NCBI GenBank assembly: GCA_030549335.1
Contig: CM060197.1
Coordinates: 46,837,654 to 46,901,653 of the forward strand
Length of the DNA stretch: 64,000 bases
From: Pontederia crassipes
Lineage: Eukaryota; Streptophyta; Magnoliopsida; Commelinales; Pontederiaceae
Reading direction: 5' to 3'
Every line of letters begins with the position of its first letter. Positions within the stretch are counted from its first letter, which is position 1. The notes below the pieces were generated by a model. The model was given only the letters and a program-made list of their open reading frames with translations. It was not told the origin of the DNA and made no database searches. A program made the translations under genes and the position numbers. Positions 1-64,000 of the stretch are shown here, piece by piece.

Positions 1-252
1 GTAAAGGGGATCTAAACCTCTATTTCCACTCTCAATGATGTTTTATTTGGATTGATGGACTCAAGAACATCTTGTCTTGATAGAAATTTTGATTGAGGGT
101 TGCATAAATAAGAATTGCATGAATAAAGGTTTTGCATAATATGTTAAATTCATGACTATTTTATAATAATTACTTGAATATGTTTTATTTATCCAAAAAT
201 TATAAATAATATATGGATGGAAAACATGATACATGAGGAGGCATGCCTAGGA

Positions 253-460
253 CACTACAAGAAAATTATCAATTTGTGACGGAACGTTTTTTACGGATAG
301 GAATCCTTTGCATTTTCTGACGGCATTTGCGATGGATAGAAAAAACCTTCTAAAATACCGAGGGCCAAAATATCCTTCGCTACTATAGACGAAAAATATT
401 CGTTGATATGTTACCGACAGAAATATCCTTCGACGTTATAGATAATTTTTTTCCTGTCGA
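253..460 (+). mobile_element. CACTA 5' end fragment (unit 1)
   Basis: Begins CACTACAAGAAAATTATC, the terminal inverted repeat type of the complete element at 2727-5933, and carries the same subterminal tract (GACGGCATTTGCGATGG, TACCGAGGGCC). The right part is missing. The right limit is approximate, because the change from CACTA sequence to flank sequence near 455 is gradual by eye. Confidence 0.75.
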
Positions 461-522
461 TACTCATGGGTGTTCAAGGCTATTAACATTCGACTAATTC
501 GATGTTCAAATGGAAGTGGTAT

Positions 523-818
523 TGTTAAGAATATAAAATCATAAATGTTGCTCTTTCTAACAGCTTAAACTTTTAGGAAAATTAGTTAGCACATCAAATT
601 TAACATGGTATCAGAGCGGTCAAGAGTTCGAACGTCGTTAAGCTCTTCTTAAAAAGTAATTTCCTTTCTTAGTTGTCCACGTCTTTGACTTGTGCTAGAC
701 CAAAAAGTTGTCAGCAGTCGATACGTGAGGGAAAGCGTTAAGAATATAAAATGATAGATGTTGCTCTTCCTCACAGCTTAATCTTTTAGAAAAATTGGTT
801 ACCACATCAAATTTAACA
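523..818 (+). mobile_element. TRIM-like miniature LTR element, copy 1
   Basis: Two 83-base direct repeats (523-605 and 736-818), starting TGTTAAGAATATAAAAT and ending AAATTTAACA, enclose about 130 bases. The first repeat is followed at once by TGGTATCAGAGC, the usual primer site for initiator tRNA-Met. Flanks ggtat / agtat look like a 5-base target duplication with one change. There is no coding capacity, as expected of the terminal-repeat retrotransposon in miniature (TRIM) class. Confidence 0.8.
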
Positions 819-1492
819 AGTATGAATAAACTTTGACCAAACTGATGACTCTGAGAATCAAACTTAGGGCTACTAGCATCAACGATTCTTAGATTAATCC
901 TTATTCTTATAGATAGTCAATCGCTAAGTGTTTAATGAGAACCACAATATGTTTCGTCAATATAACATATGTCGAATCTGAACAAGATTATTTCTTTTAA
1001 AACAAGGATGTCTCACTGTAATATCCCAAATTTTCTAATTGGACTTATAGTTAATCTAGGTCCAATACTCTTAAGTATCCTTATATAAGAAACCAAAATC
1101 CATTGTTAACCTATTTTCCTCCACCAAAAAGTCTCTCGACTGCTAGAACTTGAATAGGGAGAACACGAGGAATAAGGAGGAGGAAGAAGAGGAAGAAAAA
1201 GATAAAGAAAGATGAGGAGATCAAACAAGGATTGGAAGGTATGTAGAGGGGATCCAAACCTCTCTTTCCACTCTCAATGATGTTTTGTTTGGATTGACGG
1301 ATTCAAGAACACTCTGTTCTTGATAGGAATTTTGACTGAGGGTTGCATAAATAAGAATTGCATGAATAAAGGTTTTGCATAATATGTTAAATTCATGACT
1401 GATTTATAATAATTACTTAAATAAGTTTTATTTATCCAAAAATTATAAATAATATATGGATGGAAATCATGATGCATGAGGCATGCCTTGGA

Positions 1493-1690
1493 CACTACAA
1501 GAAAATTGTCAATCTGCGACGAAACATTTTCGACAAATAGGAACCCTTCGCATTTTCTAACGGCTTTTGCGACGGATACAAAAAACCTTCTAGAATATCG
1601 AGAGCCAAAATATCCTTCACCACTGTAGACGAAAAAACCCATCGATACGTTATCGATGGGAATATCCTTCAACGTTATAGATAATTTTTT
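1493..1690 (+). mobile_element. CACTA 5' end fragment (unit 2)
   Basis: Second copy of the truncated CACTA end, starting CACTACAAGAAAATTGTC directly after CCTTGGA, the same junction as in the complete element. Right limit approximate. Confidence 0.75.
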
Positions 1691-1761
1691 TCCTGTCGAT
1701 ACTCATGAGTGTTCAGGGCTATTAACATTCGACTAATTTGATGTTCAAATGAAAATGGTAT

Positions 1762-2061
1762 TATTAAGAATATAAAATCATAGATGTTACTCTTCCTAAC
1801 AGCTTAAGCTTTTAGGAAAATTGGTTAGCACATCAAATTTAACATGGTATCAAAGCTAGAGGTCAAGAGTTCGAACATCGTTAAGCTCTTCTTAAAAAGT
1901 AATTTCCTTCCTTAGTTGTCCACGTGTTAGGCTTGTGCTAGACCAAAAAGTTGTCAGCAGCCGATACGTGAGGAAAAGTGTTAAGAATATAAAATCATAG
2001 ATGTTGCTCTTCCTCACAACTTAATCTTTTAGAAAAATTGGTTACCACATCAAATTTAACA
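1762..2061 (+). mobile_element. TRIM-like miniature LTR element, copy 2
   Basis: This is the tandem-copied counterpart of the element at 523-818. Its 83-base LTRs lie at 1762-1844 and 1979-2061, with the tRNA-Met primer-site-like TGGTATCAAAGC after the first and the same ggtat / agtat flanks. It lies in the same place within the repeat unit, so it was carried by the duplication and did not insert independently. Confidence 0.8.
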
Positions 2062-4184
2062 AGTATGAATAAACTTTGACCAAAGTGATGACTCTGAGAA
2101 TCGAACTTAGGACTACTAGCATCAGCGATTCTTTGATTAATCCTTATTCTTATAGATAGTCGATCACTAAGTGTTTGATAAGAACCACAATATGTTTCGA
2201 CAATAAAACATATGTCGAATCTGAACAAGATTATTTCTTTTAAAACAAGGATGCTCACTATAATATCCCAGATTTTCTAATTGGACTTAATAGTTAATCT
2301 AGGTCTAATACTCTTAAGTATCCTTATATAAGAAACCAAAATCCCTTGTTAACCTATTTTCCTCCACCAAAAATTCTCTTGACAGCTAGAACTTGAAGAG
2401 GGAGAACATGAGGAATAAGGAGGAGGAAGAAAAAGAGGAAGAAAGAGGAGGAGATCAAATGAGGATTGAAAGGTATGTAAAGGGGATCCAAATCTCTCTT
2501 TCCACTCTGAATGTTGTTTTGTTTGGATTGATGGATTCAAGAACACCCTATTCTTGATAGGAATTTTGATTGAGAGTTGTATAAATAAGGATTGCATGAA
2601 TAAAGGTTTTGCATAATCTCTTAAATTCGTGACTATTTTATAATAATTACTTGAATATGTTTTATTTATCCAAAAATTATAAATAATATATGGATGGAAA
2701 GCATGATGCATGAGGCATGCCTTGGACACTACAAGAAAATTGTCAATTTGCGACGGAACTTTTTCGATGGGCAAGAATCCTTCGGATTTTTTGACGGCAT
2801 TTCGATGGATTTTAAAATACCGAGGGCCATAATATCCTTCGCTACTATATACAGTAAATACCCATCGACACGTTACCGATGGGAATATCCTTTGACATTA
2901 CCGAGGGATTTAAATCCGTCGGTAATTCCGAAGGCTAGACCCATCGGTAAATATATTTATAATAATATATATATGTGGTATAATATAAGTATATGTTTAA
3001 TATTTTATGATTTGAATTACTGACGGATTTAACCTTCGAAATTATCGAAGGATATTGATCCGTCAGTAATTGCGAAGACCACAACTGTCGGTAATTAATT
3101 TTAATAATAATATATATGTAATATATTTTTAAAGACTCATATTGTGATTAATATTAAAAATAATCATTATGTTAACATTTTAGTGCACATTAATATTTAT
3201 CAATTTAATATTATAAATTAATTTATAATCTATATTCCATATCTATAAATATATTGAAAGGAAAATGAGTAAATAGATAAAAAAATAAAGATGTTTTTAT
3301 CAGAAATTAAAAAATAATGATAATTTATTTAATCATAATATTTATTAATGCTTTAAGAAAGGAATATATAAAAAGATAGACATGTATTATAAAAAGTGAT
3401 AATGAATAATATTATTTTAATTACCGACGAATATTTTCCTTCAAATTTATCGACGGATATTAAATCCTTCGTTAATTCTGAAGGAGCTTTCCTTCGGTAA
3501 TTAAAATAATAATTTATTATTAATATTTATAATATAATACATTTCTCTTCCATTTACTTAAAATATTCATAAATATAATATGATATTATTCTTGTTTATA
3601 ATCATATATATTAATTCACATAATATTATTAATGTTAATAAGATGATTTTATATATAACTATTGATAATAAATAATATTATTTTAATTATCAACGGATAT
3701 TTTCTTTCGAAATTATCGATGGATGTTAAAGCCTTCGGTAATTTTGAAAGAGCTTTCCTTCAATAATTAAAGATATCAATAATATACTATTATTTTATTT
3801 ATCGAAGGATAATGCCAGATGTCAGTAATTTTGAAGGAAATGCCCGTCGATAATTAAAATAGTATCATTTATTATAAATTTCCACCGTAATTATAAATTT
3901 ATATATTTTAAGTATTGTAATTAATTTTATTTAAAATTCTATTACTTCTATAAATTTTATGATTATTAATAGTTTTAGTCATATATGTAACAATATTTTA
4001 AACATTAATAATAGTATATGTATTGATATTAATTAATTATGTCCTTCTATATAATTAAAACTATTAGTAATATTATGTTATATTATAAATATTTTATAAA
4101 AATGGAATAAAGAGATGTGTTCTATTATAAACATTAATAATATACTATTTTATTTATCGAAGGATAGTGCTTTCGAAATGATCG

Positions 4185-4300
4185 AAGGATTTAGTATCCG
4201 TCGGTAATTTCGAAGGACATTACCCGTCGGTAATTATGAAGGATATTACCCGTCGGTAATTGCGAAGGACATTACCCGTCGATAATTACTGATGGAAAAT
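4185..4300. repeat. Short tandem repeat in the CACTA-1 subterminal zone
   Basis: Four near copies of a roughly 30-base unit, GAAGGACATTACCCGTCGG plus TAATT and one or two variable bases. Each unit contains a partly self-complementary CCGTCGG / TCGAAGG pair. Arrays of this kind in CACTA subterminal zones are known transposase-binding regions; that role is inferred here. Confidence 0.7.
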
Positions 4301-4639
4301 GCCTTCAAAATTACCGAAGGATTTGCACCCATCGGTAATTTCGAAAGCATTATCCTTCGGTAATTAAAATAGTATAATTTTTTTTATCAATATTCATATA
4401 TATAATATTATTATTAAACATTAATAATATTTTTAATATAATATTATGATTATTAATATTTTCAGTCGTATATGTGAATATATATAATATTATAATGTTT
4501 AGTAATATTTTTTTTATATAAATATTGATAAAAATATTATTATTTTATTTACCGATGGATATTTCTTTCAGAATTACCGACAGATACTATATCCTTCAAT
4601 AACTTCAAAGGAAATACCCGTCGCAAATTCTAATATTTT

Positions 4640-5300
4640 CCCGCCCAATTTTCTTCCCTCCGCCTTCTCGCTCCCGCGCCCTCCACTCTCCCTATATTCC
4701 CCCTCCTCCTCTATCTCTCCTCTTCTCTATTCTCTCCTCCTCTCCCCCTCTCTATCTCTCCCATGGCGGCGGTGGCAACTCCGGCGATGACTCCCGGCCG
4801 TCGGCCGCCCTCACCGACTCCCTCTCTATCTCTCCCTTCTCGATCTCGACTCTGGCCGCAGGCGTCGGATCCAGTCGTAGGCGCCAGATCCTGTCGCCTG
4901 TCATCAGATCGGGTCGCCTGCGAGCCGGTCGGGGCCGCAGACACCACATTCGGCTCGCAGGCGTCCGAACCTGACGCCTACTGCCGGATCCGACTCGCAG
5001 GTGGCCGGACCCGACGCCTGCGGTCGGACCTGGCGCCTACGACCGGATCCGGTGCCTGCGGCCGGACTCAGTCGCCTATGAGCCAAATTTGGCCTCCCGC
5101 GTCCTTGGTCGGATTTAGTCGCTGGCGACTGGATCAGGGATGCAGGCAGCCAAACCGGCTCGCAGGCGACGGATCGTGCTCGCTGGCAACGGATCCGGCC
5201 GCCTGCCCGCGTCCTTGGCCTCCTCCCCATCCTCTCTATCTCGATTCTGGCCGCTGCTTCAGATTGGCCGCCAGCGCCAATCCGGTAGCAGGCGGCCTAT
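4640..5300. repeat. C/T-rich tract and GC-rich minisatellite core of CACTA-1
   Basis: A strong C/T-rich run (4640-4780) leads into ATGGCGGCGGTGG and then into a GC-rich stretch built from degenerate repeats of GGATCC/GGATCTGG plus GCCTGCGGCC-like sequence. Several reading frames are open across it, but the translations are low-complexity, differ between frames and match no family, so it is treated as repeat and not gene. Related cores occur at 51417-51790, 54200-54600 and 63360-63840. Confidence 0.7.
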
Positions 5301-6304
5301 TTTTTATATTTTTAAAAACTTTTTGACGGACGTGTTCGTCGCACTCCGCTAGTGCGTGCGACGGGAACCGCCCATCGAAGCCTTCGATGGGAGATGGCCC
5401 ATTGAAAGCTTCGACGAGTGTCGCCCGCCAAAGATTTCGGCGGGTCGAACCTGTCAAAGCCTTCGGCAGGTCCTCACACGCCGAATGTTTCGACGGGTCA
5501 AACTCGTCGATGATTTCGACGGAAGTTCTCCCATCGGAACTTTCGACAGGTTGTCTATCAAAGTCGGTCGAAACTTGGGAAGGACTCTTACCTCCGACGC
5601 GATAGTCAGAGTAGGAACTTCTGACGACAAAATCCGTCCGAAGATCGGAAGGACAACCTTCCCTTCGAAACTTCTTCAAAATCCGTTCGAAGATCGGAAG
5701 GACAACTTTCCCTTCGAAACGTCTATCAAAATTGTGAAGGCGATTTTTTCGTCGGAAGTGTTCGTCGAAACTTTCAAAGGGATATTTGAGGACCTTCGAT
5801 AATATTTTGCAACGATAAATTTTCCAACTAACACATATCCATCGAAAAATCCATCGCAAAGACATATTTGTGACAGATTTTGAAGGTTTTGCGACGGATA
5901 AATCCGCCGCAAAATCGCAATATTGTTGTAGTGGGATTAGTCCCACATGCATAAGTCACAGAAGACATGTTAGGTATATGTGGGATCATGGCCTTGTTCA
6001 AGAGTGACACGTTTTGAGAAAACCATGCGGGTCGAGGTCCGGAGCGGATAATATCACACGCTAGTGAAGAATGTTACATATGGTATCAGAGCCACTCCAC
6101 GTGAGCATCTGTGCATGATAAGGTGTGATCACTCAATGAGGACGTTGAGTCTCCTAAGGGGGGAAGGATGCATGAGGCATACCTTGGATTACTCACACAT
6201 GCATAAGTTACGGAAGATATGTTGGGTATATATGGGAACATGTCTTTCACTAGGTGTGACGTATTTTGAGAAAATCGTGCGGGCCGAGGCTCAGAGCGGA
6301 CAAT

Positions 6305-6447
6305 ATTATTATCCGAGATAGCATGGTAGTAGTTCGATTAGTTTCATATGATTATGTAATAGAAATTAGTTTCATATGATTTGAAGATATATACAAATAG
6401 TTATGATCCAAATATCAGACTACTATCATGTTGTCTCGAATAATAAT
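6305..6447. repeat. Inverted-repeat (MITE-like) hairpin
   Basis: The 29-base arm at 6305-6333 (ATTATTATCCGAGATAGCAT...) is the reverse complement, with a few changes, of 6419-6447 (...ATGTTGTCTCGAATAATAAT). About 85 bases lie between, including two copies of TTAGTTTCATATGATT. It sits where the TRIM 3' LTR stops, so it may be an insertion there. Confidence 0.6.
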
Positions 6448-8216
6448 GAGACCAAATTGTAAAACATATTGTAAATTGGAAATACTGAATTAGGGTTTGA
6501 ATTTTATTCATAAGTTAAAGGTCCGTATTATTTTTCTGTGAAAATTAGAATCATCTGAAAAGAAAAAGTATAAGTTAAGTTATTAATATTTTAGTGATTG
6601 TTGTCAGAATACTGTGCAGAGAATAGATTCTGTTAGTGGTATGAATTTGTAGGGAAAATACCTAAATCTTGTTAATGAATAAAAAATACATGTTTTAATG
6701 TGTTCTATGATGCATAGATGCTAAGAGATTATACTTGAAATATTTATGATATTGTAAATTATATTTATTAGAGTTTTAATCTCAAAATCGAGAATTTTGA
6801 GTGAAAGATCAGACTTCTAGGATGCTGATACAGCCATGCCAAGTCTCGGAATGTCCGTGACAGAAGGATGAAAAGATGAGGTGAAATCCATCGTTCTGTC
6901 ACGTCTGTGACAATCGTTGTCATGACCGTGACAGGGTAGCACAACCGTCATTCTATCGGTGACAACCATGACAGAGGGGCGTAAGGAAGCTCGGTCCGTG
7001 ACAGACCGAAACACTGATTTATGTTAAATTTATGTTATTTTAAAAGTATTTACTATTATGTATTACTAATTGATGATTGTATATGAATCTAGATACATGA
7101 ATTGCATAGCAGCCATAACTAGGTTAAAATATGAAGATCGAGCGACATAAATGTTTGTTGTTTGAAAAGCATAATGAACTCAGTTGTGGACGATGTTACA
7201 CGTTGACCCTCTATACCCCTTTATTGGATACTGTCCGGAATGATCGTTACACACATCGACAACGGTGTGTCATTCCGATGTCGCTCCCAAGCGAGAGTCC
7301 AGAATGATCGTTACATACAATGTCAACGGTGTATGCATTCCGATGTGACCTTCAGGTGTTACGGGGGAGCATTATCTCTACGGCTTAGCTAGCCTATTGA
7401 GAGGGTAACGATATAAATCTCAACTATTGGAAGATATAATCTAATGGAGAGTGTCAATGATCGATTGAATGGAATTATGTCCCATGCATGTGGAAGTCCA
7501 AAGAATTATGAAGTAACCTTGAGGAAAGTTAGGAGGCAGTGGTTATGGTAAGTGTACTACACTTATATGCCTATGAATTGAATTTATGATTGTATGAATA
7601 TCTATACATTATGTATGACGATTTGACTACATGTTTCTATGCTTTTAATTATCGCATGATGATAGAAATGAATGAATGAATGACATATAGTTCATATAGT
7701 AAGACATGACATGTATATTGTTTACTTCTTTTATATAAAGATAATTATGCATAGGATCCTGTATAGGATCATAGCATTGTATGCATGGCCTTTACATATC
7801 CTAAGAAGGAAATCTCTGCACCCTGGATCCGTGCAAGTGCAAGATGATCGGATGGATGACGGTTCAGCTCATGATGTGATATTGCACATTGGTCTAGGGT
7901 GTTGAGTCATTATGTTATAGAGTCTTTTGACTATGTTTTTAAAGAGATATTTTGATTGTGGCTTAAAGATGTTTTAATTGCTAATAGTAATGATGTTTAG
8001 AAAGGTTTTCAATTCTATAACATTACTTTTGATGTTTTATCGAAGTCTTCCACTATGTTTTCAAGAGAATTATTTTAGCTTATTTAATGAATTTATGCTT
8101 CCGCTGAGTTTATAGAAAATCATATTTTATTATGATTATGTGATGACGAATGGGCTAACACAGTCAAATGATCAAATTGTCCTTAATAATTTGGGGGTAA
8201 AATTCAGGGTGTTACA
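6448..8216. repeat. Right part of the gypsy-type solo LTR; no gene
   Basis: LTR sequence without coding capacity. It contains scattered GTGACAG / CTGTCAC words (6840-7010) and a repeated hairpin pair (7233-7346), and ends GGGTGTTACA. The short minus-strand frame at 6817-7014 falls in the GTGACAG region and is not considered a gene. Confidence 0.6.
7233..7346. repeat. Two tandem hairpin units
   Basis: Two copies of about 49 bases (7233-7281 and 7297-7346), both starting GTCC(G/A)GAATGATCGTTACA and ending CATTCCGATGT. Each can fold: CGGAATG pairs with CATTCCG and ACACAC with GTGTGT in copy 1, and CATAC with GTATG in copy 2. Confidence 0.75.
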
Positions 8217-8680
8217 CTCACTGACATCAATATATATTCGATGTATGTATTTAATTTATCATCATATATATATTTATATTTATATTTATATGTATTATTT
8301 TTATTATTATTTGACTCCGAATGTATTTACTTCTCGCTAATTCTATGCTCAACAATAATGAAAATGATACTATTGATGAAATCTAAAAAATATATACTAG
8401 TATCAAAGAAAAAAGGTAATGTTCATAATGAAGTCGGTGTTGTCTTCATTTTCATTTTTTTTCTCAGATAATTTTGTCAAAAGGCAGCGAAATAAAATCT
8501 TATCGAGTTCAGACACTAGTGTTCGACTAAATTTTCATGAACTTAATGATTAAAATTAAAATTTTGGCAAATTATACATGATTTAGTTAACAGATGGCCT
8601 ATCACGCTTCGCATGGAAATTAATAATAAGGAATGTACAAGGATATTATATATATATATATATATATATATGAAAATTAG
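8217..8680. repeat. Host flank A, duplicate of 13009-13840
   Basis: Starting just right of the solo LTR, this stretch follows the same order of words as 13009-13840: GTATGTATTTAATTTATC, AATGAAGTCGG, TTCAGACAC...TAGTGTTCGACTAAATTTTCA, ATTAATAATAAGGAA, TGTACAAGGA. The left flank (about 890-1016) likewise matches 12870-13005. The solo LTR therefore landed inside one copy of an older local duplication. The similarity ends at the AT microsatellite at about 8647-8672. Confidence 0.8.
8647..8672. repeat. (AT)n microsatellite
   Basis: An uninterrupted TA dinucleotide run at the point where flank A stops matching flank B. Confidence 0.9.
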
Positions 8681-8829
8681 GGTGAGATCAAAGAAATGGA
8701 TTTCATGCTCAAATCTTTAAATATGAGCCATTATAATTGCCAGATTTTTATTCATGTTCTAAATCCCACCATTCTGAACTGGCCATTAAAAAGACCAGGT
8801 TCAATCAAACCTAATCCATCGAACGAGTC

Positions 8830-9065
8830 GAATGGGTGAGTCATGGAGGCATCCAGGCATGTCATCGGGCATCAATGAGGTCGAGGTCGAAGTCGCCAAC
8901 ATCGGGTGAGGCGTCAATGAGGTCAAAGTCACCGGTGTCGGGTGAGGTCGAGGTCATGACAACGAGCGAGGTCACTTGCGTCAAGTGGGCGAGGTCGAGT
9001 CGTCGGCTTCGAGTCGGTGAAATCATCGACGTCGAGCGGGTGAGGTCAGCGGCGTTGACCGAACG
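8830..9065. repeat. Degenerate GAGGTCG-type minisatellite
   Basis: Repeated words GGTGAGGTCGAGGTC, GTCAATGAGGTC and GTGTCGGGTGAGG at irregular spacing give a GC-richer island. Open frames on both strands (8836-9186 plus, 8862-9128 minus) come from the repetition; neither translation resembles a protein family. Confidence 0.6.
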
Positions 9066-9394
9066 TCGACCATCCTTTGATGTGGTAAATGTTAGAGTGT
9101 CAACCATCCTAAAGTTGCACCTACTCAAGTTTGATGTGGTAAATGACTTCTACAAGGGTAATAGATGGATAGATTTCATGGGGTAAAACTTTAAGCTGAT
9201 AATGTGCTTTTTTTGTAAACCTTAACATCCTTCGACTCCAACATCTCATAATAATTGGAAAAAGTAAGTTGTGTAATTAATAATAATTTTTGAAACATAC
9301 CTGACACGTGGTAGACATGATCAAGCTCCATCTTGTGTGATCCAACCTAATGGATCATTGTTGTTTTAGTAATATAAGTAATGGCAATCGAGTA

Positions 9395-10880
9395 TCATTC
9401 ACCATCACTAACATACACACCTTTATAATCAAACATGTTTTGGAGTTTCTCTTCATCTCCCGCCGTAAATTTTGAACAGTCAAAACCAATTATCCAATCA
9501 TTATGATAATTAATACATTTATTGCTTATTACAATGAGAGCTACTTCTTCTCCAAAAGATTGGTCAATATTGCTCATCGCAAGATCCATCGCTTTCTTGG
9601 ATTCTCCTTCATAACTTGGGTTGATCTCTTTTACTACAAACGATGCTTTGAGATCCCATTCTTTGCTTTTCATTTTTGTGAGAAGTGCCCTCACACTTGT
9701 GCTAGTAGTGGCATGCATAAAGGCCTTGTCACAATAATAGTAATGAACATCTAATCCATGAAATCTTATCTCTTTTTTGTCTTATTTTCTTAGGCCTCGG
9801 TAAGCTCCTTTCGTTGTGGACCTCTTTCTAATCCACATCTTGCTTGGTCCTGATGTCAAACTTTTCGATTTTCTTTATTGTCATAATCCTTTAGGACTTT
9901 TTCAATATGTGAAAACATTTTTCTTGAAGAACAAAATTTTCATTTAATCCTTTATCGAGATATTGAATATATGTGAATTCAAAAATTTTTTAGTCCAATC
10001 TCTAATAGCAGTGATTATATTATTATATTTGAAATGCAAATAATGAATTATGATTATATGTGTTCTTGTTTCAATAATTCCACTTAGGGGCATTTCACGA
10101 CGGAATACAAGGTAGAATACTTTTTTATTCAGTAGATATAATAAAAAAATCAAAAAATAAAATCAAATGTCATTAAAAATTATCAAAATATCATAGTCTA
10201 GTCAACATCTCGAAATATAAAACCATCTAAAAAAATGTGAAAATGACTATAAATATTCTTCAAAATGAAATTATCATATTCCCTTTTTGGTTGAATATCA
10301 AGTACAATGTCATAGTCTCTTTTCTTGTTCCCTTTGATTTTTTTTTAACTTCTTGATGTTTTATATTCTAATAGAATATGCACAAAATTTTATTCGCAAT
10401 AAGGAAGATGTCATACACTTTATAATATATATTTTTATTCTTTCAATATAATTCTGCAACCAAACTGACCCTCAAGGGATATAATTTAGTGAAATCATAT
10501 ATAATTTTTATTTTGAAGGAGTGTTAACTCACTTATATGTCCTCTTATTTTAAAAAGATCAACTCGCTCCACTAGTTGCAGCATTGCATCCTTTTTCTTT
10601 ATAGAGAATGTGGTTAAAGTATCTCATGCCTTCTCTGGGGTCTCTTTATTTTTAATTTTCTAAAGGAAATTCATTCTTCACTAATGTGGCAAAAAATAAT
10701 TTCACTTTCATCAATAATGCTCGACAAATATTGTAAACGAATATTCCAATTATAATAATTATTGAAGTTTGCCATAATAATTTGGTGAATAATTTCTCCT
10801 TGTTATCGTACCAGATTGTTCCAATACAATCTTCTCATGGCTGCTAGTGTTGCTGCTACAACAAAGTCATATCCTAGTGT
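9395..10880 (-). pseudogene. Decayed Ty1/copia gag-pol relic
   Basis: Read on the minus strand, 9718-9395 gives a copia-type stretch ending in WIIGFDCSKFTAGDEEKLQ and NMFDYKGVYV, recognisable as the protease and pre-integrase junction of plant copia polyproteins. Higher coordinates (to about 10880) give gag-like words around NYYNWNIRLQYL. No LTRs or other domains were found nearby, and the region is broken many times, so this is an old fossil fragment. Confidence 0.65.
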
Positions 10881-10935
10881 TGCTTTTATTGCGTGCCCAC
10901 TATCCTCCTGGTTCCACCCGGTTCTTCAAACTCGA

Positions 10936-10999
10936 GTGAAACCGAGATGTTAGAATCAGGCGTGCACGTAACATCTCGGTTCCACAATTTTCGTGGAAC
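10936..10999. repeat. Overlapping inverted repeats
   Basis: GTGAAACCGAGATGTTA (10936-10952) is almost perfectly complementary to TAACATCTCGGTTCCAC (10969-10985). The second arm also pairs, through GGTTCCAC, with GTGGAACC (10992-10999). The two hairpins compete for the same arm. Confidence 0.7.
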
Positions 11000-11560
11000 C
11001 GAAGTAGGGCGCCACTTTTTTTTGCTTTTGTTCTTTTTTTTTGACGTGACGTCTAGATTTTTTTTTGCCCATCTTTTTTTTCTTTATCATTTTCTTTTAC
11101 AATATTTCTTATATAAGTTAATTTATTTATTATCTATAAAATATAAATAATAAATGAGTCATATAATATTTTTTATTCTTTATTTTTTCATTATAAAATT
11201 TTAATATTTCATTAAATATAATTTTTTAAATTGCTTTTTTATATTTAAATACTATATGTTTTAACAAATTTTTTGGCATAATTTTTTTTAATATATATTA
11301 TGCATTTTATTTTTACCAAATTTTATAATATATATTTATAATACATATTTTAAACTCAATCACCCACTAAAATTAATCCATCAAATCTACTTTTTCTTAT
11401 CACATCAACTACATTATTCCTCATCATCAAATTTCACTCTATCCAAATATAATTCGAACTAATATGTCAACTCAACTATTCACGAGAACTTAGTGAAACT
11501 CCAGTTCTCGTTGCCAAACGGCCCCTTAGACTCTGCCCTCGTTGTTTGTGCATATAATAT
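11000..11560. other. AT-rich intergenic DNA, nothing recognised
   Basis: T-rich and then AT-rich sequence. AAACGGCCCCTTAG near 11516 resembles the edge of some MITEs, but no matching partner end was found. Confidence 0.4.
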
Positions 11561-11561
11561 A

Positions 11562-12545
11562 GGCTAAATTGCATAAAGAAGTTCAATCTTTGATTTTATT
11601 ATCAAATCTAATTCCAAATATTTATGTGTAAAAGATCATAAACTTTAAGTTTATTGTCAAATCTAGCATAAACTTTTATTTTTGCATAAAAACATTATAA
11701 CTTTAATTTAATTCTAAAATTTAGCCTAATTTTTTTAAAAATAATTTGGTTATAAATATAGACCTATTATTATATTTTTAATAAAAATAAAAATTCAGTA
11801 ATCATATTTTATCTAATTACAAAATAAGCTTAAAATTCGAAGTAATCAACTATTAAGCATTGTTTGACATGTCAAAAAGTAGAGTATTTAGTAGCGGATA
11901 ATGTTTCTTAGAATCAAAATGCTATTATAAACGTTTGATAAATATTTTTTCTAGTAGAGCTTAGAGGTTTGAACATAAAACATTATAAACTATTTGTAGA
12001 GGTAGCGATTTCATACTTTATTCCTATTATATCCTTATTTTTTAAATAAAATTTTTATTTAATTATTAAACATTATATGTTATTTTTATTTAAATATATC
12101 ACATATTTCATTTCACTTACAACCATTTTTATTTTGAAATAATCAATCTTTTTTATATTAAAATAATATTTTAAAGATATTCCTATTTAGAATAAAATAT
12201 TTTAAATTAATTATTATGAATATGATGTATAAAAAATGATCATAAATTATATCTTATCTCTATTTTTACTATTTTAAATTAGACACTAATTTAATTATTA
12301 TATTTATCAAATAGTTTTTATTAAATTTATAAATAAATCGCTATCTGCTATCTACTAACCAATTTAAAATTTTCAAAATAAAGGTTTATGATAGATTTGA
12401 TACTTAAATTAAAGTTTATGACTTTTTATACAGATGTTTAGACTGGATTTAATAATATACTTTGATTTCATGACTCTTTTACATAAAAATGAAAATTCGG
12501 ACTAAATTTTAAAATTGATTTTTAGTTTACTTTCTGCACTCTCTC
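11562..12545. mobile_element. Fold-back element with a second MITE-like insertion inside
   Basis: The left arm (about 11562-11765) contains GTAAAAGATCATAAACTTTAAG and CAAATCTAGCATAAACTTTT. The right arm (about 12370-12540), read in reverse complement, contains the near-matching GTCATAAACTTTAATTTAAG and CAAATCTATCATAAACCTTT. Between the arms, GCATTGTTTGACATG...TAGTAGCGGATA (from about 11868) and TATCTGCTATCTACTAA (to about 12358) are themselves related as inverted repeats, suggesting a second small element nested in the loop. No coding sequence. Confidence 0.55.
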
Positions 12546-13128
12546 TAGATGGTTGTGTGATGATGGTAGGCCTACACGTACCCATGATTGTAAGAAAACA
12601 GCCCACGTACATTGAAATTCCACAAATTAGCATTAATCATATATTGCATATGATTATTCATGAATTATAGAATCATTATTAATCTTTCTTCGTTTGTTAA
12701 TTGAGCAATTATATACAATATATATATATATATATATGATTAATGTTAAAGATAATAATATTTTATAAAGTTTTAAAATAGTATTGTAGGTGCCCTGACG
12801 GTAGGGTAGATTAATATGACATGATGTCCTCCTAATAATATTAGGTCGAAGCTGTCAAAATTCTTTTGGAGAGTTGATCGCACAGTGTTGAAGAGAACCA
12901 AAATATGTTTCGCCAAATATCACATATATCGAATTCGAATAAGATTATTTATTTTAAGACTGAAGTTACCTTTCAGCATACCTATAAAACAAGGATATGT
13001 CACCGGGATCAATTTATAATTACTTATGTATTTAATTTATCTCTTTTTTATACTTTTATCATCACATCTATTTTTTTATTATTTATTATTATAGTCATAA
13101 TTTATTTATTTCTCGCTAATTTTATATT

Positions 13129-13442
13129 CTACAAGAAAATTAAATTATTGTGACGAAAATTTCTGTCACAAGATAGTAAAAATTCTTCACTAATAATGAT
13201 TTGTGACAGACCGTAACAAAATGAGTTGGTAACAATTGATTAAAGTATAAATTTTTTTCGTGATAGAATTGTGAGAGCTCAGACACATTTTGTGATCATA
13301 TTTTCATCACAAAATTGATACTAATATTTCAAAAAAAAATTTAAAAAATTAATTCATCACAATCCTGTGACTATTTATCATATTTTGATGAATTTTTTTC
13401 ATCACAATTTTTCATCACTTAAAGTCATATTTTTTTTGTAGT
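13129..13442. mobile_element. MITE-like insertion with CTACAAGAAAA ends
   Basis: This 314-base segment is absent from flank A, which reads straight through. It begins CTACAAGAAAATTAAATTATTGTGACG and ends ATTTTTTTTGTAGTA, similar to the CACTA terminal repeat minus its outermost bases. The interior has several TCATCAC / GTGATG words in both directions. Family assignment is tentative. Confidence 0.55.
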
Positions 13443-13736
13443 AAATAATATCGATCAAATCTCAAAAAAGCATTAGAATGACCAAACTCGTGTCAAAGAA
13501 AAGGTAGTGTTGATAATGAAGTCGGAGTTGGTGCGGGCGCTATCAAAAGTTTATCAAATAAAGAGATCATGTACCAAAAGTTCTCTAGCATTTTGTCTTC
13601 ATTTCCATTCTTTTTCAGATAATTTTATCAAAAGCTGGCTAAATCAAAGGTTACCGAGTTCAGACACACACTAGTGTTCGACTAAATTTTCAAGAAATTT
13701 ATTGATGAGAATTAAAATTTCGACAATTATACATGG

Positions 13737-13742
13737 TTTATT
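13737..13742 (-). promoter_or_regulatory. Candidate poly(A) signal of the 78-codon gene
   Basis: TTTATT on the plus strand is AATAAA on the gene's strand, 107 bases beyond the stop codon at 13849. Position and sequence fit; no other evidence. Confidence 0.4.
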
Positions 13743-13848
13743 TAGTTAATACACGGCCTATCGAGATTTGCAAATGTAAATTAATAATAAGGAAAATATA
13801 ATGTACAAGGAGATTAATATATATATTCATAATTAATAATGCGATGGA

Positions 13849-14085
13849 CTAGGAACAATCCCTGTTGTTGTCATAGATGCAACTGTGTCCGTTGTAAGGT
13901 TTACCAGATTTGCCATTCCCAGATGCTGCCTGATCTGGATTCTCAGTCGGGTATGTAATGTATGCCGCGGCTCCCGAAGCTGCTGCCAAGATGCAGAACA
14001 CCGCGGCAACAAGCAGCTGAAAGAGGCCCAGTCGACGTCCTCCTGCTCGTCGTCTCCGTCCTCCTCCTCCTCCTCCTTCCGCCAT
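13849..14085 (-). CDS. Small single-pass membrane protein, 78 aa, function unknown
   Basis: This is a plausible host gene of unrecognised family. The start ATG (14085) sits in a good plant context (GCAGCAATGGCGG). The 78-residue product has a Gly-rich then Arg-rich N-terminus (residues 2-18), one hydrophobic segment (about 19-42, FQLLVAAVFCILAAASGAAA), and a polar C-terminal tail with two cysteines ending SCIYDNNRDCS. This predicts a type II or signal-anchored protein with a basic cytosolic head. A TATA box lies about 80 bases upstream and an AATAAA 107 bases downstream. The surrounding non-coding DNA is locally duplicated, but no second copy of the coding part was seen. GC content is clearly higher than its neighbours, as expected of a real exon. 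Residual doubt: it could be the last exon of a longer gene or a long-standing pseudogene. Confidence 0.6.
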   Translation of the reverse strand: MAEGGGGGGRRRRAGGRRLGLFQLLVAAVFCILAAASGAAAYITYPTENPDQAASGNGKSGKPYNGHSCIYDNNRDCS

Positions 14086-14163
14086 TGCTGCAGGGGTACC
14101 TTACCTCCGCTTAACCAGTTGATGTCTGCACTTGGTCTCTCTCAATGCAGACCGACATCTCTC

Positions 14164-14171
14164 GTTATATA
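14164..14171 (-). promoter_or_regulatory. TATA box of the 78-codon gene
   Basis: On the minus strand this reads TATATAAC, 79 bases upstream of the ATG, followed by a CT/GA-rich leader. This is the expected spacing for a plant core promoter with a leader of about 45-50 bases. Confidence 0.5.
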
Positions 14172-14995
14172 CTGAAACTAATGACCAGTTGAGCTGGGCA
14201 TGACTGTGACCAATCACCTAATTATTCCCCCACCGAAACGAATGACAAAATTATTGCTGCATGAGACCATTCACGTGCATGCAGTTGATACTTCTTAATT
14301 AGCAAGACATATAAACTTTCTACTTTTCCTTCTGCAACTTGTTCAGCTGTCTCTCTCTCTCTGTTCTGTCCGTTTTACTCATCCATATACATGACTACTT
14401 TAATATTCAATTGAAATTAGAAAACGTAAACCCTGATCAAATAGATTTACTTATAATCTATATGTGTTTATTTTTGATAAATATGTGAATAAGAATGCAT
14501 GGTACCTAAATTTTCTTGTGACACTATGGAATAGTATGTTGTTTATTTGAGATTTAATATCAGCAGTTGGTTGCGGATCCGCGAACGAACTACACTCATC
14601 CGTATCTAAATCATTAATGCTCGATTAACCTAATATTCGATCGAAAAGTAAAACGAAAAGGTTTTCTGTTTTTTAACTATTCTTTTTCATGTCATAGCAA
14701 ATTAAGTTAGATGCTCTTTATCATGATAACAACACTTTAAAGTGCCCGTGAGATTATGGTAGACTAATGCTGCAACATGAGCCATCCGCTAAACACGTGG
14801 AGCATTCAATAATATGCACATGGAAGGCTGCAGGTACGTGGTTGCCATTTCAGACCTCGTCGAAACTGCCAAAATTGTTTTAAATCATTTATAGAGAGCT
14901 TTATGAGAATCATATTGATAATGTCTCGAATATAAATCTATACAGTGAAGATGGCAAAATTTCCCATCCCTTAAAAGTTTCTATTTTATATTGAT
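14172..14995. other. Upstream region of the small gene; no other gene
   Basis: Intergenic DNA with CACGTG-like words (TTCACGTGCATG near 14270; AACACGTGGAG near 14793), a (CT)n run near 14350, and a diverged third copy of the duplicated flank from about 14745 to 14950. No open frame of interest. Confidence 0.4.
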
Positions 14996-15017
14996 AGTTC
15001 TCATATAAAATTAATGA
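14996..15017. repeat. Left target-site duplication of the ALY-RTE insertion
   Basis: AGTTCTCATATAAAATTAAT plus GA here matches AGTTCTTATATAAAATTCAT plus GA at 15303-15324, 20 of 22 bases. Long direct repeats of this kind flank target-primed (LINE-type) insertions. Confidence 0.85.
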
Positions 15018-15302
15018 GGACATCAAGGAGCTTTTCTCTGAAGTTGGTGATATGAAGCGTTATTCAGTTAATTATGACAGAAGCGGAAGATCTAAGGTGC
15101 ATACTATTTTATTCTGTATTGTTATTCAATTCAATGGTCCCAAGCCCGGATAAAGGAGGAGGGTTGTGTTAGGCCCCGACAGTCAGCGTAAAACTTTGTC
15201 GAATCGCATGAACATGGATCAACGAATATACGGAATGACGTCGTATGATCGATGTAGCCGACCTCACCTAGTGGGATAAGGCTTTGTTGTTGTTGTTGTT
15301 GT
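15018..15302 (+). pseudogene. Chimeric retro-insertion: ALY/THO4 exon piece plus RTE LINE 3' tail
   Basis: The first 80 or so bases translate without a break to EDIKELFSEVGDMKRYSV then NYDRSGRSK, which I recognise as the RNA-recognition motif of plant ALY/REF mRNA export factors (subunit 4 of the THO/TREX complex). The sequence then runs AAG|GTGCATAC, which looks like an unspliced exon end and intron start. From about 15135 it becomes the typical 3' end of plant RTE-type LINEs: AAGCCCGGATAAAGGAGG, CTCACCTAGTGGGATAAGG, then (TTG)n. The whole piece is framed by a 22-base direct repeat. It is a dead fragment with no promoter or start codon. Confidence 0.8.
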
Positions 15303-15324
15303 AGTTCTTATATAAAATTCATGA
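15303..15324. repeat. Right target-site duplication of the ALY-RTE insertion
   Basis: Second copy of the 22-base direct repeat, directly after the TTG tail; two differences from the left copy. Confidence 0.85.
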
Positions 15325-18300
15325 TAACTGAATTATTTTACCTCTTTATAATTATTAATATTCTGTCACAAAAAAGTCATCGATGTTAAAAAACGTAATT
15401 CAATTTAAGATGAATCTGGTGTTCTTTTGTATTTATATGAGCTATCTCTTCCCTTTTGGTAACATATATGTTTCATCGTTATTATCAAAAAGTTTAGTAA
15501 TATCGAATAAGATGTGAACACATGGACGTGGATTATTGTGCATTTGAATCTGTATTGTGATTCATGATTAAAATGATTGATATATGAATTCATATATCAA
15601 CGGTCTTCTTTCTTACATGAATAGTTTACGTATAGCTGTAATTATAAAATGTGATTCAGACGAACACTTAATCCCATTGTCACATGTAATGGGACCATGG
15701 TGCCCTGTTTTTATTATCATCGTTAGCGTAATGACTGTCTATCCATTTAAGTTTCTAAATTAAATAGTAAACTTTATTGTAGTTATGATCGTTGTTACAT
15801 TTAATGAATCTCAAGCACTACATCAATCACTATAAACTTGTAAGTCCGGTCATGATTGTATTGAGGATCTATAAATTTTAAAATTTATTCAAAATTTTCT
15901 CTATGAAGTGTGAGTAATCATCTCTATTTCTGTGTGAGGATATTCAAATGCCTAGGGGTATTTATCCCCTGAGCTGTCACCTATTTGCACAAAGTGCAAT
16001 GTTTTCTATAAATTATATCCTTCATGTCATGATGAGTCATGAATGATAAGAGATTTAACAGTGTCAAAATATAGTAGTGGAAAAGAAGTGTTGACTATAA
16101 AAAAATTGTTATAATTTTCTCTTGTTTATCAAAAGTTTAACTATTGATTCACATATGTATTAAATGAAAATTACATAAAACTATTTAAATGATTTAATGT
16201 AAAACTATTGAGCACAGTATATGAATTGCAATGATCCATTTATGAATTCAATATTCATCTAGATAATGGTATAAGTATCACTGTATGTATATCTATCTTG
16301 TTATGGATAAAGATGTCATCATGCAACATTACATGTGAAACAACTTTGTGTAGATCTAGAAGTAATAAAGTTTTTTCTATTAATGAAGAATTTAATTTCT
16401 CTCTATAGAAATGGCGTGGAAGAAATAGTTATTCACACCAAGTGTGAAATTCAAATAAGAATCACTCAAATAAATTTATTACTTTATAGCAAGAGTTATC
16501 TTTCATAAAGAAGAATTGAATGTTCTATAGAAAACTATAAACCCAACGAAACTCTTGTTATACAAGATACATTTAATTATCATGATGTTCCTTAAAACAC
16601 TATAAATAATAAAAGAAAATGTTTTTTTATAAGTATGGTCAGTGATCAGACATGTATAATAAGTTCTAATGTTTGTGTCATTGGTCAAATGAGAAGTTTA
16701 CATATTTACAAAGGACGTATATTGAATGGTGATAAAGAGAATAATGAGATACCTTAAGGATATTATTGACTCTTCTTTTGTGCTATGATGGAGATTGGTT
16801 TAGAAACCTGCTTAATAAATAGATACGTCTTAGGATGGTGATATTAACAAGCAAAAGTTCATCTCTAATTATGTTTATAGAATGGCATTCGTTGTGAAGA
16901 TTAACTAAAGCAAAACTATATAAATTTGTCAACTATAAAAATTGAGTTTGTGTTTTACTTAATGATGATATAAAGCCTATTGCTTAAGTAAATTCTTTTA
17001 CTTTATATTGTAAAGGAAAATTCATTTATGTCTAGCATGACTTGACAATAAATATGAAGGAGATTATGTTAATGAATACATGTATAATATGAGATACTTA
17101 GTAAGCTATGTTAGACTGACGCCTTTACATGCACAAGACTTATGCGATGATGTATTCAATCTTCTTGTGATGAATAATTACATTAATATTTTTTAGTTAG
17201 TTAATGATTTAGATAATGCTTATAGAGTATGTCAATCAAGCACGAGATTATCAATCACACTGATACTCACCTATGATACTAAGTATGTAGAGAGGAGAGA
17301 TGAAATGATTTAGATATAGATATATGATCTAAGATCACGCTGATATGTTCGAGATGAATGATATAAGATTATATATAACTTTGTTTAGCATGATAAAAGA
17401 AGTCAGATGTGACCTCGTGGTGCCAAATTTTGGGCGATTAGTGAGAGAGGTCAGGTGGTTGGACTTCAGTTTGTGTGGTATTGAGTTTATGGCATATGCT
17501 CCTTCAGTAGGAGTCTCTACCATAATATTTTGTTATGCACCTAGTATGCTAAGTCAACTCTAGAATTTATGGATCGAATAGTTTATTATTTTTTCGTCAG
17601 AGTATGCATTTATAAGGAATGAATAAGTTAGGAGATTACCCTAAAACACTTGACTATAGTTCGAGGTAATAAGTTAGTATTGCTACTTTAGTGAGGTACT
17701 CAAAGGCTAAAAGTGTATGCAACCCGTCGAGTCACGATAAGAAATGTAGCTACCTTAGAATTGAAAAATATGAGGCGAGAGAAAGATACACTAGTGCTAC
17801 ATAATATTTGTAATGCAATTGACTACATATGTAAGCATACAAATACGAAGAAATCATAATCGTGCACGAGAAGACGTGTGTCATATGAATTATGCATGCA
17901 ATGTGTTTCTAACTCAAAGCATGTAACATAAATTTTTGTGCGGCTATGTATTATTGATTGTTGATCAGTTATATAACATTGACACGTTATAACGTGAGCT
18001 CACACGTTAATGGAGTAGTTATGTGTCCATAACTATTGGCTCACAAATTGATCAAGCAAGTATGTTTTCCTAACAAATTATAGATTCTCAAGTGGTTGAG
18101 TGACTATGTATTCCTAACAAGTTATAATTTTATCTGTGTTGCGGAGGTACATCGCACGATCCATTTACCATAGTAGGCATTTAATGAAATTAAATATGGG
18201 TAAGAGCCCATTATGTGTGAGTTGGAGGTTGTTGGACATGATAGATACGTCCATAATGAGCCTTGCATGTGTGTAGTTGCACAAACCATGCACTCTTGCA

Positions 18301-18400
18301 CTATAAAAGAAGTCCAATGTTGGACTTGTCATCCTATGAACACCTGAGTGTGTGGTGTCATGGACAATGTTATTAAACCAAATTGGACCGCTCAAAATCG
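15325..18400. other. Gene-free AT-rich stretch, unclassified
   Basis: No exon-like open frame, RNA gene or clear repeat boundary could be supported. Short open frames (15405-15593, 16503-16688, 17335-17563, 18165-18410) translate to sequence without family resemblance. Some tracts read like decayed non-coding retroelement DNA, but no LTR pair was located. Confidence 0.4.
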
Positions 18401-18439
18401 GTTCAATCATGAATCAACAACTAATCTGGTCCGATTTGA

Positions 18440-19399
18440 CATCAAAATTATTTTTAGCTTTGAACTGACGATTGAAAGTTCATCGCGACTCTGATAAAAT
18501 CTGAAAGACTGCTAGCTATCTACCAAAATTCGAAGCTTCGACTTTTATTATTTGGGTGTAATTCTTTCAATTTTTATTGTTGTTTTATATTCTTTCCAAT
18601 ATTTCTAGGATGAACTCTATTTTTGTTAGGATTATTATTTTAGGAGATTCTTAATTGAAGGGAAACTATTTGGACCTTATATTATTTGTTTTAATCTTTT
18701 CTGATCAATTAGTTAATTGTGCTTAATGATTTTGATTTAATTATTTGGATTTCTGAGTTGAATAATTACCAGTTTGTGGATTATTTAATTTTAGAATTCA
18801 TTAATAAAAAATAATTGATATAAATTTGATAACTAGTGTTCTTTCTACTTCTCGGGGTATAATGACAGATCGAGAAACTCGACAAGAAAAAATTGGAGGA
18901 GAAATTTTGTTATAAATTAAGTTTGTGTGGTCTGTTAATCTATACCAGTTTGTGGAGTGATTAATAGTCTAAAAAAATCTAATTTAATGCATCTGATATT
19001 AATATGGTTTGATGAGATGCTAGTTTGTGGAGACTTCAATTCTTATTAAATTAAGATAGTTTAATCTGCATGCTTAGGTTGAGGGGGTGTTAATTTGTGG
19101 AAATCGCAATTTAATCATGTTGAGTTAATAATTTAGGGAGACTCCAATTCATCTTTAAAGATTAAATTTATCTTTTATACTTCAAATATTTATCCTGATC
19201 TATTTTCATCCTAAGACTTAACTTTAGCACAACTATATTATTATTATCATCATCATCATCTTATTTTCTCTATTTTATTCTATAATTACAAAACTTGTTT
19301 CCAAGATTCTATATTTTTTATCTCTTATTAATTTATAAAATAAGATATTTTATTAATAATATTTCTCGTGAGTTCGACACTCTTTACTCCTATTACTAT
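18440..19399 (-). mobile_element. Unclassified repeat, split by the gypsy element; inverted relative of 44877-46421
   Basis: TTCTCGTGAGTTCGACACTC (about 19369) continues, across the gypsy insertion, as ATTACTTGAGCGACTAGTAC at about 28004-28030. The reverse complement of 44880-44945 has the same words next to each other (CTCGTGGGTTCGACAC, then TTACTTGAGCGACTACTGCAC). The word AGTTTGTGGA recurs at about 18770, 18945 and 19018. This family is common in plant genomes; I cannot name it with certainty. Left limit approximate. Confidence 0.5.
19395..19399. repeat. Target-site duplication, left (actat)
   Basis: actat precedes the left LTR and recurs directly after the right LTR at 27999-28003. Confidence 0.9.
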
Positions 19400-21268
19400 T
19401 GTAACGCCCCCAAATCGCAACCCGCCACGTGACAGAATACGCTTCGAAGACGCTACGTGTCATCCTTACGTGTAGATCATGTTGACCGAAATAAAGACTT
19501 TGACTGGTCAACTCAATATCGATAATTGCGAAATAATCAAAGTCATCATTAAGAACAAAGAGAGTAACATCATGAAATGCGGATGACTAATAACTGACTT
19601 CATAGGAGTCCAAAGGAAAGCTAATACATCAAATGCTAAAAAGAAAAGAAAAATCTATCAATCATCTAAAGGAATCGATAACCATGTGCAACCACCTACA
19701 AGCTCGATCTGTCACCGTTGGCCACCATCATCATTGAGACATTGGCCTGCATTTAAGAACATGCAGGGGAGAAACCTCCATGTGAGTTTTACAACTCAGT
19801 ATGGAAGTAAGATAAACATCATAGTAGGATCATGATACTAGGCATGAATCATAACATTACAAGATACCATCATCATCAGATAGGAAAGTGAATCATGATC
19901 ATAATATGGAATAAGAACATACATAGGAACATATGAATAAAGATCATAAATAATCATCATAGGAAAAAGACAAAAGTAAACATCATGAGAAAGGTTCTTT
20001 ATTCATATGTGTTCATCTTCTTCATCATCTCAATTTTCATCTTTGACTTATTTGGGGTATATTTCAACCTACGGGGAGGTCTGCCTCAATCCGTCTATCA
20101 TCATCATCATAACTGGCAGAGCCAATCCATAACTGACAGAGGTCAGTCCATAACTGTCCGAGGACAGCCCATAACTGGTCGTCACCAGTCCATCATAAAA
20201 GAGTTCTCCATTTAACATTTTGCGTCTTTTATCTTGCATCTTTTAATTAAACAAAACATATTTTGATAAGAACTTTAAATCAGGATAAATGACATAATCA
20301 TGGAGAATAAATCAGGTATAAAATCGATATCATCATCATACATAGTTTATGATTAATCATGTGGAACATGGATCAAAAGATCATAATCATGAGCATAATC
20401 TGGTCGGAACTCGGATCGAGTAGGGATAAACCTAGGCCGAGTAGATCGGTCATCTTCTTCAGAAAAAATTAGAGTGGAACCCAGGCCGGGTTCGGGTTAC
20501 ACCCGGGCCGGGTCGGGTTGTCATCGAGTTGGGGCGGCCGTCGCGCCCGACAAACTTTCGTACATAGAACTCGGTCCGGGTCATCTTCAACCCAGGCCGG
20601 GTTCGTTCGATTGCAGAGCTCGGCGAGTGTCGGCAATGGCGATCCGAGCCGAGTTCCTTCGAACTCGGTCCGACGAAGGACATGCCCGGGCTGGGTTTGG
20701 GTGAACCCGAGCCGAGTTCATCTTTTGCAGAAACTGTGCGTCGCGCAGTTCGCGTTCCGATCATCTTTTCCGGTGATGGCCGGTATAGTTTAACATCATA
20801 GAATATTGCACAGTAACCAGGAACAACCTAGATCATGCTTCAAGATTAGACCTCGAAGTTCCATACCTCGAAGTTTCTGTCCGAGAAACTTTACTGTTGT
20901 CTTCCTCTTTCTCTTCCTCTTCTTTCTCTTCCTCTGCCCGCTCCTCTTTGTTCGTGTGCACGTCCGGCATCGTCCGCGTTCTCCGGTGTGTCTCCTGTAA
21001 GGTGGCGGCCGTTAGGGACGAGAAGAACAAAAAGGGCGCACGTAGAGGAGAAATTAGGGCCGACTTCGTGAGGAAAATGGAAAGGAGGTTTTGATTTGAT
21101 TTGGCCTCATATTTATAGGGAGAGGATCAGAGTTTAAATCAGAATTTAACTTCTCCCTGATCAAATCAAATTCAACTCAGATTTTATCCCCTCTTTATCC
21201 CCCTTTTCATCTTTTTCTTTTATTCTTTTCCTTTTCCTCTTTTTCTGTTAAAAATTTCGGGCATTACA
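19400..21268 (-). repeat. gypsy-1 3' LTR (left copy)
   Basis: Starts TGTAACGCCCCCAAATC and ends GGGCATTACA on the plus strand, about 1.87 kb. It contains the hairpin array at 20108-20190 and a stretch rich in CCCGGGCCGGGTTCGG-like words (20480-20720). In the element's orientation it is the 3' LTR. Confidence 0.9.
20108..20190. repeat. Tandem array of four covarying hairpin units
   Basis: Four units of 20-21 bases start at 20108, 20128, 20149 and 20170, each beginning CATAACTG. After that constant word each carries its own small palindrome: TGGC-AGA-GCCA, ACTGAC-AGAG-GTCAGT, CTGTC-CGAG-GACAG and ACTGGT-CGTC-ACCAGT. The arm sequences differ between units, yet pairing is kept in each. The same array is in the other LTR at about 26867-26950. 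Confidence 0.85.
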
Positions 21269-21314
21269 TCATAAATCCCTTAAAATAAAATTCGTCATCG
21301 AATTCAGTCAGAAG

Positions 21315-22500
21315 TTATGACTTATCAAATAGTGCGAGAAATTCCCTTCGCATCTCAGATTTAAGTTCCCATGTTGCCTCGTCACCTCGGTGGTGGCTCC
21401 AAGCCACCTTGACCTGTGGTACACTTTTGTTGTTGTGACGTTGAACCTTTATCTCTAGAATCTGGATGGGCTGCTCCTCATAAGTCAGGTCATCTTTGAG
21501 GTTGGGTTCTTCATATCTTATTACATTTGCATCATCATATTTATACTTCCGGAGCATAGAGATGTGAAATACGTTATGAACTCGTCCATAGGACGAAGGT
21601 AAGGCTAGTCTGCAAGCACCCTTTCCAACTAGCTCAAGTACCTCAAATGGTCCTACATATCTTGGGCTGAGCTTTCCTCTTTTACTGAACATCATCACTC
21701 CCTTGGTTGGAGAAACCTTCAGGAGTACTTGATCACTTATCTGAAAACTTTGTTCATGTCATCCTCTATCAGCATAAAACTTTTGTTGAGCTTGGGCTGC
21801 ATTCATCCTTTTTTGTATCAGCTCGACCCTTGCTGAATATTCCTTTGTCTTCTTCAGTTCCTTTTCATCTAAAATCCTCCTCTCACCTACTTCATTCCAG
21901 CATGCAGGTGAGCGACATGGTCTCCCATACAATGCTACAAATGGAGCCATACGAATGTTGGAATAGTAGCTATTATTATAAGCAAATTCAATGAGTGGTA
22001 GGTGATCATCTCAGTTGCTCTTCCAATCAAGGGCACAAGCTCTTAACATGTCTTCAACTGTCTAGATGGTCCTTTCAGTCTGACTATCCGTTTGTGGATG
22101 GAATGTCGTACTATAATTCAGACTTGTTCCGAAAGAGTCTTGTAAGCCTCTCCAGAATTTGACTGTAAATCTTGAATCCCTGTCTGATACAATAGAGGCG
22201 TGGATCCCATGAAGTCTGATGATCTCTTGTACATATAGATCCATAAGGCTCTGCACTGATTGTTTTGACTTTATGGGTAGAAAGTGTGCAGTCTTTGTTA
22301 ACCGATCCACTACTACCCATATGGCATCATGTCCCTTCTGAGTACAGGGTAGACATGTTATGAAATCCATAGAAATGTCCTCCCACTTTCACTGTGGAAT
22401 GGCGAGAGATGTGATCTTTTCATAAGGCTTCTAATGTTCCACTTTTACATGTTGGCAGACCAGGCACTTGGAAACATATTCTGCAATCTCTCGCTTCATG
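21315..22500 (-). pseudogene. gypsy-1 integrase with chromodomain-like end (broken)
   Basis: Minus-strand translations show the integrase core (MDFITCLPCTQKGHDAIWVV with DRLTKTAHFLPI) near 22370-22260. Towards 21700-21500 they show the C-terminal RYVGPFEVLELVGKGACRL and VHNVFHISMLRKY blocks, and then a short chromodomain-like YEEQPIQILEIK...VKVAWSHH...EATWE at 21540-21340. This order is typical of plant chromoviruses. The region is one part of the broken polyprotein. Confidence 0.85.
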
Positions 22501-24402
22501 TCATTCCACCAGAAGGTTCTTTGTACATCTTAGTGCTGCCCGGATGGATCACAAATTCAGTCTTGTAGCATTCATCCATCACTTCCCTTTTAAGAGCTTC
22601 ATTACTTGGGACCCATAGACGACATCTATATCGGATCCCACCATCTGCTGAGAGCTTGAAATCTTCTTCTTTCTGGCATCTTCCTAACATCTTCGTATAC
22701 TCAGGATCCTGTGCCTGAGCCTTAATGAGCCTATCCACCAGATTCAGTTGTATCTGGTGCATCATTAGTACTGCTTCATTCCTTCTAGGTCTTGGCTTCC
22801 ATAGGCTTAGCTCCTTCATCATCTTATGCATACCCATCATCATGTGAGCTAGTGAGCCTTTCCACTTGCGGCTAAGTGCGTCTGCAACTGAGTTCGCCTT
22901 ATCAGGGTGGTAATTAATGGAGAACTCATAATCCTTCAAATATTTCATCTATCTTCGTTGTCGCATATTAAGGTCTCGCTGAGAGAAGACGTACTTGAGG
23001 CTCTTATGGTCGGTGAATACTTCAAACTGTACTCCATATAGGTAGTGTCGCCAAATCTTCAACGCGAAGACTACTGCTACCAATTTCAGATCATGAGTTG
23101 GGTAGTTCGCCTCATACTTCTTCAGCTGCCTAGATGCATATGCGACCATTTTTTCATGTTGTATGAGCACGCATCCTAATCCTGTGCCGCAAGCATCACT
23201 GTACATTACATACCCATCTGTACCTTTCGGAATGGTGAGTATGGGTGCCGTGGTCAGTCTGGCCTTCAGTTCTGGAAAACTATCTTCGCATTTTTGTGTC
23301 CAGATGTACTTCACACCTTTCTTCGTTAGGTTCGTCATGGGGGATGCAATCTTTGAAAAATCCTTGATGAACCTGCTGTAATATCCTGCCAATATGAGAA
23401 AGCTACGAATTTCTGTGGCATGCTTTGGCCTTGGCCAGTGGGATACCGCTTCTACTTTGGAAGGATCCATAGAAATGCCCTTCTTCGAGATTATGTGTCC
23501 AATAAACATAATCCGGTCAATCCAGAACTCACACTTGGATAGTTTTCTGTACAACTTGTGTTGCCTTAACTTTTCCAAAACTATCTTCAAGTGTTCCTTG
23601 TGTTATTCTTCATTTTTCGAATAGATCAGGATGTCATCTACAAAGACGATGACAAACTGGTCCAGGTATGGTCTGAACACCCGGTTCATGAGATCCACAA
23701 AAGCTGCAGGACGTTCGTTAGTCCAAAAGGCATCACTAGAAATTCATAGTGACCATACCTTGATCGGAAAGCCGTCTTCTGTACATCTTCATCGGCTACT
23801 CTAAGCTGCTGGTACCTACTTCGTAAGTCAATCTTGGAAAACACCGCGACATTGGAAAGTTGGTCGAAGAGGTCATCGATCCGTAGTAACAGGTACTTGT
23901 TCTTGACTGTGACTTTGTTTAACATCCTGTAATCGATGCACAGTCTTAGAGAGTCGTCCTTCTTCTTAACAAACAGCACTGAAGCACCCCAAGGAGATAC
24001 ACTCGGCCTGATAAACCTCATGTCTAAAAGTTCTTGAATTTGCTTCTTCAGTTCATGCATCTCGGCCGGTGCCATCCTGTAGGGGGCCTTCGAGATCGGG
24101 GCAGTGCCTGGAAGGAGATCGATCCGAAAATCAATCTCTCGTGGAGGTGGTAATTCGGAAATGTCATCGGGAAAGACATCGAAAAACTCCCGAACTACGT
24201 CCAGTTGTTGTAGTTGGGCCCATGGGTTGTCTGTCATCATCACATTTGCAAGAAAACCTCTGCATCCCTTCTGTATCATCCTTTGTGCTTTCAGGATAGA
24301 TATAATAACCTTCTCGTCCTTTCCCGTGGTGCTTCTAGCGGTGGCCTTGCGTTCACCTTGAGTACCAATTATTATCTTCTTCTGTTTGCATAGCACGACC
24401 AC
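22501..24402 (-). pseudogene. gypsy-1 reverse transcriptase and RNase H (broken)
   Basis: The reverse transcriptase is recognised on the minus strand from [16 protein letters not shown] and [19 protein letters not shown] (about 24010-23900) and from [15 protein letters not shown] (about 23750). RNase H follows as YSDACGTGLGCVLIQHE with VFTDHKSLKYVF (about 23210-22970). The order RT then RNase H then integrase places the element in Ty3/gypsy. Confidence 0.9.
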
Positions 24403-24497
24403 GTCATGGTAGGATAGTCAATCCATACCAAGAATGACATCGCAGTCCATCATAGGGATGACTACCAGATCTGCAAAAAAGTTCTCGCCCTGTATCT

Positions 24498-25771
24498 CTA
24501 TGGGTACCTCAGGAAGGTACTTAGTGGCGAGAGCATTCCCATAGGAGTAATTATCTTCATAGGGTGACTTATATCATGTAGCGGCAAACTCAAAGTAGTA
24601 GCACAGTCTTTAGATATGAAAGAGTGCGATGCACCCGAATCAAATAGCACTGTAGTAGGAAGACTGACTATGGATAGTGTACCTCTAATGACTTCGGCGT
24701 CCGTCGGTACTACATCTTCCTCCAAGTGGAAAACTCGTCCACGCACCATGTTGTTTCCACGCTGAGCTGGTGCGGGTTCATCCTTCTTAGTAGGACAATC
24801 ACGAATGAAATGTCCTTGTTGACCATAATGCAGGCATACCCCAGCCTTCATCCTACATTCCCCAATGTGGAACCTCCTACAGTGGGGACAAGCACCAATG
24901 CCCTGCGCTTGCTGCTGGGGCTGCTGCCGTTGGGGCTGCAAAAAGAGGTCATGACTTAATTCTTCTTCATCATAAACATCTTTTAACTTTAAGTTCATCA
25001 TCTTTACTTGATATTGGGGCTGTTGTTGGCGGTTAGTCTCACGAGTCTCATAAGGCCTTGCCCGGTTATCCCGACGTTGGTTTCTACGATCGGGTCCTCA
25101 TCGATTCGGACGACGGTCATTCCATCGTGGTTGGTTCTAAGCAGGAGGATGCATGGGAGCCTTTCCTTTTCCATCCTTGAGTTCTTGTTGCTCCCTGACA
25201 TAATTTCTTTCCATTGTGGTGGCAAGCTTCACTGCCCGGCTCACATTACTACATTGGCCAGCTAAGGTGCTGGTCTTGATGGTTGGGTTCAAGCCTTGGC
25301 AAAAGTGGTCTGTCTTCTGCCTATCACTCATCTTGAGAGTGTTGTCCCTCTCCAGACGAATGAATTTGACGTGATATTGAGCCACTGTCATCTGATCCTG
25401 ACTCAGTCGTAGGAATTCCCTCTGCTTCAGTGCACGCTGGTATGGTGGAAGTAGTGTGCTTCAAATGCTTCACAGAAATGTTCCCAAGGGATGTCGTTCT
25501 GTCCGTCATACTGTGTGTCGATCACAGTTCTCCACCAATCCAAGGCATCCTCAGTTAGTACGCTGGTGACGAACAGAACATTCTTTTCTTCATCACAGTT
25601 CATTTGTTGCAGCTTCTCTTTAATTGTCCTCAGCCATCTCTTAGCCTTGTCGAACTCGTCCAAACCATCGTACTCCGGAGGGCGTAACTTCATAAATGCT
25701 TGAATAGTATCCTTAGAGGGCACAGGTGGCGTAGGTTGTACAAGAGGAAGCTGCACCGAAGGCGTCATCAC
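24498..25771 (-). pseudogene. gypsy-1 gag with CCHC zinc knuckle, and protease (broken)
   Basis: Gag is recognised by FMKLRPPEYDGLDEFDKAK with the W-rich capsid block DWWRTVIDTQYDG (about 25690-25490). A CCHC zinc knuckle follows (CLHYGQQGHFIRDCP, about 24845-24800), then an aspartic protease block FDSGASHSFIS (about 24640-24610). The fragment is part of the broken polyprotein. Confidence 0.85.
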
Positions 25772-26137
25772 TGGTACGGCCTAAACAGACGGTATCATCA
25801 TAGGTGGAGCTGTTGGTACCCGTGATGGTGGGGGCTGTACTAGTGGGGACAGAACAGTCGGCTCCACAGCACGAGCCTAACTCATCTGGACCTCATTCTG
25901 GTCCGTTCCCTCTTGTAGTGGATTTTCGATCCCACCGCTATTTTGAGGTCGCCTCCGACCCCAAGCTTAGTAATCGGTGCGTGACGTGGAGGCATCTACA
26001 TCATCATCTTAGAAAACATCATACATTTTAGGAGATAAGATAAACTTATTTGACTTCAGGTGACGCGGTGACTGCTCGTGGCGCTTGCACATGGACTTGA
26101 CATCATACTTTAGGACATGAGAATGACCTAACTTTAG

Positions 26138-26150
26138 GCTCTGATACCTA
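26138..26150 (-). other. Primer binding site of gypsy-1
   Basis: On the minus strand, just inside the 5' LTR, TAGGTATCAGAGCC is complementary to the 3' end of initiator tRNA-Met (usual plant form TGGTATCAGAGC). Confidence 0.8.
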
Positions 26151-26152
26151 AA

Positions 26153-27998
26153 TATAATGCCCCCAAATCGCACCCCGCCACGTGGCGGAATACGCTTCGG
26201 AGACGCTACGTGTCATCCTTACGTGTACATCATGTTGACCAAAATAAAGACTTTGACTGATCAACTCAATATCGATAATTGCGGAATAATCAAAATCTCA
26301 TTAATAATAAAGAGAGTAACATCATGAAATGCGAAAGACTAATAACTGACTTCATAGGAGTCCAAAGGAAAGCTAATACATCAAATGCTAAAAAGAAAGG
26401 AAAAAGTTATCCATCATCTAAAGGACTCGATAACCATGTGCAACCACCTACGAGCCCGATCTGTCATCGTTGGCCACCATCATCATTGAGACATTGGCCT
26501 GCATTTAAGAACATGCAGGGGAGAAACCTCCCTGTGAGTTTTACAACTCAGTATGGAAGTAAGATAAACATCATAGTAGGATCATGATACTAGGCATGAA
26601 TCATAAAAGGTAACATCACAAGGTAACATCATCATCAGATAGGAAAGTGAATCATGATCATAATATGGAATAAGAACGTACATAGGAACATATGAATAAA
26701 GATCATAAATAATCATCATAGGAAAAAGACAAAAGTCAACATCATGAGAAATGTTCTTTATTCATATGTGTTCATCTTCTTCATCATCTCAATTTTCATC
26801 TTTGACTTATTTGGGGTATATTTCAACCCACAGGGAGGCCTGCATCAACCCGTCCATCATCATCATCATAACTGGCAGAATCAACCCATAACTGACAGAG
26901 GTCAGTCCATAACTATCCGAGGACAGTCAATAACTGGTTGTCACCAGTCCATCATAAAAGAGTTCTCCATTTAACATTTTGCATCTTTTATCTTGCATCT
27001 TTTAATTAAACAAAACATATTTTGATAAGAACTTTAAATCAGGATAAATGACATAATCATAGAGAATAAATCAGGTATAAAATCGATATCATCATCATAC
27101 ATAGTCTAGGATTAATTATGTGGAACATGGATCAAAAGATCATAATCATGAGCATAATCTGGTCGGAACCCGGGCCGAGTAGATCGGTCATCTTCTTCAG
27201 AAAAAATTAGAGTGGAGCCCATGCTAGGTTCGGGTTACACTCGGACCGGGTCGGGTCGTCATCGAGTTGGGGCGGCAGTCACGCCCGACAAACTTCCGTA
27301 CACAGAACTCGGTCCGAATCGTCTTCAATCCAGGTCGGATTCGTCCGATTGCAGAGCTCGGCGAGCGTCGGCAATGGCAATCCGGGCCGAGTTCCTTCGA
27401 ACTTGGTCCGGCGAAGGACATGCCCGGGCCGGGTTTGGGTGAACCCGGGCCGGGTTCATCTTTTGCAGAAACTGTGCGTCGTGCAGTTCGCATTCCGATC
27501 ATCTTCTTCGACGATGGCCGGCACAGTTTAACATCATAGAACATTACACAGTAACCAGAAATAACCTATAACATGCTTCAAGTCTAAAACTTGAATCTAC
27601 CCTAGTTTCATACCTCGAAGTTTTTGTCCGAGAAACTTTACTGCTGTCTTCCTCTTCCTCTTCCTCTGCCCGCTCCTCTCTGTTCGTGTGCACGTCCGGC
27701 GTCGTCCGCGTTCTCCAGTGTGTCCCCTGTAAGGCGGCGGCCGTCAGGAATGACTAGAACGAAAAGGGCGCACGTAGAGGAGAAATTAGGACCGGCTTCG
27801 TGAGAAAAACGAAAAGGAGGTTTTGATTTGATTTGACCTCATATTTATAAGAAGAGAATCAGAGTTTAAATCAGAATTTAATTTCTCCCTGATCAAATTA
27901 AATCCAACTCAGATTTTATCCCCTCTTTATCCTCTTTTTATCTTTTTCTTTTATTTTTTTCTTTTCCTCTTTTTCTGTTAAAAATTCCGAACGTTACA
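26153..27998 (-). repeat. gypsy-1 5' LTR (right copy)
   Basis: About 1.85 kb, aligned end to end with 19400-21268; it ends CGAACGTTACA and is followed by actat. It carries the second copy of the hairpin array near 26867-26950. In the element's orientation it is the 5' LTR. Confidence 0.9.
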
Positions 27999-28003
27999 AC
28001 TAT

Positions 28004-30200
28004 ATTACTTGAGCGACTAGTACACTTACTAACGAATTTATTTTGCTACATCATTTTACGCATCATGCAGATTGTAGACCGATGCCATCTCTGCGAATTG
28101 GCGACACTGACAGCTAAAGAAGCTGCGAGTTGGATCAGAAGATGATGAGGCCTCCCTCAACTCACTCACTATAAAATGGGGAGTAACGGACTAGAAGAGC
28201 ACAGCCAGTTGGTGACACTCTTCGGAGGGCAAATAATCTGGACAAATTTCAGAAGCTAGACATTCAGGCTTTTCCCTGGGAGTGGGTTCCTAGAGTGGAT
28301 TAGTTATGCAAGACTGTCGATCTTGAAAAAGTTGTACATGTAGGGGAGTGAGTTGCATTTGGTCGCTGGAACTTGAGTTTGATATATAGTTCTCGAGAAT
28401 TAGATAAATTATTATTTAGTGTTTGAATGAAAAGTGTAATAATGAATTAATAAAAAGATGATTTGATAGATGAGATCTAGTGAGTGTTTGAACAAAAACT
28501 AAGAATATAAACAAAGATAAATTTATTTTATGACATAGGAAATATTATATTATTATTATTTAAATAATATAAAAATAGTTTAATAAATAATATAAACAGT
28601 AGTTATTAACTAATAATATTTTCTATACTATAATATTAGTTAAAGTATGCTAAATGATTAAGAAAATAATTATTTAATATTGGATTTAATTAATAATAAT
28701 TTTTTAAATTTTATTCTTTTTTAATACTAAGTATTTATAATAAATAGTTAATAAAATACTTATTTGTTATTATATCTAAATAAATTTATTTTATTTTTGT
28801 GATAATGCAAATTTAAATAAGTAATTATATACATATATAATATAATATACATGTATAATATATATATATATATATATTTGCATAATAGATAAAAGCAAAA
28901 AGGAAAAATGAACCATATGCTAAAAGCAAAAAGAAAAAGAAAGAACGCACGTGAAAAAAAACGTTGAGTTATGCTTCCAAATAGTTGTTGTTGAAAAGTA
29001 AGAACTTAAACCTGGGTCGTGTGCTCGTTTGATCAGGATTCAAATCTTGATAATGATTACTTATATTTTGTATACGTGTTTAGTGAACTCATCAAGAATT
29101 AAGACGAGTGGTCAAAGACAGCCCTTAAATATCAGTTTATCTTGTTCTTTTTCCTTTTTGGTCCTGCAATGCATTCCACAAACAAAATGCAGTGGATCAG
29201 ATCCTTGGTTGGTGACATGAAGCAGGGCCCAAGTTGCACCGTAGCGTTATCTCGACTGCTCTTATTCATCCTCCGCCATGGGTAAACTTCACAAACCGTG
29301 CGTGGACTGTCCATTTATGAAATAAATACATCATCCCAATCGTTAAATATTAATGAGTATGTTATGATCCTGATCCTTTTTAGTCTTAATTTGCTCAAGA
29401 GATCTTAGGCCAACGCTCTTTGACTGAGCTGTGGACAAGAGGTAAACGTGGACAGAGTCATCACATCAAGAGAAAATATCTTACACATGTATATGATTCA
29501 TACATCCTCATTTTTGTAAGCATGCACTCTCTATGTTTTGAGCTTTTATGTCGTAAAAGAATGCTCTTTCCTTCCCTGTACAAGTCGACAGGCGTCATTA
29601 TGATCCACTCATCATAATTACAGCCTCCGACGGTAAAAAACTGGAAGTATGTTTCCTTGCACTCATCACATCTGACAAAAAGCCATACAACATATTAACG
29701 TAGGCTGTGCAAAGTTCAACATTTTTCAACAAAATTATGAATTCCGATATTTTAAAGTTCAACTAATTTAACTGTTATTTTTTGTTCGAAGTTTTAGGAA
29801 GTTCTTTTTTCTCTTCTCATCTGTGTGCGGAGACGGATTTGTGAGGGAGGATTAGTACAAACAGGGACGGAACATCAAAACATCAAATAAGTAATGTTAG
29901 TTTGATGGGAAGTGTCATTATTCATATAGTGAAAGTTAGGACGTCGATTCTGCTCATGGACAAAATTTTTTGACATGTTATTTTATTTATTTATTAAACT
30001 AAGATTAATTAAATTTTAATTTATTACTTTTTAATTATATACTTAATATATATTGGTTCTTCCTAAAATTTTTCTGACTCCGTCCCTTGGTACTAGAGAT
30101 GGGGAGGTTGTTGAGAAATGGTGAGCTGCAAAGAAGTTTCGAAAGTGAGAGGTAGAAGATGATGGAAGAAATGAAATTGATATTCAAAAAGTGTCTCTCA
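28004..30200. other. Intergenic DNA upstream of GDPDL; no gene
   Basis: 28004-28030 is the continuation of the repeat interrupted by gypsy-1. 28385-28950 is very AT-rich, with a (TA)n run at about 28858-28877 and two AAAAAGCAAAAAG words. Short open frames at 29029-29617 do not resemble proteins. The last few hundred bases probably include the GDPDL promoter. Confidence 0.4.
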
Positions 30201-30218
30201 CTACAATGACGACAGGCC

Positions 30219-30226
30219 TATTTATA
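30219..30226 (+). promoter_or_regulatory. Candidate TATA box of the GDPDL gene
   Basis: TATTTATA lies 153 bases upstream of the first ATG in otherwise mixed sequence. It is the best TATA-like word in the expected window; transcription start not determined. Confidence 0.4.
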
Positions 30227-30371
30227 CTAGTTAAATTGAATGCGCATTCAAAGGATAAACCGATATGACTCTGCTACAAACAGAAGAAAGAAAAATGATT
30301 AGTCTGCAACTCTGATGTACCGTGCATAACTCTGTCTCGACGACTCTGCGTACTTCAACCAACAGAGGTCT

Positions 30372-30462
30372 ATGATGGCTGCCTCCTCATTCTTGTTGGT
30401 CTTGCTCTTTCTGCAGCAGACTCTGATCAAAGCTCAGAGTTCATCTTGGAAAACATTCAATG
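30372..30462 (+). CDS. GDPDL exon 1 (signal peptide)
   Basis: Two in-frame ATG codons (30372 and 30375) start a typical secretory signal. The exon ends AAT G|GTACTG (phase 1). The next codon is completed by exon 2 to give [12 protein letters not shown], matching the family's start of domain 1. Confidence 0.8.
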
Positions 30463-33400
30463 GTACTGATCACTCGTCATTTGGGTGTCCCCGTTGTTTA
30501 TTTTTATACTCCTTTCTTCTTTCTTGAAAGAAGGGATTTTTGCAGAATCCTCCTTGACCGTTCTTGCTTTGGCTAGCCGAACTGGTCCAAAAGATTCCTC
30601 CTCTTCATTTTATTTTGTGACATGCCATTACTTAGAAGATTTGGTGTCAACCCAAAAGGGCCTTTTGCTGACAGCTATTTGAGAAATATTATAGCTTTTA
30701 ATTTCTGAGCAGTGGTGATTTAGATATTTCTTGTGAAATCTTGGATCATAAATAAAGAAAATTCAGGAGAACAGCTTTTACTTCGATTCCCCGTTTATGG
30801 TATAATATGTTTTTTTGGTGAATAATTGAGAATGACCAGAACGGTCCTCGTACGAAATCATTGCATACTCCGCGGGGAATTTACATCCCAAAAAAGATCG
30901 TGGGAAGTGAATTTAGCCAATTTTGCAAGATAATCTGCAGCTTGATTACATGTCCTAGGACATTGTATACAATTCGTATGCTCAAAATGTGACAAAAGAT
31001 GATGAATCTCCTTCATAATCGTCCAAATGTGTCACGGAATGTCTAATTTTCCATTGATGACATCGACTAATATTGAAGAGTCCGATTCCAGGATTACCTG
31101 CCGAAAGCCATATTGCCAACAAGCGTGCAGACCCAGGAGAGCAGCATATGCCTTAGAAATGGTCGTAAGTTGATAATTTGATATACCTGCATTTTTGAAA
31201 GTTGCGTTAGCATCTCAGATAATAAACCCCGCACCACTTGTCAAGGTCCGACGGCAAAGTGAGCCATTGGAGTTAATCTTGACCCAGGAACTAGGCGAGG
31301 CCTCCCATTGGACAGAAAAGGGTGTCCAAGGGTTGGAGAAGTGCACGTGTGTGATGATGTGCCTCAAAGTTGTGATAGTTTTCATATTCCGAATACCAGG
31401 CCAAAATACGAGTCCAAAGTGCCTGAACTAAAATGGGACTCATTACGCCTCTTCCAAAGTGCCCAGAGAGAGAGGGCAATAAAGGATAGCAAGGTGTTTC
31501 TAGATTTTACATCAACGGCAAAACCTCATGGATCCAATCCCGACAGTCCCAGGAGTGAAAAGATTGGAAATTGTAATTCAACTTGGATTGGAAATGTGTC
31601 CAGAGGTTTCTAGAATCAATACGATCATAAAAAATGTGTTGAATTGTTTCAGGATGGAGACCACAAATGGTGCATAACATGTTTTGATTTGAGTTGAAAT
31701 TTGTAAGTCAAGCGAGTGTTGGTAATCTATAATGGAGCAGTTTCTTTAGGAAAATTTTGATTTTTGAGGAATTCTGAGTTTCCAAATGAGGTTCCAGATG
31801 GGATGTCCAGACTGAGGTGGAGAGTGTTGATGGCTTAAGGAATAATAGACAAATTTGACAGAGGCTCTGCCAAGAGGTTCATGGACCCAAAATCACTTAT
31901 CATCATTGGCAACAGGCGAAAGAAAAATATCTAAAATAGAAGTAACCAGGGGAGGACCAATACACAGTGTTAGTAAATGCATATTCCATTGTCCATTATT
32001 TAAGATGAAATCACTTACCATCATAGTATCAAATGGTATGTCCATATTAATGTAGGTAGGCATTAAAATTAGAGGTGTACAAAAAAGCCAAGGATCTCTA
32101 ATAATATTTGTTAAACAACCATTGCCAATATGCTTCTTAAGACCAAATTTTATCTCCTGCTAGATCTTAAGAATAAGTTTCCAGCACCAAGAAGTTGGTT
32201 GAGTGGTGCTAGCAAGTGACCAGGGATGGAGGTTCTCATATCTAGCATTTATCAAATGTACCCAAGTATTTCTAATACCCATCCCTCCATCCTGACATGG
32301 TTTTTGAATAATGTTCCAAGCTACCAAATGAAGTCCTTTACTATTCCTACTAGTGTTCCACAGAAAACCTCTAACCTGCTTCTCTAAGGTGCCATCAGCA
32401 ATATACATTGCATCCATAGCATAGTTTGGAATAGTGTTAATAACAAAATTAATCAAGATTACTCTTCCAACCATGTTTAGTACACTAGCCTTCCAACCAT
32501 TTATACGAGTGGTTGCCTTATCAAGAAGAGCATGCTGTTGAGAGATAGTAATGTAATTGCTAGAGATCAAAGCAAGATAATTAAAGGGAAGGTGCCCCTG
32601 CACAATGCCAAGATTGGCGATAATGTTCTGTTTTCTCCTACTATTCAGAGATCTGGGTATGTATACTTTTGATTTCAAGGGATTGATCATCTGATTGGTG
32701 AGATTATAGTATAGCGTGAGTATGGCCTTTAGGCATTTGCAGTTTTTAATATTTGTAGCTATAGTAATCAGTAGATCATCGGCATAAAGCATATGACTCA
32801 ATGAGAAATTGTTTAAGGAGAAAGGAATTAAGTCAGAACTAAGTACATCATTATTCATTAAGGTGGTTAGCACTTGGGTAATAGTGATAAAGAGGCATGG
32901 GGAAAGAGGATCACCCTATCTGATTCCACAGTAGCTTTTAAAATATGGAGATGGTGTTCCATTGATATGACAGGAGAAAGAAGGGGATGTGACACAGGCC
33001 ATAATCCAATCAATGAAAATTGTGGAGAAATTCATGTAAGTCACGGTGGTTCTAATTGCATGCCAATTGACCCTATTAAAAGTTTTGTACATATATGCTT
33101 TAATAATCATGGTTTTCCTCTTACTCCGATTCATGGAATGAACAATCTCCTGAATGAGTAAAATATTATCATGAATTGATCTACTAGGTAAGAAGGCACA
33201 TTAACATCAATGATGCTATCAAGTGTTGGTTTTAGTCTGAGAGCAAGGATTTTGGATATAACTCTATAAATGATGTTACATAGTGCAATAGGCCTGAAAT
33301 TAGTTACCTCGAGGGGGTTAGGATTTTTTGGAATAAATATCAATGATGTGAGGGTCCATTCTTTAGGCAATACCTTGGTATTGAAGAATTCTTTGATTTC

Positions 33401-36400
33401 AGTAGAGATATTCAAGCCAATGGTGTCCTAATTAGATTTGTAAAAGTCTAAAGTGACCGGGGCCTTCCCAGGGGCCAAGGACCAAAGGCTATTGAGAATT
33501 ACCTCATTTGTAATTGGGGTGATGGTCACACCAATTATTGTTTAATGTAGGGAGTGAAGGCCAGGATGATATGAGAATTTGAGGGTTAGTATTGCATTTT
33601 CAGAGATTGCTATAATGATCAACAAAGGCATTCATGATGTCATTATCATTATCAAGCTTGTTTCCTATATCCGTTTCAAGTGATTGGATTAGGTTGTTCT
33701 TTTATCTGATCATTGAACTTAAGTGAAAGAATTTGATGTTTTTATCTCCATCTTTTACCCATTTTTCTCTTGATTTAGACCACCATTTTAGAGTAATTTG
33801 TCTCAATATAGTCGCATGCAGGTGATAGAGGGATCTTAGTTTACCTAATTCATGATCATTAAGCCCAATGGATTCATCTTTCAGTTCTAGAGCGGTTATT
33901 TGATTTTTAAGATCAAGAACATTAGATTCTAGATTGCCAAGATGATGTTTGTTCCATAGTAGTGTTTTATACTTCACTTCATTTAGGGATTTATGTATGG
34001 AAGAGTTAGGAATTCTTTTGTTCTAAATATTAGTAACAATTTGCTTTGCTTCAGGGTACTCAAGTCAGAAGGCCTCATATTTAAAATGTTGTGGTTTCCT
34101 ATTTCTGGAATTAGAATTGAAGAGAATTGGGTTGTAATCAGAAGAGCATCGAGGTAAGGAGTAAAGAGCTAAAGATGGAAACTTGAGTATCCACCGTGAA
34201 TTAATGAGGAGCCTATCTAGCCTACACCAGATTCTAGCCAGTCCTCTCCTATTGTTATACCACGTGAATTAGACCTCGTTTATAGGTGTATCAATTAGCC
34301 CATGAGTGTCCATAAGATGCCTAAGTTTTTGAATGGATCTAGTGAGCATAAAAGGTCGCTACCCTTTTTGTCAGAAGGTTGCACATTAGAATAAAATCTC
34401 CAATTAACGCCCAAGGAAAATCCATTGTATTAATTTTAGCTAACTCTTGCCATAAGTTCATTCTAATAGTTGGTGAAGTACTAGCATACATACAAGTAAG
34501 GAGAAAAGTGAAAGAGTCAAAAGTTATAACCGCATGTAATAGCTGAGGAGAGGTAGCAATTTGAGTTACCTTGATAGAATTAGAGGTTTGCCATGCTAAG
34601 ATTATGCCACTAGAGGAGGAAGTACCTGGGTAGTGAGATGGTTCCAATTCTTACCAAGGCGGCGGATAAGTGAGCGCTGAAATAGGTCGGCAAGGTAGTC
34701 CCAGACACGACTGCGCAAGGCCTCCTGTCAATTTCAAGATAGGATCTTCAGGTCCAGCGCTGCTGGCCCAAGGTTGGAAATATGCCCTCTTGTCTGCACA
34801 TCCTTTGACTTTCCATTAGTGTTTGAAACAGTATAAGTTTTTGTCTTACCTTTTTGGAAAATCTTTCGTTTGTTCTTCAACTATAGTTTAGGCTCCAAGG
34901 TCTTCGAGGGTTGGAGCCTGCTATAGTTTAGGCCCCAAGGTCTTCGAGGGTTCGAGCCTGCACTCCAGTCTTTCGGTTTTGAACCACCGCGTGAGGATGA
35001 ATCTGGGGATGTGGAGTCTTGGACTGTAGAGAATAGTACATTTACATGGTTCACCAATGTATTATGGTCACGACCACCCATTGGCAATGATGGTGGTGTT
35101 GCCTGATGGAGAGGTCGAAGGGGTCTTGGAATGTATGAGGGAGACTGGCTATATTGGGGGGTGATGGTGATACTGTAGTTGGGGAGGAGTTTTTGGAGAT
35201 CCGAGCAAAAGGTGCATCAGAATGAGTTTTAGGGTTGTCATAATCAGTGGGGGAAGAAGATGAGGATATCGCGACGGCCGCGGCCGAGAGGGTTTGTATC
35301 GTTGAATAAGGTGCTTGAGGTATACCTTGGACATGTGGAAAATGATTAGGGAGTGAAGGATGTGCAACATAGATCTGACGGCCCCCCAATGCAGCAGCCA
35401 TGCTTGCCTCGAATTCATCGTAAAGGTGCGGGCCAGGTGCCTCACGATCGACCGTTGCATGGAGATCCGATGATAGAAAAGAGTGATCTTCTGAAAGTGG
35501 GTTGTCAGACTCACGTGGGCAAGTGGACAAGTGCGTTACAGTCTGTTCGCCATGATGAGTCTGATAGGCAATGCCAACGGTCGAAACACTGCCACGTGGC
35601 AATCTATCCGGCAGCTCGATCGCATCCGATGACGCAGCATCAACGGCAGGGGTTGCACCCCGAGGGGTAGCAGAATGGGTCACTGGCGGCTCCCTTCGGT
35701 GGGATCCAGCTGGCGAAGGAGCAACCAAGTTCAGCCACCAGCCTCCACCAAAGGCCTTCATCCGAGGGCCGAAGAAAAGCACCGATGAACTAGAGCTGCC
35801 ATCCAGCTCTGAGTCCCCAACCCCGGCTGTGGAGCATGACTCTAGCCGGTGGTCGATCATCTCACATCTGAAACAGAACAGCGGAAGATTTTCGTAAGTA
35901 ACATGTTGGAAAAATTTGGTGTTGTTGGGCAAGTTAACCCATACTCCCTATTTGAATGGTTGTGCAAGGTCGATCTCGATACAACATCTAGCGTTTGCAG
36001 AACTGTCATCGACCTCGAGGAATCGACCAAAGATACTCACCAGGTGCATGAGAGATTGCCTACGGCCAAGCTCCCAGGAAATGCTAGGGAAGCGAATCTA
36101 GATAGGGGCAAAGGTTCGAAGGGTTTGAAGAAGGGCTTTGCCTATGCAACATGGAAGGTGGTACCTCGAGCCGGCCTTGGCGTTCCAGTAAGGACTTGTC
36201 TTCAGAGTTAGAAAAGAGGAGCATTGTGAATCCATTACCCATATCTTGTACATGGAGAGAACCAATAACTTTCATTGTGAAACAAGATTCTTCATGAGTG
36301 TATCAGTAGAGCGCAGAGGATCAAAGATGCGACCCAGGAGACATAACTGAAGTTCCTCTGATCTTGCCACGGTATCTTCAAGTGGGATGGTGACTTCTTC

Positions 36401-39400
36401 CATGATGGATGCCTTCAATATCCGAAGCTGATTTGGTGTGATGGAGCCCAATGGTCGGCTTGGAACCTGGTTGCTGTTGTCGCTTCACAATGTCCGACCA
36501 GGAGATCTGCCTATCAGAAGTAGTAGGAGGATTGGGAGTTGGAAGAAGTGGTGGAAGAGTAGATCGATGATTTGCCTAGATTGGCAGAGCTTGATATGCA
36601 GAAGGGGGGAGAGGATTTAGGGTTTGCGGCATCCCAAATTCATTAGTGAGAACAGAGGAAGAAGAGTGGTGTGGGAAGATTCTAGGAAGGGGAAGTTGAT
36701 CTGTGAGATGGATAGCATGGGAACAGGATCGCCGGCCGTCATAGGGAGAGATCGGTGAGGGTGAGGAGAAAGGGGGCGAGGGCTGGGAGGTGGTGGGGGT
36801 GTGTCGCACATTTTTCACCCGTGTGTTCTTGAACTCTTCAGTTGTTGCTCCCCGCCTACACACACACTCACCCACTCACAGAGTGTGTGTGTAATCTCCT
36901 CACTCACTCCCCTCGCTTACTCACTCAGTGCAGTTACATTATTTTTTGTATAATATGTTAGACATTTAACCTTGTGGTGCCTACATTTATGTGCTCCATT
37001 GATAGGCTGATCGGTTGCCTTCGTTGATTCTTTTCAGGAAAAGCTCCAGCAATAGTAGCAAAGGGTGGGTTCTCAGGGATATTTCAAGATTCCAGCTATT
37101 ATGCCTACGTTTGGGCTCTGAATGCGAGCTCATCTTCCACCATTTTGTTGTGCGACGTTCGCTTGACGAAGGACGGCGTCGGTTTTTGTCTACCGGACTT
37201 ACAACTAGACAATTGCACTGACATCTCACTGTTCTATCCTCAAGGGCAGAGATCTTACCTTGTCAACGGTGTCAATATGACAGGCTGGTTTACAGTGGAC
37301 TATGAAAGTACACAGCTCTCATTTATCTCTTGTAAGTGGTAGAAGTCTTCCTTTCTTTATTCGTCGTTCCTTCCTCTTTGATTATATATGTTTCTTGGTT
37401 ATTTCAAATTTCGAATTAAATTAAAGGGGGAATCAGGTTAAGATATTCATCTTTGGTGTCTCTTCTTTCACAAAGTACAACTGGGAAGGAAACTATAGCT
37501 CTCTCTTCTGATTTTAGTTTCAAATTCAAATTAGTCTGATCTTTGAACAAACATAACAAGCGGTTGTAGCGTAACAAACATAAATGCTAAATTGTATTAC
37601 TTGCTCCTTTGTTTAGTCTGTGCCTATCTAATTAACCTATGTATCTTGGCGCAGTAACACAGTCAATTTCTTCTCGAACACTCAGATTCAATGCAAGAAT
37701 GCGTCGGATACTTTCTGTGGATGACGTGGTGAAGCAAACTAATGCAACTGCTCTTTGGTTGAACATACAAGTAAACCAACTAGAAAACAGATTAAATATT
37801 GATATTCTGCATCGGCTACTTGCCAACTGAAATGTTTTTATAATTTTATTGTTGTTCTTATGGGAGCATGATAGTTTCTACACACAACATAAGTTGAACA
37901 TGATGAGTTATGTACTCAGTGTGACAAGCCGTGTCCCTGTGAACTACATTTCCTCACCCGAATTGTCATTCCTTAGCGGTATACGGACAGGATTTAGCAA
38001 CACCAAGACAAAACTCATCTTCCGCTTCCTTGAGAAGAATATTGTTGAACCTTCCACCAAAGAAACATATGGAAACTTGCTAAGCAATCTCACGTTAATC
38101 AAATCAGTCGCCGCTGGAATTCTTGTTCCAAAAACATACATCTGGCCAGTAACACCTGATAACTATCTGCTGCCCTCCACCTCAATTGTTGCGGATGCCC
38201 ACAAAGAAGGGTTGGAAATTCAAGCAGCAGATTTTGCAAATGATAATCTTTTTAGCTACAACTACAGTTATGATCCATTAAAGGAAGTTCTATCCTATGT
38301 CGACAATAACGCCTTCTCGGTTGATGGCATTGTGTCGGACTTTCCCGTAACACCATCTGAGGCAATAGGTATTTTTTTCTCTAAACCACACTCATGGTTG
38401 AGCTGTTACTTGCACTAGAATAGAAGCTTCATCACTTTTAAACATTATGTAAATCTTGTATGTGAGTCTAAAGCTGGCGTCTTTTTAGTGTTAGTAATTC
38501 TAATCACTAATGCATCAGTGCCTCTAGATATTGTATTGATGACGTTTTGCTTCTTGCAGAATGTTACTCTAGTATCAATAAAAGCATCATTGACCATGGT
38601 ATGTGTGATTCTTTTTTTATCCGTTTCTACTAGATGGATCTTTTCTTCTATTGTAAAATTCTTTTGCTTATTTGGTGCTTCAGGAAGGTCATATATTATC
38701 ACACACAATGGAGCCAGTGGAGACTATCCAGATTGTACTGATCTGGCTTATAAGAAAGCAGTTGATGATGCTGCAGATTTTATCGATTGTCCTGTCCAAG
38801 TTACAAGTGATAAAATAGCCATATGCATGAGTAATATAGACCTTGAATCTATCACTACAGTCACCAAGTCACCTTATTCCTCTCGTGCCTCTATACAGAG
38901 TACTACTGGAATCTTTACCTTCAACCTCACCTGGGGAGAAATACAAACGCTGAAGCGTAAGTTCATGCATTAATTGATACCGTGTGCAATTTAAGCTGTC
39001 AATATAAAGAGCTAATAAAATAGTCCACTTGAGCTAATAGATTTATGAACATTGCACTGGGCATTTAGCTTAGAAAATTTAAAAAATTCTCCCTTTCAGG
39101 AAAAAAAAAAGAATTGAAAGTTCTCCCTGCCACTCCCTCTGATTCTCATTTGTATACACACGTCTCAAATCCCACCCTTGGTTACGAGGATGGATGTTTT
39201 GACACTACAGTCTTTTAATTCTTTGTGATTCTACTTTCCTATACATTTCTTTTCATCCATAGATTAAACTAATACAATTTCAATTATTAGCGTTGTATGC
39301 ACTTCATTTCCACTTTTCTTTCAATTGTATATACGTTTGGACCAAGAGGTCCTGAGGTTTTCGTACTCCCTTATATTTTCAAGCTCATTTTCATGTACAG

Positions 39401-42400
39401 AAACCTGCAATTTATGTGAGAATTCCTTTTTTTCCTGGCACAGCCATTATTTCGAAGCCTTTTTCTCAGTACCCAGGCATGGTGCGAAATCCGCGTTTCA
39501 AGAACCGTGGAACCTTCATGACATTATCTGAGTTTTTGACGTTTGCAAAAGAAACTCCTTTGGCTGGAGTCATGATCAGCATAGAGGTGAGTTTCCAGAG
39601 TTATACCTTAGCTTTCTAACTAATATCGATGTCAAATCAATCCTTGTCATGCAGTAAAAATGAACTGACGCTATGAACACTATGAATTTGGCTATACAAA
39701 TAAAAGAGTCGTGGAAGTCTAAGACTTATTACATAGTCCCAAATAAAAATACTTCATAGTTATTACATCATGAAATGATATAATGAAACATAAAGAAAGA
39801 TAAATAGGTTCCTAAATTCATGTGCCTTGTTGTCGTCCGATCTTCACCCCAATGCATCATTTACCGTTGCTGACCTTGTGTGAATCAAACACGAAGATAA
39901 TTCTTTCGTAAGCTTTACAGTCCAAGTGGAGAAATAACGATAATATACAATGAATAATCTTTAGTAGAATAAATTGGTAAATTCAGATCGGAGGCATACC
40001 TTTGTTTTGCTGGAAAAGGGAGCAACGATAATAAGAATAATTGATAGGCATAGACAATGAGCTTACAACAATTAATCGTTCAATAACAATGACTTGATAA
40101 ACAATGTTAACAATAATATGATAAGTTAATAACATGCTCGGTAACAATGATTCAACAACATTAATTCTATAACAATGATTCAAAAATGGTGCCATTGATT
40201 CGATAATGGTAACAATGATTGGATAACAATAACAATGCTTATTTCCTTTTATCCGTTAACAATGATTCATTGATCTTGTTCAATAATTATAGTAATTAAC
40301 AAACAAGTGACTTTGAAATTCCTCACCTTGTCATTAGTACATTGTGAGCTCTTTATTTAATTATGAGGTGCGTCGAGCGAACAATATAGTCACATGCAAA
40401 TGATTGATCAAGTCATACCAGCGCCCTCTAAGAACGTAACGGAATGGTAACAATAGTGCACTTAGTTTGGACTGGTGACCCAATGTTTATCTCATTATTA
40501 TCTTGATAATCTTTACATTATTATAATCAAGTTTGGTGTCATTTTGAGGTTCATTGATGAGCAAACAAAATAATGTTGCTACCATAAATCATGTGTCAAT
40601 TGAATAATCAATCAGAAGTAGTTATATAATAAAGCATTTAGACAAGGAAAATCATATGAGGACTCGAGCTGGACTGGAAGGGAAGTTTGAATCAAATTTG
40701 AGGTTTTAGAAAATGGAAAAGGGAGTCTCGGTTAGGCAAAACCCGGGTCGGGTCCCTGATGAACTCGGGCCAAGTGTGAAAACATCGGGCTAGGCTCAAA
40801 AAAATGTCGCGAGCGATCAGGGTCCGACGCACGACAAACTTGGGCCAAGTCCGGAGGATCCCAAACCTGGTAGCAAATATGTCGAGACACTGGGGATTCG
40901 TCGTCTGCTAACTCGAGCCGGATTTAGAGCAACTCGAGCAGGATTCCACAGATGCAGGCCAGATTTAGAGGCAACTTGGTCGGGTCCGTGATGAATCGGG
41001 TCGGATTCATGGAACCTAGGTTGGATTCTTCAAATCCGTAGAGTGTCAACAATTCCCTACTTTTTGTCCTGATCCAACTATTGTGATACAAGTCTCACCC
41101 ATAATATCATGCATGATCGAAATATCAAAATAAAACATGAATATCAGTAACAAAACATGAGATTGACAAACAAAAACTTGGAAACAATTTAAGCAATCAA
41201 ATTGTATCGGTACCATTCTCTCGAACATTAACATATACATGGTCGATTTTCCTCTTTCTTTTACTAAACAATTCGATGATAGTGACATGCATATCGTATG
41301 GAACAATCCAGATCAGACATGACGCGGCATAACAAAGCCATCAATCATGAACGGGCATGATAATACATCTAAAACTAACTACTTAAACTCTTATGGCATT
41401 TTTAAGCAGGAATGAATCAGGGAATCTATCGGCTAGATCAGATTTTACACAAATTATTCTAAAGGAAAATTATGTAGGATCGAAAGCACCAAGAGGGGGT
41501 TGAATTGGTGTATAAAAATTATAACAAAAAATGTAAAAATTGATTTTAGAAAATATGATCGCAAACAAGTAAAACGCAAGTAAGAAGGATCAAACTCAAG
41601 AGGGCACAATGTATTGACGAGGTTCGGCCAAACTCCTTGGCTTACGTTCCTGCTCCGACTTCTCAACCTCGAGATCATCAAAGATCCACTGGCTTTCTCT
41701 TTTCTTGTAAGGAGAGAATAACTCTTTCTACACTATACTGCCTTCTTGAAAGAAGGCAAGAATGCCAACAGCTGTCTATTCTCTATTCACCCGAGCCAGT
41801 CCATTTTGGGAACCCCCAGTACCACTGAATGGGTAAGTCGCCAATCCTGATTTAACAGTAATCAATTTTTTTATTGAAGAAACAACAAAACAAGGACAAT
41901 CTCTATTCCCATTTATAGAAGTTTTTCGAAGAACCCTAGATGTTGTTGGAGTAAAGGATTGTCAACAAGGGTATTATGGTGCGTTGTAGATTCTTATCCA
42001 AGACTTGCGCACAACCCGGTTTTCACGGTTTAGGCTGCTCCCATTTTGCTCGCTGAAATGAACAAATTCAAACTCGAAAAGCATCTTTCTGACTCTCAAA
42101 GAATGACATGCAAGGGGATTGATCGATAAATATTTCATGTGGTACTTCATCATACGATTCATTTGTCCAGATATCATCATATACATCTAGAAAGCCGTGT
42201 GCTTTGGAAAAAGCAAGACTGGTAAAAACAAAAGAAAGAAATACTTTTTTTAGTAGGGATTGCTAGTATTCAAAATTCTCTATTCGACACAAGAAAAGGG
42301 TGAAAAATCCTTTTTCTTGTGTCATCTTGTATTGAACTTATAATGATTTTTCTCTTATTAATTAAAAAAGATTACTATTCCTTTTTGTTTCGGGTCTTCC

Positions 42401-45400
42401 GGGTCGATTTACCCTCTTTTGCAATCAGTTTCTCTATAACACCTGCTGCTCTATTGTCCGTCCTTTCCAAGTGTGATATCTATGTTATGTATGGCAGTGC
42501 CTAAGGGCATATCAGTTGAAGTAGATTCTTCTTTTTTATCAATAAAAACCCCTTTCCAAGTTGTACAAGCTTCTTCCAAAGCATACGACTTTCTAGATGT
42601 ATATGATGATGTCTGGACGCACTTCCACTTGACACCTATCATAATGATAAATCGCTTGTCTCACCGTGACCTTATCTTGAATTCTCAATACTTTTGTCTC
42701 TCCATTCCCGTAGGGGTAGAGAACCCATCGTTGTCTCGGTTGTGCTACTGTAAGCTTTGGGGAAGTCAAAATAAGAGAGCAAGCGATGTAAAAACAACTT
42801 TCGAAAGGAAGGAGACTAAACAAGAACAAGAGGGATCCACCGAAGAAGACCCTTTCCTTTGTTCAAAAGAAAAGGAGGATCCGAACAAAATAGGATTGAG
42901 TTGCAAAAACTTTTGGATAGGTATCCTACATCTGAATTAAATTTTTTCTAGTTAAAGAATCTCTTTCTAGTTGCTTTGGAACAGTTAGGAGATTTTGTGG
43001 AAGAAATACGAATTCTATTTCTGGTGGCAACATGCTGTTGAGTGACGGTTCCGCTTATGAGGCTCCGTAAGATCCCATGGACTGGAATAAAATAAGTAAT
43101 ATAGCATGATCCAATCTTTTAAGCCACCAGTTCAGGTACAAGATACTATCATTACCGCTTGGTTTCCAACTTTTGTTCCTGGGCCAGAAAATTTATTCTA
43201 GATATCCAATCGTTATTAGAAATAAAGTATTCTGACGTCATTGTTGTTCGTATCAAACCCACAAATTTTCATTTTGATGAACTTCTTTTTTTTTAAGTAT
43301 TCATAGAATAATGAATTAAGGAAGAAAAGATATGACTGTACCAGCTACAAGAAAAGATCTCATAATAATTAATATGGGTCCTCAACACCCATCAAGTTGA
43401 TTAGAAAGAAGAATATACGGCTCTTCGAGAATGTATAATTTTGGGGATTCCAACGCGCATGCAAGAAGGAAGTTTGAGCTTGATGCAAATGGCTAAAATA
43501 TCTTCTGCTTCATATAATTATCAATCAGATAAAAAGTTATTCTATGTATCAATTCTTACATCTCCTACAATGGGTGGAGTAAATGCCAGTTTTGGTATGT
43601 TGGATTTCAATAAAAATTCTTTCTTTCGTCTGTGATTCTAGAAAAAATAGAAAGCGATTATTGGCAAGAACTTATTGAATCCATCATTTGGGCTCATAAC
43701 AAATTAAAAGTTACTCCTGCTACTCAGCATAGAGCCTTGAACCCCCTATTGGTACCAGATTCAAAAAATTAGTGTACCATTCAAGACAAGACAAGAATAC
43801 TTATTTGGCGCGAGACAACTCTCTCTACGGAACTCAAAAAAATAACCCCGTAACTTCAGGAGAAGGGGTGCCTCCTCATAAAGGGGGTCGCAGTGATCAG
43901 GGCCGAGTGACTGTTACCAAAAGCATAGGTCCGCAAAGTCAAAACTGTTATCTCTTAGTTTTCGAGCGAGGTTTTTGGTTTAAGTCCGGGATGAACTAGC
44001 TACACCAAGTAAAAGAATAGAAGAAGCATCTGACTCTTTCATTCATACTCCACTTGGCCCGAGGGAATATTCTTCTAGAAGAAATATAGAAATTGCATTT
44101 TCATTATGGTCTGACAAAACGACTTCGCCTTTCGACCTGATCTTAGGCCCTGACTCACCCTTCATGGGCGAACCTTGCGGAGGAACCCTTAGGTTTTCGG
44201 GGCATTGGATTCTCACCAATGTTTGCATTCCTCAACCCGACATTCTCGCTTCCGCTTCGTGCACACCTACTTGAGCGGGTGAAGAAAATCAAAATGAAAT
44301 AATGAAATAAAAATAAAGAATAAAACAAAAAAATGATTCATGTAGGAATGGGCATATTGATTCATGAAAAATTGGGCGTAGAATACCAAAAGGCACGGTC
44401 ATACATAACACAGAAATCACACTTGGAAAAGGCGAACAACAAGCTAGAGATGCTTAGAAAGTAAGACACACTAAATTCACTAAACAAGAACACAATAATT
44501 CCCTTTAATTCTCTCTTCTTATATAAAATTTTCACACTTAGGAACTAGAAGAGGGAATGGCTGATTTGCAAAATTGAGCTCTAGAAAATACTTTGGACTT
44601 GAAAGATGATGTAGAGTAATTTCCCTTGCATGGATAAACTTCCTCCGTCTTTAGAATCTCTTTTATAGGATTCTCTTCATAATATGATCGTTGCAAAACT
44701 TTTGAAAAAAAATTGTGTTGTCACTTATGAAGCAATCGGCCATTTTGTTTTCGGACGTCCATTTAGAATAGAAACTAGTCATTGTGCCTTTTGTCGTATT
44801 CTCAACAGTCGATCGTTATAATTTTGGTCATCCATTTTGTAAACAAAAATAGTAAGAATTGATAACAATTAAATGCTAGCAAGTGCAGTAGTCGCTCAAG
44901 TAATAAAGTGTAAGAGCAAAGTGTCGAACCCACGAGAAAATAACTTAATTAAACTAATTTCAAAGACTAATAAGAGACGACATAAAGTTTGGGTAAAAAT
45001 GTGCATAAAATAAAATAACAGAAAAATAAAGACTAAAACTAACAATGCGTAGATCCTTAATATGATCTATAATGATTCGAACGGTCTAAAATATCTATAA
45101 AATCAAGCATAAAGATGAAGTTCACATTTAATTTTTAGACGGATTAAGGATAATATGATCTCCTTAACCGAGTAAATCAACTATCTTAAGACTAATAATC
45201 TGAAAGTATTCCGCAAGGATATACCATATTGAAATCAAGTAAACTACTTAATCGCCTGCATGGGTCAATTATGCAGACCGCACATCTAATATTCCACACG
45301 GCTCTATCAGATTATGACATGTATTGCTTCAACATAACAGTCAAAAATCAATTCGATCAAAAAATTATGATTAAGAATTAATTATACTACACAGTTAATA

Positions 45401-48400
45401 ATCAACCTAGAAATCATTAAAATCTGATGGAAAGCATTGAGCATAACAACTATGTTCAAAAAAATTAAACTAACTGTTATTTGATTATCAAAAATAAAAA
45501 ATTGTTCATATACTAAAACTCTTGCAACTAAAACAGAAAGGTAAAATTAAAACTAATAATTCAGAGTGCTAAGACATATAGATAAAACATGAAAAATATA
45601 AAATATTATCCCAACAATATGTAGAACAAAGAGTACTCTTCAGAAAAAAAATAGTTGCACAATCCTCGCATCTCTTTGTCCTTCAGAAGTTCTCTTTCGT
45701 TCTTGGCTTCAAAACTTCGGTTTCAGGCCCTAGCATCCTCTCTCTCCAAGTGGCAGAAATGCTCTACTTATAGGGGTTCAGGTTTCTGAAGAAACAAGAA
45801 CTTTTTCTATGTCAAAATAAGGAAAATACAGAGTTGATTTAGTTATGAAATTTTTGCTTGTCAAACTTCGAAATTTGATACATAATATATTTTTAAATCA
45901 TCTTGGGATCATATAGTACTTGTGTACTTGAAATCCCTTCAAACATTTATCCAAAACTCAGATTTGTCCCTCGTCACAGGTTGTTACGAGAATTTAATGA
46001 CTTATACATTGTCCGAACGGGCTTAGAAATGAGTTTTCACGGCCCTTATAGTATCCAATTTGCATAAAAAGTGAGAATTTCATGCCCCGTGATGAGTTGG
46101 TCACGGTCATGCCATAGGCAGATTTTTTGCATGAAAAAATATATTTTCAAGTGGCTTCACAACCCTATTTTACGGTCCGTGAAAAGCCATTCACGGCCCA
46201 CCCGTGACAGTCAATTTTTAGCCTTTAGCTTCACTATATTCCACTTTCTAGCTATCTTTTAACTCCAATTTGAGCGTGATTTTTTTTATGGCATCGTAAT
46301 TTAATTTTGTTGCTTCCTACATAATAAGATATAATATTTGGATACCATTTTCATTTTTCTAAAATTAATGTAAATAAGCTCACAAAATTATGCATGCTAT
46401 TAGAAAATAATTCAAAATAAGATTAAATGCATGTCTAAATATATGTTATATTTTGCATGCATCAGTTTGTCTTTTCTACGCAGTAACCCGTTGGTAGTAG
46501 TCCATAGAGAAATCAGTTTGTCTAAATATATATTGTTTGTCTTTGCTGCCCAAAACGGTCATCCGAAACTATTATGGTCATCCATTTTAAAAAAGTCAAT
46601 TTCTCAAACTTCTACGGTCATTGTATTAGCTTTTCGGTCATCCCTCTCATATGTTGTCTTTTGAACTTGACGCCCAGAACGATCGACCAAAACTATTTCG
46701 ATCATCTGATTTAAAAATATCAATTTCTCAGACTTCTGCGATCATTGTAGAAGCTTTTCGGTTGTTCGTCTCATATGCTGTCTTTTGAACTTGATGCCCA
46801 GAATGATCGATCGAAACTCCTTCGATCATCTGATTTAAAAAGATTGATTTCTTGGATTTAGCGGTCATTGTAGAGGTTTTTCGATCGTCCATCTGATATC
46901 ATGTCTTTTGAACTCGACATCCAGATCGGTCGTCCGAAATACTTTCAGTCGTCTAGTTTAAAATTTTCAAATTCTCAAATATCTACGATCGTTCATTTAT
47001 ATGTATAGCGGACGCTCGATAATATTTCCGTCATCCGTTTTAATTGTAAAAATCTTACGATGATCTTTTTTTTTTTGAAAAATATTTAACATGTTCAAAC
47101 TAACACTTCAACCAACATTAGTACATCATCTTTCTAATTTGCTATCATCAAAATACTTAGAATATGGTCTTTGGACCAACAAATTATTGAAGGTGATTCC
47201 TATCTCACCCACCTAATTATGTTGTTCATCGAGAGGTTTCCTATCGATCAAGCACCCTACCTGTAGTCTCCTGTGGGTGCGTCTCCTGATGGCGAGCAAA
47301 GGAGGTCACAAGGGAGAGAGGGGAAGAGAAAATATGAATAGGAAAATCAGAAATTAGTACCCCTTTTTTTCCTCATTTTGTGGCTAGATTGTGGGGATTA
47401 TAAGAAAGTTATTGGGTTTTAAATCTCAACTTTTCTGGGGTTTGTTTGAGGGGATTTGATCTCTTTCCAAGTTGTTACTCAAGTGCTCATCATGTGTCAC
47501 AATTAGTTTTGATTTTTTTTTCGTGTGCGGTTGTTTTTGGAGGATGTTACATTATAACTTTCTTAAAAGGAATTTGTCCTTGAACTTTGCATTAAGTAAA
47601 GGCTTACGAAAATATGTGAAAACTCTTGGCAAATATTTTACTCGACCTCCTACGCTACTTCATTTCCATAGTGAGTAGGCTAGTCTGACTATAGGCATAT
47701 CATTTGTCTTCCGTCATTGAACCTTGTGTCCTGGACCAAAGTGAGGTATGCGGCTAGATTAGGCTCCTCGATTTAAACAACATTGGCATCATTATGTCGG
47801 AACTTGTTTAGCATGAAAACGTGAAACACATTGTGCACTGGCCCATAAGGGCGTTGTGCCTACTTGCATACCGCCTCGCCGACTAAATCCAAAATATCAA
47901 ATGGTCCAACATAATGAGGATTGATCTTCCTTGGCTTGCTGAAACTCATGACCCCTTTCATAGGGGAACCCTTTAGCAGGACTTGATCATTTTCCCTCGT
48001 CTACCTTCATCTGCGTAGCTCTTCTATCTAGCTTGTGTGAAATTCAACCCATTTTTTTCCTCAACTCGACCTTCTCAGAGTACTCCACGTACCTCTTCTT
48101 TACTCACGAATTTGGAGGTGTATAACAGATAATTACCTTGGCCAATAACCTCAAGGAGTGTTAGAAAGTGGGAGTACCTCACACAAAGTTGTAAACTTCA
48201 AACCCACTAGGAAGAATGTAGACTAATTAACTACCTAATTAACTAATTAACTACCTTTTCACTTTAAGTCATCATGCATTCGAGTTTTGGTGATATAGTG
48301 CGATGACAATCGTTTGGAGATATGATCACTTGAACTTCGATTTAGATCAAATGCCTTGAGGGATTGATCAAAGCACATAAATCAGTAGTAGGTAATTCTC

Positions 48401-51400
48401 AAATGAGAACTATATTGGGAATCAGTTATGCATTTTATCACTCATTAGAGGATGGACCATTCTTGGTAATCTATGCCTTTGGAAATAAAGTGGTTCATTA
48501 ATCGATGTCATTCAATATCCTTTCTATGTCTCGATACTTTGACCATGGAGGTTGCCTTTAGTTTCAACCCATTGATTTTTCATTGCTTAATCTTTTGTTA
48601 CAATATTGTATTATATGATTTCAGAGAAGATTGGTGGTTATACATTATCACGATCAGTTCTTTTCTTTTGGTAATGGGATATCTTTTGACTCCATGTATA
48701 GGGTCAATGCATAGGTATCATAGTGATGTTAGTAGAGTGAGAATCACTCCAAATCAATGTTAAGATTGAGTGGTAACTATGATGAGGAATTGATCGAGTG
48801 ATGAAACATATGGTAAACTCATAACAAACGACAAGAATTTATAAACATAACAAAGCATGTCCTTAGTGAATCATCATGAAATGTAAGTGAATGAATGAGA
48901 TGAATTCAAGTAGCAAGATGTAAAATAAAACAATCACAAACAATCATTTCTATTCTTTGCACATTATTCCATTGTCGTTTAGTACATGGAAGAGTGGTTA
49001 TATAACCCTAAAGTTGATTGGAAACCTATCCATATATAAGAAATATGCTTGGGATCATAAACGATCCACTTGATCGAGACAAAATTGAGAAAATTATTCA
49101 CCATATAGACATTTAGGCATTTTAGAGAACATCCTATACACTATAAGAAAATTGTGCATTTGTGACGGACACGAATCTTTCGCATTTTCTGACGGCATTT
49201 GCAAGAAAATAAAAAAATTTTGAAAATACCGAGGGCAAAAAGGTCCTTCGCTATTACGGATGATAAAATTTTGTCGATGATTTATCGTTGGTCTTCAGAA
49301 TTATCGATGGATGCAAAGGATAAGGCCGTTGGTAAATATATTTTTAATAAAATATATATAATATAATATAAGCATATGTTTCATATTTTATTATTAATGT
49401 TTAATATAATAAATATAATACATATTTATCTTCCTACATTTTCTTATATTCTTTTCTTGTAAAAACACATTTACAAATTTTTTATTAATATAATCTTATT
49501 CATAAAATTTGTTTTCGAAAAACTACATTTAAAAATTGTGAATGATAGGTATTCTAAGTTCTAACAATTCACTCATTCTTTTCCTAATTATATTTCCTTT
49601 TTTTCTCACACTTCTTGCATTCTATATAATTAGAATTTTTTTAATTAATTTTATTCAAAATTCTATTAAACTACTTTTTATTAATTGTGAAATGTCCATT
49701 TAATCTTATTATCTTATTACAAGAAATATTTATTAAAAAAAATAGATATGGATAAAATCATTGATAAGAAAGATATTATGTCTTTTATAATATGTCTTTT
49801 TATATATTTTTATGGGTCATTTGTGATTTATAAAAAATTAATCATTATTTAAAATTTTAGTGCACATTAATTTATGATGAATTTATATATAATTATTTAT
49901 TATCACAAATAAAAATAAATAAAATAGAATAAAACATACTATTAATATTTTAATATTATTGTTATCGTCAGGTTTGGCCTTCGGTAGTACTGATTTGAGT
50001 AGACCCATCGATAGACATTATTATAATATTATATATAGTATAATATAAAACATATGGTTAATATTTTAATATTATTGCTACTGACAAGTTTGGCCATCGG
50101 TATTATGGATGGATTTCCATCCGTCACTACTACCGAAAGGTAGACCCATTGATAACTATTATTATAATACTATAGATATAATATAATATAAAATATATGA
50201 TTAATATTTTAATATTATTGTTATCGATGGGTTTGACCTTCAGTATTACCGACGAATGTATTACCGATGGATAGACCCATCAATAACTAATATTATATAT
50301 ATGATATAATATAAAACATGGTATGAATATTTTAATAATAATAGTTATCGATGGATTTGACCTTTAGTAGTACTGATGGAAACCCATTCGTCGATACTAC
50401 CTATTATTATAATATATAACATAATATAAAACATATAATTAATCTTTTATTGTTATTACTATCTTCGTATCCATCAGAAACACTAATTTCTTATGAGTTT
50501 CACCCATGGTTCCCGCCTAATTTTTCCTCTCACTATATATCTCCCTCTCCCCATCCCATCCTAACTCTTTGTCTCCCCTCTCTCAATCTTCCCCTCTCTC
50601 TTTCACTCTATCATCTCTGACAATCTCCGACTGCAGCGACTTCCCACGTGTCATGCCTTAACGTCCACGTCCAGAACACAAAGGGGTGTTGGCCTTAATT
50701 GTCTTCTTCACGAGCGTCAAGCAGCCTCATGGTCATTCGCCCTTCATGCCGGTCGCTCTGCATACACAAGGAAAAATCCCAACGCACAATGCCTCTAAAG
50801 AACACTCGGACATGGGGGAAAGTTTGGAAATATTATTGATCAAAAGATGATTATACATGTCGGCCATAGGCCTCTATTTATACAATATTAGGGCCGGTTA
50901 CTCCTCTAACCTCCCTATTTTATCTTTGCACTATTTAAGGGATCCTCCTCGATTTCCTAATCTGTAAAACCCCCTTTAGGCTTTATCTTCTCAGCAAGAT
51001 TTAAACCAGGACATTCCTCCTTGATTCCGCTAACAACCGGCCAAAGAGATAAGTTTCCAACTTATCTCTTTCCAACCATCTACCTTCCAATCACCACCTT
51101 TCCTATTATGGATAAATCACAGGTCGTTAGGGGGGCTTACTTTCCTTCTCAAAGCTTGTCACCTTTGGAGAAGGATCGAACTCCTCTGGACTGACACCGT
51201 CGTGCCACTCCTATCGTCCGCTGCCAAAGTGGGCAAATATCAAACTGGGTATTATGCCACTTTCGGCAGGAAAGTCATCTCACGGAGCCTACGCGCTTCA
51301 CCCCATGTCATCATGTTGTCCCAGAGAGCCTCATGCTCTGCGCCATGGCCAGGAACGGGCGTGGGACGCCCATCCCACCATGCACCCTGGCATCCCTCCT

Positions 51401-54400
51401 AAGGCGATGGTTGACACATGACTCCAGCAACCACTGACGGCTCCGGCGACTCCGAATCCGGCACTATCTATCCCCCTCTCACTCTCGACTTCGGCCACCT
51501 ACAAGTCGAAATCGACCACCCCCCGGCTAGATCGGATCTGGCGCCTACGGCCCGATCCAACCTGCGGGTGGTCGAATCTGACCCCCGTGGCCCGATCTGA
51601 CGCGTACTACCAGATCTAGCCTGCAAGTGACCGAATCTAGTGCCTACGGCGAGATCCCTCTTTCCTCTTTCTTTATTGGTGTTACACCACTTGGAGGCAG
51701 TGCGGGTAGATCCGATCGCCTGGTGGCAGCCTCCTTCTCTCCTGCACTCCCTCCCATTGGATTGGGCCATCTACGACCGGATTTGGCCATGAGGTTCGAT
51801 TTTTTATATTTTAAAAATAGTTTGTGGATCGGAACATCTGATGACTTGCATAATCTAAATGTTAGAGGTATCCTTTCCCACTTGAACTTTCGATCATGAT
51901 TATATCATTAATTTTCCTATACAATTGGACATTATTATGAAAATTATAAATATATTGATAGCCAATATAAATTGATTCAATATTTATAACTTACTTCCTA
52001 ATCATCCATCTTAGATGATTATTTTGCTTCATAAGTAATTTGTAGGAGACTTATAAAATCCTCACATTTTATCTTGGCCTAAGAAATTTGTAAGATTTGC
52101 TCATATGATGTTTTGATTTTTTAATAATTGATGGAAGGAGGGATCACATATGTAGGATCACAAGGCATTGAGGGAGGGGGAGGTGGGAGGTGGGGTGAAT
52201 TGGTGTTCAAATCAAAATTGCCGATTTTATAAAAATTATCGCGGAAGCTTAAAATAAATTTGTTAAACTTTAAACTAATACAATAACAGTCAAATCACAT
52301 TAATGATAGAGTAAGAAAGAGTAGAGGATAGCAGAACAAACACACGATGCACATAAAGTCATTCATTTGATATTCATCATTCATCTCACAATTATTCGAA
52401 TGAGATGATTTTTTACTCTATGAAAAGCTAATAGAATTTTCTACAACTTTGATATTCATTATTCATCCAAAATTTAAATGATATTAATTTAAAGTTCAAT
52501 ACATAAAGTTATTCATTTCAAATTAAATTCTTTAGACCTTTACTCTTTTATACATAACTTTTCATACGAGTATTCAAATGAGATGATATTTGATTCTTCG
52601 AAAGTTAACAATATCATCTATAAATTTTATATCAATCTCTTATCCAAATCTCATGATAAGGTACTCAAATATTAAGTGCAAGTTTAGCACATAAAAATAT
52701 CATATCAACTTCAAATTGAAATTTTCGAGCTTCACTTGTTTAAACGTAACTTTTTTATGTGATTGTCCAAATGAGGTCATTCTTGATGCACTAGAAAGAT
52801 AATAGAATTATCTATAACTTTTTATATTCAACTTATATGTAAATATTATGGGAACATAGACAAATGCCAACCAAAAGTCTAGTGCATGAAGCAACTCATT
52901 CTTATTTAGATTTTTTCAGTAAATTAAATATAATACTAAATCTTTCGAAGTTTGTATCATCAAAATATAATTATATAGGATATAAAAACTTTGTTCTAAC
53001 AGAATCTTCCATAGTCATATCTAGATTAAGCGGTTTTAAGTTCATTCGAAAAGTCATCCGTTTTCAACCATTACACGCATTTCATAATCCCATTTAATTT
53101 ATTCTTTTTTATTACCGACAATACTAATCCATCTTAAAAATAATAGAAAAATAATTATTTTGGTCATAGCTATCTATGAACACTTTATATTGGGATTAGT
53201 TTGAAGTCTTATGCCAAATAAGCTTCAATAACTATTTCATCATATACTATACTTAAACTTTTGAGTAAGTACATTAGGTTATATGTACCTATACAAGTGG
53301 GTATGCGAAATCTAAAACTTTTGGTAAGCCAAAGGGTGAGTTATTTATTGGATCGTAATTTACTCTAACATTACTCGGATCAATGTGACTTCTTATTCTT
53401 TCAAAAACTAAGCTTTTATATTTGTCCATCCATATATTATATATGATTTTTTAAATAAGAATATCATATTAAATGCCTTTGAATGATAATTAACCTCCAA
53501 AAATGAAATGTCACAACAAAACACAAGTTCCCTTTTTTACTTGTCATACTATTGTTCAAAGACAAGTAAACATTCTATTCCAATTCATAATATTTTATAA
53601 TATTTCGTACAATAACTTATAGAGTTTATGTTGGTTCCTACTATATAAAATAACATCCCTGGGAATCAACCACTTAAAATCTTTATCAATTCATATATAA
53701 AGAATAACACAAAGAAATGAAAGTCTTACTTGTACTTTACAGTAGATGGTGTGGCGACAGCTGGCAATAGTACATGAACTTTCAGTATATGGTATCACTA
53801 CTAGAAAAATATTGATTACCGATGGTCCGGAGCGTCAGTAATCAGCCCGAAAATCGTCGGTAATGCAATTACCGACGGTTTTTCAATCGGAATAGATCCA
53901 TCGGAAAAACGCTCGTCGCAAATCGATTTGCGACGGTCGACAAAAATTCGTCAAAAATATCGACGGTCAGAACCATCAGAAAAGTCCCGGCAGTTCGAAC
54001 CGTCGAAAGTTTTCGACGGTTGCAACTGCCGGAAAAGGCCGGCGATTCAAACCGTCGAAAGTTTCCGACGATTGCAACCGCCGGAAAAGGCCGGTGGTTC
54101 AAACCGTTGCAACTTTTCGACGGTCGCAACTGTCGAAACTTTCAATGGCCATCGTAACCGTCGATCTTTCGGCGGTCGCAAAGAATTTTTAAATATAAAA
54201 AAATTAGCGGCCGGATCGGGCCGCGGCCAGCTTCGACTGCGGCGAAATCCGGTCGCCAGGCGGTGGATCCGGCCGTTGGGGGTCGCAGATCCGGCCGCCA
54301 GGTGGCGGATCCGGCCCTCGGCCCAGATCCGAGCCGTCGGCGCTCGATCCAGGCCGCTAGGGCCAGATCCGGCCGCTAGGCGGTCGATCCAGGCCGCTGG

Positions 54401-57400
54401 GGCCAGATCCGGCCGCTGACGCCCGATTCGGCCGCCAGCCGGCCGGATCCGAATGCCCGATAGCCGATCCGACCACTGGAGGCTGGATCCGGCCGCTAGG
54501 CAGCCGATCTGGCCGTTGGGGCCCGGATCCGAACGCCCACGGCCGGATCCGGCCGTCCAGCGACGAGATCCGGCCGACAGCGGCCTCTGGCCGGAGAGAG
54601 AAAGAGAGAGAGACGCCGGCGCGGGAGAGGGTCGCCGGCATCCGGTGCGGGAGAGGGACGACCGGTGCTCGCGGGCCGGGTGAGGGAGAGGGAGAGGGAG
54701 AGGGAGAGAGAGAGAGGAGGGGAGGGGAGGAGGAAATTTTAATATATAAGGGGAAAAGATGAAAGAGAGCGGGAAAAGGAAAAAAAAAGCGGGATAACGA
54801 AATTTTAATTACCGATGGTTACGGCCATAAAAAATGTAAATATTAATTAATTTTAAAATTACCGGGTTGTGACCGTCGAAAATATATTTAGTTATATTTA
54901 ATATTTATTTTTTTGCCGACGGTTTGACCGTCGGTAATCATTACCGATGGTCGAAATCCTCGGTAATTGCGATGGTTTAGACCGTCGCTAGTTATATTAA
55001 TAAAATACTCTTCATATGATATTATTATACATTTACCGACCTAAAAAATTGCGGCGAATTTTGCGACGGATGGATATCCATTGGAAATATCGATGTTCCT
55101 AATCGTCAAAAAATTAAATAATAATATAAAAAATACATAATTTAATTTTTTTCATTTTCGACGGTCATAACCGTCGGAAAATTTGTCGAAAAAATTAAAT
55201 AATAATATAATAAATTATATAATTTATTTTTTTATTTTCGACAGTCGTGACCGTCAAAAAATCCGTCGAAAATTGCGACGGATGAATATCCGTCAGAAAT
55301 ATCGACGTTCCTAATCGTCGAAACATTAAATAATAATATAAATCATTTTCGACGGTCATAATCGTCGAAAAATCCGTCGAAAATGAAACCGTAAAAAAAA
55401 TCCATCGCAAATTGCGACGGATTTCGAACCGTCGGAAATTACCCGTCGGAAAATCACGATTTTCTTGTAGTGTACAATGGGACATCAAAAGAGTTTTAAT
55501 ACCATAAAGATACTCCCAAATCAATCTCCACCACATGGAAAAAACCAACCTGAAGGCCCTATGAACACTATGATTTTGACAAAGACCGATCAACAATTAA
55601 GGCACATCAGCGAAAGAAAGATAAATGAATTTATAAAGATATAAATAGGAGAGCCACTAAGTGCGTATCTCCAAGAGGTCTCAAATAAAAATACTTCATA
55701 AAAATAAAAATACTTCATAACTAATACATCATGATCTAAGGAAACATAAAGAAAAATAAATAGGTCTCTAAGTTCATGTTATTGGCTATTGCTTGAGCTT
55801 CGTCGCAGCACTCAATTTCTTTCACCATCACTGACCTGGGCAAACACAAGGACGTCAATTTTCCCGTGAACTTTACAACTCAAGTGGAGAAATAATAACA
55901 ATATACAATGAATAATTTTTAGTAGGATAAATCAATAAATTCATATACATACCTTTGTTGAAAAAAGGAGCACATGTAATCAGAATAATTGATAAGCATA
56001 GAGAATGAACATATAACAATGAATTGTATGATGAACAATGGTAACAATGATATGATAAATCAGTAGCATATTCGATAATAGTGATTGGTGACAATGATTC
56101 GATAACATTAATTTTGTAACAATGATTTGGTAATGATATCACTGATTTGATAACGATAACAATGATTCGATAATAGTAACAATGCTTCTTTACTTTTATT
56201 CATAAAAAATTATTCAATGATCTTGTTCAACATGGTGATTAATAAATATGTGATTTGAAATTTCTCATCCTTTCTTTATTTAATTTTGAGGTGTACCAAG
56301 CAAACAATACAGTCATGTGTCAATGATCAATGGTTGATCAATCCATAACATTGCACTCTAATGAGAGAATAAAATGGCCTTTAATAATGAACAATAAGGA
56401 TAGTGCACTTTGCTTGGAATGACGATCCAATATTTATCTTGTTATCATCTTGATAATCTTAACATTGCTATAATCAATGTTCGGAGTCATTTTGAAGTTC
56501 ACTGATGAGCAAACAAAATAATGATATCGACATGATAAATCACGAGTCAATTGAATAATAAATCAAGAGTAGTTATATAATTAAGCATTTAGATAATGAA
56601 AAATCATATCAGGTCTCGAGTCGGACCGAAGAAAAGTTTGAATCAAATTCGAGGTTTTAGAAAATGGAAAAGGGAGTCTAGGGAAACTCGGGTTGGTCCC
56701 TCCTTGATGAACTCGGGCCGAATGTGAAACGAACTCAAGCTGGGCTTGGAAAAATGTCACGAGCGATTTCAACGCATGATGAACTCGGACTAAATCCGGA
56801 GGAGCCGGGGCCGGGTACAAAAATGTTGAGAGGTTGGGGGTTCCATCTACTAACCTGAATCGGATTTAGGGCAACTGGGACCGGATTTTGCATACGCATG
56901 CCGAATTCAGAGGAAACTCAGTCGGGTTCGTGATGAACCAGGGTCGGGTTCTTTAGATGCCTAGAGTGTCAACAATTCCCAACTTTTTATCCTAATCTAA
57001 CAATGGTGATACAAGTCGCACCCATAATATCATGCATGACCGAAACAACAAAATAATACATGAATATCAATAACAAAATATGAGATCAATAGACAAATTG
57101 AGACCATTCTCTGGAACATTAACATACACATGGTTGATTTTCCTCTTTGTTTTACTAATCAATTTGATGATGACAGTGACATGCATATCGCATGAAACAA
57201 TCCAGATCAAACATGACAGGACATAACAAAGCCTTCAATCATGAACGGGCATGATAATACATCTAAAACTAACTACTTGGACCCTTATGGCGTTAGCAGG
57301 AATGAAACAAGGATCTATTGGCTAGATCAGATCTTACACGAATTATTCAAGGTGATTTTTACTTCACCCATCTGATTATGTTATTCGTCCAGAGGTTTCC

Positions 57401-58662
57401 TATCGATCAAGCGCCCTACATGCAATCTCCTATGGGTGCGTCTTCTGATGGCGAGCAGAGGAGATCATGAGGGAGAGATGGAAAGAGAAAACATGGAAAG
57501 GAAATAAGAAAATTGTACCCCTTTTTCTTCCTCAAATAGTCCTGATTTTGGTGCCAAATTGTGACGATTATGAGGAAGTTATTGGATTTTAAATCTCAAA
57601 TTTTCTGGGGTTTGCTTTGAAGGGATTTGATCCATTGCCAGACCGTTGCACGAGTGACTTATCTTGTGTCAGTTAGTTTTTTTGTGTGGTTGTTGTTTTG
57701 GTGGTTGTTGGAATCTAAATGTCTTTTTATCAGCTCTTTGTTTGGTGACAGATAGCAACATTTATGACAGAGCATCTAGGTTACAACGTAATAGATGGAG
57801 TAGTTTCTGCAGTGACTGAGACAGGCTACAATGGCACTGCTCAACAAGTTCTGATTCAGTCTACAAGTAGCTCTCTCCTTGAGAAATTCAAGCAGCAAAC
57901 CACGTACAAGCTTGTCTACAGGATTGATGAAAACATTAGTGATGCTGATAACACCTCGGTAGTTGATATCAAGGCGTTTGCTCATGCGGTCACACTTAAT
58001 AAGGATTCCATATTTCCTACATCCTCATTCTTCATCACAGGTCAAACAAATGTTGTCTCCACGTTGAAGAAGGCCGGCCTCGAGGTGTATGCTTATGTGT
58101 TTCGAAATGAGTTTATTGGTCAACCGTGGGATTTTTTGTCAGATGCAACTGTGGAGATCAACGAATTTGTTGCAGGAGTTGGTGTGGATGGAATCATTAC
58201 TGAATTTCCAGCAACAGCTGGAGCATACAAAAGTATGTTTTAATCTTTCTGATTCTTATAATTCCTTTTTGTACCGCAGATAACGGTAGTGTTCTACTAA
58301 CTGCACATGGTAGCCGTCTGCCTCCCCTATAGAGCAGTCTCCCTTCTGTGGCTTACTTCTCGACATTTTGAGCTTTTAACAATTGAATTTGCTTGGATTA
58401 TGAAGGAAATTCCTGTAAAAGGTTAGGGAAAAATGAACCAAAATATATAGCCCCAGTTAAAGCAGGCTGGCTAGAACTATTGACTCCAGAAACAATGCCA
58501 TCATTCTTGCCTCCAAGTCCAGTTCTCCACGCCTCTGACGTCGTGGAGCCACCATTTCCTAATGTCACCCAATCACCAGTTCAATGCATCGACGTCGTGG
58601 GCCAAGACTTCTCTCGATCTCTACTATGTGTCAAAATTGGAATTGCTGAAGCAGAATTGTAG
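30372..58662 (+). CDS. Glycerophosphodiester phosphodiesterase-like protein (GDPDL, SHV3 type), nine exons
   Basis: Exons at 30372-30462, 37038-37331, 37655-37770, 37867-38368, 38560-38598, 38684-38956, 39444-39586, 57752-58232 and 58406-58662 join with GT-AG sites into one open frame of 731 codons plus stop. Residues 1-21 form a signal peptide ([18 protein letters not shown]). Residues about 33-340 are GDPD domain 1 ([29 protein letters not shown]). Residues about 350-650 are GDPD domain 2 ([32 protein letters not shown]). These proteins act at the cell surface and affect cellulose and pectin organisation and root-hair and cell-wall growth; catalytic activity of the plant GDPDL class is weak or uncertain. 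Family members have about 750 residues and a Ser/Pro-rich tail with a GPI signal; here the tail after residue 700 is short and not hydrophobic. Introns 1 (6.6 kb) and 7 (18.2 kb) are inflated by transposons, so expression may be affected, but no exon is interrupted. Confidence 0.85.
30800..30811. repeat. Left target-site duplication of the LINE
   Basis: GTATAATATGTT, repeated exactly at 36948-36959. It is followed by TTTTTTGG, a short remnant of the LINE's poly(A) tail seen from the opposite strand. Confidence 0.85.
31020..31150 (-). pseudogene. LINE RNase H domain remnant
   Basis: Minus-strand reading gives [20 protein letters not shown] then [13 protein letters not shown], the plant LINE RNase H (RVT_3) block. 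It ends in a stop soon after, near the 3' end of the element. Confidence 0.75.
32160..33415 (-). pseudogene. LINE reverse transcriptase (ORF2), split
   Basis: 33415-33131 gives the RT start ([34 protein letters not shown]). 32873-32160 gives the catalytic block with [10 protein letters not shown] (YADD near 32775-32786) and the thumb and connection region ([36 protein letters not shown]). The two halves are in different frames with a short gap between them. Confidence 0.85.
34339..34647 (-). pseudogene. LINE endonuclease remnant (ORF2 N-terminal part)
   Basis: The minus-strand translation contains [35 protein letters not shown] and [13 protein letters not shown], matching the APE-type endonuclease of plant L1 elements. 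In the last block the usual GDFN is GDFI, a likely inactivating change. Confidence 0.75.
35051..36275 (-). pseudogene. LINE ORF1 remnant with CCHC zinc knuckle
   Basis: 36275-36084 carries a DUF4283-like stretch ([19 protein letters not shown]). 35932-35051 begins with [19 protein letters not shown], a CX2CX4HX4C zinc knuckle, followed by low-complexity Ser/Pro-rich sequence. This order is standard for plant L1 ORF1. The parts lie in different frames. Confidence 0.75.
36948..36959. repeat. Right target-site duplication of the LINE
   Basis: GTATAATATGTT, identical to 30800-30811; intron sequence resumes after it. Confidence 0.85.
37038..37331 (+). CDS. GDPDL exon 2 (start of GDPD domain 1)
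   Basis: Acceptor TTTTCAG|GAAAAG and donor TCTT|GTAAGT, phase 1 on both sides. It encodes [19 protein letters not shown] through [15 protein letters not shown], the conserved N-terminal GDPDL block with [16 protein letters not shown]. Confidence 0.85.
37655..37770 (+). CDS. GDPDL exon 3
   Basis: Acceptor GGCGCAG|TAACAC; donor CAA|GTAAAC (phase 0). It encodes [13 protein letters not shown] through [19 protein letters not shown], matching the family block ending in LWLN-Q just before the H-D-x-F-Y-x-Q-H block of exon 4. Confidence 0.85.
37867..38368 (+). CDS. GDPDL exon 4 (rest of domain 1)
   Basis: Follows a 96-base intron (acceptor GGGAG|CATGAT, phase 0) and ends GCA ATA G|GTATTT. It encodes [66 protein letters not shown]-like sequence (here [12 protein letters not shown]) and [16 protein letters not shown], all strongly conserved in GDPDL proteins. 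Confidence 0.9.
38560..38598 (+). CDS. GDPDL exon 5 (39-base micro-exon)
   Basis: Acceptor TTCTTGCAG|AATG and donor CATG|GTATGT. It adds [13 protein letters not shown] and keeps the frame (phase 1 to phase 1), linking the two GDPD domains. Such a short exon is easy to miss in automatic annotation. Confidence 0.75.
38684..38956 (+). CDS. GDPDL exon 6 (start of GDPD domain 2)
   Basis: Acceptor CTTCAG|GAAGG, donor AAGC|GTAAGT. It encodes [40 protein letters not shown] and [19 protein letters not shown] is the domain 2 counterpart of the GDPD active-site start. Confidence 0.9.
39444..39586 (+). CDS. GDPDL exon 7
   Basis: The acceptor CCTGGCACAG|CC, preceded by a pyrimidine run, restores the family sequence [19 protein letters not shown], then [15 protein letters not shown] and GVMISIE. 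The upstream AG sites either break the frame or add residues absent from the family, so this site was chosen. Donor GAG|GTGAGT, phase 0. Confidence 0.85.
39645..41472 (-). repeat. gypsy-2 left LTR, first part
   Basis: Direct match to about 55507-57345. It includes degenerate repeats of AACAATGATTCGATAAC (about 40080-40270; also about 56080-56190) and a GC-richer part with ACTCGGGCC-like words (40735-40990). It is interrupted at 41472 by another LTR. Confidence 0.8.
42008..42056 (-). pseudogene. rrn23: Plastid 23S rRNA fragment (rrn23), antisense
   Basis: CAACCCGGTTTTCACGGTTT and AGGCTGCTCCCATTTTGCTC are the reverse complement of the plastid 23S sequence near its 5' region. About 50 bases; not a working gene. 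Confidence 0.85.
42165..42214. repeat. 50-base inverted repeat inside the plastid mosaic
   Basis: GTCCAGATATCATCATATAC through TTTGGAAAAAGC is the reverse complement, with a few changes, of 42569-42618 (GCTTCTTCCAAAGC through GATGTCTGGAC). The same plastid segment was joined in twice, in opposite orientation. Confidence 0.85.
42430..42642 (-). pseudogene. rpl2: Plastid rpl2 fragment
   Basis: The minus-strand frame contains [20 protein letters not shown], the well-known ribosomal protein L2 block (usual [16 protein letters not shown]). The rest of the open frame is not rpl2-like to my eye and may be a joined piece. Partial only. Confidence 0.8.
42760..42894 (+). pseudogene. ycf1: Plastid ycf1-like fragment
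   Basis: The plus-strand reading gives [19 protein letters not shown] with [10 protein letters not shown], which resembles the charged N-terminal part of plastid Ycf1. It is joined directly to a ycf2 piece. Confidence 0.6.
42895..43065 (+). pseudogene. ycf2: Plastid ycf2 fragment
   Basis: TTGCAAAAACTTTTGGATAG, TATCCTACATCTGAATTAAA and AAGAATCTCTTTCTAGTTGC match a conserved stretch of plastid ycf2 ([14 protein letters not shown]-type). Carries indels and substitutions. Confidence 0.8.
43121..43158 (-). pseudogene. Plastid trnA-UGC intron fragment, antisense
   Basis: AAGCCACCAGTTCAGGTACA and AGATACTATCATTACCGC are the reverse complement of the trnA intron start (GGTAATGATAGTATCTTGTA in plastids). 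Confidence 0.75.
43332..43396 (+). pseudogene. ndhH: Plastid ndhH 5' fragment
   Basis: The ATG frame gives [20 protein letters not shown], the N-terminus of NdhH. It then stops matching, at the join to the next piece. Confidence 0.9.
43453..43605 (+). pseudogene. accD: Plastid accD fragment
   Basis: [36 protein letters not shown] and ASFGML match the carboxyltransferase region of plastid acetyl-CoA carboxylase subunit beta. Internal fragment only. Confidence 0.9.
43650..43742 (+). pseudogene. psaA: Plastid psaA 3' fragment
   Basis: [20 protein letters not shown] and PATQHRAL match the C-terminal part of PsaA (usual [17 protein letters not shown]). Partial. Confidence 0.8.
43808..43940 (+). 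pseudogene. rrn23: Plastid 23S rRNA fragment (rrn23), sense
   Basis: GTAACTTCAGGAGAAGGGGT, GCAGTGATCAGGGC and CCGCAAAGTC follow the plastid 23S sequence with several substitutions. Too short and diverged to be a gene. Confidence 0.85.
43963..44064 (+). pseudogene. Plastid trnI-GAU 3' exon and trnI-trnA spacer
   Basis: GCGAGGTTTTTGGTTTAAGT corresponds to the 3' exon of trnI. The tract AAAGAATAGAAGAAGCATCT with TGACTCTTTCATTCATACTC is the spacer before trnA. The tRNA is incomplete. Confidence 0.8.
44120..44275 (-). pseudogene. rrn23: Plastid 23S rRNA fragment (rrn23), antisense
   Basis: GACTTCGCCTTTCGACCTGA, GGCCCTGACTCACCCTTCAT, GGAACCCTTAGGTTTTCGGG and CATTGGATTCTCACCAATGT are the reverse complement of plastid 23S. 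Confidence 0.9.
44877..46421. mobile_element. Insertion with 9-base flanks, possibly a non-TIR Mutator-like element
   Basis: attaaatgc occurs at 44868-44876 and again at 46422-46430, a 9-base duplication as made by Mutator-like elements. No clear terminal inverted repeats. It starts TAGCAAGTGCAGTAGTCGCT and holds GTGTCGAACCCACGAG; an inverted relative is at 18440-19399 and 28004-28030. Words such as TTCACGGCCC, CCCGTGACAG and GTCACGG recur at 45970-46210. No transposase seen; class uncertain. Confidence 0.5.
47182..47551 (-). repeat. gypsy-2 left LTR, second part
   Basis: Resumes with AATTATTGAAGGTGATTC and matches 57338-57712, ending GGATGTTACA at 47551. On the minus strand it is preceded by a purine-rich tract and the GGACAAATTCCTTTTAAG word usual before gypsy 3' LTRs. 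Confidence 0.8.
47690..48060 (-). pseudogene. gypsy-2 integrase C-terminal fragment (broken)
   Basis: The minus strand reads [36 protein letters not shown] and [16 protein letters not shown], the C-terminal integrase blocks of a plant chromovirus, similar to gypsy-1. This is all that remains clear of gypsy-2 pol. Confidence 0.8.
48060..49138. other. Unclassified stretch inside gypsy-2
   Basis: No LTR pair or coding family recognised. A plus-strand open frame at 48473-48763 is hydrophobic but has no family resemblance and no exon context. Confidence 0.4.
49139..51820. mobile_element. CACTA-family element (CACTA-3), right end missing
   Basis: Starts CACTATAAGAAAATTGTGCATT, with the same subterminal order as CACTA-1 (GACGG, CATTTTCTGACGGCATTTGC, TACCGAGGGC). 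Hairpin words of the ATCGATGGGTTTGACC type are spaced through 49960-50400. The C/T-rich tract is at 50500-50630 and the GC-rich core at 51417-51790. The segment ATTTTTTATATTTTAAAAATAG (about 51798), which in CACTA-1 follows the core, is present, but the second subterminal zone and terminus are absent. An LTR interrupts it at 50649-51418. No transposase. Confidence 0.75.
50649..51418 (-). mobile_element. Solo-LTR-like insertion in CACTA-3
   Basis: Breaks the usual CACTA order between the C/T-rich tract and the GC core. It starts TGTCATGCCTTAACG and ends GGTTGACACA. On the minus strand it has TATAAATAG (about 50881-50873), as expected of an LTR promoter. A clear target duplication was not found, so the ends are approximate. 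Confidence 0.5.
51821..53795. repeat. Repeat DNA including a second TGTAGGATC-family LTR piece
   Basis: From 52151, TGTAGGATCACAAGGC and GGGGTGAATTGGTG match the start of the solo LTR at 41473. From about 52380 to 52880, three degenerate units of 150-190 bases recur, each with CATTCAAATGAGATGAT-like and GAATTATCTATAACTTT-like words. No gene; the open frame at 52864-53097 falls in this repeat-like DNA. Confidence 0.5.
53796..55472. mobile_element. Complete short CACTA-family element (CACTA-2)
   Basis: Ends CACTACTAGAAAAATATTG (53796) and ACGATTTTCTTGTAGTG (to 55472); flanks tat / tac are an imperfect 3-base duplication. The left subterminal zone has repeated GACGGTTGCAACCGTCG-type palindromes, and the right zone has GACGGTCATAACCGTCG. 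The GC core at 54200-54600 has about 15 units with GATCCGGCCG, followed by a (GAGAGG)n tract. The core lies in opposite orientation to CACTA-1. 1.68 kb, no coding sequence. Confidence 0.85.
54200..54600. repeat. GATCCGGCCG minisatellite core of CACTA-2
   Basis: About 15 copies of GATCCGGCCG or close variants (GATCCAGGCCG, GATCTGGCCG, GATCCGAACG), at spacings of roughly 16-30 bases, joined by variable links such as CTAGGCG or TTGGGG. Open frames on both strands are side effects of the composition. Confidence 0.85.
55507..57712 (-). repeat. gypsy-2 right LTR (5' LTR)
   Basis: Uninterrupted counterpart of 39645-41472 plus 47182-47551. The intron sequence AATCTAAATGTC follows directly and leads into GDPDL exon 8 after about 40 bases. 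Confidence 0.8.
57752..58232 (+). CDS. GDPDL exon 8 (most of GDPD domain 2)
   Basis: Acceptor GGTGACAG|ATAGC, donor AAAA|GTATGT (phase 1). It encodes [76 protein letters not shown] and [14 protein letters not shown], all characteristic of the GDPDL second domain. It joins exon 7 in phase 0 despite the 18-kb gap. Confidence 0.9.
58406..58662 (+). CDS. GDPDL exon 9 (C-terminus)
   Basis: Acceptor TTATGAAG|GAAATT. It encodes [40 protein letters not shown] and [13 protein letters not shown], then a tail ending GIAEAEL before TAG. The tail lacks the Ser/Pro-rich stretch and final hydrophobic segment that carry the GPI anchor in most relatives. Confidence 0.8.
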
Positions 58663-58726
58663 TGGGCTAATCAAAGTGGTCCATAAACTCTTGTTTGAAT
58701 TGTTATATTGCGACAAAGATGGGATT

Positions 58727-58732
58727 AATAAA
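58727..58732 (+). promoter_or_regulatory. Candidate poly(A) signal of GDPDL
   Basis: AATAAA, 65 bases after the stop codon. Confidence 0.5.
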
Positions 58733-59084
58733 TCTGTTGTAAGATATGCATACAGAAAGTATACAACTCTTTTGTTTTCTAGCTCTATCTCTCTCATTTA
58801 TAGAAGGCCGTCTAAAGTTGCAGTAGCATGTAATAGTATGCCATTTTCTTCCTATTTTTAATTCTACATAAAATTAATAATTTCGTTTTATTTCTATTTT
58901 CAATAGTTGTAGTCTAAGAGGTCATTTTGCTGGTGCTGTAGCATAAAAATCTTCATTATCATGAATTCTTTTATGTCTGTATGTTCATAGAGTTTACAGA
59001 TATTGTCATCTTCAAAATCTTGTGCTACATCATTTTTAATTCTTAATTGCGGGTGGGGGGGGGAGGCAGGTCCACCGTAGGCAC

Positions 59085-59262
59085 TCCATTGTCCAATATG
59101 ATGAGAGGGGCCAGTTTGACTAGGTAGACAGGGTGAAGTTGCGCGATGCGGCGGCAGAGGTCTCCCTCCTCAGCCGTCATCTCCCTCATTTGGTTCAGCG
59201 CGAGGCGGCGACCGCGGCTGAGAGGGTGGAGCAGAGCGGCGAGGAGGCCAGTGACCCAAGGA
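59085..59262 (+). pseudogene. GC-rich coding-looking fragment, unknown origin
   Basis: The frame starting near QYDERGQFD reads, after one stop, VDRVKLRDAAAEVSLLSRHL with PHLVQREAATAAERVEQSGE. This is a balanced, helix-forming sequence unlike repeat translations. It ends at CCAAGGAG|GTACGTAC, which resembles an exon end with a splice donor. No start, no further exons; it is probably a captured or degraded exon. The gene family was not recognised. Confidence 0.45.
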
Positions 59263-59514
59263 GGTACGTACCTTGAAACCGGTCATTGGTTGGCCCTAAA
59301 TCTCCCCCGAACCAGCCGCCTCATGTAGTCTCCGGTCAGTGCTGCACGGTGCAAAATGCAGGAGAAGGAGAAGGAGAAGAAGAGGACACGAAAATATCGA
59401 AAAATTCAATGAAATATCTAGTTTCCGACGGGGAGGCAGTCGTCAAAATATCTCTAGTCAGTAATATGTTTTTGATAGATTTCGAAATACGTCGGTATTT
59501 TCGAACGAACCATT

Positions 59515-60900
59515 TTTTTACTTACATAATATCTTTTAGAAAGAAAATAATATTTATTTTAATCATACTCAGATTGATAAAAAGAAAAGTTTAATCTTAA
59601 TCTGACTCAAATTGAATTATATATTTTAAATTATTTTTTAAAATTTCTGAAATAACAAATTATATTTTAAAAGCAATAATAAATAATTTAAAATTATTTA
59701 TTTTAAATCATTTTTTAATTCCAGAAAATGACCAATTATTTTTTAAATAGGAATTATTTTTACTTGTAATCATACTCAAATTGATATTAATGAAATATTA
59801 AACTTAATTTGACTCAAATTAAATTATTTATTTATAATTTTTAGTTTTGAAAGTAACAAATTATTTTTTTCTTTTTACCTTTATATAACACATTATTATA
59901 ACATTATTTATCTTTAATAATCATACTTAAATTGATAAAAGAAGAAAGATTAATTTTAATTTGACTCAAATTGAATTATTTTTAAATTTCGAAAATAAAA
60001 AAATACTTACGAAATATATTTTAGAAATAAAATAATTTATTTTACTATACTCAAATGGTTAAAAAGAAAAGATTAATCTTAACTTGACTCAAATTGAAAT
60101 TTTATTTTATATTTTTTTTCCGAAAATAACAAATTATCTTTTACTTACATAATATCTTTTAGAAAGAAAATAATATTTATTTTAATCATACTCAAATTGA
60201 TAAAAAAGTTTAATATTATATGACTCAAATTGATAAAAAAAAAGTTTTATATATTGTTACCTTATGTAGCATACTTTCTATGATTAGTTTTATCTTTTAG
60301 ATTTAAACTGAATTTTTTATTTTGTTTTATTTTTTTAATGCTAAAAATAGTATTTAAACTTCTTAATTATGTTAATTATTATTATTTGACATGTGCCATC
60401 ATGATAATCTATCATTTAGATAGAAAACAGTTTAATTTAATATACTCAAATGGATAAAAAGAAAAGATTAATATTAATTTGACTCAAATTAATTTTTATT
60501 TTATATTATTTTTTAAGTCTGGAAATAATAAATTATTTTTTACTTACATAATATCTTTTAGAAAGAAAATGATATTTATTTTAATCATACTCAGATTATA
60601 AAAAGAAAAGTTTAATCTTAATATGACACAAATTGAATTATATATTTTAAATTATTTTTTAAAATTTCTGAAATAACAATCATACTCAAATTGAATAAAA
60701 AAAAGTTTAATCTTATATGACTCAACTTGATAAAAAAAGTTTTATACATTGTTACCTTATGTAACAGACTTTCTATGATTTATTTTATCTTTTAGATTTA
60801 AACTGAATTTTTATTTATATTTTTTTAATTTCAAAAATAAGATTTAAACTTCTAATTATGTTATTATTATTTGACACGTCATTGTAATATTTTTCCACTT
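59515..60900. repeat. AT-rich degenerate tandem array
   Basis: At least eight units of roughly 120-200 bases share the core ATCATACTCAAATTGATAAA, AAGAAAAGTTTAATCTTAAT and TTGACTCAAATTGAATTAT, with starts near 59561, 59780, 59922, 60045, 60186, 60439, 60585 and 60680. A longer block (TGTTACCTTATGTA through TTATTATTTGACA) appears twice, at about 60245-60400 and 60740-60880, so there is a higher-order period of about 0.5 kb. Confidence 0.75.
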
Positions 60901-61535
60901 GTCGCACTCTCGGCTCTCGTGCTTATACCTCTACTTTTATATATATATAGATTATATAAATTTCTCTTCTTTGAAATTTATACAATTCAATAGACATACA
61001 TATGTATTACCTCTCTTCTTAAAAATTTAAATAAGTAAACTTATACATACATAGATAGATATAGTAAACTTATATATATTATATTATTAATTGTAGTCAA
61101 ATTATTATTAAGGTATATATTAATCACAAATGACCCTTTAAAATTATATAAAAGGACATATTGTAAAAGACATAATATGTTTTTTATATAAATAATATTT
61201 TTTTCTTATTTTTACTAATTATTTCTTTTTATAAGATGATAAAGATTAAATTGACATTTCGCAACTAATAAAAAGTAATTTAATAGAATTAGGGTGGACA
61301 ATTTATAACTAATTTTATAATGTTAATGTATATATAATACTAATGTTAATCAATATGTGTATATACTAACAATATTATATATCTTAATATTATCCTAAGA
61401 CATGTATTTTAATATTTTTCTTTAAGGTTTTTAAATTGTGTTGAAAACTTATCCTAATCTTATGTCATTAATTGATATAGAATTTCATATAGTTTTAACT
61501 TTATGTTCTTACTTTTCTTAATGAATTATAGTTAA
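60900..61535. other. AT-rich intergenic DNA, nothing recognised
   Basis: Low-complexity AT sequence with short TATATA runs; no open frame, RNA gene or repeat boundary found. Confidence 0.4.
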
Positions 61536-61537
61536 AT

Positions 61538-61672
61538 TATTATTATGGTGTACACGTACTCTTTTAATATATATATAATATTATTATTATGGTGTACACG
61601 TACTCTTTTATATATATAATATTATTATTATGGTGTACACGTACTCTTTTAATATATATATATATAATATTT
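61538..61672. repeat. Three-copy tandem repeat, period 41-44 bases
   Basis: GGTGTACACGTACTCTTTTA occurs at 61547, 61591 and 61632, each preceded by ATTATTATTAT and followed by a TA run of different length. GTGTACAC is itself palindromic. Confidence 0.9.
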
Positions 61673-64000
61673 CGACAGATGAAATTATCCGTGGTAATTA
61701 TGGAAGGAAAATTTATCGATGGCCACGGCCGTCTAAACTTGTGATGGTTTACTAACCGTCGAAATTTTTGACGATTACAACCGTCGAAAGTTTAGACGGA
61801 TGAACAACCGTCGAAACTTCAGATGGTTGTAATCAACGAAATAAGGTAGATCAGCGTGATCACTTTTTCATGGCACTTATCGACAGTTATGTATTCGTCG
61901 CTACTTTCGACGATTACAACCATCAGTAATATCATTATAACATTAAAATATTTACGTAGCCGACATTCAATGTATACATTATTGTAATAATTTGACGTTA
62001 AATCTACTTAGAAATATATATATTCCTCAGACACGATAGATTCATCCGTATAAATGAGTTCACTTATAATTATATATAGAGTCATCCATTCATATAGCAT
62101 ATATAAGTCAACTGTTATATGTCATATATATAAGTTCTTTCGTACATAAAAAGTTACATCACGATATGTCATTTCTTACTATTATATATACACCACGAAG
62201 TGTCATAATAGATTATCGACTATCCAGAAATTTCAAGTGGAATTAATTAAGATTTCAACGATATATCTTGATATTATAATAAATTGAGTTGATACTATAT
62301 TTTAGTAATTTCACTTTCGACGGTTCTAACAGTCGAAATATTGAATAATACATATTATACCTATTAAATTAATAAAGAGTGGGTGTTCTGACGGTCACGA
62401 CTTTCGAAACTTTTGAGGGTTAACAGATCGAATGTTAGATAATGGGTGTTCTAGAACTATAAGAAACCTAGGATCCGAAATGTTTGAATTTGAATTATTA
62501 TTTTATAGTATTGATTTAAGTTCCGACAATTCTCATCGTCCTAATGTTAGAGAATATTTTTTTTATGTAATGGAAATATACCTATTAATATAATTTTTTT
62601 TTGTATTTCGATGGCTCGAGCCCTCGAAACTTTCGAAGGTTCGATGAACTGTCCAAACTTCCAGCGGTTGCAACCGTCAGAATTTGAATTGATATTATAT
62701 ATTATTTGTTACGTTCCGACGGTTCTGACCGGCCGTACATTAATATACCTACTAATATAATTTTATTTTATTTTCTGACAGTTCAGGCCGCTGAAACTTT
62801 CGAGGGTTCCGTGAACCGTCGAAACTTTCGTGTGGAATTTGAAGTGATATTTTATATTATTTATTTACGTTTCGAATGTTCTGACTGTCGAAACATAAGA
62901 TATACTATATTATATATGTAACGGTAATATAGCTAGTAATATATATATATATATATATAATCTTTTTATGTTTCGATGGTTAGAGCTGTCAAAACTTTCG
63001 AGGGTGCGGAGAACCATCAAAACTTTTAAGGGTTCGGGGAACCGTCAAAAGTTTCAGCAATTAGAACCGTTCGAATTTGAATTGACATTTAATATTATTT
63101 ATTTATTTTTGACGGTTCGAACTGTCGAAACATAAGACATACTAATATTATATATGTAATGGTAATATATATAGAAATATATATTTTTATGTTTTGACAG
63201 TTTGGGCACTCAAAAGTTTCGATGGTTTATGTAACAGTCGTAAATTTCCACGCGGTTAAAACCATCAAAATTTGAATGATATTTTATATTATTACTTTTC
63301 GACGGTTCTGACCGTCGAAAATAGACAAACTCTGCCCTATAAGTTGCCGACCCTTCCGTTTTGTTTTCAGTTTCTTCTTCCCCTGTGACTTCCGTTCCGA
63401 TCGCCCACGTTCGCTCCGCCGGCGACTTCCGTTCCAGCCTACCGCTGCAACCACGTTGCTACGCTGGTGCCCTCCTTTGCAAAAAGGACATCACCGGCTG
63501 CCCACGTCCGCCGTTGCCTAATTTGAAGGTCCATTGCTGCAGCCTCTCCACTCTGCCGCCGCTGCAGTCGTCGTCACCAGCCCGTCGCTGCAACCGCTCC
63601 GCTATTGGCCGCAGGTACGTTTGATCACTCCCTGTTGGTCGCTCCTTCGTCCGCTCCCCTCTGCTCTTCCCCGTGGCCCTATTCGTTCCGGCCATCGATG
63701 GTCATAACCGATCGCCGCTCGCAGCCACATCTGGTCGTTTGCGGTAGATCTGACCACGGCGGCCGGATACGGCCGCTTGCTGCCACATCCGGCCGTGCCG
63801 GCCGCATTCGATCGCTGCGGCCTGATCCGGCCGGATCTGATGAATGCTTGACGAGGATGATTCATTTCCATATTCTATTCCTACTTGTAAGTGTTTAAAA
63901 TAATGACCACATATTTACAAATTAAAAAAAGGTGAATTAACTTATTTATTTTTCAAAAGCGCCTCTAGATATTAGGAATTGGTTCTCAAGTTATACTTAT
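61673..64000. mobile_element. CACTA-family element (CACTA-4), partial, runs off the window
   Basis: 62300-63320 is filled with variants of the palindrome GACGGTTCTGACCGTCGAAA and CTTTCGAGGGTTC...ACCGTC, as in CACTA-2. A C/T-rich stretch (63345-63430) and a GC-rich core with GGCCGGATACGGCCG and GATCCGGCCGGATCTG (63740-63840) follow. No CACTA terminus was found at the left, and the right end lies beyond 64000. Open frames at 63361-63898 cover the core and are not treated as genes. Confidence 0.7.

Follow-up and report, generated by a model that had tools for sequence, protein, structure and literature searches.

Four CACTA-type transposable elements, here called E1 to E4, lie within a 64,000-nucleotide stretch of Pontederia crassipes DNA (the window) and carry a GC-rich core containing short repeats, which raises the question of what this core is and why such elements keep it. 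An earlier note had read all four as one family without transposase genes and with one shared minisatellite core, which either mattered for mobility or chromatin or was captured once from the 5′ end of a gene. We consider it probable that the core is the promoter and GC-rich leader belonging to a transposase unit of the elements' own, retained by deletion derivatives. Its most likely counterpart is the known GC-rich first exon of a maize transposon; capture from a host gene, or a signal of unknown kind, is a less likely reading. An odd 'conserved minisatellite' would then become a specific part whose role can be tested.

Two of the elements are complete and non-autonomous. The ends and flanks of E1 (2727..5933, + strand) were read, with CACTA-type ends at 2727 and 5933 flanked by the 3-bp duplication GGA/GGA; further end-to-end copies are present on C16. 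Both ends of E2 (53796..55472, − strand) were also read, with CACTA-type ends at 53796 and 55472 and flanks (TAT/TAC) that agree at two of three bases. The 3-bp target duplication is exact in 8 of 12 E2-family copies; L046 is a ninth if its final base has mutated, E2 itself and L041 are inexact, and L048 has no right end. E3 (49139..51818, + strand) is the left part of an E1-related element, recognized by its match to E1 and by a CACTA-type terminal inverted repeat at its left end; a right end was looked for at the locus and not found. Within E3 lies an unrelated repeat of 775 bp (50642..51416, no strand assigned), with many genome-wide matches confined to E3 query positions 1503-2278. E4 (61670..64000 in the window, + strand) comprises a 5′ GACGG arm, TATA-like box, C/T tract, and core, and continues beyond the window to a right CACTA-type end, TTGTAATG, at about 66499 (locus L009); its left end is lost, along with the first ~60 bases of the arm.

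GACGG/CCGTC motifs number 20 in E1 (6.2/kb), 5 in E3 (1.8/kb), 26 in E2 (15.5/kb), and 15 in E4 (6.4/kb), compared with 38 in the 54,026 bases outside the elements (0.7/kb). This density gives the elements the subterminal repeats of the CACTA (En/Spm) superfamily, weakly so in E3. Together with the ends and the 3-bp duplication, it bears out the proposed superfamily membership, and the assignment of E1-E3 as non-autonomous members is supported. The common plan is displayed fully by E1 and E2 and only in part by E3 and E4. The earlier boundaries of E1 and E2 stand, but the supposed end of E3 at 51820 is a marker and not a terminus, and E4 runs from 61670 to about 66499. The four elements belong to at least three related families and not one, and no alignment between the interiors of these families extends past short repeats.

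E1, E2, and E4 are laid out alike: a GACGG-rich arm leads to a TATA-like box, then to a C/T tract and the GC core. In E1 (all + strand), a C/T tract of 90% C+T (4645..4762), which holds a weak TATA-like CCCTATATTCC near 4690-4700, is followed by a core of 68% GC with 19-bp tandem stretches (4760..5297) and, bordering the core on its 3′ side, an AT marker (5299..5318). In E2 (all − strand), a TATA-like CTTATATATTAAAA (54750-54737) and then a C/T tract occupy 54636..54750, followed by a core of 74% GC with 19-20 bp GATCCGGCC-type tandem units (54207..54590) and an AT marker (54186..54206) found with small changes in all 12 copies; a TATA-like TTATATAT is present in 11 of them. The TATA-like CCCTATAAGT and C/T tract of E4 (63333..63385, + strand) are near-identical to those of L071, which belongs to a transposase-bearing locus on C4. 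The E4 core (63381..63838, + strand, 64% GC) ends in GATCCGGCC units and gives way to the start of a TNPA-type gene remnant (63839..64000, + strand) that is 85% like L070 3006-3847. The promoter part of E3 is not recognizable; its core (51417..51798, + strand, 59% GC) is followed by an AT marker detected by regular expression (51799..51818, + strand). A search of the 64 kb with three forms of this expression gave three matches, at the core edges of E1, E3, and (reversed) E2, and none in E4, so the marker described for all four elements holds for three. Exact GATCCGGCC units occur in the window only in E1, E2, and E4, and looser GATCNGGCC units in E3 as well. TRF reported periods of 19-20 bp in E1 (4860-4896 and 5003-5067) and E2 (54247-54515), and no array in the E3 or E4 cores.

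The behaviour of the core was followed in the E2 family, in which 12 of 30 loci were aligned and the remaining 18 inspected for a GC stretch; these loci came from the best-scored part of 6,851 first-look candidates, and the family size is a lower bound. The earlier note had asked whether the core keeps one orientation relative to the ends; it does so in all 12 end-to-end copies. In all 18 further partial or complete loci, the arm gives way to a GC stretch. Conservation applies to the presence of the core but not to its letters: it is the fastest-diverging part of E2, with pair identities of 63-71% (901-1260) compared with 82-92% in the arms, and its length ranges from 258 to 483 bases, with indels often of about 20 bp, the length of the repeat. 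C-to-T changes at CG are not in excess among the copies (core 0.095, compared with 0.14 at CHG), and therefore no CG-methylation scar is seen. Frames of more than 100 aa are open on both strands within the cores, and the longest differs from copy to copy among the 12. These observations support the earlier suspicion that they are chance frames of GC-rich DNA, a warning for annotators. A Pfam search of core frames gave no match.

Relatives that carry transposase sequences place the core in a wider context. At 49.97 Mb on C4, a broken copy has an arm, TATA-like box, C/T tract, and 19-bp GATCCGGCC tandem core about 0.9 kb before TNP2. The arm in L071 is 72% like that of E4 over 1,072 bases and is followed by CCCTATAAGT, C/T-rich DNA, a GC core in which TRF detects a period of 19 (GATCCGGCCATCGAGGCCA, 4934-5055), and AT-rich DNA; the presumed TNP2 5′ exon in L071 gave no TNP2 match at 1e-3. 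TNP2 matches start at base 5 of L070 (tblastn, E 7e-42). Further along L070 come Transposase_24 (3902-4198), with an E value of 3.5e-7 that is over the cut-off, and, at 5294, a TAGTG end. The 85% match between E4 and L070 begins exactly at the 3′ edge of the E4 core, and 35 of 39 other matches from the TNPA-exon search also begin there (query 536-551). On C12, the 5′ end TACTACAAGAAAAATCACATTTTCTGACGGG precedes an arm of E4 type. For 14 of 40 loci with the TNPA exon, a 5′-unit match lies no more than 10 kb upstream and on the same strand; 10 of these 14 include the core, and no locus has a match downstream or on the opposite strand; this comparison drew on 40 of 43 TNPA-exon entries and 72 of 128 5′-unit entries, from 1,045 and 1,141 first-look candidates, respectively. 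The core and the presumed TNP2 5′ exon were both matched in 13 of the best 40 loci from the 5′-unit search. Each search scored its top 40 candidates for DNA queries and its top 150 for protein or family queries, so all such counts are lower bounds.

The junction with the L070 match marks E4 as a probable deletion derivative, one that appears to have kept remains of a TNPA-type gene and lost TNP2, although Pfam found no match at the cut-off in its own pieces. The absence of transposase genes claimed for all four elements thus applies to E1-E3, and E4 keeps remains of one. The autonomous partner had been anticipated in the earlier note; transposase-bearing relatives with similar ends do exist, including a broken copy with TNP2 in the E4 family, and none was found for E1-E3 among the scored matches. 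No scored transposase match of the same orientation was found up to 12 kb away from any scored relative of E1 (39), E2 (41), or E3 (39); two of these relatives are near one on the opposite strand. For E1-E3, similar ends and a layout shared with transposase-bearing elements suggest deletion derivatives. No transposase-bearing copy with a core of their kind was found, so their putative leader is assigned from common architecture and the repeat unit.

A second TNP2 lineage, represented by L072, has the same order (C/T tract, leader of 66% GC, AT-rich stretch, TNP2) in letters that differ from the E4-type leader, and TRF did not find its leader to be a tandem array. Among TNP2 matches from the best-scored of 3,921 first-look candidates, a stretch of this type precedes, in the same orientation, 7 of 8 with frames of at least 800 aa, one being the query itself. 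Sequence thus shows the position and order of the putative leader in the E4-type family and again in a second TNP2 lineage, where the letters differ. The complete unit would open with a TATA-like box and a start region rich in C/T; the leader exon, GC-rich and built partly of 19-20 bp units, would then pass into an AT-rich first intron ahead of TNP2; E1-E4 would have retained both ends and the leader while losing TNP2, and E4 would additionally have kept its TNPA-type gene. The transcription start, splicing, and any methylation control of the leader are suggested by analogy with maize En/Spm.

Other explanations account for parts of these data. Replication slippage in GC-rich DNA may have produced the minisatellite separately in each family, in which case the likeness is convergence. 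Core-to-core similarity was assessed with 200 dinucleotide shuffles for each of 10 pairs, including the L071 core. The same-strand score was reached by none of 200 shuffles in seven pairs, among them E4-L071, E2-L071, E2-E4, E1-E2, and E1-E3, and the shared period also argues against convergence. On the other side are the weak pairs E1-E4 (9/200) and E1-L071 (23/200), with E3-E4 at 3/200, the L072 leader that lacks the unit, and the differing orientation of the unit between groups: the GATCCGG unit of E2 scores 52 against E4 in reverse complement and 35 in the same direction (64 and 45 against L071), which also counts against a single shared core. On balance, convergence seems rather unlikely. 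A similar standing is given to the proposal that the core is kept for a function in cis, whether in transposition, in a chromatin state, or in supplying small RNAs. Its presence throughout the E2 loci fits this, but common descent from one deletion event would predict that presence equally, the core diverges faster than the arms, and copies chosen by similarity to a core-bearing element would miss coreless ones.

Capture of host-gene 5′ ends (promoter and GC-rich first exon), once or repeatedly, as in Pack-type CACTA elements, is improbable, if less clearly so for E1-E3. The TATA-like box, C/T tract, and GC-rich leader do resemble the 5′ end of a plant gene, and the E1-E3 cores match the E4-type core only in the repeat unit, with no alignment beyond it. 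However, transposase-bearing copies in two lineages have a like layout immediately before TNP2, the core frames lack Pfam matches, and the 12 E2 copies retain no single frame. The earlier idea of a gene's 5′ end comes near the reading preferred here, with the gene most likely being the transposon's own transposase unit. An extension of the leader reading, offered only as speculation, is that the C/T tract and leader form a control cassette that can be replaced in CACTA transposase genes, with a layout that stays while letters turn over between lineages, and that non-autonomous copies spread promoter-like leaders across the genome, which act in trans on transposase-bearing copies as decoys or small-RNA sources. 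The many natural copies, with and without transposase, offer material for asking if control through the GC leader is general among En/Spm-type elements.

In maize En-1/Spm, upstream and downstream control regions are named. Deletion derivatives of dSpm/I type retain both ends and lose internal genes. CACTA ends, a 3-bp target duplication, and subterminal repeats are common to En-1/Spm and the elements described here, as are, in the E4 family, TNP2 plus a Transposase_24 protein. According to PMC2613891, En-1 exon 1 is 82% GC at 300-550. The putative leader resembles it in being GC-rich and in lying a short way in from the 5′ end, ahead of the transposase coding sequence. It appears to differ from En-1/Spm in its 19-20 bp GATCCGGCC units, the TATA-like box and C/T tract before it, and its retention in short non-autonomous copies. 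Soybean Tgm derivatives, in the same paper, likewise keep both ends and lose internal genes; unlike these and the dSpm/I type, the putative promoter and GC leader are retained here in all E2 copies examined, and E4 retains TNPA with TNP2 lost. Soybean Tgmt*, also of CACTA type, combines TNP2 with a second domain; that paper gives this domain as PF03017, not PF03004, and describes an En-1 type high-GC exon 1 as absent. No paper on a minisatellite leader of this kind in a CACTA element was found in the open-licence literature. Tandem repeats do occur within the Chenopodium CACTA element 'Jozin', where PMC8978399 places the array near the 3′ end and describes it as captured satellite DNA, whereas here the repeats lie in the 5′ leader.

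The GC-rich, partly tandem cores of E1 to E4, the four CACTA elements of the window, are best read as the promoter and GC-rich leader of the elements' own TNP2 transposase unit. On sequence grounds, the position and order of this leader before TNP2 are shown for the E4-type family and one further lineage. The genome searched comprises 1.13 Gb, with the window at C15:46837654-46901653. CACTA-type ends are present on both sides of E1 (2727-5933, + strand) and E2 (53796-55472, − strand); GGA/GGA flanks E1, two of the three bases agree in the E2 flanks, and exact 3-bp duplications occur in 8 of 12 end-to-end E2 relatives. E3 (from 49139, + strand) has the left CACTA-type end only. It contains a separate 775-bp repeat (50642-51416), matched alone at many genome places, and the inserted repeat stands in place of its upstream part. 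E4 (+ strand) extends from 61670, past the window edge, to its right end TTTTCTTGTAATG at ~66499; its left edge was set by a chromosome 12 copy matching at 79% over 1,214 bases, the match starting ~60 bases in from the terminus of the copy. This truncated edge adjoins a tandem array of 3.1 copies of a 41-bp unit (61536-61671), and the 5′ arm of the chromosome 12 copy holds a very GC-rich insert (GGGGCCCCGCGGGG; L073, reverse complement, 1678-2401). In the window, GACGG/CCGTC density is 2.6 to 22 times higher in the elements than outside them.

E1, E4 and, on the opposite strand, E2 share the order of subterminal arm, TATA-like box, C/T tract (80-90% C + T) and GC core (64-74% GC), and an AT-rich marker directly follows the core in E1, E2 and E3. 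Among 12 E2 copies, out of 30 E2-family loci found by similarity, the TATA-like box TTATATAT is present in 11 (L053 being the exception), and every copy has the AT marker, slightly altered. The arms are 82-92% identical between pairs of copies, against 63-71% for the core (positions 901-1260), which varies from 258 to 483 bases, many of its indels being ~20 bp. Because these copies were found by similarity, the lack of coreless ones says little; retention of the leader in short copies is most simply explained by common descent.

A transposase-bearing relative lies on chromosome 4, across the neighbouring stretches L071 and L070. Its order is an E4-related arm (72% over 1,072 bases), GACAAACTATCCCTATAAGTAGCCGACCCTTCCG (nearly letter-identical to GACAAACTCTGCCCTATAAGTTGCCGACCCTTCCG of E4), a GC core that contains a 19-bp tandem array of GATCCGGCC, AT-rich DNA, TNP2, a foreign insert, exons of a TNPA-type gene, a GACGG arm and the 3′ end TTTTCTTGTAGTG. 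TNP2 matches start at base 5 of L070 (33% over 346 residues, E 7e-42) in a broken frame, and Transposase_24 scores above its cut-off in the TNPA-type exons. A putative 5′ exon of TNP2, the 195 bases before L070, did not match TNP2 at 1e-3 when queried alone; these bases are 81-88% conserved at most places matched as a separate piece, and 70% at one. Within the TNP2 relic lies a mobile-looking insert (L070 985-2290) whose ends match and whose core is likewise C/T- and GC-rich. The match of E4 to L070 begins exactly at the 3′ edge of the E4 core (2493 of the E4 locus L009, window 63839), and from this E4 looks like a TNP2 deletion that brought leader and TNPA gene together. E4's own pieces match no Pfam family at cut-off, because a second stretch (L009 3326-4088, beginning CACTACAAG) breaks its TNPA gene in place of the Transposase_24 exon.

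Genome-wide, two queries were compared by position: core, intron and 5′ exon, and E4 core with TNPA exons. Among the best 40 of 1,045 TNPA-exon candidates, 14 loci, chromosome 4 included, have a 5′-unit match within 10 kb, always on the same strand and 1.9-8.2 kb upstream. The core is matched in 10 of these, and in the other four the match is limited to the intron or 5′ exon section or to the first bases. Core and 5′ exon are both matched at 13 of the best 40 of 1,141 5′-unit loci, including chromosome 4. At 26 of the 40 TNPA-exon loci no 5′ unit was found among the matches scored, which may reflect loss or a match outside the best-scored set. Among those scored, six TNPA-exon loci are followed at short distance, on their own strand, by a match to the TNPA C-terminus. 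The further lineage is represented by L072, which precedes a 926-aa TNP2 frame on chromosome 7 and runs from a C/T tract (86% C + T) through a leader of 66% GC and AT-rich DNA into coding sequence with a below-threshold Transpos_assoc match (E 0.017). Among matches scored, this L072 stretch occurs at seven of eight TNP2 matches with frames of at least 800 aa, the query's own locus counted. The GATCCGG unit is absent from the L072 leader and TRF found no array there, so the layout of C/T tract and GC leader predates the repeat unit.

Other results weigh against the promoter-leader reading. The E2 unit matches both E4 and L071 better in reverse orientation, as does the E1 unit with L071; the unit is close to a palindrome, but collinear descent of the array is no more than a candidate. 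No transposase-bearing partner was found within 12 kb in the same orientation among 39 E1, 41 E2 and 39 E3 places and the scored transposase matches; two places, one of E1 and one of E3, have such a match within that distance, in both cases on the opposite strand. In the E2 family, CG sites show no excess of C-to-T change, which is lower there than at CHG, so no CG-methylation mark is seen; the arms hold 2.7-3.0 times more CpG than expected, and together these are the opposite of what heavy CG methylation would leave. In maize En/Spm, control is exerted by methylation and by a DNA-binding protein of the element itself, and by analogy with it alone both would control the leader here. On the promoter-leader reading, transcription would probably start from the TATA-like box and the core would form a leader exon; E1-E3 probably descend from elements of this build. 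Exon 1 of maize En-1 is 82% GC (PMC2613891).

Elsewhere in the window, a 124-bp tandem repeat (3.5 copies, 46548-46977) carries GATCGACCGAAA-type motifs. Frames named by eye resemble a Ty3-type retrotransposon polyprotein and a LINE reverse transcriptase (21315-25780 and 32160-34650, − strand), and pieces of a glycerophosphodiester phosphodiesterase-like gene, perhaps in two copies (37028-38973 and 57749-58243).
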